Positions 1-64,000 of a stretch of 64,000 nucleotides of DNA are shown here, one piece after another. The stretch is taken from contig SWBL01000112.1 of the NCBI GenBank assembly GCA_024195585.1, positions 1 to 64,000 of the forward strand. Direction: 5' to 3'. Below the pieces are notes generated by a model, which saw only the letters and a program-made list of their open reading frames with translations, had not been told where the DNA came from and ran no database searches. Every line of letters starts with the position of its first letter. Within the stretch, counting starts at the first letter, position 1. Position numbers and translations under genes: made by a program. This DNA comes from Aureobasidium sp. EXF-3400. Its lineage: Eukaryota > Ascomycota > Dothideomycetes > Dothideales > Saccotheciaceae.

Positions 1-1490
1 CCCTTCCTCCTTCCTCTTCCCTCCCCTCCCCTCCCCTCCCCTTGTTTTATATATATTAAATTTAATCTATATCGCAAAAATTCTTCCTTTTCCCTTCCTC
101 ACACACGTAGAGCTTGGTTGCCTGTGAGACCGTCGATTCCAAATCTGTTGTAGTCGTGCTTCCAGCAGAAAACTCGTTCAGGCCACTTACTAATCGGCCT
201 TGTATCGCCTTATGAATGATTAGACTTCTAGCCTTCAGACAGACGCAAGAATCATGATATCTACCGTGATGAGCGGATTCATGGCGCCAGCGAGGAAAGT
301 ACCACAGGCACTGCTGTAGAGAACAGTCTTGTCGAAGGTGGTGGCATATCCGAAGACCGTTCTAGGTTGGTTGGGCATCGATTCCATACGAGAGTGTCTC
401 GAATGACCCCAGTGTCGTCGCCAGAGCACACCAGGCATCATCGTAGCGTTTTGTGCGTAAGTAAAACGGACTGAACAGCACCAGGCGAAAGATTCAAGAG
501 ACCGTGGCTCAGAAGCGAGAGTTACACAAGGAGGTGTTCCTCCGATCTCTGGATTATTAGTTTGACTTCTTAGTCATGCTTAGTAGGTGTCAAGACAATT
601 TACGCTATATCTATGCGGTCATGTCAACTTTTGCTCGGGACGCTCCACCATTCCAGTGACTGATTAACCCCTATCAAATCCTCAGACAACTTTGTGGCTT
701 TAAATTCGTTGGTGCAGACAATGGTTTGTACTGGGACCGTCAGACTGCAGTCAGGATTTGACTAGCACGAACACCTGCCTAAAGTGTGCTAGCATTAGCG
801 AGTGACAGCTTCATCGACTGAATAACAAAGCTAAGATAACGACCATATGGAAGACAATGCACGCGAAGCCTTGATCCGCCATGTCACTGTATGATCTCGT
901 AACCTCAACTTATCTATCCGATCCATGTTGGTCCGCGTGTGCGGAGTTCGCGTATTCTGCTGGATCTTTTGGCGAACTTTATATGCAACAAGCTTTGACG
1001 GCTAACGAACAAGCCTCACCCAGGCGTAGTAGCAGGCCCTGGCTCCTCCAGTGGATACGATATCAAGCACATGCTTAATTCCGGCAGAAACTTGTTTCCC
1101 TGGGTCTCGGCGCGAGTTTCGTTCTCCTTATCTTGTCCTGACCCCTTGATCGTATGGCGACATGTCTCTGGGGCTGAGTCCAGCGATAAGTTGGTCGTGG
1201 CAATTCTTCTTGAGCCAGAAGAAGATTCCTCTCATAACTCAAGGAACGGCGAGCACAACACAGTTCAATTACTCACAAGGCACCTCTACAAGCAAGAGGG
1301 CTCAGAAGAAAACTGTCTATTCTTCTATGATGGAATGAGATCCTAAACTCGTGAACTACGAAAATCCATAAAAACAAGACATGACCCAGCTATTCCGCCT
1401 TTGATGCAACCATGTCGTAAACCTCGCAGAAAACATGTCCGAAATTGCTCCATTAATGCAAAATCCCTAAGAGACAGAAGGATAAACCAT
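1..1490. other. Intergenic, no supported gene
   Basis: I see no convincing coding region here. The small open frames are short and without recognisable motifs. The first 45 bases are a pyrimidine tract, followed by an AT-rich stretch at about 45-75. The interval lies 3' of the M16 protease gene, so its right edge should hold that gene's 3' UTR. Confidence 0.6.
19..41. repeat. (CCCCT)n tract with G-quadruplex potential
   Basis: Five consecutive runs of three or four C are separated by single T residues. On the minus strand this reads as G-runs separated by single A, a classical G-quadruplex pattern; the plus strand could form an i-motif. This is read directly from the sequence, and any function is unknown. 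Confidence 0.7.
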
Positions 1491-4400
1491 CTAGAGCTTG
1501 GCGCCCAAGTCCTCGAACTCGGCCAGGTCCTTGATGGGCCTCATGGCCTCAGAAAGAGGCATGCGAGCCTTGAAACTTCTGACGTCTTCGATTCTGATGG
1601 CAGTGCCGACTTGCTGCATCTGTTCGTCGACTCTGCGCTCGGAACTCGTGGCACTGGCAGTCTCGTCCTTGACACCTTCTCCTGTCTTCTCCGACTTGTT
1701 ACTCTCGGCATCGGCTGACTTCGCTTGAGCGAGCAGATGAGTAGAAATCTTTGCGCGAGTCTTGGAAGCAGGGTCGATGTGGGTGTTGAAGAAGTCGATC
1801 ATGTCTTGCTTGGTGATGGGTTCGATGTGCTCGACATCACGGTACACTATAAAAGGTCAGTAAACGTGTTCAGAGATATGCAGATAACACGACATACCGA
1901 GCTCAAAGTCAAAGGCCTCGCTGGTGACGTGATGCCAGAAACGACCGCTCTCCTGGTTAAGGTTCTTCATTTTCTCTAGGCGCTTGTTGATTAGAGCTGT
2001 CTTGTGTGACTCGAATTCCTCATCCTTCATCTTGTTCTTGAGGTTGTCACCGAATGTGTTCAAGAAGACGTCAATGCGCTTCTCAAGGTATTCGGGTGAC
2101 CTTTCGGACTGAATCAACACGCGCCAACCGGAGATGGCAGTGAGCATGAGCGGCATTGACTGCACAACATAGCCGAGCTGTTCCTTCGATCGAAGAGTGT
2201 CAAAGCAACCTTCGTCTGACATCTGCGCGAAGAGAAGAAGCTTGGCACGGTTCGAACGATCAGTCAAAAGACCGGTGAACAGTTGGTAGTCGATACAATG
2301 GTTGACATTTTGCGGATCCTTGAGTGTGCGCTGGTAGACGAAGTTGCTGCCTTGAGGAGGAACAATGGAGCGACGAAGAGGCCATTGACTAGCAGGAAGT
2401 CTCTTTGGCTTCATGATAGACTCAACCAAATCAGTCATCTTCAGTGCATCTTCGCGGTAGAGGTTGCCATGTGCGAGAACTTCAATGTGCATCTGGTTCA
2501 GAATCTGGGGGAAGAAGTTGCGAACATCATCAGCAGTAACTTGGTCGAGCTCTTCCAGCAGTTGGTCAACGATGAAGCCCTTCTCGGCCACCAGCCATCT
2601 GCTGTAGGTGCTGATCTGATGGAATGGCTGTTGGTATCCGAAATTGCGCCAGCCTCGGAGAGTGCGATCTTTGATGATGTCGAAGCGGTCGTTCTTGATC
2701 TCGAGATCACGCATGGCAACCAAGACCTTTTCGAGCAGAACGGCCATCTTGTCGTTGTAGCCACTGACAGTCACGTCGAAGCCTTGAGCGTGGTTTTGAA
2801 GATCATACTCAAGGCCGGCAAGCTCTGCGTCGTAAGAATATTCGGTCAAAGAGTCTTCGATCAAATCCTTGTACAGCTGTGTAGTGACGGCGGTGAGAGC
2901 AGACATGCTGACCAGGGGTGATCTGAAGAAAACCTTGATATTCGCCTTAGGTGCCCAGAACTGATCGTCCTTCTTCCACCATGTACGAACATTCACATCA
3001 TTGCGGATTAGTTTTGGTGCAACAGCAGGCTTTTCGACTTCCTTGACTTCTACGTCAAGACGAGATGGCACAAATTCGTTCTTGGCAGGCATGTGCAATT
3101 CAGATGGACGCTGGGACGAAGTGGCTTTGCTGGCAGCCTCCAACTCCTTCATGAACTCCTCGGGCATCTTCTCGTACTTGTATTCAGTACCGTACCACTG
3201 CTCCTTCTGATCCCAATTACCGGGATATTCTTGAGAGACGAGGGTGATGCGGAAGTTATCGGGTCGGAGGTAGTCAATGCCGCGCTGAATGGCATCTGAG
3301 TCGAATTTCCAAATCAGAGACTGGGCGCTCAGCAACTTGTCGCGAGGGAAAGACTTTTGCATGACACCACTCAAGGCGCTGACGGTACGACTGGCGGGAA
3401 TCTTCTGGCGGAAACGGAAGTCAACCTCTGCAAGCTTGGCCATCTCATCAACGATCCATTCCTGTGGTGGGTGTTCCTTGACCATGGCGAGATATTGGAA
3501 GACAGCCTTGACGACTTCTTGGTAATTGTTGAGACCGTCTTCAGTGAGTCGAATAGAGATTGAGAAATGCGAGGTACCAGGGCAGATGTTCATAGGTCCA
3601 GCACCGAGACCGTTAGCCCAGCCCTTTGCCTTGATGTATGCGAGAATCGAGCCAGGCCCTTCGTGACCAATAAGGTGGCTGAGGTACTTGGCGGGCTGAG
3701 ACTCCCAGAGGTGCTCCTCATCAGCATAGACGAAGTGCATATCGAGCAGGCGCATGTCCATGACGGGCTTGACAAAGATTTGAGTGCCCAGCTCGGCCTC
3801 TGTCATGGCGGGTATACCATCCCAGCGCAACTTGGGCAGGTTCTGGTTGGGGACATCCGAGAAGAGTTCGGTAACCCAAGATTCCAGCTCGTCAAGCTGC
3901 TCACGGCCAAGGACAGCAAGCTTCATGCGGTTGGCTGAGTAGTTTGCACGGTAGAAGTTGATAAATTCGTCGCGGATCTTGACGCCACGAGCAATGGGAT
4001 CATCGTGCAAGACCTTGTAGTTGCCGGTCGAGAACTTGTTGAAGGGGTGCTTCTTGTTGGACAGACTCTTGTTCAATTGGTGTAGCCGCCAGTTGTCTGC
4101 CTGCAGGTTCTTCTTGTTCTCCGAGTCGACGGCGCGCAACTCACGGTCCAGAGTGTCTTCGAGGAATAGCGGGTGGATGAAGAATTGGGCAAAGCGGTCG
4201 AGGGCGCCATAGAGCGGGGCTTGCGACTTCTCGATAGGAAGAGATTCGGTGCTGCTGAGCGACGACTGCTGGCTGGTGGCGGTCGACGAGGCCGAGAGCT
4301 CGAAGTAGTAATTCGTGTCGCATGAGGCGGTAAAGGCATTTGAGTAACCGCCGTAGCGTTGCAGATACTGGTTGTATTCGTTCTCGACGGGAAACTGCAG

Positions 4401-5004
4401 GCACAAAGAGTCAGCCCACCTCTCACCATGTTGCCACCACTTGACGCACCTTTTCAGTTCCCATAAATAGCAGGTGTTCGACAGCGTGAGCCATACCGGG
4501 CATATCGTCGGCATCGCTGAAACTGCCAATGTTGACATCCATGGCTGCGCTCGCCTTATCCGTGTCGGGATCATGAATCAGTAGCGCTTCCAGGTCGTTC
4601 GCGAGTCGCACGACACGGTATGTGCGGTTATCCAACAATGGCTTCTCCATTCCGTCCGTCAGGACATTGGCTCTTGTGGATGCGGATCGCTGAGGAAGGG
4701 ACATGTTGGCTGCGCTGCTTCCGACCATGGCGCTTGGTTGGAAGAAGAGAGAAGAGGGGCTGCGCGAGTGTTGGCGATGATGACGCTGAGACAGAAGAGG
4801 CGTTTGGTGAAAGTGTCTCGTCTGCTTGTTCGAGAAGGTTGGTGATGATATGGAGAATTGTCTTACTCTTGTCCAAGACTGCACATGCTCAGAGCAAGCG
4901 AAACGTTGGAGGCGAAGTGCTGTAGCATTCTTCGCCAACTCCTGGCACAATAGCATCCGCTCGAGACCCACTCTGTCACAGCCAAGGGGCGAATATCTAG
5001 ACAC
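1491..5004 (-). CDS. Insulin-degrading-enzyme-like M16 zinc metalloprotease
   Basis: Exons 5004-4450, 4394-1898 and 1846-1491 give 1135 aa, the usual length of fungal insulysins. The inverted zinc motif HAVEH (HxxEH) lies at residues 173-177, inside the N-terminal M16 domain. The remaining M16 repeats follow, including a C-terminal FDTLRSKEQLGYVV block typical of the family. These enzymes degrade short peptides inside a closed chamber. The protein ends in AKL, a type 1 peroxisomal signal also found on animal insulysin. The first ~90 residues are Arg/Ser-rich and resemble a mitochondrial presequence. A second in-frame ATG at the segment MVGSSAANMS, near 4727, could give a shorter cytosolic or peroxisomal form. 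Both introns (55 and 51 nt) have GT..AG ends. The start codon is the least certain part. Confidence 0.93.
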
Positions 5005-5523
5005 AACAAAGACGGTAACTCTGTACAGTTCTTACTGTCTTTTCAAGGTCTTCTCGCTCGTCTTGTATCTACACAAGCGACCTGACTTTCTGCCACTCTA
5101 TCAGCATCCATATCAACCGTTCCCCCCATTCGTCATTGGATCGCGCATCGGGATCCACCGCCTCCGCATATTATCATCCCGCCCTAATTTGCATCTGCAC
5201 AGCCAAAGCTTAATTTTATGCAATGTCCATCTTTCCATTCTTCATCTCTCTCTTCTCATCTCTCTACTTCATTCGTGGCTGTCATCAACACGACTTCGAT
5301 CTCTGCTGCTGTAACCTCTTCTGTGTGCTGACCTCCGTCAAAGAAGCCGGACGCTTGCTCGTCGTTCTGCCCGACCAAGCAATCTGCCTTCTCCAATCTG
5401 GCCTCAATCGCATAATACCTGACCTTGTACATCACATTCGTGCAGCTGGTCTTCCTGTCGACTCCTTGACTTCATGCAATGCTGTCTGCACCTTTCACTC
5501 AGTAACCTCCATTCATCTTTCAC

Positions 5524-9522
<3,999 letters not shown>

Positions 9523-10438
9523 GATGAGTGTGATCAGCGAAGCGAGCTTCTGTTATACAACAGTTGCAAGCTGTGCCAGATGTGGGATGGATTGGAACGA
9601 AGGGCAATGGTGGAGGGTTCTTGGTTGTGAATCTCAAGTGCACGGGCTAGATTGGGAACTCACATCCATCTTGTGTCAAAGCAGCTGCACAAGGAAAGGT
9701 GCGATGCAGGCTGAATAGGAATGTGCGTGTTTGACGATGTCCAGGTACTGCCGCTGCTGCTGGACTTCTCACGCGTGCGGATGGATGGCAACCAGCGGGA
9801 TACGGATTCGGAGAGCTGTCGGCTAGGCGATGCTCTGTAATTCTAGAATGCGGCTCGGTCTGCGCTTATGAATATACCAGCACAATCTCTCTCGCCTTCG
9901 GTAGGTGGTGGAGTTATTGTTCGGCAGGCCGGAAAGAACGAGTAGCAAGATCAAAGCACGCGCCAAGCCCTGACGTACTCGTCAATCACGGTGCAAGCGC
10001 AAGCTGCAGTTTGCTCGTGGGGCAAAGCCAGAAAGCCTCACAGCTGCTCGTCTTGTCACGGCCGGTCCGCTTTTGCAACTGTTTTCGCGACTATCTGTGC
10101 CGCTTCTTCCTGACCACAACCACACTTCCTCGGGTTGTCTTGTCCTTCAGGTAGGCCTTTCGAGTGGTATGCAAGTGACTGTCCGTCACCATTCACTAGG
10201 TATCTCTCACATTCCGGTGAATTCTAGCTTAGAGGACTCATCAACTGAGTCGTTGCTTGCAATTGGTCCGCTCGCTCCAACACGACAGACTGACACTCAA
10301 CCCTGCCACCCCTCCATTCTCTCATTGACTGACAGCAATCATCCATACTTTCTCTATCTCTCTTGACTATCAATCCGCCCATGGCTTCAAACTGACGCTC
10401 TCTTTCCGTCTCACAAATCTCCTTGTACTTTACCTGCA
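9523..10438. other. Divergent intergenic region
   Basis: About 0.9 kb separates the deubiquitinase (-) from the gene at 10444 (+), so promoters for both should lie here. A pyrimidine-rich stretch (about 10340-10425) precedes the plus-strand start, as is common in fungal promoters. I see no ORF with recognisable motifs and no mobile element. Confidence 0.5.
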
Positions 10439-10443
10439 AAATT

Positions 10444-11586
10444 ATGGGTGGTCGAGCTTTTCCCGATCTTCATGTCCCTCGTATGAACCACCAGGTCTAC
10501 GAAAAGGTCAAACGAACTGCACTCAAGATCTTATCGAAACGCTTTGTCAACGCTACCGCCATACCCGAGGCTCCTGAAAAGCTCGATTTTGGCGATGTCG
10601 ACTTCGTCATCGAATTGTCACCGTCCACGCCGTTACCCCATCACCAAGTGGCTCTTGATCTAGGAGCAAAGAACATCAAAAACAATCATCCGACCTACTC
10701 TTTTGCTGTCCCTCTCGAGGATACGGATAAAGGAGTCCAAGCTTTTGCCCAAGTTGACATTCAGGTCTGTCTCCCAGGTGATCTCGCATGGACAATATTC
10801 CTGCATGGCTACGGCGACCTTGGCTCTATACTCGGTACCTTCAACTACGGCAATGGCTTTACGTCTAAGAACGACGGCTTCTTTGTCCGCATCAGAGAAC
10901 AAGAGGCACAAAATTGGTCCGCAAGCCAGGTCTTCTTGAGCAAGGATCCAAACTTGGTCATGGATTTTCTGGGCCTCGACAAGCACGAGTTTCAGCGCGG
11001 ATTTGGGTCGGAACGCCAACTTTTTGATTGGGCCGTGAGCTCCAGGCTCTTCAATCGCAGGTTGGTTGAGAAGAGAGGGGACAATTCTGAGATGCGAAGT
11101 CGAATGGAGAAACGTCCAATGTTCCGCCGCTTCATGTCTCAATACCTGCCATCCATTCTAGATGTTGTTGCTGGCCCTCTCGAGACATGAGACGCTCATA
11201 CTGACGCCGCCTTGGTATTCTTCGACAAAGCAGATAACTTCAACAGTCGTCGCGCCAAGGTACTCATTGAGAATGCGGAAGATCATGCATGGTACATAAT
11301 CAAGACCACAGTACTCACACCCCACGCCAAGCTCGAAGCGAAGAGATTGAATGAGGTTGTCAGAGCCCTCAAAAGGTTCGTTGGCTTCAAGGGCGGTGAG
11401 CCGTACATTTGCGACGAGCCAGAAATGGACGCTGAGTGTCAAGCTCGTTTCGCTTTCTACATCACTGAAGCAGATGAGGTGACGCCCAATCTACGCGACT
11501 GGATTCTCAAGAACTGGGAAGAGGTCAAGAGTCGTGAAAGACAGAGAGCCAAAGGTAGCAGAAGAGCAGCGGCTCAGGAAGGATGA
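10444..11586 (+). CDS. Uncharacterised fungal protein, interrupted by an in-frame TGA
   Basis: The frame opens at ATG 10444 (MGGRAFPDLHVPRM) and runs to a TGA at 11188-11190. The same frame then continues without a stop to 11586. Both halves look coding, and together they would give about 380 residues. An early GDVDFVI segment is reminiscent of the G-D-x-D strand of nucleotidyltransferase folds, but that is a weak resemblance and I assign no function. The stop could mean pseudogenisation, readthrough, a sequencing error, or an unrecognised intron. The nearby ACTGAC at about 11200 looks like a branch point with AG acceptors at 11230, 11233 and 11246, but no good GTRAGT-type donor lies upstream. 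Confidence 0.6.
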
Positions 11587-12576
11587 ACGAAGCTGCGTCG
11601 TTCAGGCTCGCTAAGCTCATTGCGCATCCGAACAGATTTCGAGAAGGCTGAAGTTTCACCAACACAATGACGACTTTCGACTCCTGGACGTTCTTTCCTT
11701 GTAACAAAAAGGAAGAGCAAACGTATTCAGGGTACACACTGTTCCGCATTCTACATATGGTGGATAGTTGAGGGTCCGTTCGTCATAGCTTGGGTTGACC
11801 CCGCGTTTTGATTGGCGACACTCAATATGCAGACATGCGACCCAGGCTCTCGAAAAATTGGGGAAGGCTTGCTATATCGCCAGCACGAAACACCACAAGC
11901 ATTGAATATGTAGTTACCAAAACCCACCAACGCCGTTTCAATCTTCATTTTATCGAGCGCTATATAACGTTTTGACTTTGTATAGACATCTTGGCACTCG
12001 TAAAACGCCCTTCCAAAATCTGGAGATGGCGGAGCAGTTCGTGCGTTTCGAGATAAGATTCGCGGTCGCTCGGCCTAGTGCGGTCTCGACGCGTTGAGGA
12101 TGCAAGCAAAAGGAACACCCCGACCAAAGAAAACCTCATGTTTCCCTCTGAACCTCGGTCTGTGAGTGCGATCACGGCGGGTCGAAATCTTGCTGCGGCG
12201 ATTGACTCGAACGGGAAAGCTCTGTCGCACCCGTCTTCCAACCTTCCCAATCCTCTTTAACCCGTCGAACTGCGCACTCGCAGGTCAACCTTCTTCTCAA
12301 TTTTTGTCGCTGTGAAATCTTATCCAAGCCTTGGTAAACTTGGCGAGTCGTTCCAGGTCAATTTCTTTGATAAATTCAACACTCCCATCTGCAGTATTGT
12401 TCGACTTCGTCTCATGGAGTTTGTGCCCGAGTTTTTCTGCCTGCTTCTCAAACAAATCCATTAAACGCCCTCAAGATTTTGAAGTCTTACTACAACAAGC
12501 CACACGCCACCATCAATAACACACAGACGTCTTACGAAAGAATTGCCGGGTATAAGTCCGGTCTTCAGCTGACGGT
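11587..12576. other. Intergenic, permease promoter region
   Basis: Roughly 1 kb separates the broken gene from the permease start. No ORF with motifs, no repeat and no mobile element was recognised. Confidence 0.5.
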
Positions 12577-14829
12577 ATGAGGTCCTCCTTGTCACACGAC
12601 GCGATCCATTCGTCCAGCATCGAAGCTTCTGGCAGCGGTGATGCTGTCAAGTTTCGTCGTTCGTCAAAGACAGGTGTCGGGGAGACCTACAACGAGACCA
12701 TCAGCCTGGGCGGGTATGGGGAAGAGACTGCTGTATCTCTGGACTCGATCTCTCTGGCCAAGGATGGAACCCATCGTCGTCTAAAGTCTCGTCACATTCA
12801 ACTCATCGGTATTGGAGGTACCATTGGTACTGCGCTTTACGTCTCCATTGGAAACGGTCTCCTCAATGGTGGTCCTGCTAGTCTTTTTATGGCGTTCAGC
12901 ATATGGTAAGTCATATCAAGCAAACCACAACAGAATTAAGACGGAGATGCGACTTCTGCTCTTCAACAGCGACCTCTTCATTGAAAAATCAACAGAATAA
13001 ACAATCAAGAACGAAATTAATACGGATCACAGGTGCTCTTTCATTCTTGCTGTCACCATAAGTACGTGCCTTTTCCTTCATGTATTCCTAATGTACAATT
13101 CTGTCCCATTGCCAAGCCCAAAGCAACATCGACCAGCCCACTGCGCCAGCCAAATTACCATCTGCCAATGTACTGACTTGGTACTTTAGGCACTGCCGAA
13201 ATGGTCACCTACCTTCCCATCTCATCTCCCTTCATTAGATTCGCCAGCCGTTACATGGATGAAGCTATGGGCTTTGCAGCGGGCTGGAACTTCTTTGTAT
13301 TCGAAGCAATCTTGGTAAGACACTCAGGGGTGAGCCTTCTCGCACTGGTCTGACCTGAACCAGGTTCCTTTCGAGGTTACTGCCTGTAACGTCGTAATCC
13401 ACTACTGGAGCGATGTTGTGCCAGCTGGTGGCATTATTGCTATTGTTATCGTTCTCTATGCGTGAGTATTCCGTTTGACACAGTTAGCATGTTGCTGACA
13501 TTGTGGCAGCTTGATCAACGTCCTCACTGTCGAGTGGTATGGTGAGACCGAGTTTTGGGCAGCTCTCGGCAAGGTCTTATTGATTGTTGGTAAGCATTTT
13601 CCAATCCTGGTTATTAACGAATCTAGTTTTTGACATCCTCCAGGCCTCGTCATTTTCACCTTTATCGTCATGTTAGGCGGCAATCCACTTGGCGAGAGAT
13701 TTGGCTTTCGATATTGGAATAATCCTGTAAGTACATATCTTGAAAGCAGCAAACCTGTACTAACGTCCGTGTTTGCTTCTAGGGTGCATTCGCTCCTCTT
13801 TACTACGGTGGCAATCTTGGTTACTTCCTCGGCTTCCTCCAATGCCTGATCCAGGCTTCTTTCACCATTGCCGGACCGGACTATGTCAGTATGGCAGCTG
13901 GCGAGGCTGAGAATCCACGTGTCGTCATGCCTAAGGCTTTCAAAGCCGTCTTCTACCGTCTGACCGCATTCTTCATGCTCGGCTCTCTTTGCGTCGGCAT
14001 TCTGGTCCCATACAACGACAAAGAACTTATCGCCGCCACCACTGCCGGTCTTCCAGGTGCAGCAGCCTCACCTTACGTCGTGGCCATGGGCCGTCTCCGC
14101 ATCAAGGTTCTTCCTGATATCGTCAATGCTATGGTTCTGGCAAGTGCTTTCTCAGCTGGCAACAGTTACGTCTATTGCGCATCTCGCTCTCTCTATGGTC
14201 TCGCTCTTGAAGGCAAGGCACCCAAGTTCCTCACGCGCACTACTCGCCGAGGTGTTCCGATCTATTGCACTATCGTCGTCTTGTGTATCGCTCTTCTTGC
14301 CTTCCTTCAAGTCAGCGAAAACGCTGCAACCGTGCTCAAATGGTTCGTCAACCTGGTTACTGCATCGCAACTTATCAACTACGCAGTCATGTGCATGACA
14401 TTCATTTTCTGGAAGCGTGCTTGCGATGCACAAGGATTTGACCGTAACAGCCTTCCCTTCAAGGGATGGGGTCAGCCTTATCTCGCGTGGTATGGTTTCG
14501 TCGGCTGCGTCGTCATGGCTCTCATTGGAGGGTACACTGTCTTCTTGCCTGGCCAGTGGAATGTCCCGACTTTCATCTTCAGTTACTTCATGATCGGATT
14601 GTTCCCTGTCCTGTTTGTGGGGTGGAAGCTGCTCAAGAAGACGAAGTGGACACGTGCAATGGATGTGGATCTCAGAGGCGAAGTGGAGGAGATTGAGGAG
14701 TACCAGGCTACGTTTGTACCTGCCTCGTCAAACAAGTGAGTAATTGTTCTTCTTGCTGCGATGATCATTGGCTAATACTGGTGCTGCAGCACTTACTTCG
14801 AGAAGGTCTTGGGTAAGATTTTCGGTTGA
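12577..14829 (+). CDS. Amino-acid permease (APC/YAT family)
   Basis: Eight exons (12577-12905, 13033-13061, 13190-13314, 13364-13461, 13510-13589, 13644-13726, 13783-14735, 14790-14829) give 578 aa. Exon 2 is only 29 nt. A hydrophilic N-terminus leads into RRLKSRHIQLIGIGGTIGT, the conserved first transmembrane entry of fungal amino-acid permeases. About 12 hydrophobic segments follow. The block GNSYVYCASRSLYGLALEGKAP is the family's conserved mid-protein motif. Such proteins are plasma-membrane proton symporters for amino acids; the substrate cannot be read from sequence. The short last exon encodes a hydrophilic tail ending VLGKIFG. Several introns exceed 120 nt, unlike most in the window. 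Boundaries around 13644 may be off by one. Confidence 0.92.
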
Positions 14830-16296
14830 TGGGTGTTGACGAAGAAGTGGTATATCTGATCTCAGTCAGAAAAAGTCGAATTGACGGACAAGTGTTTCCT
14901 ATTCAACTATCTCACTAGTACTAGAATTGATATAGCCGGGTTGTGCAGACGGCGTCGATTTGTACACCAATCAAAAGTTACTCCATTTATAGATTAAACA
15001 CTTAGTAATATGTGCTGCTGAATGGCCGTATTGCGAGCTGTTCACCAAGCTAATATAGCTCGCCTCTCTGTTTTGATAATGCTGTGTATCACGTTGTCAT
15101 GGAACAAGCTTGTCAATGTTCGATAAAGACTGTCACCCTGTCTCATATCCTCCAGCATTATGTAACCGAGAATCAAGGCTCTAATCCTTTCTCTTTTCCA
15201 TGCAAAGACACCCAGAGGTACTATCAAGTCATTTATGCGGTTTCGAAGCTCTTTCACCAGCGATATCGACGTTGACGGGCTAAAAATTTGCGCTTGCCGG
15301 AAGGTCAAGTGAGTATCCAGATGTTGCAGTAGGCATTTTGACAAAGCACATGAGCAAACACATATCGTAACATACCAGCCCAACAGAGCTTGTTTTCGAT
15401 ATGGAAGATGGCCTAACACATGAAATAATACTTTGAGATTTGTGCTGAGACCTTAGAACGAGAGAGAAATCATTGTGCTAGGAGTAATGTCGTCGACGAT
15501 CTGAAAACTGCTTGTATCGGGTACAACCCTGCTCCAGCTTGGCAGACCCATGCCGACTTCGTAGCCAGCCACCTCGGACATCAAAACCAACCACTCCAAC
15601 ACGTCGCGTCAGAGAAGGTCAGAAACGAGAGGCCATGGAAGCTGACTCTGTCTCTGCCTCTGCCACTCAGGCACAGTACGTGCCGCAGACGATTGAACCC
15701 CACCGTCGTTATTCGCTGTCGCTCCTCTGAGTTGATCGAAGGATTCAGGGCCCACAGAAGCTCTAACTTGAACAACCATTCTTGCATCTCAGCGCTGCAT
15801 CCTTTGCGCTTCAGGCGCTGCCAATTCCATCAGTGTCACTGGCACTTTCATGGAAGAAAATACTACCACGATGCAGCTCTCGATTGTAGGATCGGTAAAG
15901 CTCTGACTCGATCTTCTGGATGCTGAACGTCGCTATGGACTTCCGTGAGCAGCACGTCGCAATCAGTGCAGCATGTAGCTCTCTTATCAACGTACCGAAT
16001 TTTCTTGGAGACGATCAGCTCACCTTTGACCTACGAGTTCCATCATGAACTGCACCCGGAAGTCAACAGTTTGCAGTACACAGATGAGGAGTAGTCAATT
16101 AGGACGCCTTGATGCGATTCTTGGTACCAAGACCGGGTAAATGACCAAGTCTGGGCACGGACAACAACATCCTATCCTACGACCCACTGATCATCTTGTT
16201 TCCCCTGACCTTGCCAGTTCTTCCCTCTTTCTCTCAATTCCCTTTGTGTTATCCTGGTCTTCGGGGTCATACATTGGTCGCCTAGGGACTCCCATC
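14830..16296. other. Intergenic, nothing recognised
   Basis: About 1.5 kb separates the permease and the S41-like gene. Several open frames of 60-125 codons occur on both strands, but none shows a motif or consistent coding pattern. It should contain the 3' UTR of the permease and the promoter of the next gene. Confidence 0.5.
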
Positions 16297-18991
16297 ATGT
16301 CGCTGAAAGTGGCTCTCGTAGCATTGGCTGCAATCGCAAACTCAGTGCATGCTCAAGACAATACTAGAGCACCATGCTCACAGCTTAGTGCCCTCTCAAC
16401 AAACAATGCCACATTCTTCCCTGCCAACCTCGCACTTTCTTGTCTGCGCTCCGTACCACTAGCGAAAGAAGATGGTCTACTCCAACTCAAAGGCCTACGT
16501 ACATTCTCCGAGTTCCAGAGCGACCTGGAATACCTTGCGGATCCCACCACTGGCCGCATCTATCCTGGAGTTGATCTCTTAGCCGGCTTGGATAAGCTCA
16601 CTTCGATGCTGCAGGACGACATCTACGACAACGAATATGACTTTCAGTTGGATATCTTCAAGCTCTTCTCATCTGCTTACGATGGCCATCTTTCATATAC
16701 TCCTGATATTTTAGACGTGTTTGCTTTTGCCAGGTTACAGAACGAGGAACTGAACGATGAGGGGATACCTGCATACTTCTCGCTAATCTCAGTAAGTCAG
16801 GAGTAGATCTTCCCCGTACCCTAAAACGTGTAACTTCCCTACTGCGCCTGTGGCGACGAGCAAAAGATACACTTTAACAAGGCACGACTGTTCTTGGAAC
16901 TAGAGGCATGTCCATCGAGAGCCGATAAGTTGTAGCTTCTCAGTGGACATCGTCCTGTTTCCTTAATGTATTGTGCATCTTCACAGCTACACACGTTACA
17001 CCCTTTGAACATGGGGAGGATGTATTGTTTTGGACTTGCGAGTTTGAGCTAACCACTTGAACTCATAGGTCGTGACTGATGAGAACGACACTCCTGATAT
17101 CTATACATACAGCGATGAAGCTGCGCTGTCCGAATCCGGAAACGTCGACTATAGTCCTTCACCTGTCTCCAAGATCAACGGCGAGGATGTCTTTGCTTGG
17201 GTCAACAGCTATGCATCTCAGAATGGCAGATCTCAAGACCCCGATGCAAATTACAACGGCGTTTTCCTGAACATCCCTGCACTGGCATACCAGGATATCG
17301 AGACGAGTTACTTTGCTCTTTCAAGATTCTATCAAGGTGACAAAACCGTGCTTAACTTTGCTAATGGCTCTACTCTTGATATTATGACGAGAGCACAATT
17401 ACTGTCTGACAAGATTTTGGAGGGTCTCACCGATGGTGCGAGCTTCTTCGACAGATTCTGTAACAACAATCTCACCGAGTCGATTCTGGCACAGGCCAAT
17501 TCTTCGAGTACGGCACCTTCACTGACTGCCTCGAACGACACCCTGGTACCTTTTGAACCTGTATCCGCCGAGGGAATCACACCTCCACACCCAGCGTATC
17601 CAAGCCCGATCGTCATCGCGTCTGATAACAGTGTTGCTGGCTATCTCTCCGATACATACCTGGAGCTTGCTATCCTTGCTGTGCCTAGCTTCTCTTCTGT
17701 CGATGAAATTGAGTTTGAGAACGTTGTGCGTCAGTTGTTGGCGACCGCGAATGATGATGAACGAACAAAATTAGTCATTGATCTTCGTGGCAATAGTGGA
17801 GGCGACATTTTCTTGGCCTACGATCTCTTCCGCCAGCTCTTTCCAACTGAGATTCCATACGGTGCAGGCAACTACCGTGCCAGTGAACTCCATAACGTCA
17901 CAGGACGTGTTGCAAGCAGGAACATCGACCAGCTTCGTGCAGCTTATCCCGATTTAGTCAAGGCCGGTGTTGATGGGGTTGTTCTCAACAGTTTCAACTA
18001 CCGTGAGCCTTTGACCGTGGATAACAAACAGTTTACTTCTTGGGAAGACTTCTTTGGACCACACCAGAATGATAGAGGCAACTTTACCTCGCTCAATCGA
18101 TTCAACCTTACGGACATCTCTGCCACAACAGTGCCTATTCTAGGCTATGCAGATGACAATATAGCACAACCCCGAACCTTCTCACCTCAAGACATAGTGC
18201 TCCTGCACGACGGAACCTGTGCGTCCACTTGCGCAATCTTCAGCGAGTTCATGACATCTCAAATGGAGACATGGGGTGTCGTAGTCGGGGGCCGGCCCCA
18301 GAATGGACCCATGCAGGGTGTTGGTGGTGTCAAGGGCTCCCAAGTACAAGGCATGTTCATTCTCTCCACCATTATCAGCGCCGTCATCAGCGCCGCACCT
18401 CTCGGCGACCAATTCTCTTTCCTCTCCGGGTTCGGCACCGACTTGATATCCGCCACGCAACAAGCACTCAACCGTGCTTCGGCTGGTGGTCCTCTGCTCG
18501 TAAAAGCCAGTGTCAATTTCCGCAATAACATCAGGAAAGGAGATGAGAGTGAGACGCCCCTACAACATATTTACGAAGCAGCAGATTGTCGATTCTTTTA
18601 CACACCTGAGATGTATTCCGATCAAGCTGCTGTGTGGAACCAAGCGTACGATTCTACTTGGGGAAGTATGGAGTGTGTTGAAGGATCTACCGAGCATCCG
18701 TCATCCGTGACTGGAGGTGGAAATATCACCGCTGGACCACCGGAAATGGCCAAGAACTTCTTCGGAGGGAATGAGACTATTTTCTTGGGAGGAGAGTTGG
18801 GAACTGTGTGGAGGAATGGTAGTTCCAGAGATAGTGGTAGCTCTGGCTCTGGAAACGGCAACAATTCTGGTAATGGCACTACTGGTGGCAAGAACGATGA
18901 CGAGGACAACAAGAGTGAGGCTGGTATGCTGGCGAGACCCTTACTTCTGACTTTGTCATTGACATTGAGTGTCATCCTGCTGTCTTTGTAG
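16297..18991 (+). CDS. Secreted S41-family peptidase-like protein, probably GPI-anchored
   Basis: Exons 16297-16791 and 17069-18991 give 805 aa. The N-terminus MSLKVALVALAAIANSVHAQ is a signal peptide. The central region has the S41 (tail-specific protease/CPAF-like) fold signature: a beta-strand with LVIDLRGNSGGD, followed by LLHDGTCASTCAIFSEF, where the Ser of CAST is the expected nucleophile. The C-terminus has a Gly/Ser/Asn-rich linker and then a hydrophobic tail (ARPLLLTLSLTLSVILL), a typical GPI-anchor signal. Many Asn-X-Ser/Thr sites suggest a glycosylated cell-surface protein. The only intron is 277 nt and contains a decayed MITE. An element end starts 20 bp after the stop codon. Substrate unknown. 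Confidence 0.88.
16809..17019. mobile_element. Decayed MITE inside the S41 gene intron
   Basis: The left end reads CTTCCCCGTACCCTAAAAC and the right end CTTTGAACATGGGGAGG, degenerate forms of the family TIR. Interior segments such as ATTGTGCATCTTCACAGCTAC and the CAGTGGACAT block match the copy at 60602-60823. Both ends are bordered by AT. Removing the element leaves an intron of about 65 nt, the normal size here, so it probably landed in an existing intron. Confidence 0.8.
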
Positions 18992-19010
18992 GAGCAATAG
19001 CTACACACAT

Positions 19011-19030
19011 CCTCCCCGTGTGCTAAAGAC
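19011..19030. mobile_element. Solo MITE terminal repeat
   Basis: CCTCCCCGTGTGCTAAAGAC is a perfect family terminus, preceded by AT. No matching opposite end was found within 300 bp, so this is an end fragment or the remains of an internal deletion. It starts 20 bp after the S41 stop and lies within the 3' end of the convergent minus-strand frame. Confidence 0.75.
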
Positions 19031-19748
19031 GCATCCAAGCGGAACTCGAACCACTTGGTAGTTTGGTTCAGCTCTTCGCCTTGAATCCAATCGTCGAGGC
19101 ATTCTCTAGCTTCACTAGCCCCCTCGAAAACTCTAGTGGAATCAGCAAGCTTATAGAATTGCAAGGCCAATCTGTCTAGCTCTGTGTCTTCCCATGCAAG
19201 GAGATGGGCGCGAGATTCTTCCCGGGTCATATTTGCTGTAGTGTCGTAGTCGTACGAAAGGTGCTCGAAGGGGGCGATATAAGTGGCAAGTATACGGTCG
19301 AGAGGTGTTTCTCCACCCCACATGGTGCGGATCTGAGCCTCTTGTATAGGATTCACGTCGTCCTGAGCCCAGAAAGAAACAGTATTGTCGAGAGCAGTAC
19401 GGTCGTCGATGATGCCGAAAGGGGATGGCAACTGATCCGTTCCCTGATTGAGTTCGATGGTGACAAAGTTCTGGAGGTGATGTATCGAGGTGTTGAGAAA
19501 GCCAGACTCGAATGGCTGAACGGGAGGCATTGTTGGGACGGAGAAGTTCGGATGGGCACGCTGCTCGACCAGGACCCAGTCGTTTCCCCAATGCTCACCA
19601 GGAGAGAACTCTTCGTCCAGAGCGCTCTGCAAGACACGATTGATGACCTTGTACAAGCTGAGCAAGAGGTGGATTGATGAAGCTTCTTTCAGCTTACCTG
19701 GAGTGATACGTTGGCAGTAACAAAGAGTGGATTGAAAGAGTTCATCAT
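19016..19748 (-). CDS. Uncharacterised protein, 3' end merged with a MITE terminus
   Basis: Exon 1 (19748-19698, MMNSFNPLFVTANVSLQ) splices over a 50-nt intron to exon 2 starting at 19647 (VINRVLQSALDEEF). The frame then runs through about 200 good-looking residues, rich in acidic and aromatic positions (for example HWGNDWVLVEQRAHPNF). Near 19030 it enters the MITE terminus and stays open, antisense, into the S41 gene as far as 18622. The natural C-terminus therefore appears lost or replaced. I do not recognise the family, and no signal peptide or membrane segment is evident. Additional upstream exons cannot be excluded. Confidence 0.5.
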
Positions 19749-20261
19749 GTTGCATAGTCTATGGCAGGAGTGATTGGAGAAGAGGAGGTACTTGGCCTTA
19801 GATGAGTTTCATAATCTGTGCTCAGGAAGGCAGCCTGATGGGCGCGTATGGACGGCGGCTGCCTCAAGAAGCGCTTGGCTTCGAGTTTTTGACCAAAACA
19901 AGGCAGCAGACAGCTGGTAGCCCAAAAATCTCACTGCAGCATCTTGGATCACGACAGTCAGATTCAGGTCTTTGCTGCTTGCGAGAAAGAGAGATTCCTG
20001 AACGCGTCATGACAATGCCAAGATGACGCGGAACATCCTCGGTATGCGGGCGCTGGGGAAGACGGCCATCAGCCATGGCGGCCAGATGAATGTTGCGCTT
20101 GTGATAGAGACAACAACCAGTATTGCTTGCCCACCTTGACTATCTATACCGGACCGTCTGACATACACCGATCCCCGTCACCTGTCGGAGCCGACTCTTC
20201 TCGCATCATCGAGCCCAGACGACATCCAAGCACACGCACAAGACAAGCACAAGTCACAGCC
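19749..20261. other. Divergent spacer
   Basis: About 510 bp lies between the minus-strand unknown gene and mim1. Short open frames only. Likely promoter DNA for both genes. Confidence 0.45.
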
Positions 20262-20694
20262 ATGGCAGCAGTCGACCAGCGCGACATCTACGACTCAATG
20301 ACGATGCAGTCAGACAGCGAGACATACGACCAGCCTGACATGTCATCGCCCTCGTCGCCATCCTCGGACTCGGCATCACCTCTGATCCTGTACTCCCCAC
20401 CAACCTTCTGGGGCTTGGTGCGGGGTGCCGCCATCAACCTGCTTCTACCTTTTGTCAACGGCCTGATGCTGGGCTTTGGTGAGCTGTTCGCAAATGAGCT
20501 TGCCTTCCGCTTTGGCTGGTCCAATACAAAGGTACACCACCCTGTCAGAGTTCAAATCCAAGTCGTCACTAACTCGAAACCAGGTCTTCCCCACCCACAG
20601 ACGAGTCGGACCTGGAGTCGAGATGCGAACAGATCCTGTCGAGAAGAGAAGACGCAATGGCCAAGAGCTGGATGCCTACACGAGCTTGGAATAG
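20262..20694 (+). CDS. Mitochondrial import protein Mim1
   Basis: Exons 20262-20531 and 20584-20694 (52-nt intron) give 126 aa. The acidic, Ser-rich cytosolic N-terminus is followed by one transmembrane helix in the hallmark segment INLLLPFVNGLMLGFGELFA, then FRFGW and a basic tail. Mim1 sits in the mitochondrial outer membrane and, in yeast, inserts single- and multi-span outer-membrane proteins, including TOM subunits. The conserved membrane segment with GxxxG-type spacing makes the family call strong. A longer upstream in-frame ATG at 20127 exists, but ATG 20262 gives the normal family size. Confidence 0.9.
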
Positions 20695-21366
20695 GAACGA
20701 GATACAAGAGATACACACATCATATATGCCTGGGGTACGCATCACAGCATGGAGAGGCGTCGGCGTTGTTTGGTCATTTCCTCTTTCTTCTGCATCATCT
20801 TGTTTGTCTTTGCTTGCCTTATCCTGGCTTTCCAGATCCCAGACTACCGCCAGAATGGGACCATGTCAATATGTCAGAATACCCGAGCCATATCAACATT
20901 TGCACATTAGATGCCGTGTTCGACGCTGCACTAGTGCTCTTGAATTCATGTCGTAGGGCCCAGCAACACGCATATGGCTCTCCAGGGGAGGTGATTGATG
21001 TTCTAAGGTGACTTGGTACGAAAGCTGTCACAAAGTCGAGTGATGGGAGTAGGTTTTAGTTGCGCTGGATTGTAATCACTTCCAACTCCACAGTAAGAAG
21101 AGGTCTGATGCCGTCGACTGATATCCAATCATGACCATCAGAGTGCAAATCAAGGTCCATGGAGTGGGAGTGAGAACAGAAGGAGCAAGAATGAGAGGTC
21201 GCGGAACAGATTCCGAAGCAAGCGGGCCGAGCCTCCCGTGCTTCTCCCCGAGTCTCGGGCAATCGTTGCCGTCACAGCTTCCTTCTTCGTCGAGATTCAA
21301 GAAATCTTTTGGAAACCACCTTCTACCACATTCTCGCCCAAGAGTCGACCAACTCATCTACACATT
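20695..21366. other. Intergenic, nothing recognised
   Basis: About 670 bp between mim1 and the Mpp6-like gene. Out-of-frame extensions of mim1 reading frames occur, but no independent coding signal or repeat was seen. Confidence 0.45.
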
Positions 21367-22294
21367 ATGGCAGGCAAAAACATGTCGTCACGACTGCTGA
21401 ACATGAAGGTGCGTCATCTGCATGCTTGTCCCTGACTATGGAAACCTGACAGAATACCAGTTCATGCAACGCGCATCAGCCTCGACACCCACAACACCCA
21501 CCACGCCTGACGGCACTCGGCCATCCAAGCGCATAAAGACCGAAGCAGTCGACCCTGATGTACGCGCATTCCAAGAAGCTGCCGCCGCCGAAGAAGCAAA
21601 GAAGAACGCCTTTATCGAACGCGCCGCCGCCGAAGCTGGAGAAACGAAATGGGTCCTGAGTGTCAGTGACGACAAGTCCGAGACTGCTGGACCAGGTCTA
21701 CGCATCGTGGAAGCTGGATATGGCGCCATTGACTCGGGTGCGCCGATACCCGAGAGTGACGATGATGAGGAAGAAGAGCAGAGTGCTGGAATGGCAGGCC
21801 GAAGGAGTTTTGGAAAGTTCAACAAGGCTGTCGAGGTAAGCCCTTGTCCTCACGTCTCCGTGAAGCGGCACTCTTACTAACTTTTCCAGCGTCAACACAA
21901 CCCAGACCTTTCCTCTTCAGAATCAGAACACGACTCGGACGCCTCCTCGGACTCGGACTCGGACTCAGAAGACGACGAAGACCTAGACGAAGCAGAACTT
22001 CTCCTGAAGGCAGAACGCAAAGAAGCAGCAGCCAAGTTGCGCGCTGAACGCAAAACTCAACGAAAAGCCGAAGAAGTCAAATCAAAACAGATGGCCGAGC
22101 GACGGAGGAGTAGAGACATCAATTTGAACAAAGTAGGTGGGATTTCAAATGCGGCTATTAGGAGCAAGCAGGCCAATGTGGCCAATATGGCTTGCCATAT
22201 CTGTGGCCAGAAGGGACATCTGCAGAAGGACTGTCCAGACAAAAAGCAGAGAAGAGGTGACAAGAGAAAGAGCGGTGGTGCTATGGATTATTGA
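21367..22294 (+). CDS. Mpp6-like exosome cofactor with C-terminal CCHC zinc knuckle
   Basis: Exons 21367-21408, 21461-21835 and 21890-22294 give 273 aa. The N-terminus MSSRLLNMKFMQRA matches the conserved opening of MPHOSPH6/Mpp6 proteins, which dock onto the nuclear RNA exosome and help recruit the Mtr4 helicase. The mid-protein GRRSFGKFN matches the short conserved Mpp6 box. Then come an acidic D/E/S stretch, a charged helical stretch and one zinc knuckle (CHICGQKGHLQKDC, CX2CX4HX4C) before a basic tail. The knuckle should bind single-stranded RNA. Budding-yeast and human Mpp6 lack such a knuckle as far as I recall, so the combination is notable. Both introns are standard (52 and 54 nt). 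Confidence 0.75.
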
Positions 22295-22638
22295 GAGACA
22301 GCACATTGATTCTGCAATGAGAGTAGGCCCAGTCCACTTGACTTTGTCCTCTCCATCATCTCAAGGACTGAATTCGTCAAGCGAGCCTCCATTGAGCAAT
22401 TGTTCATCTACGAGCTACTCCTCCCAGCCATACAAATCTTCCTTCCGATCGTCTACTACACGTTCACTTTCGGCTCTCAAAAGTTCCCTCAAAGCTCCCG
22501 AGATCGTTTCTTTGTGTTCGCGCTGCTGCAATCAAGTCCCGATTGGGCCCTAGCCCGAACCTTATTTGTTTACCACCACTAACCTTTGGGAAACACTTCC
22601 CAGATGCACAGCACACCACCTTCCTGCTGCAAGCTTTG
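22295..22638. other. Short intergenic spacer
   Basis: No gene or repeat recognised in about 340 bp between the Mpp6-like gene and the small F-box gene. Confidence 0.45.
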
Positions 22639-22956
22639 ATGATGCCACCGAATCTTCTCAGCCTACCTCCGGAGATGATTACTCTCATCTTCAGGTATGA
22701 AACACCTGATCATCTACCTCATGTTGCATATCGCAGCCCACAAGATCTTCCCAATCTGCGTTTGACATGTCGAGCGATGCTCCATCTTGCAACGCCCGAA
22801 TCTGGCCGGGCTTGCACATCAAGGTGCAGATTCATGCTGTCCGAATACAGTATACAAGCTATGATCGGCTGCTCCAAACGCTCTGGTGTCGAACGTGCCC
22901 GAGATGGACTCAAATGGTTCGAACATCATGGAATTCGGCTTGGAACGCGAATCTGA
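22639..22956 (+). CDS. Small F-box-domain protein, possibly truncated
   Basis: The frame from ATG 22639 encodes 105 aa. It opens with MMPPNLLSLPPEMITLIF and continues LPNLRLTCRAMLHLATP, matching the helix pattern of an F-box (L-P-E-I/M...L...R..C+). F-box proteins link substrates to SCF ubiquitin ligases, normally through a longer C-terminal substrate domain that is missing here. Another frame is open to 23036 and ends in a plausible coding stretch (SLVEGEEYVWDEHDQ), so a frameshift or an unrecognised intron may have cut the original gene. A MITE begins about 140 bp downstream. Confidence 0.5.
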   Translation: MMPPNLLSLPPEMITLIFRYETPDHLPHVAYRSPQDLPNLRLTCRAMLHLATPESGRACTSRCRFMLSEYSIQAMIGCSKRSGVERARDGLKWFEHHGIRLGTRI

Positions 22957-23097
22957 AGCGTGAAGCGGAAAGTTACTGGTCTTACCGTTCGCTCGTAGAA
23001 GGCGAGGAGTATGTTTGGGATGAACACGACCAGTGATCATGTTCATCTGCATATGTACACCAATATTGTATGTTCAGATTTTCTGGAACGATGGCAT

Positions 23098-23277
23098 CCT
23101 CCCCGTGTGCTAAAGACAGTCACAGTGTAGCTATCGAAATGCACAGTTCTACTTCGAATATAAGGCTAGCCATTGAGATAGCCTTTAACATGGTCTTGTC
23201 CGTAGAGACCACATTCTCCATGAAAGTATTGTGCGTTTCTATAGCTACAATGTGATTGTCTTTAGCACACGGGGAGG
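23098..23277. mobile_element. Intact MITE, short subfamily (180 bp)
   Basis: This is the best-preserved copy. Its terminal inverted repeats are about 50 bp, starting CCTCCCCGTGTGCTAAAGAC on the left, with the mirror image on the right and only a few mismatches. Both sides are bordered by AT. There is no coding capacity. It shares inner TIR sequence (GTCACAGTGTAGCTA) with the copy at 59230-59451. Confidence 0.9.
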
Positions 23278-23676
23278 ATGGACAAACGAGAACGATACGG
23301 GTGGATCCGGTATGATTGGCTTCTTGAATAACATCCGCGCGCTTCTCTCTTCTGCGGCTCGCGTGCAAACGCCTTGTATGTTTGAATTGCCAAAATTACT
23401 GACCTTTGTCGCAAACGAACAGGACTCATCCCAGCTCGCGCTTTCATCAAAGATTTGAAGGAATTGAAGGACGTCTGAGCAGGGCTGCAAAGCAATTCTG
23501 ATCCGGATTTTCGCAGATTCTAGATGATTTGTTTGAGTGGGACATCTTCTAACAAGACTGGAGCCGCTATATTACCCAAACATACTCTCTTGAAGCCTGG
23601 GAAGGGGACGTCTGAGACTTTGAACAGTAAGAATTCAAGAGAACATAACTGATGAAATTTCTATTCCTATCTAGAT

Positions 23677-24675
23677 CTACATGTTCTCTATCTTCAGCGA
23701 ACTCAGATTCGGAATGTCGACAGCCGAGTCCAGACGTTTGGCCACGACGGCCGGTGCGACACAATTGTCCTCTGGTACATCGGCAATCAAGTCCTTCACT
23801 GCTTGAGCCAACTCTTGCAACAGCTTGCCGTGTCGAGGGATAGTGTGACCACCCGCACTGTCAAAGAACACAGCCATGTTGTCATCAAAGATGTTGTACA
23901 ATGCAAGCGCACCGTCCTTGTATGGGTCTACGAGTGTTAGCGAAAGGAGATACAGTGAAGTATAAGGCTCTTTTGACATACCATTGGCACCGACAATATG
24001 CAATGACGGGACCTCAAGAAGGTTCTCGATCTCGTCGGACAAGGCAGGCACGTTCTCGGCAGTAAGTGCAGGCCATCCCATGAAGAAGATAGCCGCCTTG
24101 ATTCTTGGAACATATCCCTCAGACCTCATTCTCTCCTGCTCGTCGTAGACGAGTGTGGCTGCGGCAGATGCGCCCTCGCTGTATCCGATGATACCGGAGA
24201 TCTCAGGGTCTGCATCGAGTGCTTCGTAGAGCTGGTCGAGGGCAAGTCCTCTGGCATCAGCGAAGCCGACCTGCATGTCGCCTTTGGGCATGAGGGCACG
24301 CAGAGCATCCTCAGGGGTTTCGGCTTCAGGGAACACGCGAATTCCCTCAACAGCTGATGCCTCGGCCTCTCCTCTGTCTTTGAGGAAACGAAAGTGTGGT
24401 TTGGGACCGAAGTACGACTCGAAGCCTGAGTGAGTTGTCAGATGAGAGTTTGATGAGTGTTCTTGAATAGACTCACCTGGAGGTGGTGCTACCGACACTC
24501 GACCTTGGATGAATTCAAATGAGGCCGAGCCATCAGACTCAAGGAAGTCCATCATGGGCTTCAGTTGGACACGGAATGCCTGCGAAGGTGTCAGCAATTT
24601 GCCCTAGAAAACCGTCAGCAGTATATCGCTCACTGCAATGTTTCCATAGGCTCCATGTAAGCACAAAAACTTCAT
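23677..24675 (-). CDS. FSH1-type serine hydrolase
   Basis: Four exons (24675-24634, 24579-24477, 24425-23982, 23927-23677; introns of 54, 51 and 54 nt) give 279 aa. It opens [12 protein letters not shown], the first beta-strand and oxyanion region typical of the FSH family. It has the nucleophile elbow GYSEGA, an Asp in DPYKDG and a His in GGHTIPRH, completing an alpha/beta-hydrolase triad. FSEYFGPK-like text around [14 protein letters not shown] is characteristic of fungal members. FSH hydrolases recur in fungal polyketide clusters, where some act as thioesterases or esterases. The HR-PKS, which has no release domain, starts 1.5 kb away and is divergently oriented, so a product-release or ester-cleaving role is plausible but inferred. 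Confidence 0.88.
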
Positions 24676-26198
24676 CTTGTTGGTATTTGCCTTGTTGAAT
24701 GAGAAAAGTGCTGGCTCATCAAAGAGACAATTTGAAAGAGCATAAAAGACACACACTGGCTCACAAGGTTCAGGGTGTGCGTAGTTTATTTTTTCCAAAA
24801 ACAGTCTAATGCATGCCCTCTGACCGTTATAGTCACGCAGTATAATAAAAGGATGAGACATGCACATCAATGATTGCTTAGCAAGAATCCCGTTCAGGAC
24901 TGCTAGTTGATTGTCGTTGTTGAGAAAGGTTAGATTAGATGAGTGCTCGTGTCTATCGAACCGGTCTTGCTTCGAGCAAGCGTCTAGCAGGTCTATCAAT
25001 TTACGCACGTATATCGTCTCCAATAAAATTTGGCGATAACAATCAAGAGAAGATCAGCGAGCACGTCTATCCTCCCCATGTGCTAAAGTATGTAACGCAT
25101 GCAGCTATAACAATGCATAATACTATAGGGATTAGGATAGTGCCCATTGAGAGGCGGCGATTTATCGGCTCTCTGTAGCCACGCCTTCATTTCCGAACAC
25201 ATTCGTGCCTTTTTGTAGTATATACTTTGCTCTTTACTGTCGTGAGAGTACGAAGGAAGTCACAGACTTTGCACACAGGGAGGATACAGCCGAGTGAGCT
25301 TCCAATTGGTCGGAGATGTGGATAGATCCGGTCGCTGCTGGCGCACGGTGCCGAGAACGGCCCGTCTCATTGAGCTCCACTGCCTCTTTCGACAAATCTT
25401 ACCCCTCGAAACCCTCAAAACGTGTTTGCCCTCATTATCACGCATGTCAAGACCCTTCTGGTAATCGTTGAACTTGATCGACGACCCTTTACAGGTGATC
25501 GACAGACGCTCATGCAAACTTATGTAGGTGCTTCGCCAAATTGGAAGCTTATAGGCCCTTCGAGCCTATAATCGCTCCTGCCGCAGTGCTGCGAGTCCCT
25601 GACACGTGGTGCCATGACTGTCAAAATGTGACTTTGACGTTGACATGTCTTGATCCACCATCGAAGAAGTTGCATTCGGCCGAGTGAATCACGTACGGGT
25701 ATGCAGCTTCTGCATAGTCGCAACTTTCATGCCCACCACTTACGAGATAGCTCCATATCAGCGTTGAGGTTGCAGCATAGATACCATGCTGTGTCGTATT
25801 GGTTGCTGTCCACTTCCGACGGACGAATTGCGCAAGACCAGCTAGCATTGAGACAGCGCATTTTCGAGTCAGTATCTAATGGCAGTTGATCGATAGCAGG
25901 AATGACCTTGGTGGATCCATCACACCCACGAGACTCAACACGAACGGCCGTACTGGGAGGGGAAAGATCCCCGCTATGTTTCTCTGTGAGTCCCATGGCG
26001 AAGAGGTCGCTCCTCAGAAATCAGGTCTACCTTGCGGCGAGCTACCAACGATGAGGATTCGTCTACGGTTATGATAAAGTGCCGGTTCCCAGCACGCTGG
26101 AAGACTCCTGCTCAATTTCCAGCTACCCTCTTGCCCAAGCTTGACGATTAATACTTAAATCTTTTTCCCGGGATCTCATCAATTCTGCCAACACAAAC
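24676..26198. other. Divergent region between FSH hydrolase and PKS
   Basis: About 1.5 kb should hold both promoters. It contains the MITE at 25071-25283. No supported gene: the open frames here are short and motif-free. An AT-rich stretch (TTAATACTTAAATC) lies about 50 bp before the PKS start and could act as a TATA-like element. Confidence 0.5.
25071..25283. mobile_element. MITE, long subfamily (213 bp)
   Basis: The left end is CCTCCCCATGTGCTAAAGTA and the right end is GACTTTGCACACAGGGAGG, both bordered by AT. The interior closely matches the inverted copy at 55015-55227, including the blocks GTGCCCATTGAGAGGCGGCG and AGTACGAAGGAAGTCACAGA. No coding capacity. It sits in the shared FSH/PKS promoter region. 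Confidence 0.88.
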
Positions 26199-29100
26199 AT
26201 GGCATCCACTCTCACACCTGTTGCCATTGTGGGCTATGCCTGCAGACTCCCTGGCGACGTCTCCTCACCTGACGATCTTTGGGAGTTGTGCTCTCGAGGC
26301 CGTACTGGCTGGGGACCAACTCCCTCTACACGTTACGCCAAAGATGCGTACTACCATCCTGCTCCCGGCAAGCATGGATGTATCAATACAGAGGGTGGTT
26401 ACTTTCTCAAAGAAGATCCTGCTCTTTTTGATGCTCCTTTCTTCAATATGACCATTCAAGAGGCTACTGCACTCGACCCTCAGCAGCGACTTCTTCTCGA
26501 ATGTACCTTTGAAGCTTTCGAGGATTCTGGTATGACCAAAGAAGGGATCGCAGGTAAAGACATTGGTGTCTTTGTTGGTGGTTCCTTCGCGGACTATGAG
26601 GTCAACAACACTAGAGATATCGATACTGCACCTACATACCAAGCCACTGGATGTGCGCCAGCAATGCAGTCCAATCGACTGTCATACTACTTTGACCTTC
26701 GAGGTCCAAGTATGACTGTCGATACGGCATGCTCGTCTTCCCTCGTGGCACTTCATAGCGCCATGCAAAGTATTCGCAGTGGTGAATCTTCATCAGCAGT
26801 TGTTGCTGCTGCGCATCTCAACCTGACACCAGACTTCTTTGTAACTATGTCGAACACACAGTAAGTCGTTGGCACCAGAGCTTTGGTCCAGACTAACGAT
26901 TTACAGGTTACTCAACGATGCTGGCAAGACTTTTGCTTTCGACCACCGGGCAATCTCAGGATTTGCACGTGGCGAAGGAGCAGGCTCGCTGATCTTGAAG
27001 CCGCTCGAAGCAGCCATTCGTGATGGCGATGTTATTCGTGCCGTTATTCATAACTCTGGTGTCAACCAAGATGGCAAGACCAACGGTATTACAGTACCGA
27101 ATGGTCGTGCGCAGTCAGACTTGATCAAACAAGTCTATCTCAAGGCAGGACTTGATCCAGCTGAATGTGGTTTCAGTGAGTGCCACGGAACTGGTACAAA
27201 AGTCGGCGACCCCATCGAAGTTGCCGGCATTCACGAAGCGTTGGGTGCTGGTCGTAGTCCCAGGAATCCGCTTTTCGTCGGCTCCGTAAAGAGCAACGTC
27301 GGCCATCTCGAAGGTGCCAGTGGTATAGTTTCGGTCATCAAAGCCGCGATGATGCTGGAGAAGGGTATGATCCTGCCTAATGCGAACTTCGAGACGGCAA
27401 ACCCAAACATTCCGCTCGACCAATACAATATGAAGGTATTTTGGTTGTCCAATAATCAACATGGTACCGTGTCGCTGACGATCACAGGTTCCAACCTCAA
27501 CTAGGCCCTGGCCGCGAGGCAAAAAATACGTCTCGGTTTCTAATTATGGCTTCGGTGGTGCCAATGCTCATGTCGTCTTGGGTGCTGCTCCCAAAGGACT
27601 CAAGACTACGATGACCACCATCCGCTCGCTCGACGAAGCACCTGAAGAGCCTGTTTGCAAGCTGTTTGTGCTTTCCGCCCATGACTCCCAAGCTCTGCAA
27701 AAGAAGATCACTGATCTTGGTGTTTTCCTTGAGCAACGTCCAGAAGTCTTCGAGAAGTTACTTGCAGGCAATGTAGCTTACACCCTTGGCGAAAGGCGCT
27801 CTCACTTGCCTTGCAGACTTGCAATTGCGGCAGCCTCCTCTGACGAGCTAGGTCAGAGTCTTGCAACCACAAAAGTCCCTACTTTCCGAGCTCGCAACGA
27901 ACCCACGCTCGGCTTTGTCTTTACCGGTCAAGGAGCTCAGTGGGCCGCCATGGGAGCCGAGCTTGCTCGTGACTACCCAATATTTGCTGCTGCACTGAAC
28001 ACTGCAGACGACACATTGAAGGTCCTCGGAGCTGACTTCTCTCTGAAAGAAGAGATGCTGAAACCTGCAGATACATCACTTATCAATGCTGCTCATATAA
28101 GTCAGCCTGCTTGTACCGCACTTCAGATCGCTCTCACTATGCTCCTGAGCTCATGGGGTATCCACCCTGCTGCTGTGGTCGGCCACTCGTCCGGGGAAAT
28201 CGGCTGTGCCTTCGCTGCTGGTATCATTGGTCTCGAAGACGCGATGAAGATCGCTTATTACAGAGGCCAGTGTATGCTTAGTCTCAAGAAGAAAGCTGTT
28301 GGCAAGCCACAAGGCACCATGATGGCTGTTGGTACCAGTGCCGAGAACGTTCGCCCTCTGCTCGATGCTGTGACCAAGGGTTATGTCACTGTGGCTTGCA
28401 TCAACAGTCCTGCCTCAGTGACGCTATCTGGAGACGTCGAGGCTGTTGAAGAACTCCAGCCAATCTTGACAGAGAAGAGCATCTTCAACAGACAGCTGAA
28501 GGTCGGAGTTGCTTATCACTCCGCACATCTCGAGCCTGTTGCAGATGAGTACTTGAATCTGATCAAGGACATTCAACCTGCTCGCACAGCCACAGCGACG
28601 TTCTACTCGTCTCTCCTTGGACGTGTCGCTGAAGCTTCTGAGCTTACCCCTCAATACTGGGTTCAGAACTTGACCTCCCCAGTCAGATTCTCTGATGCTC
28701 TCAGTGCAATGGCGAAAGAAACTGGATCCAAAAGTATCGACCATTTGGTCGAGCTTGGACCTCATTCAGCTCTGCAAGGTCCCATTAGAGATACTCTGGC
28801 TACCATAGATGCTGCAAAGGGCAAGATGCAGTATGTCTCTGTGCTTGCTAGAGGTCAAAATGCCAGTGAATGTGCTCTACGCATGGCAGGTGCTCTCTAC
28901 ATGAAGGGATTGCCACTGACGTTTGGCGAGATCAACTTCCCTCGTACTAAGAGCGTCAACCAGAAGCTTATCACCGACCTTCCAAGATATCCATTCAACC
29001 ACGAGACCAGATACTGGCACGAATCTCGACTTGCTCAGAAGCATTGTTTCAAAGAGGGCGGCCGCAACGATCTTCTAGGTTCGCTTGCTGATTGGTCCAA

Positions 29101-32100
29101 CGATCTTGAACCTACTTGGAGAAACATCGTTAAACTGGATGATTTGCCATTCCTTCGCAGTCACAGGATGCAGGATATGCCTGTTTTCCCCATGGCAGGG
29201 TACATGGGCATGGCTCTCGAAGCAGCTGCTAGACGTGCAAATGCTCGTGGCGTCCAATTCGATCGCTTTGAAATACGCGAGTTTGTCGTCAGTAGCGCAT
29301 TGGTCCTCAATGAGGACACTGATGTTGAGATGACTATCACTTTGAAGCCCTACAGTGAAGGCCTCCGCGGTGCAGCATCTGATCTGTGGGATGACTTCAA
29401 GATCTGCTCCTGGGATGCAAAGCGTGGCTGGCTACAGCATTGCCACGGTCTCATTGGTGTTCGAAACTCTCCTGCTGCCAACGCCGTTGATGCACACAAG
29501 GCTCAGAGTGCTTCCAAAGTATTCGAGGCTCTCAAGTCAAGCATCATCAGTGCATCCACCGATACTGTTGACGTTCAAGCTATGTACGAAACTCTCACTG
29601 CCATCGGAGCTGGATATGGGCCTGTGTTCACCGGTCTGGATCCTTGTCATGCAAGTAATACTACTGCTCATGCTGAGCTCATTGTTCCTGACACCAAGTC
29701 TCTGATGCCTAAAGGCTACGAGACTGAGTTGATTGTACATCCCGCTCTCCTTGACCAAATCATTCAGATTGTTTGGCCTATATTCGGTGCGGGTCGTCAG
29801 GGACTCGACACACTCTACATGCCCACATTCGTGAAGAACTTCAGCATCTCTCGCAACTTCTCTTCTATGCTGGGAAACCAACTCAAGGTGTTTGGCTCGG
29901 GTAATCCCAACAAAGAGGCCCCCGAGCCCACGAAGTTCGGTTTCTTCGTTGTGGGTTCTTCCAACGCTAGCGAGCCTCTTGTCCAGTTCGACGGTCTGAC
30001 GATGACTCCTCTTCGTGAATCTAGTGGGAGTTCTGGACCTCAAGCACGTGAGCTCTGTTATAAGATCGACTGGCAAACAGTTTCGGACGAAGACAATGGC
30101 CTGGAAAAGTCCTCGTCTGACGTGTCAGACACTGCGATCAAAGCTGATTCACTTGTCAGCACGCCTTTCACAAGAGATGAAGCTGTTTGCGTTGTCTACA
30201 GTGAAGCATATGAGAAGAATCTGGCAGTCGAAGTGGCTGACAACGTCTGGAAAACATCTGGTGTCCAAGCCGAGCTGCTCACGCTCTCAGAGGTACCTGC
30301 TGATAAGCGAGTCATCTTCTTGTCGACTGGCAAGAACGTTTTGAGCGACATCGATGCAACGGAATTCGGTTTCTTGCGCCAGATGCTGCTCTCTGCTCGT
30401 AAGGTTCTCTGGGTTTATAAAGAAGGCCCTGATGCTGCTGATGTCGACGGAAGCATGGTCGTTGGCTTTACCCGTGCGATTCGCTCCGAAACTTCTGCCA
30501 ACATCGTCACTCTTGGTCTGCAGCAGGCCACCGACAAGAATATAGTTGAGAACATCTTCACTGTTCTCACTAAGACCAGTGCTGACTCGACCTCTGCTTA
30601 CAAGGACGACAAAGAATTCGTTCTCAAGGGCGATGACCTGTTGGTGCCTAGGGTGCTTGATGACGAGGAGTTGAACGTACGACTCCACCAAGAGTCGCAA
30701 GATTCGGTCGTGTACCAGCAGCCTTTTACACAGTCCGATCGTCGCCTCAAGATGGTGATTGCCACTCTTGGTTCTTTGGACTCGTTCTACTTTGTTGACG
30801 ATGAGCCCAAGCCACTGGGTGACAACGAGGTTGAGATTGAAGTCAAGGCCACTGGCATGAACTTCAAGGATGTTGTAGTTTCCATGGGCCAGCTCAACCA
30901 GCCATATATCGGTGTTGAGTGCGCTGGTGTCATTGCTGCAATTGGCAAGAACGTGACTGATGTCAAGGTCGGACAATCTGTCATGGCTATGACGGAAGGT
31001 GCATACAGCACTTACGCTCGCTGTTTGTCAACCAGCGTTGCCCCGCTTCCCGAGAAGATGGATTTCATCGCTGCTTCGACCATTCCTGTCGTCTTCTGTA
31101 CCGCCTACTATGGTTTGTTTGATCTTGGTCGCCTTACCGAAGGTGAGAGTGTGCTCATCCATGCCGCTGCTGGTGGTGTGGGACAGGCAGCAATCATGTT
31201 GGCACAGACTTGTGGTGCCGAAATCTTTGCCACTGTTGGAAGCCTCGATAAGAAGCAGCATATTATGAAGGAGTATGGGATCCCTGAAGATCACATCTTC
31301 TACAGTCGTGACACTACCTTCGGACCGGCCATCCGTCAAGTCACTGGCGGGAAGGGTGTCGATATTGTTCTCAACTCTCTCGGAGGTGACTTCCTGCGTG
31401 AGAGTTGGGACTGCTTAGCTCCGTTCGGACGCTTCATTGAGATCGGAAAGGCAGACATCACGAAGAACAGCAGACTTGAGATGGCTCAATTTGAGTACAA
31501 CGTGTCTTTCGCCTCTGTCGATTTGACCAAAGTAGCTGCATACCGACCAAAACTCATGAAGAGACTCTTGAACGATGTGGAGAGGCTCATGAGCAACGGA
31601 AGTATCAGACCGGTCGGTCCAATCACCAGCTATGGTATCAATGATGTCGAAGCTGCCTTCCGCAGTCTTCAAAGCGGTAAGAGCATGGGCAAATTGGTCA
31701 TCGCTCCTCAGCCTGATGACCTCGTCCAAGCGATTGCGCCCAAGAAGACTGCAAACTTGTTCAGAGGAGATGCCTCATATTTGATTGTTGGAGGTACTGG
31801 TGGTCTTGGTTGCAGCATTGCCAGATGGATGGCATCTCGCGGTGCAAAGCATATTTGCTTGTCATCTAGACGAGCCAACATCACGCCAAGACTGGAGGCA
31901 CTTATCAACGATCTTACTAAATTGGGAACGAAAGTATCTGTTCGTGCCTGCGATGTCGCCAACGCCGATTCAGTCGAGACTCTCATCGAAGGCCTCAAAG
32001 AAGAGGCCCCAATTCGCGGTGTCATTCAAGGTGCCATGGTGCTCAAAGATATCCTCTACGAACAAATGACTCTGGATGACTTTAGTGCAGTCGTTAACCC

Positions 32101-32863
32101 CAAGGTTGCCGGTACTCTCAACCTGCACAATAGTCTTGGCAGATCCGAGCTCGACTTCTTCATCGCTCTTTCCTCAGTCGCTGGTGTTGTTGGTAACCGT
32201 GGTCAAGCGGCCTACGCAGCTGCCAACGTCTTCCTGGATACCTTCATGGCCCACCGCAATGCCCAAGGACTTCCTGGTACATCTCTCGATCTCACCGCTG
32301 TCTCGGACGTTGGCTATCTGGCCGATAACAGTGAAAGAGCAGCTGACGTTCTCCGCAATCTGGGAGGTGAGACCATCGAAGAAAGTGAAATCCTCGGTCT
32401 CCTCACCGCTGCCGTCACAGGCAAGATCACCGCAAGCAACAACCATGTCATTACTGGTTTGAAGATCAACCCTGGCTCGGAGCCCTTCTGGTGTCACGAT
32501 GCGAAGTTTAGCCACCTGCTTGCTGCAGCTGCCTCGCAGAGCTCTTCAGAGGGTGGAAATGCTAACGTACCTTTGCCTCAGGCTTTGAAGAGTACTGCTG
32601 ATGGCGAGAAGGCATTGGAAATCCTGTATAGTGCTCTTGTCACCAAGCTAGCCGCGGTCCTGATGTTGTCTGTTGAGGAAATGGAGCCATCTGCCGCAGT
32701 CGCTTCGTACAGTTTGGACTCTCTCGCTGCTATCGAGGTCCGCAACTGGATTGCAAGAGAGGCTGATGCGAACGTCCAAGTTTTGGAGTTGCTCACCAGT
32801 CCCAGTCTGATGGAGCTGGCCAGGTTGATTCTGAAGAAGAGCAAATTGGTTTCGTTTGAGTAA
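26199..32863 (+). CDS. Highly reducing type I polyketide synthase (KS-AT-DH-ER-KR-ACP)
   Basis: Exons 26199-26860, 26907-27435 and 27488-32863 give 2188 aa. The ketosynthase has the Cys motif VDTACSSS (Cys178) and the His motifs ECHGTGT and SNVGHLEG. The acyltransferase has GHSSGE (Ser631). The dehydratase has His956 in HRMQDMPVFP, where the usual HxxxGxxxxP Gly is Asp. The enoylreductase (about 1490-1805) has HAAAGGVGQAA. The ketoreductase (about 1825-2055) has VGGTGGLG and the SSVAGVVGNRGQAAYAAAN catalytic region. The ACP has SLDSLAAIE (Ser2142). The DH-ER linker is too short for a C-methyltransferase, and no thioesterase or reductase release domain follows. The expected product is an unmethylated, highly reduced acyl chain released by a separate enzyme. 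The FSH hydrolase, dehydrogenase, Dabb protein and regulator nearby fit a cluster. Confidence 0.96.
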
Positions 32864-32999
32864 TTTTACGTGGCATGATAGTTATTTCCTTTGGTTTGTT
32901 CGGGTTCGGGTTCGGCACATTCCTCTCAAACATATATCATTGTCATTGTAATAATGAGTTATATCGCTTCACTTTCTTAGACTTGCGTGAACATCCCCT

Positions 33000-34124
33000 C
33001 TAATGTGACACAACTATGTCTGGTGCACCGACTCGCCTTGCCTCAGCATTCAATGCTTCTATCTCGGCTGCCACATATGGTATGCCTGACTTCCTCCTTT
33101 CTGCTTCAGTCAACTGTTCGATTTCACCCGGGAAGTAAATCCGATCGACTCCTGCCATCTTCTCGCAGTTCACGACCTGATTCATGTCAGCGACATCAAC
33201 GTTTGCCTTACTAGATGGCAAACTTACCCTACCATAAAGATACTCCATTCTCTGTTTGAAGTCATTCGAGCTGAGGAAGAGGTCAGGCTTTAGGGCAATG
33301 AGGAAGTGACCCACGTCAGCTGGCTTGGAAGGATCATATGGATTGGTGACATGTCCAGCGAACGCGGATCCTGACAAGACACCCGAGAACACGTCCATCA
33401 TGATTGATAATGCCGAGCCCTTAGGGCCACCCATAGGTAGCATGACACCCTCGAGCGCAGCACTCGGATCATCAGTCCTGTTTCCGTCCCTGTCCAACGC
33501 CCAGTCGACTGGTATCTTCTCGCCTCTCCGTTTGGCTTTGTAGATCTTGCCTCTCGCTGCGACCGATGGCGCCATATCCAAGATAAAGTCATGCTCAGAG
33601 CCAGGAGCACCACAGGCAATCGGCGACACTCCCATGAGCTTCTCTTTGCCGCCCCAGACAGGCAGCGCAGGTGACGAGTTGGTGAAAACCAAACTCATCA
33701 TCCCGGCATCGAGAGCTTGTTGCACCAACCAAGCACTCATACCGAAATGATTGCTGTGTTTCACACTAACCATGCCGATTCCATAAATCTTGGCCATATC
33801 AACAGCTCTCTCCATACCCAACCTGGCAGCTACGAAGCCAAATGCGTTCTTGCCGTCGACTTGAGCGACTACAGGAGTTTGGTTGACGATGGTGGGTTGA
33901 GCAGTGGGATCGAGGACTCCTTGGCGGATACGCGCGAGGTAGGATGGGATGCGATTGACGCCATGGGTGTCCACGCCACGGAGGTCGGCAGCAACGAGAC
34001 AATGAGCTATAGTCGTTGCATCTTGCTCAGACACACCGTTTGCCTGCAGGACAGCTTTGACGTAGGCATTCGCATTCTCGTGAGAAACCAAAGTTTTGGT
34101 GGTAGTTGTTTGTGATTCGGTCAT
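33000..34124 (-). CDS. Malate/L-lactate dehydrogenase, Ldh2-type NAD(P)-dependent oxidoreductase
   Basis: Exons 34124-33228 and 33176-33000 (51-nt intron that is itself open in frame) give 357 aa. The Ldh2/YbiC fold is shown by GVDTHGVNRIP, SNHFGMSAW, and the late GVDRIYFPGE. Members reduce 2-oxo acids or imines with NAD(P)H, for example ureidoglycolate, malate or piperideine-carboxylate enzymes. It converges on the PKS gene with only 136 bp between stop codons, and lies between the PKS and its likely regulator. A role as a tailoring reductase is an inference from position; a primary-metabolic role is equally possible. Confidence 0.9.
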   Translation of the reverse strand: MTESQTTTTKTLVSHENANAYVKAVLQANGVSEQDATTIAHCLVAADLRGVDTHGVNRIPSYLARIRQGVLDPTAQPTIVNQTPVVAQVDGKNAFGFVAARLGMERAVDMAKIYGIGMVSVKHSNHFGMSAWLVQQALDAGMMSLVFTNSSPALPVWGGKEKLMGVSPIACGAPGSEHDFILDMAPSVAARGKIYKAKRRGEKIPVDWALDRDGNRTDDPSAALEGVMLPMGGPKGSALSIMMDVFSGVLSGSAFAGHVTNPYDPSKPADVGHFLIALKPDLFLSSNDFKQRMEYLYGRVSLPSSKANVDVADMNQVVNCEKMAGVDRIYFPGEIEQLTEAERRKSGIPYVAAEIEALNAEARRVGAPDIVVSH

Positions 34125-34401
34125 TTTGATTGATGCTTCTGAAAGTGGCTGATGCTAGAGAAGAGCCCAACAATTTCTTTGGGTTGATGGTCTGTGACCT
34201 GGGAGATTTGTGACAGAGATTCAAGACTAAAACCCTAGAGATGTGGTCGAGATGTTGTTTTTAAGGAAGTCGCGATCCTTGCACGGTCGCGATTCCCCAT
34301 TGTTCGATCAGTGCGGATTTTCCGTCTGGCGGAAGGCACCAGGCTCAACGTCTTGGCGGTTAGCATTTCGGGATCTGATCACACAATTTATTCCGTTTGT
34401 T

Positions 34402-36789
34402 CTAAAACGACATGGGGGCCAATCCGTCAAACAAATCCTGCAGGAATGTATCGGTGTTCATGTCTCCTGTCCAAAAACCTGTGTTTGGGTCTGACATTTG
34501 GTCAAAAGCTGATGGCAGGAAGTCAAGCCCGGGGGTCCAGTTTCGACTGTACTGTTGCATTAACACATCAAGCTCATCGGCGTGTGGTTGTCCTGTTGTA
34601 ACACCATTTTCTGACTGATTGTTCAGAGAATCTTCGTTGTAGTTCCTGGAATCTGGATTGAGAGGGTCACCATGGGCTGGTGCCGTACTTGGATTCGAAT
34701 GTCCAGAAGTGCCACGGCTCTTGCGGTCCATCATCCAGCTGATAGTCCTGTGCGACAACTCATCCAGAATATCGCGACTTCGCTTCGCCCCAGGCCAATG
34801 CTCGCCTGTAGCACTAAGAATATTGGAAGCTGCGCGCAGATCAGAGACGAGCTCCTCGATCATAGCGTCTTGTGCAACTGATGGACAAGTCCAGATACAG
34901 AAAAATGCTGTGACTGAACTCATCATAACTGAATGATAGGACGCCCAACTGAAGACCAGCGAGTTTTCGATGTATAACTCATGGTAGAGTCTGATGGCTG
35001 TTATAGCACTTTTGTAACATGCCACCAAATCTTCTGAGCTTGGCTGAGGTATACCAGGACTGGGTCGTAGAAGAAGGGTCTTCAACACGTGATAGCGGAT
35101 ATCACAGAGCTTTGTCACGTAGTCTTTGGGACCTGCCGTTTGTGGTATGGCAGCAGCCCATTGGTCCAGGCGATTGGACATATCTCTTTGCCAGGTCTTT
35201 ATGCAGCGCACAGCTGGGTAAGCATAGGCTGGTGTTTCTCGTGAAATGCTATGAAGAATGTACTTCATCTCAGAGTTGAGTCTGGCAAGCTTGAATAGGT
35301 GTATAGCATAACTCATGTGAGTAGGTGGTTCTTCGGCTGTCCTAGATCTAACAGTCGTTTGCGCCAGAGCCGTGTCTTCGATATCTGCAGGAAGCTGGAA
35401 AACAGTAAGCTGATAAATCTACTGCAACTACTCCATGTTGTAAGATTTTTACCCTCAGATCACACGCTTCATCCCTCAGGCCAATCGGTCGACCCATCAT
35501 TGTACAAAGAGATCTGTCCAAGCTGTATACGACCCAAAATAGCCTCGTCCGCATTTCCTGATCGCATCGCGAGATGGACAATGCAGATGTCACATCTCTC
35601 TGCAGGCCGAGGTCTACAACCATTGCGATACATTGGTAGTTGAGATACCAAACGTTCAATTTCGTTGCAGGGCTGTGCATGCCCCAGACATGTAGTAGTA
35701 AGAGGCACTGCAGCCCTCTGGTCGAACTCTCAAGTGGAGCCTTCTCGAAGCATGACATAGCCATCGCAGCCCAACCTTCGCTGGGCAGCACAACTCTGTC
35801 TCGGCGTGAGAGCATGATTGATGAGATCGCAAGCACCATATAGACTTGAAAAGCGACAACTGGGTCTGGCTCACTGGATGTGAACATTTCTTCTATCAAC
35901 CGCATATGTGTTGGCTCATGTAAGAACGGCAGATGTTGATGAACAGTTCTGAAGTATGTCTGAGTCAGCTCCTGTGTTAGGTCTTTGCTTGATGGAAGCG
36001 GTGTTTGAATATCGCGGAGGAGCTTCTCAGTAAGAGCACTATCTCGCTGTAAGGCGGCGTTGCCTCGATTGAGGCGAGTTGGGTTTGCGGTCTTGGTCAA
36101 TGCACTAGCTGTGCATACAAGCTGAGTGAAGAAGTGGCCACTGGATGGTCCAATATAGCGCGGGTTCTCTCCGTTAGGGAGCGATACGAGGCCAATTTGG
36201 TGAGCCATATTTGAGTCTGCGTGTTGCGGATTGCTGATTGGAGCTTGAGTGTCATTTACTGTTGTATCCATATTGTTCATCGATGTATCACAAGCGATAT
36301 TTGAAACATCTGCCTCCGTTGTGGGCTCGTGGTAATCATCTGGTGCAAAAGCTGGTGCGGCATCGGGCATCGAGCCCGAGACATAATCTGCATCCCTAGT
36401 GCTTCCTATGTTCGTATCCTGGGTTAGATCCACATCAGGACATCTTTCTTTGACGATATCCTCGAGCCAACGGACTCGGTGTTCAAGATGCTGTGTATAT
36501 CGCCTATACCACCGCTCAGCTATGTGAGCATATGCAGAGAACTTGACCTACGCTCGTGCTTGACTATCAACAACGCTCCCACCTTGATACTCGCATTCTT
36601 TGTTTGATTTACTGCATGAAGTACAAGTTGGCAATATTCCGTCGCACTTGAAACTGGTCAGCACAATGACGGAGCAGACGCAAGCGGTATTGTCTTTACA
36701 CGTATTTTACGCTGTTGGCAGCGCAGACAAGCTGTACGGATGCGCTGCGACCTTCGTGATTGCCGTCTTGCAGCTCTGTCATCAGTCAT
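34402..36789 (-). CDS. Zn2Cys6 fungal transcription factor, candidate cluster regulator
   Basis: Exons 36789-36700, 36646-36552, 36503-35453 and 35394-34402 give 742 aa. The binuclear zinc cluster is complete: Cys21, 24, 31, 38, 41 and 48 (CX2CX6CX6CX2CX6C). It is followed by a linker and a coiled-coil dimerisation segment (HLEHRVRWLEDIVKERC). The middle homology region typical of Fungal_trans proteins follows (YFRTVHQHLPFLHEP, then RTRLFWVVYSLDRSL and GRPIGL). The acidic, Asn/Asp-rich C-terminus could be an activation region. Introns are 53, 48 and 58 nt. The first intron splits the zinc cluster just before the CDG motif. The gene is in the PKS neighbourhood and faces away from the PKS. Confidence 0.93.
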
Positions 36790-37047
36790 GGTGTTTTTGC
36801 GTTTGACACGCCAGGGAAAGAGCTGCGGATTTTCCGAGGGCACTGTGCCTGCCTGTTTTTGACGCTTGGACCACGGACGGAGACAAGAAGCCGTTCATCG
36901 GCCATCTCCAGTCATCGACCGTCTCCAACCTGTACTCACACAATCATGACATGTTTTTGCATTTTTTCCTCGAGTATGCAGTGGAAAACGCTGGTCTTTT
37001 GACCTTGTATATACTACTATCTGACCCGGACAGAACTGCCAATAGCT

Positions 37048-37513
37048 TCAAGCCATCTTCGCCGCGGCAAGAGGCAAAAATCCCAAGAGATGTTCATCCG
37101 CCTCATCAACCTCGAAGTCGTATCTCATCAGATCTTCTTTGTAAGGGAACATATATGTGCTTGTGACTCTGTTTGATGAACGTCAGCCGGTTCTTTAAGA
37201 GTCGTTGCCACAACTTACCGATGATGTTCATCAGATTTCTGATACTCCTCAAGCGCGGCTCTGTCCTCGTGGAAGCTGAGAAGAGCAAATTCGAAACCTT
37301 TGCTTCGTTCAATGGGGTCTGTTATCGATGCTCCACCGACCACGAGACGCTGCTCTTTGACGCATGGTAACGATTTGAGCTTCTTGAGTTCTGTCACGAA
37401 TTTCTGCTTGTGCTCATCTGTCACTTCGGCACGGAATTTGAAGAATACTGTTGACAGGTTAGGGCTTCATTGGCAGGAAGGGCATTACACATACCAATAT
37501 GTACGACGGTCAT
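37048..37513 (-). CDS. Dabb-domain (dimeric alpha/beta barrel) small protein
   Basis: Exons 37513-37495 (19 nt), 37447-37219 and 37168-37048 give 122 aa, with introns of 47 and 50 nt. The start MTVVHIVFFKFRAEVT is the first strand and helix of stress-responsive A/B barrel (Dabb) proteins. It is followed by GFEFALLSFHEDRAALEEYQKS and a late PYKEDLMRYDFEVD. Dabb proteins are small ferredoxin-like dimers; some, such as plant olivetolic acid cyclase, cyclise polyketides, while others have stress roles or none known. Its position next to the cluster regulator makes a cyclase or chaperone role worth testing, but that is inference. The tiny first exon is why no continuous ORF shows it. Confidence 0.78.
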
Positions 37514-38271
37514 GTTTCCTAACTTTCCTCCCTTGGTGCAAGATGATCAAATTACTCTCAACTGAGGCTGTGCCCAACATATAAACAAGACCAACGCGCG
37601 GATATACCGATGCGGATTATCCGCCAAATTCTATCCTAGCTCTTTCATATGTTTTCGTAAACTGTGTACATAACTTTGAGGCTGTTGAAGTATCGCCTAT
37701 AGCAATGACGGACATCGCTTTGATTCTCCATGACTACGTTGGTTCTCGGAGTTTTGAGCACTCAGGGCGACCAGAGTCAAGTGCTACTCGGTGCTCTGAA
37801 GATAACCAGACTGCTCATAGCATACGATACGTAGATTCTGTACAGAGGTAAGGCAGCCATGACTGTCACATTGTCCAGAAGAAACGACACCGGGACTAGT
37901 GGGTGAATGTAAGTTGTTGGACACCATGGAACCATAATAGAGAAATGGTCCGAATATCAAGATGTGGATTCATTAGGGTTCATGTGGCAAAGCTTGGTTT
38001 GGCATGCACGAATACGGCCGTCGAAGAGGTCGTCAAACCACACTCGTGTCGAATATCTTCCAAGGTGTGTCTTACAATTTCTCCGATGTTCAGACAAGGG
38101 AAGGATTAAGATTGAGAAAATCAATGAATGCTTATCAGTAATGACAGTTCTGGCAGTTGTGGCTATTCACTCTCCATCTATCGCTGCTAGAGAATACCAG
38201 AAGGCACACCTAGCCTGCTGTGTTTTGTGAATCTCTTCCATCTTGGTGTTGTTGATCTCAAGCAACAGTCT
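37514..38271. other. Intergenic, nothing recognised
   Basis: About 760 bp between the Dabb gene and the carboxylesterase remnant. No motif-bearing frame on either strand and no family TIR were seen. Confidence 0.45.
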
Positions 38272-38850
38272 CTACTTTCCATGCTTCCCTCCAAAAGGCT
38301 CCCAGATAGGAGCTTGCTTAGCTCCAAAGGTGTTAGGGCTCAGACTTCGCACGAATGAGATATAGTAATTCATCTCGATAGACACAATGGATGCGTCGTA
38401 GGTGCTGAAGGGGTGTACTTGAATGGTTGCCTCTACTGTAGAACCTTGATAGTAAGGTCCGAAGATGGCGGCTGTGTCGGAGGCATGAAGGACGCCATTT
38501 CCAAGTGCTGTCTCTTCTATGGTCGAAACATCAAAGCGGTAGTTCCAGACACTGTTTGGTTGACATAGAACAAAGATTCAGCCATCAGAAGCCCAGGACA
38601 TATGAAAGTAGATTCGGAGACACGATAGTTGAAGTTGACAAAGACAATGTTGCCACCAGAGGTTCTGACCACATCAGTTCCATTGTAGTTGGCGTTTGTG
38701 TCTTTGGCGTAGCCTCCACCCGGTATGCATACCCATAAGGGTAGCTTAGATGATCGATCAGCATTATTTGGTGTCTAGACATTCATGAAAAGACAATCTT
38801 CTGTAAGATTCACATTGATGGTTTCACCAATACCTATGCAGATGGCTCGA
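38272..38850 (-). pseudogene. Type-B carboxylesterase remnant with internal deletion
   Basis: Reading the minus strand, an N-terminal fragment (IGIGETINVNLTEDCLFMNV) is followed by an in-frame TAG at 38777-38775. The family-diagnostic block LPLWVCIPGGGYA and NIVFVNFNYRVS comes next. At about 38620 the similarity jumps to C-terminal sequence (TFICPGLLMA), then a frameshift, then a well-preserved C-terminal stretch (IFGPYYQGS, NYYISFVRSLSPN) ending at a stop at 38274-38272. The whole middle, including the catalytic Ser elbow, is missing, so this cannot encode an active esterase. It lies at the right flank of the PKS region and may be a decayed former cluster member or an unrelated gene. Confidence 0.85.
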
Positions 38851-39168
38851 GGCTAGACAGCATCAGTATGTAGTGGCACTTAGAGCTACTGCATTGAGCC
38901 GTGGTGGTTGAATGCTTGGGATCAGGTATGCACATATGCAGGATGTCGTGGGTGGACTATGCGTAGAATTGCGCGATTATGTGCAGTGCTTGTCGCGATG
39001 GAGAAAAAAGAAGAATAAATAAAGAGTAATTGCCCCAGACAGCTTGACAGGGGGTCTGTGCTCATGGCCCATCCCTGAAGCGTGTCCGTAAAGCTCACGG
39101 GAGCAACATTTGAACAACAACATCTTTCCTGTGGCAGAACGCACCGACTTGTCGCAGTCTTGTTCAAC
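38851..39168. other. Spacer upstream of p24 gene
   Basis: About 320 bp, probably the p24 promoter plus further degraded esterase sequence, of which only scattered hints are visible. Confidence 0.4.
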
Positions 39169-39984
39169 ATGGCACCTCTAATCGCCCTGCTCAGCCTGCT
39201 GGGCTTCTTGACTTCGTTCGTCTCAGCAACAGCCTTGACATACAAGCTTCCGCCCAATGGAAAGGAGTGTTTCTATTCCCACATTGAGCAAAAGGGCGCA
39301 AAGGTTGCCTTTTACTTTGCTGTACGCGTTCCTCATATCCCAGAGATCTGTTCGTTCTAATGCAATATGCAGGTCCAATCGGGCGGCTCCTTTGATGGTA
39401 CTTGACTAGTTCACCCCTCCAACCCATGATCCAAGTTTAACACTCTGTCGCAGTCGACTACGCGGTCCACGGACCCAGCTCAGAGCCCGGAAGAGAAAAG
39501 ACTATTCTTGATGGCACCAAGGAACGCCAGGGCGATTTCGTCTTCACAGCCAACGAGGTTGGCGAGTACCGCTTCTGCTTCGACAACAGTATCAGCACTT
39601 TTGCCGATAAGATGATCGACTTCGAGATATCCATCGAGAACGAGCCCCGCGCCGCCAGCATCCCCTCCAAGCAGGGCGCCAACATTGAGCAGACTTCAGC
39701 CCTCGAGAACTCGGTCCTCAAGCTCAGCGGCCAGCTCAGCACAATCACCCGTCAGCAGAAATACTTCAGAACTCGCGAGAACAGAAACTTCTCCACCGTC
39801 AGAAGCACAGAGCAGAGAATCTTCAATTTCTCCATCATTGAGAGTTTGATGATGGTCGGCATGGCCGGTCTGCAAGTCTTTATCGTCAGAATGTTCTTCC
39901 AGACTGGGCGCAAGGGTGAGTTGCATAGAGCATGCTTTACTGCTTCTGTCAAAATACTGATTGGACAACCCAGGTTATCTCTAG
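39169..39984 (+). CDS. p24 family (emp24/gp25L/Erp) cargo receptor
   Basis: Exons 39169-39321, 39373-39397 (25 nt), 39454-39915 and 39974-39984 (11 nt) give 216 aa. It has a signal peptide (LIALLSLLGFLTSFVSA), then a GOLD domain beginning with the conserved KECFYSHIEQKG. A membrane-proximal coiled coil (LENSVLKLSGQLSTITRQQKYFRTRE) follows, then one C-terminal transmembrane helix (SLMMVGMAGLQVFIVRMFF) and a short cytosolic tail, FFQTGRKGYL. The FF pair is the usual COPII-binding signal. p24 proteins cycle between ER and Golgi and help export GPI-anchored cargo. The closest yeast group is the Erp proteins, but the paralogue cannot be fixed by eye. The last 11-nt exon supplies only the end of the tail. 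Confidence 0.92.
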
Positions 39985-40179
39985 AAGTCGCGACTGGACA
40001 TCGAGTTTGCGAACACACGTATACACAAAAAAGAAACGCTTTATATGCTCGTCATGCCCCGTCATGCTGTTTTCCTCTTTCGACCCAACCACACCCTATC
40101 GCAACGTCTATGAACCTGCCATACAATGTTACACCCTGCTGATCCCTCAATTTCGGCCTCTACATGAATACGACAGACC

Positions 40180-40662
40180 TCACGCGACCATCTTTCCGTC
40201 CTCAATGACCATGTACTCGTCTCCAACCATCATTTTCATCTCCTCCTCGACCATGAAGTTATCATGGTCGCCCGTCAAAGCTTTACTGGCTGGATCATAC
40301 ATGAAGCGTGCGAATGCCATGTAATCAGGAAACACAAACGTGCAGATAGCGTCATAAGGCAAGAGATTCGCTTTCCCCTTGAGCATATCCTGCATTATAT
40401 TTCTGTCGCGTTGGAGATGGTATGTCTGTGATAGCTTACATGAGTCTTGGTGTTTCGGCATGCGTGAGAGGTATATGCTTACAAGACTGTATATTATACA
40501 CCCGTGCTTCATCAAGACCTCTTTGGCCATCTCGGCATGCTTGGTGTTGTAATGTGATATAAAATCTGCATCGCTCAGGCCTGGCTTCTTCTTGACTAGG
40601 ATTGTTGCTTTGACGACTTTGCGAAAGCCTGTTGTGTTTGGATAGCCCGCTTCTAGAACCAT
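40180..40662 (-). CDS. EthD-domain protein
   Basis: Exons 40662-40483 and 40425-40180 (57-nt intron, open in frame) give 141 aa. The pattern KATILVKKKPGLSDADFISHYNTKHAEMA is the first strand and helix of EthD-type dimeric alpha/beta barrels. The second half holds LPYDAICTFVFPDYMAFARFM, another family hallmark. EthD proteins occur in ether degradation and as small decarboxylases or cyclases in fungal polyketide pathways; many have no assigned role. It lies beyond the p24 housekeeping gene, so cluster membership is doubtful. It is the second alpha/beta-barrel gene within 4 kb. Confidence 0.82.
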   Translation of the reverse strand: MVLEAGYPNTTGFRKVVKATILVKKKPGLSDADFISHYNTKHAEMAKEVLMKHGCIIYSLVSIYLSRMPKHQDSCKLSQTYHLQRDRNIMQDMLKGKANLLPYDAICTFVFPDYMAFARFMYDPASKALTGDHDNFMVEEEMKMMVGDEYMVIEDGKMVA

Positions 40663-40958
40663 AATGGTGGTTAAGTGTTCGAACGTTATCTTCCTTGTCA
40701 GAGATTGACAGGATTGGTCAGTCAGTCGATGGGTCCAGGTAGTATATAGTATAGAGGTGATCTAGAAATGTTCTCGGGGAATTACCACTATGTAAACCAA
40801 GACTTGGTTGTCTCCGGAAGGAGGGGTGCTCCGACAGTGAGAGCGGCTTTAATCGGCGTTTGCAGCCCACCTATAAGCACACCAAATTGCAGTGACTACG
40901 AACCATCTCACCATTCAGGCTTCTGTCGTCTTTCCAACTTTCGAAGATAATCCCCACG

Positions 40959-41255
40959 ATGGACGACGAATCTTCGCAATCTTATCAATCCTCGACATCA
41001 GTCTCGCATGAAAGCTACGACCCATATCGCATCCCCCTCTTCACCTATGTAACACGCACATCTTCTACCTCCTACACAACAGACATCCGCCTCTTCTTTG
41101 CTATCACAGTCTTGACTTCAGTCATCGTGTATGCAAGAGGTTTTGGGTGGGAATTTTTGCTGCTGCTTCTGACTGGGGGAGCGGCAGTGTGGAAGACTGC
41201 GAAACCACGGGAGGGCATGGAGTTTAAGAGAGTGAGGAGGGCTCTGAGGGCGTGA
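40959..41255 (+). CDS. Small predicted membrane protein, unknown
   Basis: A single exon of 98 codons. The N-terminus is Ser/Tyr-rich and hydrophilic. Two adjacent hydrophobic stretches (LFFAITVLTSVIVYA and FLLLLLTGGAAVW) could form one or two membrane helices. The C-terminus is basic (RVRRALRA). No family recognised. The clear ATG, composition shift and isolated position support a real gene, but conservation was not checked. Confidence 0.55.
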   Translation: MDDESSQSYQSSTSVSHESYDPYRIPLFTYVTRTSSTSYTTDIRLFFAITVLTSVIVYARGFGWEFLLLLLTGGAAVWKTAKPREGMEFKRVRRALRA

Positions 41256-41540
41256 TTGAAAATGCACATATGTGGCTCAAGGAAAACTGTGAGGCATCTC
41301 GGGAACTCTTAGGAGATGGAGCACTCTGACATTCGAGGTAAGAGGTGTGCTAATCTCAAGTTTGAGGGAGAGGTATTGATAATCTGCCTGTACAAGCGCT
41401 GTAACACCGATACCTCTGTAGGTCATTGCTGAACCGCTGCAATAGAGTAGAAAAGCAATAACATGGATTGAATGTATGCATATACACCACCGTCTTTGAC
41501 TCAGAAGAGCACTAGGCCTAAGAAGATCAAACCAGGTTCT

Positions 41541-42293
41541 TTATACCGTAACATTCACCTTGATCTCATATCCTGGGAACCGGTTGCCTATATACGTATC
41601 TCCGAAAAGCCTTTTGCCACAGATCCCTTGCTCCAGACGTTCATCTCTTTTGGATTCGGCAGACTGGAGCATTAACATCAGATCCTCCCAGCTCGAGTAC
41701 TGGATTGTGCAGTCAATTATCGGCGGTATATAGAAGCAAATCTCCTTGTTTCTCTCGATCTGCTCTTTTGCTCTGGTGCAAGCAGTTATGCCCAGTCCAC
41801 TGGTTCTCGCACTTCTCGCATGACATCTGTCTTGATGCTTTCGGGCGATAGTGGAAGAAATGCCATAGTCTTCGTAACAAGCACGAAGAAACTCCAGCCC
41901 CAGTGTACCAGCCTCGAACTCTACAGCATGCTGTGAGCAAGCATATGCCAATGCAGGCTCACAAACACCAGCCTCAGGGTGTGTCCTCACTACACGTTTC
42001 GAGCATGGTGATTCGCCTAGCAAAACGGCTAGCTCGGGCATGGTTTTGATGATGTATTCGTCCAAAAGCATTGGCAAGAAGTATGGTGTGTCCCAAGGCA
42101 ACACAAACCCGAGGTTAGCATCTAGGGCATTCCTCAAAGTGTTGACCGCCACGCCGATTGTGGTTCCAATGGCAAGATTGACTGTAGTTGATAATGGGAG
42201 TTTGTCAAGCTGTAGACATAACCAGGCGAGAAAGGACTGAAGGAGTAGTAGCCGTATGCTTGTGCGAAGAAAATAGCTAGGAATCAATCGCAT
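41541..42293 (-). CDS. Uncharacterised protein with N-terminal hydrophobic helix
   Basis: A continuous frame of 250 codons from ATG 42293. The N-terminus (SIRLLLLQSFLAWLCLQL) is hydrophobic and could be a signal anchor. The middle is Cys-rich (SPCSKRVVRTHPEAGVCEPALAYAC) and the remainder mixed hydrophilic. I do not recognise the family. Length and amino-acid composition argue for a real or recently real gene; introns or a different C-terminus cannot be excluded. Confidence 0.5.
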   Translation of the reverse strand: MRLIPSYFLRTSIRLLLLQSFLAWLCLQLDKLPLSTTVNLAIGTTIGVAVNTLRNALDANLGFVLPWDTPYFLPMLLDEYIIKTMPELAVLLGESPCSKRVVRTHPEAGVCEPALAYACSQHAVEFEAGTLGLEFLRACYEDYGISSTIARKHQDRCHARSARTSGLGITACTRAKEQIERNKEICFYIPPIIDCTIQYSSWEDLMLMLQSAESKRDERLEQGICGKRLFGDTYIGNRFPGYEIKVNVTV

Positions 42294-42726
42294 GATGAGG
42301 TTGATGAATACCGAGGAGAAGGGAGAGAATAGATCACGAAAACACTCTGTTTTTCAAAGCGACCTTTATCTTGCCTTACAACTGATTCATTGTTGGTTTG
42401 CGATCGACAATTCTTCGTCCCAGAATGGCATTACTAGCAATCCTCCTCGGAACAAGGCAGTCTAGTCGATCTGTTGGTCTTGGCTACTTAATTCGGCCAG
42501 CCCGGAGAGCATTCAGCACTCAGGCGTAAATAGCGTAGGAAACAAAACATCGAGTGATAATCCATTGGCTCCAGATCTTCCCCGTTGGCGCCAATACGCC
42601 TATACATGACTAGAAATCCATCGCTTTTATCATCGTATAGACTTGCGTATGTTCCAGCAGAGCCAAGGCAAAGGCAATAGAGATGCAGGTAACAAAACAG
42701 GCAATGAAAGATGCAACACTCCGCCT
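42294..42726. other. Intergenic spacer
   Basis: About 430 bp between the unknown gene and the 3' end of HIR1. Nothing recognised beyond short frames. Confidence 0.4.
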
Positions 42727-45700
42727 TCAGATTTCCATGGCCGAAGATGCCAAGCTATCACTTGCGCCATCGAGAATACCCAGAAGGCGAGCGTATGGAA
42801 CGGTGATGCGTTGAAGGTCACGATGCTTGCCTACAACTGCGTCAGTAACAATGAACATGAGCCAGAAAAGAATGTTTATCTTACCCAGAATGAGTACGAC
42901 CTCCCTGAGCAGCTCTTCTCGAGGCCAACCAACAAGATCTCCTTCCTCAGCCATCCAGCCTTGTCCCCTCTCCTCAATTGGCTTTTCCTCTTCATCCTCG
43001 AACACACTGCCCATAAGGGAGCGCAACAGTTCTTCAACCTTGGCCTTCGAGCCCTCGGCGCCGATTCGCTTGGCGTACATGAGAAGATACAGGTGGAACT
43101 CTTCGCGCGCACCCAAGGTCATGGCTGCTGCGACACGGTTTTCGAGATGTGCAACACTCACAGCACTCTCAAATCCTTCATATCCTTCGGCAACAAGGAG
43201 CGTCTTGACCAATCTTTGCAAGAAGTACGCCCGACCGCGCAGCAAGGATTGAGTCGTGGTATTGCGTTCGAGTAAGGGGATGATTCCAGCAGACAGATTC
43301 TCTGGTTTGAGGTCATCATCAATAGTGGAAGTGCCGTTGGTACCCTTAGTCGTAGGTTGCACGGTAGAGATGGATGTGTCGGCCGTGTTCCAATACTGAC
43401 TGCCCACAGCCCACCAAGGCTCTGATAAACGTTGCCAGATATACATGGCCTGTGAATAGCTGTAACCATCTCCATTAGACAAACCTACTATGATCCGTCC
43501 TTGTGAGTTGAGGCGAGCAAACATGACGGCTGGTCCATTGGTGGTGTGGCCTTGCTGAGCTGTAGCAGCAATGTCAAGTACAGGTGCTAGAGACACTGGT
43601 GGGTGTGGCGACGACAGAGTCTTAATGTTCCAGACGTAGCACATTCCTACGGCATTTACGCACAAGAGCCACCATCCTCGGCAATCCATAATGACGGGTT
43701 GTGCATCGAGGATGAGTGCATTGAGCAGCCTGCGACCTGCTGGAGTCCAGATGTGAACCGAGCCGTCTTCACAAGCAGCAGCCCAGAAGTTGTGATTTCC
43801 TGTGACAAGCAAGACTGCTCGCGGTAGATAATCTTGCCATATGGATTGACCTCGCCGAGAGACTGTAAGGCGTGTAGGATCGCGATCTTGTACTCTACCT
43901 GTGCGTGCAGGTCCAGAAGCATTGCGTGCTTCGAAAACAATCGATGGCTCATCACTTGTGTCCATTTGCTGTCCTTCATTTTCCTGGTTGTTAGTTGTGT
44001 CGAGGGGACGGACTATGGTCGCTCGGACCAGGGGTACCGCTAATCTGACCTGGCTGGTAGTCAAGCTGGGATTGACGATAGCAGGTCTGAGCGGTTCAGC
44101 GGTTTCGGTGATGCTTTTACCAGCTGAGCTTGGTGGAATAAGACCAGTGGCAGTGTTAATGACCACGGGCGTGGCTCCACTTTGTTGGATAGACGCAATG
44201 CGTTTTTCAGCACGACGATCATCGTCTCCTTCGATTTCAGCGAATTTCCTCTTGTTGCCAAGTAACAACGAAGCAAGACCACCTCTTGGAAGACCATCGA
44301 ATGGTTTTGACAGATCGAGTGTTGTCTGAGGTGCATCGTTACGACTGGCTTGCGAGACGCTGGACATGAGTTGTGGTTTTGGCAATGAGGATTCTCCAAC
44401 GCCAGAAGACGAGGAAACGAGCAATGGGGCAATGCGCTTCTTGCCATCTTTCGTAATCGTCACACGCTGCTTGAGCTTATCGATTTTTGCAACCTGCGGA
44501 TCCGGTGGCGGCATGGGTTCCTTGGGCTCCGCGGTATCTGTGCTGCCGTTTGTTGTGGTGTCCTTGGTTGTGCCATTAGGAGCAGCAGGAGCAGACTTGT
44601 CTGAGGTCCCATTCAAGGACGGGACAGCAACAGTGCCGTCGCCCATCAGCTCGCCCATGCGACCTTGAACACCTTTGAGCTCACCAGCCTTGCTGTTTTC
44701 TTCTAGTCTCAAGGCATCCGGACCCTCAACAACGCCAACTCTTCTGCCAGCACCAAAACGTGCCAAAGCTTTGTCGTTGTTCACAACTGGTGCCGGATAG
44801 CCCAGCTCTCCTGCGGAAAATACACAGCAGGCGATAGTTCCATCCAAACTAGTAAAATAGATAGTCTCGCCATCGGGTGACCAGGCAAGATCCGAGATAG
44901 GCTTAGCAGCAAGCTCCTGTGTGACGACAAAGGGTCGAGGAGAATTTGTATTCCAGACGCTGAGTGTCTTGTCTTGACCGGCGCATGCTACGACGGTAAC
45001 AGCACCGGCAGCAACATTCTCTTGAGCGCTAATGTCGCTAGCTGGCGGAGGTGGCTCAGGACAGAAGAGACGCGGAGAGAAAGCGCACACTTCGACAGGA
45101 CCTTCGTGGCCTATCAAGTTGACTTCGCTTTCCCAGCTGCCGCGAGTGACGATGGCAACAGAGCTCACAGGACCATTGACGGCGTTGGCAGCAGCTATGT
45201 GAGCACCATCGGGAGACCATGAACATCTGCGGAAGTATGTAGTCAGGGGGGACGTGGTGAAGGGAACCGAGACGGTGGCTTCGAGGACGAAATTGTTGAC
45301 TTGATCATAGGTAGTGGCGTTCGGAGGAGGGGAGGTGAAGCGGAAGATGCGTATAGTACGGTCGTCGCTAGCGGTAGCAAAGTATTTGTTTGCGGGATCA
45401 AAAGTGATTCCCTTGACGTGACTCTGATGTTGTGACAGCGTCTTGAGCTTCTCGAATGTGTGACCAGACCATACGACGACCTTGGAGTCGAGGCCAACCG
45501 ACACCAGTATGGATGAATCAGCGGACCAGCCTAGGTCTTGAACATCGTTGTCGTGGCCGATTAGACGTCGGAAGATTCGCCAATTCTCGACAGGGGGAGT
45601 CTCGTTGGAGCCGAAGGTGGTATGGGCCGGAGGATTGGGATCGAGGTTATAGATGCACACAATCTTGTCGTCGGCGCCAGAGGCCAGGTATTTGCCGTTT

Positions 45701-46060
45701 CCAGAGAAGCGCACAGAGTGGATGGTGCCCGAGTGGTAGCTCATAGCGGCCAGCTGTTTGGGCTTGGTGTAGTCTGCGTTGGCGCCATTGCGAATCGCAT
45801 CCGTCGACCAGATGCGCACATGTCCATCTGTTGGGAAACCATCTTAGCATGGCTGCTCTTATTCGAATGCCGGCGGGAGAAAGCGCACCTCCTCCTGCTG
45901 TTACCAAACGGCTTCCATCGGGCGAAACGTGACAACTGTATACTTCGAAGTCCTTCTTGTCGCCTGGACGTATCTTGTCAGCTATAGCTCCAAGGCTGCA
46001 ACACGCAATAGAATGCGACAAACCTCCGTGGGTCAACCAGAGTGGTTTGGTGAAGCGCAT
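42727..46060 (-). CDS. Histone regulatory protein Hir1/HIRA, WD40
   Basis: Exons 46060-46024 (37 nt), 45963-45889, 45827-42885 and 42830-42727 give 1052 aa. It opens MRFTKPLWLTHG, then the conserved DFEVYSCHVSPDGSRLVTAGG and DGHVRIWSTDAI that start the HIRA beta-propeller. About seven WD40 repeats fill the first ~370 residues. A disordered Ser/Thr/Pro region with a Hir-type B-domain-like KKRIAPLLVS follows, then the C-terminal Hir domain, which trimerises and binds partner subunits. The HIR complex deposits histone H3-H4 outside S phase and represses histone genes. The last intron (54 nt) is open in frame, but splicing it restores the usual LILGKHRDLQRI. Confidence 0.94.
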
Positions 46061-46411
46061 TGCGACTGTTTATCGAAGGTGCATGCTCCAGCTCGCGAGG
46101 ACTGCAACCAAGGATACTAGGCGGCCGTGTGCATGCGATGCGACCTGGACAAGCGGTTGCACAGAACAGATAGAAGGGTTGTTTCTTGTATGTGTTGTGG
46201 AAAGACAACACTCCCCATAATTCACATGCTCCATCAACGTCCATCTAGAGCTTGGCACATACAACTGTCAACCGTGACCCTGTCCATCCTTCCTTCCTTG
46301 GAGCTGCGCGACGCCGATCTCGAATATGATGCCATTGGTCCATTTCCAAGCATTGCTTTTCTTCTCATTCATCCTCGAACAACATCTTCTCTTATTCATT
46401 CCCTTCTACAG
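46061..46411. other. Bidirectional promoter region
   Basis: About 350 bp between the divergent HIR1 and acylphosphatase genes, probably shared promoter DNA. No recognised element. Confidence 0.5.
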
Positions 46412-46887
46412 ATGCGCAAGTTCAGTTCAATCGCACGCACAATGTCTCAACAACGTGTATGTACAATCTCTCATGTAAATGCTTCTACAGAACCAGACCT
46501 GACCGTATACGTCACAGATCAGCTTCAAGGTCGAGGGTGAAGGTAACTTACCATATCCTGACAGCACGTGCTTCTTTCTTGGTCCTGACAATACTACAGT
46601 CCAGGGTGTCAACTTCAGAAGCTTCACCGTCAAGCAAGCCAAATCTTTGGGCATCACTGGTCACGTCCAGAATGCTTCTGACGGCAGCGTATGTCGAGCC
46701 CAGCTCATTCAACTGTCTCGATAACACTAACCTCTATGGTCAGGTCACTGGTGAAGCTCAGGGTGACAGTGGCTCTCTGAAAGAATTCCAGCAGCACCTG
46801 AACAAAGGTCCTTCGGCTGCTAATGTGACAAAGCTCGACGTCAACGATATCAAGACCAAGGAAGGCGAAAGCGACTTTACTCAATGA
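46412..46887 (+). CDS. Acylphosphatase
   Basis: Exons 46412-46456, 46518-46542 (25 nt), 46600-46688 and 46744-46887 give 100 aa; starting at the in-frame ATG 46442 gives the classical ~90 aa. The core ISFKVEGEVQGVNFRSFTVK contains the catalytic Arg of the VQGVNFR loop, and GHVQNASDGSV carries the catalytic Asn. The enzyme hydrolyses acyl phosphates such as carbamoyl phosphate and 1,3-bisphosphoglycerate in the cytosol. The ten residues before the second Met (MRKFSSIART) are basic and hydroxylated and might help mitochondrial targeting. Exon 2 uses the downstream of two possible donors, which keeps GEVQGVNF intact. Confidence 0.9.
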
Positions 46888-47788
46888 TCGCTTGGCGAAA
46901 CACCTTTCCGACATGAATGAAACGATGAACACGAATCGGAACAGAGGCCTCGCCGTTCTCTGACAGGATGAAACGTGAAGGAGAGGCAAAAAGTATCCTT
47001 TGCATTGCTCCCTTTCTGCGACCACCATATATGCTGTTCGCAACGTCACCAGTTGCTGGCCAAAAGAATCAACAATGAACACACGCTTTTTGAGAAACTG
47101 CAAAGTTGCTTCGTCCATAGTCCATTGTCAGCTGCAACCATCTATTGTGTAAATGTCCTTGATATACCACTTGTGGTGTCCATTCTCGAGTAATGTGGCT
47201 CCGTTGGTATCGCAAGACAAGACTCTTGTTGCCAACACGTCTAGACGCCTGATGCTCCCCGAGCCACTCTCAGACAATGTCGCCGTCATTGCGAGAAAAC
47301 TCATCTCGAATACCACCGAGTGTAAGCCGCAATGTATGACTGTTATTCTCAATCGCCGTTCTCAGAATGGTCAGCTGCCCATGAGAAAGTGCTTGTTTTC
47401 CGGTGTCTTCTCGTGCACGCAGACCCCGAACCGGCATTCTACGAGGCTGGACCCTGTCTTTGTGTTGGAAACACCGACTTGTTGTCGTCGGCTAATCTCA
47501 ACATGGTAATTGCCAGCAAGCTTGTCGATATGCCCTGGCCGGTCAGACTCGGGCTGCGCAACGGTGGCTCGGAGGGATTGATTGGAGCTGAGCAACATTC
47601 CGCCGACGGCGATTCCACTCTCCGCATACAGAAAGTGTTTACTACCAGCCCGCGATACGTATATATAGAGGAGCAGCATAACTGCTGCCATAGATGTTTG
47701 TAGATCATATACAACCCCATTCAAACCACTACACAACCACTTACAAAACATTTTTGAACCCCAACCTTACATATTCAAACCTCCAACA
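46888..47788. other. Intergenic region with ambiguous overlapping frames
   Basis: About 900 bp between acylphosphatase and alternative oxidase. Frames of up to 126 codons overlap on both strands at 47128-47751. Some stretches look coding on each strand (plus: AFYEAGPCLCVGNTDLLSS; minus: SNTKTGSSLVECRFGVCVHE). I cannot choose between them and recognise no family. A decayed or multi-exon small gene is possible. Confidence 0.35.
47660..47668 (+). promoter_or_regulatory. TATA-like element of the alternative oxidase gene
   Basis: TATATATAG lies about 120 bp upstream of the AOX start codon, a plausible TATA position for a regulated fungal gene. The call rests on sequence and distance only. Confidence 0.4.
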
Positions 47789-48881
47789 ATGTACAGAACG
47801 AGGACCTTGACGACGCCCCGAGGCATTGGCTGTTGCGCCAGAGCGGTGGCCAATGTTGGAGAGACTAAGACCACATTGCTCATTATGAGCTACACACAAC
47901 CCAGAAAGTTCAGCACAACACCATCTCGAACCTTGAAGCAATTCTTCCCAGAACCAGACACTCCCAGTATCAGAACAACGGAAGCAGCATGGCCTCACCC
48001 TATCTACACCAAAGAGCAGATGGAATCTGTTGTGATCGCCCACAGAGAAGCCAAAACATGGTCAGACTGGACAGCACTAGCTGCAATCCGTACGCTGCGA
48101 TGGGGACTTGATCTTGCTACTGGCTACAAGCACGACAAAGCAGTTGCCAGTGGAGAGAAGAGTGCCAAAAATGCCAACCAGAAGCACGTCATGACGGCGA
48201 GGAAGTACATGATCCGAAATGTTTTCCTCGAGTCGGTAGCTGGAGTGCCTGGAATGGTAGCTGGTATGCTACGACACCTGCACTCCATGCGCCGGATGAA
48301 GAGAGACAACGGATGGATCGAGACTCTGCTTGAAGAGTCGTACAACGAGAGGATGCATCTGCTCACGTTCCTCAAGATGGCAGAGCCCGGACCATTCATG
48401 AAGTTCATGGTTCTCGCAGCTCAAGGAGTCTTCTTCAACGCCATGTTCGTGGCTTACCTGGTGTCTCCTCGCACAGCACACCGGTTCGTCGGATATCTCG
48501 AAGAAGAAGCGGTGCTCACGTACACGCGCGAGATTGCAGACCTGGATGCTGGAAGGCTTCCAGAGTGGGAGAATTTGGTGGCACCAGATATCGCCATCAA
48601 GTACTGGCACATGCCCGAAGGTCACCGTACAATGCGCGATCTGTTGATGTACATGTAAGTATGACAGAATTTGAACAAGCAGACGACAGAAGCTGACATT
48701 GGCCAACAGTCGCGCAGACGAGTCGAAGCATCGCGAGGTCAACCATACTCTGGGCAACCTCAACCAGAAGGAAGACCCGAATCCTTACGTGTCCGAGTAC
48801 AAGGACAAGTCAATTCCTCATCCAGGAAAGGGACTTGAATATCCCAAGCCAACAGGATGGGAGAGATCAGAAGTCATCTAG
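47789..48881 (+). CDS. Alternative oxidase (mitochondrial)
   Basis: Exons 47789-48654 and 48710-48881 (55-nt intron) give 345 aa. The di-iron carboxylate ligands are all visible: Glu in [11 protein letters not shown], ExxH in [11 protein letters not shown], Glu in [10 protein letters not shown], and ExxH in [12 protein letters not shown]. The first ~60 residues are basic and Ser/Thr-rich, as expected for a mitochondrial presequence ([14 protein letters not shown]). Two hydrophobic helices anchor it on the matrix side of the inner membrane. It oxidises ubiquinol directly to water without proton pumping and gives cyanide-resistant respiration. The TATA-like site upstream fits stress-inducible expression. 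Confidence 0.96.
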
Positions 48882-49314
48882 AGAGGAGAACGGGAGGAGG
48901 GCGTGTGGGGAAGACGGAAAGAAAGATGTCTGCTCTGGTGGTTACGGAGGATGGATGACATGGATGACAGGCGTTCGGGATTAGACAGGCGGGTGTGGGG
49001 CGTTTTGAGCGATCCTTAGGCTTTGTTTTAGGGCGCATTGACGGAGCTCCACAGATTGGCGCATCCAAGGTAGATACGAACAGCCTACTACTTTGTTTTG
49101 GATATATCATGACGCAGATTTGACATTTCTTGCGTACAATTGAAGTCTGTCAAAACGGTAGAACAGGCCAAGTTACCAAGGACAACAGAGACAAGCGTCT
49201 ATTCTGGCATTTGGTGGCCAGTGGCAGGTTGGATCATGAGGCAGCAGTAGCGACAGGAGCACCCCTTTCCGTCCGCCTAGATACCCGGGTACTCTGCGCC
49301 AACACGCTGTCAGC
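48882..49314. other. Intergenic spacer AOX-KAR9
   Basis: About 430 bp holding the AOX 3' UTR and the KAR9 promoter. Nothing specific recognised. Confidence 0.45.
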
Positions 49315-51810
49315 ATGAGCGAATACTCGTCCGTCTTCAGTGTCAATGACAGGCTGGCCTTGATCGACACCGACACGGATGGCGAGAGCTTTATCAGCGA
49401 CCACTTCGACTCGCACAAGTACACCATGCCCGACCCATACACATACAGCCCCAATCGCAGCTCCCAGTCCACCCTCACCCCTCCCGACTCGTCAGACAGA
49501 AAACAAGACTACGATACTCTCGCCGGGGCAACCGATTCCGAAGCCTACAACAGCGACATCGACTACACTGCCTCTCTTTCGCGCACCGGCTCCGTTTCGA
49601 GCAGATACTCCATCTATTCCTTGTCGCGCGTCAGTTTCGCCAGTCAACTCGCCCAGCTCAGCTCCATCCAACTCCCCGATGCAACCTCGTTGTCCGCACG
49701 TATATCATGCATGCCCACCTCGGCCAGCGCCGCCAACGCCCTGAAAGACTCGTCGGACCAGATAAGACGCTGGATCCGAAATGCACATACCGTCCTAGAA
49801 GGCCTGGACGCTGAAGATGATGTTGAGTGGGCCGCTGCTGGAGGAAGAGAAGGACTGGACCACGTCGACCGTGCCATTGGTCGCTTCGACAAGGTCGTCA
49901 AACTTTACATACTCTCGGTTGAAGAGCTGCATCTGAGACAGGATATTGCCACTTTACCAAAGGATCAGCTTCAGGCTAGTGCCGACGACATGGATATCGT
50001 CATCAAGGAATGGCAAAACATCAAGGACTCATTAGCTGGTGTGAAGGAGCAGGTCGAGATTGCCATGGAATGGGAAGAGCTATCCACCTCTGTCGGCACC
50101 GGAATTGCTCTCGAGCTCGATGACCTAGCTGGCCTGGTATTCGAGATGGAAGAGCAGAGACATCAGTCCGTCACGTCTAGCTCAGCCAACGCTGACCAGC
50201 ACGTTGACATTGATGAGTTGAAGCACATCGTCGACGAAAAGGCCGGCACTAGCAAAGCCGCCCCCAATCCTCGTCTGAGTCTACCTGCTCCTTTTTCGCC
50301 TACATCGGCATTGCAGGCCTCTCCTACCGTAGTGAACATGGAAGACAACTTGCTCGCTCTATTCGCCCGCATGCAGCCTCTAAGAGCGTCTCTAGACTTC
50401 TTACCCATGCGACTATCTGTCTTTCATTGCAGAGGCAACACCGTGTTTCCCACCGCTTGTCTAAACTTGGAAGCCAGAAGAGATGCCCTCGAGGCTCAAT
50501 GGAAGAAGCTTGAGGCCGATGCCGAAGCCCTACGTCGTGAATTGGGCGAAGATCGATGGCTTCTGGTCTTCCGAAATGCTGGCAAACAGGCCCTGAAGAT
50601 GTGTCAGTCGGTTTCGAGAAGCGTAGAAAAGCTTGCAACAGCTCTTGATCGCGATGAACAGCATACAGACACAGCTGCGCTAGCGAAGAAAATTGAGAGC
50701 TACGAAGCAAAGAAGAACCATTACGGCACTGCCATCGAAAGAGTGCTTGCCATCATTGACCGTGGCGTGCTTGATCGACTGACCGTCAACGGGGAAATTC
50801 TAGGTCTTCAGTCCGACATGAAAAGAAAGTGGGCGAGCATTCTGGCCGAAATGCGAGAGCTGGACTCACGCTTGCTAGGAGTGAACTTCGACCTGAGGAA
50901 TCAGCAACTACGGGATTCTGTCAGTACCATTGTCTCATCCGAGCACTCAATGACCAGCAGTTTTATGGACACGCCTAGGAGCTCGTCAGCCTCATCCGTC
51001 AGTCGACCTGATATGACACCCAGACGCTCTTCTCGCTTCACTCGCTTTGTCAGTGCTATCCCACGCCGTACCCCACAGTCGAAGCCTAAGGACTCGAAAC
51101 CATCTCTCAATTACAAGACTTCGCGAAGCAACTTGGCTTCTGGTGGAGCTACGTACACGCCTTACACACCTCCACCTGCAGTAGACCCTCTCATCCGCCA
51201 GTTCAAGGCTCCAGAAAACAAACCCCGATGGAACATTGCAACCAATCCGAGGAGCACGTCTCTCAACTCACTCCATCCCCCGTCATCTGAGTCTTCCACA
51301 AATCGTAGAGTCACGCTGCGTCACCGACCTACAACTCCACACTCTGCGGGCTCTAAAATTCCAACCCCAAGTTCGTTTAGCCGCAGTACAAACTCGCCTG
51401 CACCCTACTCTCCAGCTACACCTTCAAAAAGGCATGTCTCGACACCTGCAAGTTCGCCATTAACCCCGCGTGCGCAGAGTTCACTGGCACATTCGTCTTT
51501 CTCCAGCAGCGCGAAACCTCGGTCATCGTCCTCTTCACTACTACCTGGCGTGTACCCACCAAGAGCACCATCCTCGCTTCGCAAAACCAGCTACCTGTCG
51601 CCCACACTAGGCGACCATGACGAGAACGGAGATTGTGCAAACACTGAGAGACTGGCGCCTAGACGACAGATAAGAGCTGCAAGTGCTATGAGCCATGGCG
51701 GTGCAGAAAGAAAGACCAGTGGTAACCTATTTGGTTTCTCGAGGACCAAGCAAGGTAGAAGCGGTAGTAGACTCGACACTGCCGCCTCTGCAGATGCGGT
51801 ACGTGAGTGA
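49315..51810 (+). CDS. Kar9-like karyogamy / spindle-orientation protein
   Basis: A single exon of 831 codons. After a disordered Ser/Thr-rich N-terminus (~100 aa), the helical KAR9 domain spans about residues 120-545. It includes RFDKVVKLYILSVEELHLRQDIA, LRASLDFLPMRLS and WKKLEADAEALRRELGEDRW, all characteristic of fungal KAR9 proteins. The C-terminal ~280 residues are Ser/Pro/Arg-rich and disordered. They include SKIP at residues 680-683, matching the SxIP motif by which partners bind EB1/Bim1 at microtubule plus ends. In yeast Kar9 links Bim1 to Myo2 to orient the spindle. The last codons (GCG GTACGTGAG) could also be a splice donor, so a short extra 3' exon is possible. Confidence 0.88.
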   Translation: MSEYSSVFSVNDRLALIDTDTDGESFISDHFDSHKYTMPDPYTYSPNRSSQSTLTPPDSSDRKQDYDTLAGATDSEAYNSDIDYTASLSRTGSVSSRYSIYSLSRVSFASQLAQLSSIQLPDATSLSARISCMPTSASAANALKDSSDQIRRWIRNAHTVLEGLDAEDDVEWAAAGGREGLDHVDRAIGRFDKVVKLYILSVEELHLRQDIATLPKDQLQASADDMDIVIKEWQNIKDSLAGVKEQVEIAMEWEELSTSVGTGIALELDDLAGLVFEMEEQRHQSVTSSSANADQHVDIDELKHIVDEKAGTSKAAPNPRLSLPAPFSPTSALQASPTVVNMEDNLLALFARMQPLRASLDFLPMRLSVFHCRGNTVFPTACLNLEARRDALEAQWKKLEADAEALRRELGEDRWLLVFRNAGKQALKMCQSVSRSVEKLATALDRDEQHTDTAALAKKIESYEAKKNHYGTAIERVLAIIDRGVLDRLTVNGEILGLQSDMKRKWASILAEMRELDSRLLGVNFDLRNQQLRDSVSTIVSSEHSMTSSFMDTPRSSSASSVSRPDMTPRRSSRFTRFVSAIPRRTPQSKPKDSKPSLNYKTSRSNLASGGATYTPYTPPPAVDPLIRQFKAPENKPRWNIATNPRSTSLNSLHPPSSESSTNRRVTLRHRPTTPHSAGSKIPTPSSFSRSTNSPAPYSPATPSKRHVSTPASSPLTPRAQSSLAHSSFSSSAKPRSSSSSLLPGVYPPRAPSSLRKTSYLSPTLGDHDENGDCANTERLAPRRQIRAASAMSHGGAERKTSGNLFGFSRTKQGRSGSRLDTAASADAVRE

Positions 51811-52429
51811 GTAGCCAGCAGGCGAGTTTAGCAATGATATCATGACAGGATCAGGTGTTCAAGGGGTTTGTAGTTGCACATGGGTAGGGAATATTAGCAT
51901 AACAGAAGGGCCACAGTGGTGGAATCAGAGATTGGATTCGTATCCTATCACTACTACATCATCGATCCAGCAATGCTATCAGTTCAGGATTGAGCTTTTC
52001 ATATGAATAATCGTGCACCTTCATTGAACTTGACAGGAAGCTCAAAGCAAAGGCTTGCGGGAACATGAAGTCGGATGGCAACATCTTTCCCATGCGCTAA
52101 ATCGTCATAGTAATAGCTGTTAACATGCAGAATGTTAACCTCACTGAAGGTGTGGCTAGTGAAACAGTGTATCTACTGAATTTAACCAAAGCATCTTGCC
52201 TGAAAGTCCTATGTGCAATACGTCTGATGATTTAAATCAAGTAGGAAATTCGTGCAGAGGATTGTTTGTTCATTCCGCATCTTCCAAGCTAGCGTTTGCG
52301 AGGGGCGTCGTCCGGAGAGAGTGCGGTGTTCTGCCGGTCGAGCAACAACATCGCTGAGGAAAACTCTGATGACAACAAACACAACCACCACAATTTCTTG
52401 AGATCAGATAACAGTCCATCAACACAGTC
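51811..52429. other. Intergenic spacer with a possible decayed MITE end
   Basis: About 620 bp. At 52082-52130 the sequence CATCTTTCCCATGCGCTAAA followed by ATAGCTGTTAACATGCA resembles a degenerate family terminus plus its subterminal GTAGCTATCGAAATGCA. No convincing opposite end was found. Confidence 0.35.
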
Positions 52430-54118
52430 ATGGACGCATCAGCACTACAAAAGTCGCGCCGTCGCGCCAATCCTTCAAAAAAGCCCAAGGGAAACCCTAA
52501 CAAGCGTCCCAAGACTGATGAACCAAGAGAGCAGAACCGCAACCAAGGAAACGTTGCTGCTGTTCCTCTTGCGCCTGTAGCGCCGCTCTCCATCCCAGTG
52601 CCGTCTGATTCAATGAGATTCACCGACCTGAAGAACTTGCTGGACCCGCTGTTACTGAAGACAATCACTGATGATCTCAAATTCGACCACATGATGCCCG
52701 TGCAGGAGGCCACTCTTCACGAATTGCTAGAGAAGCGTATTGACTGTCTGGCTCAGGCCAAGACTGGAACTGGAAAGACAATTGCCTTCCTTCTTCCCGC
52801 TATTCAGACTCTGATCAACAAGAACAAGCCTCGTGGATCTGGAATTTCTCTGCTAGTCATCTCGCCCACTCGTGAACTTGCCATGCAGATTGCGAAGGAG
52901 GCATCAAACTTGCTTCAACGTCTGCCGCAGTTCAAAGTGTCTATTGCAATTGGCGGAACCAACAAGGACAAGGAGGAGCGCGACATCCTTAGAGGACATG
53001 GCTGCGACATTCTCATTGCTACTCCTGGCCGTCTCTATGATCACCTTGGAAACCAACAAATCATACAGTCATTCCGTAACCTCGATACTCTGGTCTTGGA
53101 CGAAGCTGACAGACTACTGGATATGGGATTCATGGAGGACCTCAAGAAGATCATCAGATGCTTGCCCGACAAGGAGCAATCGAAGCGCCAGGGAATGCTT
53201 TTCTCGGCCACCATCGCACCTCACGTTCAACAGTTCGCCCACCTCGTCCTCGCGTCTGGATACAAGTTCATCTCTACCATTCCTGCAGGCGAAGCCCAGA
53301 TCCATCAGCGTGTGCCGCAACTCCTTGTCACAGTCGAGTCATGGGCTCAGGTTGTTCCCGCCATGGTTGCGTCCATCAAGTCTGAGTGCAACCTCATTGG
53401 CCCTGCTGAGTTCAAGGCGATTGTCTTTGCACCCACAGCAGCACTTGCCGATTTCTACCACGATGTTCTCTCACAAATTCCTGGTCTGCCCTACGCAAGC
53501 GTACTCCACGCCAGAGTCAGCCAGTCGCGCCGTACAAAGGTGACAAACGACTTCCGTGAAGCCAGCAGTGCCATCCTCGTTGCCACCGATGTCGTTGCCC
53601 GTGGTCTCGACTTCCCTGGTGTTTCAAACGTCTTCCAGGTTGGTCTCCCTGCAGACAAGGAGTCTTACATCCATCGTTTGGGCCGTACAGCACGCGCAGG
53701 CAAAGAGGGCAGATCCGTCTTCATCGTGACCGAGCCTGAGTCTTTCTTCCCTCGTCACATTCTCAAGGCCATCACCTTCGAGACCGCCAACCCCGATTTT
53801 GCATCTGTGGCACCCCAAGTCGAGGCCATTGTCAACAAGTACGAAGCCAAGGGAAAGACTTACCAAGCATGGCTGGGCTTCTACAAGGCTCATGCTAGAG
53901 CCATGAGATGGAATGACGACCAGCTCGTTGCCGAGGCCAACAAGTTCGCCATCGAGGCTCTGAAATGCGACGAGATCCCTGGTCTGGAGAGAAAGACCGT
54001 GGGCAAGATGGGGCTGAAGGGTGCAAGAGGTTTGAACATTGTTGCCAACTTGCCGCAAAAGTCAGGTGGAGGTCGCGGCGCTGGTGGCGGTAGAGCCAAG
54101 GGTCCTGCTGCCAGATAA
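52430..54118 (+). CDS. DEAD-box ATP-dependent RNA helicase, Mss116-like
   Basis: A single exon of 562 codons. A basic N-terminus (KSRRRANPSKKPKGNPNKRPK) precedes the helicase core. Motifs appear in order: Q-motif region (DHMMPVQEATL), I AKTGTGKT, Ia PTRELA, TPGRL, II DEAD, III SAT, then the second RecA domain with VATDVVARGLDFPGV and VI HRLGRTARAG. The C-terminal extension (AWLGFYKAHARAMRW) matches the Mss116/CYT-19 group, which chaperones mitochondrial group I and II introns. The N-terminus is not an obvious presequence and resembles a nucleolar signal, so localisation is open. The C-terminal Gly/Arg tail (GGGRGAGGGRAKG) is RGG-like and should bind RNA. Confidence 0.92.
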   Translation: MDASALQKSRRRANPSKKPKGNPNKRPKTDEPREQNRNQGNVAAVPLAPVAPLSIPVPSDSMRFTDLKNLLDPLLLKTITDDLKFDHMMPVQEATLHELLEKRIDCLAQAKTGTGKTIAFLLPAIQTLINKNKPRGSGISLLVISPTRELAMQIAKEASNLLQRLPQFKVSIAIGGTNKDKEERDILRGHGCDILIATPGRLYDHLGNQQIIQSFRNLDTLVLDEADRLLDMGFMEDLKKIIRCLPDKEQSKRQGMLFSATIAPHVQQFAHLVLASGYKFISTIPAGEAQIHQRVPQLLVTVESWAQVVPAMVASIKSECNLIGPAEFKAIVFAPTAALADFYHDVLSQIPGLPYASVLHARVSQSRRTKVTNDFREASSAILVATDVVARGLDFPGVSNVFQVGLPADKESYIHRLGRTARAGKEGRSVFIVTEPESFFPRHILKAITFETANPDFASVAPQVEAIVNKYEAKGKTYQAWLGFYKAHARAMRWNDDQLVAEANKFAIEALKCDEIPGLERKTVGKMGLKGARGLNIVANLPQKSGGGRGAGGGRAKGPAAR

Positions 54119-55014
54119 GAAGGAATGCGTAGCGAGAATGAAGCGCATATTACTCGTCGTTGAGTCACGAAGGCAGGGCACCTAAGAGCGAACACAGAGC
54201 TGGGTGAACATAGAGCTTGTTTTTCAAATAGATGATACCCCAAAAGCATTAGAAGGAGGCCTAAATGAAGCGCATTTCAATGAAGTTGCAAGCTTCTTGA
54301 AGAGAAGACGGCTTTTGGTCATGTGAAGTATGAGAATACACAAAAGAGGGCGACTAAAGACATCCTTGCCATGAAAGACCGTCATACTCTCGCGTTTCAA
54401 TATGGTCGCGCTGTCATATAAAATGACCCAACCCAGACACTTCTTCAACACCTATCACAACCATGCGTTTACGCAGTCACTGGTCCGTAACCTATTGTAA
54501 TCTACAGGCTCATTTCTGCATAATCAAAACAGTATATGCAAGCTGCATCACGAGCAAGAGAAATCAATTCTAGTTTCGAGAGACTAGGGGGAGAAAAAAG
54601 GCAGATATATCCAGACTAGTTATCACGTGGACATGCGCGTGAGCTTACCGCTTTGAGCTAGAGTGTCTCTACGAGAGCACAAGAAGCGAAGAGGTACTTC
54701 TTGTCACCAAGAACGAGATGGACATCCGTGAGGTGGTGATCAATTTTGATGTCTAGGTCAGACTCGTCGCATCTCATAGAGGCAGCTGTCTGACCAGTGA
54801 GCCTAGGACATACTGATTCACTAACTTGGTCGACTAACGTGTACTGCGCCAAAAGAAAGAACTATAGCACGACCATATATGATTGAGATGAGCGTTCTAT
54901 ATGAAGGTGTAGCCATAGAGTGTGCTTGAACCAGATGTCCTCTAAGGTATCTATTCTTAAAGGGTTGTTTGTGGTATACGGTAGGGCCGGGGGTTAGGGT
55001 GAGAGTTACTCTAG

Positions 55015-55227
55015 AGAGCAAAAGTGCAAAAGTCTGTGACTTCCTTCGTACTCCCACTGCAGTAAAGAGTTAAGTATATACTCTAAAAAGACACCAATAT
55101 GTTCGAGAATAGAGACGGGGCCATAGAGAGCCGATAGATTGCCGCCTCTTAATGGGCACTGTCCTAGTCCTAAAGTATTATGCATCGTTAAAGCTGCATG
55201 CGTTACATACTTTAGCACACGGGGAGG
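55015..55227. mobile_element. MITE, long subfamily, inverted (about 213 bp)
   Basis: The right end CTTTAGCACACGGGGAGG is a perfect family terminus. The left end is degraded (CAAAAGTGCAAAAGTCTGTG). Reverse-complemented, it matches the 25071-25283 copy along nearly its whole length, including TGTAACGCATGCAGCT and the AGAGGCGGCAATCTATCGGC block, by eye well above 75% identity. No AT border remains on the right. Confidence 0.85.
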
Positions 55228-55517
55228 AGGTGAATCAGGCATGAGTGTGTGGGGATGAGCCAGTACATGGATAATTTAGGGTGACCAAACCCGGCAGGTC
55301 CAGGAAGTCAACAAGCAGGTTGCAAATCCCGAACCCACTTCCCCAGACCCCGAAGCGAATAGCGCGACAGAAGTTAAATAACGCAGGGACTCAAGAATAG
55401 GTTGAGACATCAACGAGAAGGAAGCGATGTAACAATGGTTCCCAAAAAAAAAAAAAGTACGGTTGAGCAAAAGTGGATTCAATATTATGTTCGGTGTGGC
55501 GATCTAGACCAGAAACT

Positions 55518-55610
55518 CCCTCTCCATGCTAATATGTAACGCGCGTAGCTATACTATTGCACAATGCTACGGATTGAAGAAAGGACATCGCCTATCGCAA
55601 GGTGATAACT
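55518..55610. mobile_element. Decayed MITE fragment
   Basis: CTCCATGCTAATATGTAACG and the following CGCGTAGCTATAC plus GCACAATGCTACGGATT resemble the left half of the long-subfamily element. The right half is not clearly recognisable beyond about 55610, although scattered similarity may continue. Confidence 0.6.
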
Positions 55611-56307
55611 TGAGGGCTTTCTTTGGCTGTCTCTGCTTTCATAAGCAGTTGTGCAGTTTTGCACTCTATACTTGAGCCTACGCCATCGCTGGAGGGCGTC
55701 ACAGTGTCCTGAAGTCCGCGGCTCACAAGACACGCTGTCAAGTCGGCAAAAATGTCATGTCGACGGCTTGCAGCTCTTAGAACGGTGATGCGTGAGCGAA
55801 AGAAACGCAATCCGGTGCAGGATTATTAGGATCGACCACATATGAAAATCCGTAACCCTCGAAGGGCATGCTTGCCGAAAGGATCGTTGACCACATGCTC
55901 CCTCGACACTCGGATATGGCCCATCCCGCTGAGAACGACGAAGTCAAGGGATAATGGTTGGTGTTGGGACGCAGGACAGGAGGCATCGGTTCAGCGGTCC
56001 GTCTGTGCCAAACGCAAGGCCCCAGTCTGTTGGGTCACGGCCGTAGAGCTGAGGGTTCTGGCACGAGAAGCCAAATGGTCCAGAAAACTCCCTGTGATGA
56101 TCACAAAGCACTTGAGATCGAGATTCGTGTAGGATCCGAACATGGAAAGCTCGAGAAACGTATACTCAATAGTGGATGTAGAAGCGTGCTCGATCATGAA
56201 ACGCCGTGGTATTAGTAGTCCAAACCCCTTGTGCGTGCGCGCACGGCCCCAAACTCCGATGATCCTCAAGACCCAAGAAACAGACTACAAGGAAAGTCGG
56301 GTTTGAA

Positions 56308-57192
56308 TCATGATCCAGCATCGATGAGTTGTTGAACAACCCCACATCCCTCGCAGTTGACAAGTCGTCGCAACGCCTCAACTGTCATGCGTAACTCTGC
56401 ATTGCGCTTCTCCACCTCGTCGTTCTGAGTAGATAGCTGACGCATGTACTCGGCCGCATGAGCAATCACGCCGGCCTTGCTGAGGGGTCTGATGCCGTTA
56501 TTGGAGGCAGCAGCAGCATTCTGTGACGCGCTAGCAGATGCGTAGGTGGGGCCAATGTCCTCCATATCGAGGTTCAGGCATGGCGATGTCGTTGAGGGAA
56601 CTGCTGCACGCAACTGCTCGATTTGTGTGTTGAGATTCTCACGATAACGGCGCTCAATCACATGATGTGGTAGTCTCTTTTCCTTGGGTGCAGGTTTGAC
56701 CGCGGGTGCCTCGTCGAGCGTATCGTAGGCGGTGTCGGTGCGGGCACGCTTCAGACTAGGGCGGGCATCGAATGGCGGCGAGTCGGCAGGAATGACAATC
56801 TCGGTTGTGGGGGTATCATTGCGCGAAGAAATCGATATTGCGTCTGTGGTTGTGTGGTTGGCCGTGGTATTGTTGTTGCTTAGGCTTGTGCCGGGGTTGC
56901 ACACAGTTTGACCGGCGGATCGCGCCGAACCGTTCTGCGGCATGTTGCGAGGGCAGAGTGGCGAGTTCCAACAGTCGAAGGGCAGTCCGGCAGGACGCTG
57001 TGCTGCTCGTTGTCTTCCGGTTTCGCAAATGCTGAGACCAGTCTCGGCGGGCTGTTGTTGCCATGATGTTCTGGGTGTTGTGAAATCCGACTCATTGTGC
57101 TGTTGTTCGGATCGTGCGGCCATGGCGACACTGTCGAAGCGCTTTCGGTTCATGACCTGGGCGTCTTGCTGCTCGATGTACTGTGCACACAT
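56308..57192 (-). CDS. bHLH transcription factor, SREBP-like (1)
   Basis: The frame from ATG 57192 encodes 294 aa in one exon. A disordered Asn/Thr/Pro-rich N-terminus precedes a basic helix-loop-helix (PHHVIERRYRENLNTQIEQL), a long loop and helix 2 (PLSKAGVIAHAAEYMRQL). It ends with a leucine-rich coiled coil and CEGCGVVQQLID. The Tyr in ERRYRENLN is the SREBP-class signature, which allows binding to sterol regulatory elements as well as E-boxes. The transmembrane segments of true SREBPs are absent, so this is a soluble member. It is divergent from a similar gene at 58122, sharing a 0.9-kb upstream region. Confidence 0.87.
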   Translation of the reverse strand: MCAQYIEQQDAQVMNRKRFDSVAMAARSEQQHNESDFTTPRTSWQQQPAETGLSICETGRQRAAQRPAGLPFDCWNSPLCPRNMPQNGSARSAGQTVCNPGTSLSNNNTTANHTTTDAISISSRNDTPTTEIVIPADSPPFDARPSLKRARTDTAYDTLDEAPAVKPAPKEKRLPHHVIERRYRENLNTQIEQLRAAVPSTTSPCLNLDMEDIGPTYASASASQNAAAASNNGIRPLSKAGVIAHAAEYMRQLSTQNDEVEKRNAELRMTVEALRRLVNCEGCGVVQQLIDAGS

Positions 57193-58121
57193 GATTCTTT
57201 GGTGGGAGCGACGTGAAATACGAGATAAGTGACTCGAATCCGTGCACCGACTGTCTGGGACTGGAGGGAAGCACAAACACGACGGCTGGGAATGCCAAAG
57301 CAACGATCAGGTCCCAACAGGATTGGGATTGCTTGCGTATGAAAGAAAAGGCTCGGTACAATTGGTGAGATTGGAGAGAAATCCACCTACCTTGGCCAGG
57401 GGCCTCTGGACAGTATATACGTGCACTCGAGGCATTGCTGCTGTCAACAGCTCCGGTTTGAACTCTGGGCAGACCCGCGGTGATGGGAGGCTACGACAGC
57501 TTGTTGTAGGAACGGGCAGCGTGCAAGGTCCAGTATCAGGTGATGGCCTGGACCAAGCAGTCAAACATCACGCCACTGCTCCCGCCTTTGTACTGTTGTA
57601 CCCACGCTAAGGCGTTCTCCTGCGACTTGCGAGCCTCCTGTTCCGGATCCACCCCCGTCGGCCAATCACGGGGTACTCTCGCGCTGCTTTGATAGGCGAC
57701 GCCAGGCAAAATGGCGACAGAAAAACCAATTCTCTAGGGCTCGGGCCAAACACCCATCCAGCCTTACGAGAAAGGACCGACGGCGTGTGCACTCGTCGCT
57801 GTCTTTACTCGAGTCGTGACACGGTGCGTCGGCTACGCAAATCCTGCCCTGTTACGGCTTCGACTGCCGTTGCTGGACGCTCTCAAAACTCGCTCCCCAC
57901 CCACTTTGACCTGCTAGATATCTATATACAACTGCTCTGTGCTGCTGCTGAGCTCCCGGCTTGGTTATTTGTGTCTCTTTCTCTGCTGTGCTGCACCTCA
58001 GTTCGAACATCCGTGTGTTGTGCGTCCGAGAGTGCCTGGACCTCTTTGTTTCCCCTCAATCCCTCAATCACCCGTTCTGCCCCCTCCATCACCAGATCAA
58101 TCACCAGACCTCGACACAAAC
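57193..58121. other. Shared upstream region of the two bHLH genes
   Basis: About 930 bp between divergent start codons. It contains a CCAAT-type motif (GGCCAATCACGG, near 57660) and the SRE-like site listed separately. A 122-codon plus-strand frame (57242-57610) lacks motifs and is not called. Confidence 0.5.
57566..57575 (+). promoter_or_regulatory. SRE-like motif ATCACGCCAC
   Basis: The motif fits ATCACNCCAC, the core of sterol regulatory elements bound by SREBP-type bHLH proteins with Tyr in the basic region. It lies between two genes encoding just such proteins, so auto- or cross-regulation is possible. A 10-mer can occur by chance. Confidence 0.3.
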
Positions 58122-59149
58122 ATGCCCTGGCGAAACTCGGACGCATACGGCTCGCAGCCATATGCCGCCTTTACTGATCCGAATGGCTTTAATTTTACCT
58201 TCGATGTGGGCTCAGACAACTTCATGAGCCCATATGCATTCCCTCATATGTCGCCTGATTCCGCATGTTAGTATACCCCCCTCGCTCCAAGCTTCACAGT
58301 ATCGTCACCATGGACCTTCTGCTATCATCCCCAAGTACCCCACGATACTCATACAGTCTTCCAGGGACACCAACCTCGCAGCAGTTCGCAACCTCGAATC
58401 AGTCAGATTCGTTGTCTCCGCTAGAAATCAACAACTTCACCTCTCCGACCCAGGATCAGGATCTGCAATATGCGCCATCCACAAATGCTTCTGTTCATTC
58501 TGATGGAAGCTCAATTCCTGCCTTCTCCATCCGTCATTCTTACCCAGATCAACAGAAGCCTTCGGCACAAATGATCGATTCCAGTAACTTGTCTCATGGC
58601 CAAAAACGCAGCTCTTCGTTCCTGGACTTTGAAGCACCTCAAGTTCCTGCCGAACCTGTTGGTGATCAACCTACCTCTTCAACATCATCTCCAGCTGTGC
58701 CTATCAAATCACGACAGAGCTCTAGTGCCGGTAGCCCCGAGGAAGCCTCTCAGCCCTCCGATGCTGCCGCTGCTCGCGTTCGCACAACAGACTCTGCAAA
58801 AGTACGACACAACATCGTAGAGCGACGATATCGTGAGAACATCAACGCACAAGTTGATGTATTACGCGATAGTATCGTCGCTACTGTTCACTCGAAAGAG
58901 GAGCAGCAAGGCGGATCGGCGTCTCGTCTAGGAGCTGATGAGCTCAAACGCCTCACCAAAGCCGCCGTCATCGCAGCGGCCACGAAACAAATCAGGCGTG
59001 CAAGGACTGAGAATGAGCGTCTGCTCGATGAACATCGCGCTCTGCAGGCCCAAATTCGAGAACTTGAGAGTCTGGTCAAGTGTGGAGATTGTCCGCTCAT
59101 GAAGCTGACGGTCGACCTCAGTCTGGAAAGCCCGACCCAGCCACCTTGA
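58122..59149 (+). CDS. bHLH transcription factor, SREBP-like (2)
   Basis: ATG 58122 opens a frame (MPWRNSDAYGSQPYAAF) that stops at about 58271. The main frame runs 58265-59149 (294 codons). The join is uncertain: donor-like GTTAGT at 58270 with the acceptor near 58366 keeps frame (about 98 nt) but skips a coding-looking stretch (SSPSTPRYSYSLPGTP). The only nearer acceptor would give a 33-nt intron. A start at 58265 or 58311 is also possible. The bHLH is RHNIVERRYRENINAQVDVL, again with the SREBP-type Tyr, followed by helix 2 (LKRLTKAAVIAAATKQI), a leucine zipper-like coiled coil and KCGDCPLMKL. The CxxC near the end parallels the other copy's CEGC, suggesting the two are related. Confidence 0.82.
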
Positions 59150-59229
59150 GCTGTACCGTGTGCGGCAGTGTCGCAGGCCAGGCTTCTGCTTTCCTCACCC
59201 AAATGCTACTTTGCGCCTGTACGCCATGT

Positions 59230-59451
59230 CCTGCTTGTACGCTGGAGACTGTCACAGTGTAGCTACAGAAATGCACAATAATTCCGGAAAGAATGTGGTC
59301 TCCACAGAGAGAGCCCCGACGAGGGTTTGCTCCATGGCCAAACTCATATTCAAAACACAACTGTGCATCTCTGTAGCTTACTATACCCTTGTGGCCCGTA
59401 CGGGGAAGAGGCCAATTGCGACATTGTGACAGTCTTTGACACAAGGGGAGG
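59230..59451. mobile_element. Decayed MITE, short subfamily with insertion
   Basis: The left end (CCTGCTTGTACGCTGGAGAC) is a mutated terminus that runs into the well-kept TGTCACAGTGTAGCTA block. The right end is GACAGTCTTTGACACAAGGG. A stretch of about 35 bp interrupts the right arm relative to the 23098-23277 copy. Confidence 0.75.
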
Positions 59452-60601
59452 GTGTAGTGCGATAATCGTTCAGGCAACTCGAAGGTCAAGCACTCTCGAG
59501 ATTGGATGGAATTGATACAGTGTTGGTCATATCGTCGATCGACGGTCTGGGCCAAAGTACACATCAGAGCCTTCACGTTGGTTAGCAGATCTCATCGCGA
59601 GCGAGTGGCTGCGTACCAGTGTTGGTCTCCAAGTGCTTATGAGCTCGGGCAGGTTTGACAACGAGGATGATAACGCGTAATGACAAAGTTGAGACAGACA
59701 CTTGGCGTATCTCTGCTCTTTATGTGTAGACAAAGTGAAGGCTTATGGGCAAATATAGAGCCATCGACTATGCTTGGATAGAACAAAAGTCGAATTTCAT
59801 TTTGAACGGGCACACTCATTCATATATGCGTCAAGGAAGCAGAAGCAACCGCCAGGCTCTCGACCACCTCTCTGCACAGTGCCATCTCCCTCTCTAGGAG
59901 ATGCAAACACACGTGCCCCTGCCACCCCCAGATGACGTCCGTCATCACCTGTCATCACCCCATTTCGTGAGATCTATCATTTGGTTCCGCCAACCACAAT
60001 GCAGAACTAAAGACTATTGACCTCTATCCTCGTTTTCCCCAGATTGTTATCAAAGATACTGAGGTACACACGTGGTTTCTGTCTCATTAAATCTGCAACT
60101 CACCGCTGTTGGACATTTGACAGGCAGCCACCGACGACAAGGCCTTCTGATCGCCGTTGGTAGCAATTCCCTCCATGGTATGATGCTTCAGGCCTCCATG
60201 ATTGAAGCCTTGGGGTCTGTAGCCTGATATCACCTGAGTTGCGTTCTGGACTCGGCAGATAGCATCGATTGGGGTCTTGATGCAGAGCATGCAAATAGTC
60301 ACCGATTCATCAAGTAGCGATAGGGTGCGGTGTGTTTTCCGAGACTAGATTATCCGAAGCGAACGGGGTGTGCGAGTTTGGGTGAGGATGCCCAGCATAT
60401 ATATAATGCCCGCGTTTCCTTGAGATCGTACGATATCTATGAAGCACGCAACATCCCTGTTCACCAAAGACTGTTGCGATACCACCACTGACATATGCCT
60501 GAGTTATGCCTACGTTCTTGATGAGATTGATGTGAGAAAGTCACATCGAAGGACCCGTGATTCTGTTCCAACACAGAAGTGTGGCCATAGGAATACCACA
60601 A

Positions 60602-60823
60602 CCCCCCGTGTGCCAAAGTCTGTAACTCCCCATTGGATCCATCGACCTCCGACTACGCAGAGAGCAGAGTATGCGCTATAAAAAGGCACAGTCTCCTTTG
60701 GAAACATAGGTATGTCCACAGAGAGTCTATGATTCGTTGCTTCTTAGTGGACACTATTCTGTTCGTATCAATATTGTGCATTTTTACAACTACACGCGTT
60801 ACAAACTTTAGCACACGGGGAGG
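60602..60823. mobile_element. MITE, long subfamily, inverted (about 222 bp)
   Basis: The left end is CCCCCCGTGTGCCAAAGTCT and the right end CTTTAGCACACGGGGAGG. Interior blocks (TTAGTGGACA, ATTGTGCATTTTTACAACTA, ACACGCGTTACAAAC) align with the other long copies and with the intron copy in the S41 gene. No coding capacity. Confidence 0.83.
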
Positions 60824-61829
60824 GAGGATATGCTCTCTCTGTCGTTGGCAATCTGCATTTGAAAGCATTGCATATGTACACGGTAGTAACATGATTGCCC
60901 CTTGGCATTGGCAAGGGAGCATCAAGTTCAACTATCATCCTTGCACACTTATCGGTGATTAAATTGAGTTCAGGCTGTATTAAATCTCAGTTGACTGTTT
61001 GACGTCTTGACCGCAAGATCCATAGACCCAAGCGCAGCAGCTCGTGCATGTATCTCTCACTCAGAACCGAAGGTATTGTGCCTGTCGAGCCGGCGACCAT
61101 GTATTTTCACCGGTACTTGACCGGTTCATCACCGCATATCTTGATCATGTGAAGCCTGTCGACTTCTGGAATGGGAGCACAATGCTGTTGTGCTTGTCAG
61201 AATCTTATCCGATAGGCCTTACCCGCACGTCTTCCATACTGTCGGTAACTTCCATTCGCGAGTCTCGAAAATAGAGTGTACCTACCAACGAGGTGTTTGT
61301 CCCAACAACCAACTCGACATATGGACTTGTGTTCCGTATCTCGTGGCAATGCCGAGAAGGCTAATGTGGTCGTGACCTGCTCCTTCTTGCTATGCAGAGA
61401 TGACAGGGCCACACCCGGTCGAATGTCCGACTAGAGGCGGTCATACTATCTAGCCAGGCGGTCTCGATTTTAGGAATGGTCGAGCGAGGCGTTCTTGGTT
61501 CCGAGGATTCCAGAGTATGGGAACAAACGAGAGGTGACAAAGAACGACCGGTTGTAGTTTGAAATCGAGTAGCACAGTGTTAGAATGGCACACCACGAGG
61601 CTAGCGACTGTCTTTGCTGTGCTCAAGACGCGTGGTTCCGCTTGTGAACTCGCACTGTCTGAGACCTCGCCGTTGTCCGTGATGGTACCATAACATTCTT
61701 TGTTCTGCTAATTATGGCTTTACGCTTGTGGAAATTGCCGCCCTTGCTTGTTCTATATCGGTGGGCATCGCAAAAGGTTCAGAAGTCTGGGCAGTTAGGT
61801 ACCATCTTGGTACAGCCATCAGTCAACGT

Positions 61830-62030
61830 TTGTTTTGCTACCTTCCCTTGTACTAATGACCGCATAATAGTAGGAACAAGATGGTGTTCACTGAGAGGCA
61901 ACAAGCTGCTGACTCTCTGTGGACAGGCTTCTGCTTCCCAAAACAATGGTGCCTTTTCATAGTCAGCATTTTTTGCCCTTAGCTATAGTCGGAGTACGGT
62001 GGAAGTTACAGACTTTAGTACACGGGGAGG
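61830..62030. mobile_element. MITE, long subfamily, left end lost
   Basis: The right end GACTTTAGTACACGGGGAGG is clear. Upstream, ACTGAGAGGCAACAAGCTGC, GACTCTCTGTGGACAGGC and AATGGTGCCTTTTC match the 25071-25283 element in order. The left terminus cannot be recognised, so the start is approximate. Confidence 0.65.
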
Positions 62031-63324
62031 CAACACTCGATCAAATATTTATCCGGCAGTCGCAATCCTAGGATAAGGCAGCAGAATCTGGAGGAACGAT
62101 GGCATGCAACGCGATGCTGCAAGGATCTACTGCTCTCAGCCCTACCATCGAAGTTCACTGGTACATGCTCTGACAAACAGGCCAAAACTCATCATTGGCC
62201 GTAATGGTCGTCTGGTCCAAATACAATAAAGTAGCATCAGCCCTATGGACAGGGGAGATGTTGGCATGGATGCAGATGGCGCAAGTGTTCACAAGAGTCC
62301 TCAAACAGTCATTGGTCTGCTCGTTCCTGCTAGACTTTGCTTCGCACCCGCAGCTCCGATGCGCAGCATCGCGATGAGGCTGGTGACCGGTAGGTATGCT
62401 CGAACACGAGGGGAGAGGACAGGGATCTGTTCGTACACGATCTACGCCGGATCGGGCAATTGGTCTATGGCGTTCGCGAGGGATGCATCACTTTGGTCTC
62501 ACAGAGCTCAAGCAAAGCTCTGAGCGAGCGGGCGAACCACGCCCCCGCGCAAGCCAGCCAGCCTCCCTGCTCGCTCCGGATCCTCCTCATCCTTCCCCCT
62601 CCTTCCTGTCATTTATTTCTAATCAGGCCTCAGTATGCCAGCGGTGAGCTTTGTAGCCAATCCTTGCAGCAGCATCGCCCGAAGGCGCAAGATGCGCAGG
62701 GAGCGTCGCATCGCCTCGAGTGTGGCCTGCTGTTTTGGAGCAACGTAGACGGCCATAACGGACTTTGGGCCAATATGTCCAAAATCTGGCTTTGTTGCAT
62801 GACCCTACGTGGCACGCTCTCTCCGAAGCCCACCATTGACGCATGCTCTGGTTGCAACGAAGCCCAGAAGGAATCCTGACATGCCGATTTCCTGTGGTAT
62901 TGTAACTTCACCGCACTCCCGACCCTTCAGCCCTACGGGTTTGTGAGGGATGAGCCGCTGGTTGCTGCTAATAATGGCGGAGTTGGCGACTTGGCTCGGT
63001 GTCACTGTCGACCCGCCTGCATGGCTCCTTCAGTTCCAATTGCGGAGCGCCATGGAATGCCGCTGCAGCTTTCACATGGCACTTACGCTAAACGGTCCAG
63101 GGTGCTCATCCTCTTGAGCTTGTCTGTATCTAGGCAGAGAGCTGTAACCACAACAGGCCCACTATATCAGAGCCACATCCCTCAAGGCTGAAGTACGTAG
63201 ATCCTCAAACCCGCCTCGGACATACAAAGTCCACCCTTCGGTCCTCAGTATTTCATCTTTCCATTTTATCACACTCCACACACCTCATACACTCTGTACA
63301 CTTCCTATTTCATACACAGACAAC

Positions 63325-64000
63325 ATGAACAGACGCTCGACATACTCATGCTCATGCTCTCCACCTTCTTCGCACAAGCACCATGCCTCAACACATCCCA
63401 CTAGCAGTGCATTCAGCGCCAGTGCGAATCCAGACGAGGATTGGACCAAGATTACGGATCTTGCTGAGCGAAGGAGGATTCAGAACCGCATCGCTCAGAG
63501 AAACTACAGTATGCATGATACGGTCTGTCGTGTACGCTGTACATATGTCACTAACAACCACCAAAGGGAAGAAGCTGAAGAAGCGTCTCGAAGATCTGGA
63601 ACGCCGTGCGGCATCTAGCTCAGCTTCTCCATCGCCGGAAGTTAAATACGTCGATCTAGATCTCTCCAACTTGTCCGGTTACAAGAACTCACCGCACATG
63701 TCTCACGCACAAGAAAGCAACAATGTCGACAGTCGTAGCTACACATCCAATGGATATGACTACCCTTACTCACAAGCGCCTGATGATAAGAGAATGTTCT
63801 CGTATCAGCACACTCGTCAGCTATCAACATCTCCACCACCATTGTTCAGCTATCAGGCCTATCCGTCCATCGAGCATGGCCAATTTCCTCCTTCGGTCTC
63901 GAACTACATGGCATATCCTATCCCCGTATCCTCTTCATGCATGATGCCTCCATCTACCATGACTTATCAAACAAGTATGCCGGCTATCATCAAGCCAGAG
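63325..64000 (+). CDS. bZIP transcription factor, 3' part beyond window
   Basis: Exon 1 is 63325-63508; exon 2 starts at 63567 after a 58-nt intron that splits the basic region. The joined text DWTKITDLAERRRIQNRIAQ followed by RNYRKKLKKRLEDLERRA is a fungal bZIP basic region (N-x7-R pattern, NRIAQRNYR) with the start of a short zipper. This AP-1-like subgroup is common in Pezizomycotina, and its members typically have a weak zipper, as here. The rest is Ser/Tyr/Pro-rich and still open at the window edge. Upstream lies a 4.2-kb gene-poor interval, so its promoter may be long. Confidence 0.88.

What the first reader, a model, noticed from the sequence alone, without database searches (positions are those of the whole stretch)
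16809..62030. A dispersed MITE family with TIR CCTCCCCGTGTGCTAAAG
At least nine copies or fragments occur (16809, 19011, 23098, 25071, 55015, 55518, 59230, 60602, 61830), with a possible tenth end at 52082. Two size classes exist: 180 bp with an inner GTCACAGTGTAGCTA arm, and about 213-222 bp with a TGTAACGCATG arm. None has coding capacity. Several copies are bordered by AT on both sides; because AT is self-complementary, it could be a 2-bp target duplication or the outermost TIR bases. They cluster in gene-poor and cluster-flanking DNA.
Basis: seen in the sequence. Interest (0 to 1): 0.75.

Follow-up and report, generated by a model that had tools for sequence, protein, structure and literature searches.

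The report
Small jumping-DNA family in black yeast
Short pieces of mobile DNA, too small to code for anything, are scattered through a black-yeast genome and appear to have inserted by copying any two bases at their target; the enzyme that moved them was not found.

Summary
In detail: eight MITE copies or fragments plus one 20-bp solo end lie between 16809 and 62030. The possible tenth end at 52082 stays undecided (best E 0.069). The assembly (53.4 Mb) best matches Aureobasidium melanogenum. The terminal inverted repeat (TIR) has 366 ends genome-wide at up to 2 mismatches, against 1 for a reversed control; pooled hit lists give 192 merged loci. The AT question is answered: the border is a 2-bp target duplication, but of any sequence. 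It matches in 30 of 48 paired copies (shuffle mean 4.0, maximum 14 of 10,000), with 15 of 16 dinucleotides. New: the target is palindromic, TNY-NN-RNA (96 half-sites). Of nine window sites, five could be compared with a second copy of the locus in the same genome: four lack the element; at the fifth, 60602, the second copy holds a decayed MITE. Six transposase-family searches found none near a listed TIR end. Its termini and duplication fit none of the transposon groups compared. Verdict: a real MITE family, apparently undescribed, superfamily unassigned. The solo end lies on a rearrangement junction.

The parts
16809..17019 (.). MITE copy, 211 bp, TGTAACGC-arm type, target duplication AT/AT, inside an intron (16792-17068) of an S41-peptidase-like gene; intron is 64 bp without element and one duplication
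   Evidence: absent from the second copy on C44
19011..19030 (+). Solo outer 20 bp of one TIR, at a rearrangement junction
   Evidence: exact TIR match
23098..23277 (.). MITE copy, 180 bp, symmetric type with two GTCACAGTGTAGCTA arms, target duplication AT/AT
   Evidence: hairpin z -15.5
25071..25283 (.). MITE copy, 213 bp, TGTAACGC-arm type, target duplication AT/AT
   Evidence: absent from the second copy on C15
55022..55227 (.). MITE copy with eroded left end, TGTAACGC-arm type
   Evidence: E 2.7e-50
55519..55708 (.). MITE fragment, right end lost, TGTAACGC-arm type
   Evidence: E 4e-16
59230..59451 (.). MITE copy, 222 bp, GTCACAGTGTAGCTA-arm type, diverged left TIR, target duplication GT/GT
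   Evidence: absent from the second copy on C44
60601..60823 (.). MITE copy, 223 bp, TGTAACGC-arm type, borders CA/GA (no matching duplication)
   Evidence: a decayed MITE lies in the corresponding interval of C44
61841..62030 (.). MITE copy, 190 bp, borders TA/CA (no matching duplication)
   Evidence: absent from the second copy on C44

Best explanation
A family of non-autonomous cut-and-paste DNA transposons (MITEs) in an Aureobasidium genome. Shown: shared inverted termini CCTCCCCGTGTGC..GCACACGGGGAGG; a 2-bp duplication of arbitrary sequence at the insertion point; a palindromic target preference TNY-NN-RNA centred on it; several sites without the element in a second copy of the locus; no coding capacity. 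Inferred: a transposase supplied in trans bound the termini, cut the element out and joined it to target strands cut with a 2-bp stagger; gap repair made the duplication. Its source is lost, too diverged, or was missed by the searches. The superfamily is unassigned.
For: 366 TIR ends against 1 in the control; 192 merged loci; 2-bp borders identical in 20 of 31 strict pairs (1.9 expected) and 30 of 48 relaxed pairs (shuffle mean 4.0, maximum 14 of 10,000); no 3-bp match in the strict set; half-site preference T at -5 (53 of 96) and C or T at -3 (79 of 96), chi-square 48.8 and 46.8, the same in copies with and without matching borders; no two of 48 sites share flanks; second-copy locus lacks the element at 16809, 25071, 59230 and 61841; no ATG frame over 57 aa in window copies.
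Against: 18 of 48 pairs have no matching border, read here as decay. No autonomous element or transposase was tied to these TIRs. At 60602 the second copy is not empty but holds a decayed MITE. Base-level junctions align only at 61841 and, as a whole intron, at 16809; the second copy is 70-85% identical, so this is not a strain-level comparison.
Confidence: 0.9

Rival explanations
1. Introner-type elements: MITE-like DNA that carries its own splice sites and makes new introns.
For: One window copy (16809) lies in an intron.
Against: Its splice sites lie outside the element and leave a 64-bp intron without it; the second copy has an intron there without the element. The other window copies were not seen in introns, but intron placement genome-wide was not tested.
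Confidence: 0.04
2. The copies belong to a known superfamily with a 2-bp or similar duplication (Plavaka or another CACTA relative, or an ISL2EU relative) and only the termini have drifted.
For: Plavaka elements of fungi make 2-3 bp duplications (PMC12730594, passages); two degenerate DDE_Tnp_4 genes exist in the genome.
Against: Termini CCTCC differ from TGT, CATCA, CAC and GG; ISL2EU duplicates AT only; no Plavaka or Transposase_21 match in the genome, though neither family rang in any control genome; no TIR pair around the DDE_Tnp_4 genes.
Confidence: 0.4
3. A structured non-coding RNA gene family or a foldback repeat spread by segmental duplication, not by transposition.
For: The 180-bp copy folds into a near-complete hairpin (z -15.5).
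Against: No Rfam match in 15000-64000; no two insertion sites share flanks; target duplications and a target consensus mark insertion; the 213-bp copy folds weakly (z -1.7, DNA parameters).
Confidence: 0.02

Closest known systems
Tc1/mariner/pogo-type MITEs of ascomycetes, such as Fusarium mimp (mimp recalled; TA rule from PMC10045372, passages)
   Same: About 200-bp TIR elements without coding capacity and with a 2-bp duplication.
   Different: Their duplication is TA in general; here TA is 2 of 30.
MITE families of Mycosphaerella graminicola (PMC4522978, passages)
   Same: Dothideomycete MITEs; nine of thirteen families with 2-bp duplications; some families share TIRs but not interiors.
   Different: There the duplication is TA (8 families) or CT (1); here any dinucleotide. 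TIR sequences were not compared.
Plavaka and EnSpm transposons of fungi (PMC12730594, passages)
   Same: 2-3 bp duplications (Plavaka).
   Different: Termini TGT..ACA, CATCA..TGATG or CAC..GTG; here CCTCC..GGAGG.
ISL2EU transposons (PMC4482050, passages)
   Same: 2-bp duplication with a palindromic target (A|AT|T).
   Different: AT only and TIRs starting GG; here any dinucleotide, target TNY-NN-RNA, TIRs starting CC.

Membership tests
MITE (non-autonomous TIR transposon) | Short, TIRs, no coding capacity | tested here: met
MITE (non-autonomous TIR transposon) | Dispersed, many copies | tested here: met
   366 ends, 192 merged loci
MITE (non-autonomous TIR transposon) | Target site duplication of fixed length | tested here: met
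   2 bp, 30 of 48
MITE (non-autonomous TIR transposon) | Autonomous partner with the same TIRs | tested here: inconclusive
   six family searches, none near a listed TIR end; most ends not read inward
Tc1/mariner/pogo (ITm) | TA duplication | tested here: not met
   TA 2 of 30
ISL2EU | AT duplication and TIR starting GG | tested here: not met
   AT 5 of 30; TIR starts CC
Plavaka | 2-3 bp duplication | tested here: met
Plavaka | Termini TGT..ACA or CATCA..TGATG | tested here: not met
   termini CCTCC..GGAGG
EnSpm/CACTA | CAC..GTG termini and 3-bp duplication | tested here: not met
piggyBac | 4-bp duplication (termini CC..GG shared) | tested here: not met
   duplication is 2 bp
Introner | Splice sites supplied by the element | tested here: not met
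   only for the copy at 16809: splice sites lie outside it; other copies not tested

The most novel reading that the evidence does not exclude
The family was moved by a transposase of an unrecognised fungal lineage, defined by CCTCC..GGAGG termini, a 2-bp stagger of any sequence and a palindromic TNY-NN-RNA target; and its copies have served as breakpoints of chromosome rearrangement that differ between strains of the species.
Probability: 0.18. Interest if true: 0.6.

Novelty: new member of a known kind. Interest (0 to 1): 0.38.

Why it matters
It gives the black yeast Aureobasidium melanogenum, reported as clonal and rich in diploid hybrids (PMC8401163 and PMC9535773, passages), a marker family of at least 192 loci with a known insertion signature. 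The main texts of these two papers hold no word beginning 'transpos', and that of PMC4227064 holds neither 'transposable' nor 'MITE'. The non-specific 2-bp duplication with a palindromic target is a concrete key for finding the missing transposase, and the solo end at 19011 makes a link between MITEs and rearrangement testable in strains.

Tried and rejected
Autonomous element: PF02992 0, PF13359 2, PF18759 0, PF05699 22, PF03184 12 and PF10551 0 matches in the own genome. Of the 36 matches, 3 lie on contigs with a listed TIR place (C11, C75, C77), each more than 60 kb from it. For PF02992 and PF18759 no control genome rang either, so their silence is weak. Around the PF13359 gene on C386 a 4-mismatch TIR look-alike had no partner and was dropped.

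Contig ends: TIRs 125-134 bp from the ends of C235, C527, C552 and C627 looked like the edges of a long element; they are ordinary MITE halves at which the assembly stops.

The 1195- and 1493-bp TIR pairs were not pursued: each shares its right-hand end with a complete copy of about 220 bp. Two overlapping pairs in L043 compete for one end; the better one was kept.

A Helitron-like reading of A|TC..GA|T was dropped once flanks proved to be many dinucleotides. Repeat-induced point mutation: no strong CpA bias (C-to-T 0.088 per CA site against 0.068-0.118 at the others in class A; 0.132 against 0.077-0.131 in class C). At the L028 insertion a 726-nt frame runs across the joined flanks, but neither side has a Pfam match. 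Literature searches showed no description of this family in their listings; the letters cctccccgtgtg are in none of the held papers. Names outside the held library (Repbase, supplements) were not searched.

Mended after a check: the profile still held three window copies under locus names, so I rebuilt it without them; and I had counted the 60602 site as empty, but one search shows a decayed MITE (E 3.5e-11) in the corresponding interval of C44.
Full report
Observation. The TIR CCTCCCCGTGTGCTAAAG occurs nine times in the window at up to 3 mismatches; shuffles give 0.04 on average. Profiles built without any copy from the window's contig find eight elements or fragments, and the solo end at 19011-19030 is an exact TIR match. 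The doubtful tenth end near 52082 stays undecided (E 0.069, 0.22, 0.78 with three profiles).

Where it is. The window is C112:1-64000 of a 53.4-Mb, 717-contig assembly. A DEAD-box helicase in the window is 98% identical to an Aureobasidium melanogenum protein. Haploid A. melanogenum genomes are about 26 Mb and diploid ones about 51 Mb, and diploids are reported as highly heterozygous hybrids (PMC8401163, passages), so this assembly may hold two subgenomes. Consistently, the window stretches that I searched have another copy on C44 or C15 at 70-85% DNA identity. That is low for one species, so I call it only the second copy.

How many. The genome has 366 TIR ends at up to 2 mismatches (179 + 187), against 1 for the reversed pattern. 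Pooling the places listed with those of the window gives 192 merged loci on 119 contigs. This is a lower bound, because each search lists only its best hits. Loci are clustered: 41 pairs within 10 kb against at most 6.9 expected, and 20 against 6.2 with the window removed. The window has 9 loci against 0.23 expected per 64 kb, but it was also searched hardest.

Anatomy. I aligned 43 paired copies and used 48 (up to 5 mismatches per end, at most 7 in all; the window copies at 16809 and 59230 fall outside this limit). A crude sorting by arm gives 5 symmetric copies with two GTCACAGTGTAGCTA arms, 25 with one such arm, and 18 with a TGTAACGC arm. The consensus arms of the two larger groups agree over the outer 13 bases. 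The 180-bp copy folds on itself almost end to end (z -15.5, RNA parameters), the 213-bp copy much less (z -1.7, DNA parameters). Median divergence from the consensus is 8.6% (23 copies, range 3.6-43.6%) and 14.6% (17 copies, range 11.2-27.2%), so the copies sampled are not recent.

Target duplication. In 31 strict pairs the two bases outside the left end equal the two outside the right end in 20, with 1.9 expected; in the 48 relaxed pairs, 30, against a shuffle mean of 4.0 and a maximum of 14 in 10,000. In the strict set no 3-bp match occurs; there is one 4-bp match (AGAG, L002) and one locus (L036) with an 11-bp repeat in another register. The dinucleotides are AT 5, AA 5, AG 3, GA, GC, TC, GT and TA 2 each, and seven others once. 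So AT is neither a fixed target nor part of the TIR; three window copies happen to have AT, and the one at 59230 has GT.

Target site. Reading both flanks outward gives 96 half-sites. Position -5 is T in 53 (about 25 expected; chi-square 48.8), -3 is C in 47 and T in 32 (chi-square 46.8), -4 is poor in T (11); from -8 to -14 chi-square is at most 6.3. The insertion site is therefore a palindrome, T N Y (NN) R N A, around the duplicated pair. The full pattern occurs at 10 of 48 sites and at 74 of 4128 flank positions (1.8%). The 18 copies without a matching border show the same preference, so they look like decayed insertions. No two of the 48 sites share flanks.

Empty sites. Five of the nine window sites are bracketed by matches to the second copy. 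Extra DNA in the window is 225 bp at 16809, 246 at 25071, 228 at 59230, 200 at 60602 and 175 at 61841 (from the coordinates), near the element sizes of 211, 213, 222, 223 and 190. Four of the five second-copy stretches show no MITE; the one for 60602 does, a decayed copy at E 3.5e-11, so that site is not empty, and the copies there may be old or separate insertions. The junction aligns closely at 61841, and the intron as a whole at 16809; elsewhere the flanks are too diverged. At 23098 the second copy lacks about 1.2 kb, so that site says nothing; 19011, 55022 and 55519 were not assessable. The copy at 16809 lies in an intron, 16792-17068, that is 64 bp without it.

The missing transposase. 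Six transposase families gave 36 matches, none near a listed TIR place. Absence is not established.

Comparison with what is known. From passages seen, ITm elements duplicate TA and piggyBac makes 4 bp with CC..GG termini; ISL2EU duplicates AT within A|AT|T, with TIRs starting GG; Plavaka makes 2-3 bp with TGT or CATCA termini, and the EnSpm families described there 3 bp with CAC termini. This family shares duplication length with Plavaka and ISL2EU but not the termini. It works like a cut-and-paste MITE and passes the MITE tests made here; its superfamily is open. M. graminicola, another Dothideomycete, has nine MITE families with 2-bp duplications, eight TA and one CT. The literature searches listed under Tried and rejected showed no description of this family.

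Junction at 19011. Left of the solo end lies the 3' end of the S41-like gene, whose second copy is on C44; right of it, matches go to C15. The minus-strand gene entering from the right agrees with Aureobasidium relatives (98% over 66% of the frame for P0121, a cluster of 13 sequences) up to RLDAS and then runs into the TIR, while the five relatives aligned (of eight found) go on with CAMGH and their own tails. Window 18914-19030, holding the last 78 bp of the S41-like frame, 19 bp more and the TIR, is also on C194 at 97% identity, there followed by more of a MITE. A rearrangement with one end inside a MITE is the plain reading; that the MITE caused it is inference. At the other switch from C15 to C44 matches, between about 42.3 and 42.7 kb, the profiles found no MITE, which speaks against a MITE at both ends. 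Misassembly was not excluded.

Verdict. A real, ordinary kind of element, apparently not described before, with an informative insertion signature and no known engine.

Noticed in passing
18900-19755: Rearrangement junction exactly at the solo TIR end: an Aureobasidium-only gene is cut off after RLDAS and joined to the TIR and the S41-like gene's 3' end; matches to the second copy switch there from C44 to C15.
   Followed up: partly
18914-19030 and C194:54649-54765 (L024): A 117-bp stretch holding the S41-like gene's 3' end and the TIR is 97% identical on C194, next to a fuller MITE.
   Followed up: partly
26199-36433: Polyketide synthase (KS to ACP domains, highly reducing type) with a malate/L-lactate dehydrogenase and a fungal transcription factor beside it, in the block whose second copy is on C15.
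   Followed up: no
starts of C235, C527, C552 and end of C627: Four contigs stop in the middle of a MITE, 125-134 bp inside the TIR.
   Followed up: partly
C359, C572, C621, C562, C472 and other contigs: hAT (22) and pogo/Fot-type DDE_1 (12) transposase matches, some in long open frames, mostly on high-numbered contigs.
   Followed up: no
L036:1295-1518: One MITE copy is flanked by an 11-bp direct repeat, GTCGAAAGCCA, instead of a 2-bp border.
   Followed up: no
C44:133159-133319 (L086): A decayed TGTAACGC-type MITE in the interval that corresponds to the window copy at 60601.
   Followed up: partly
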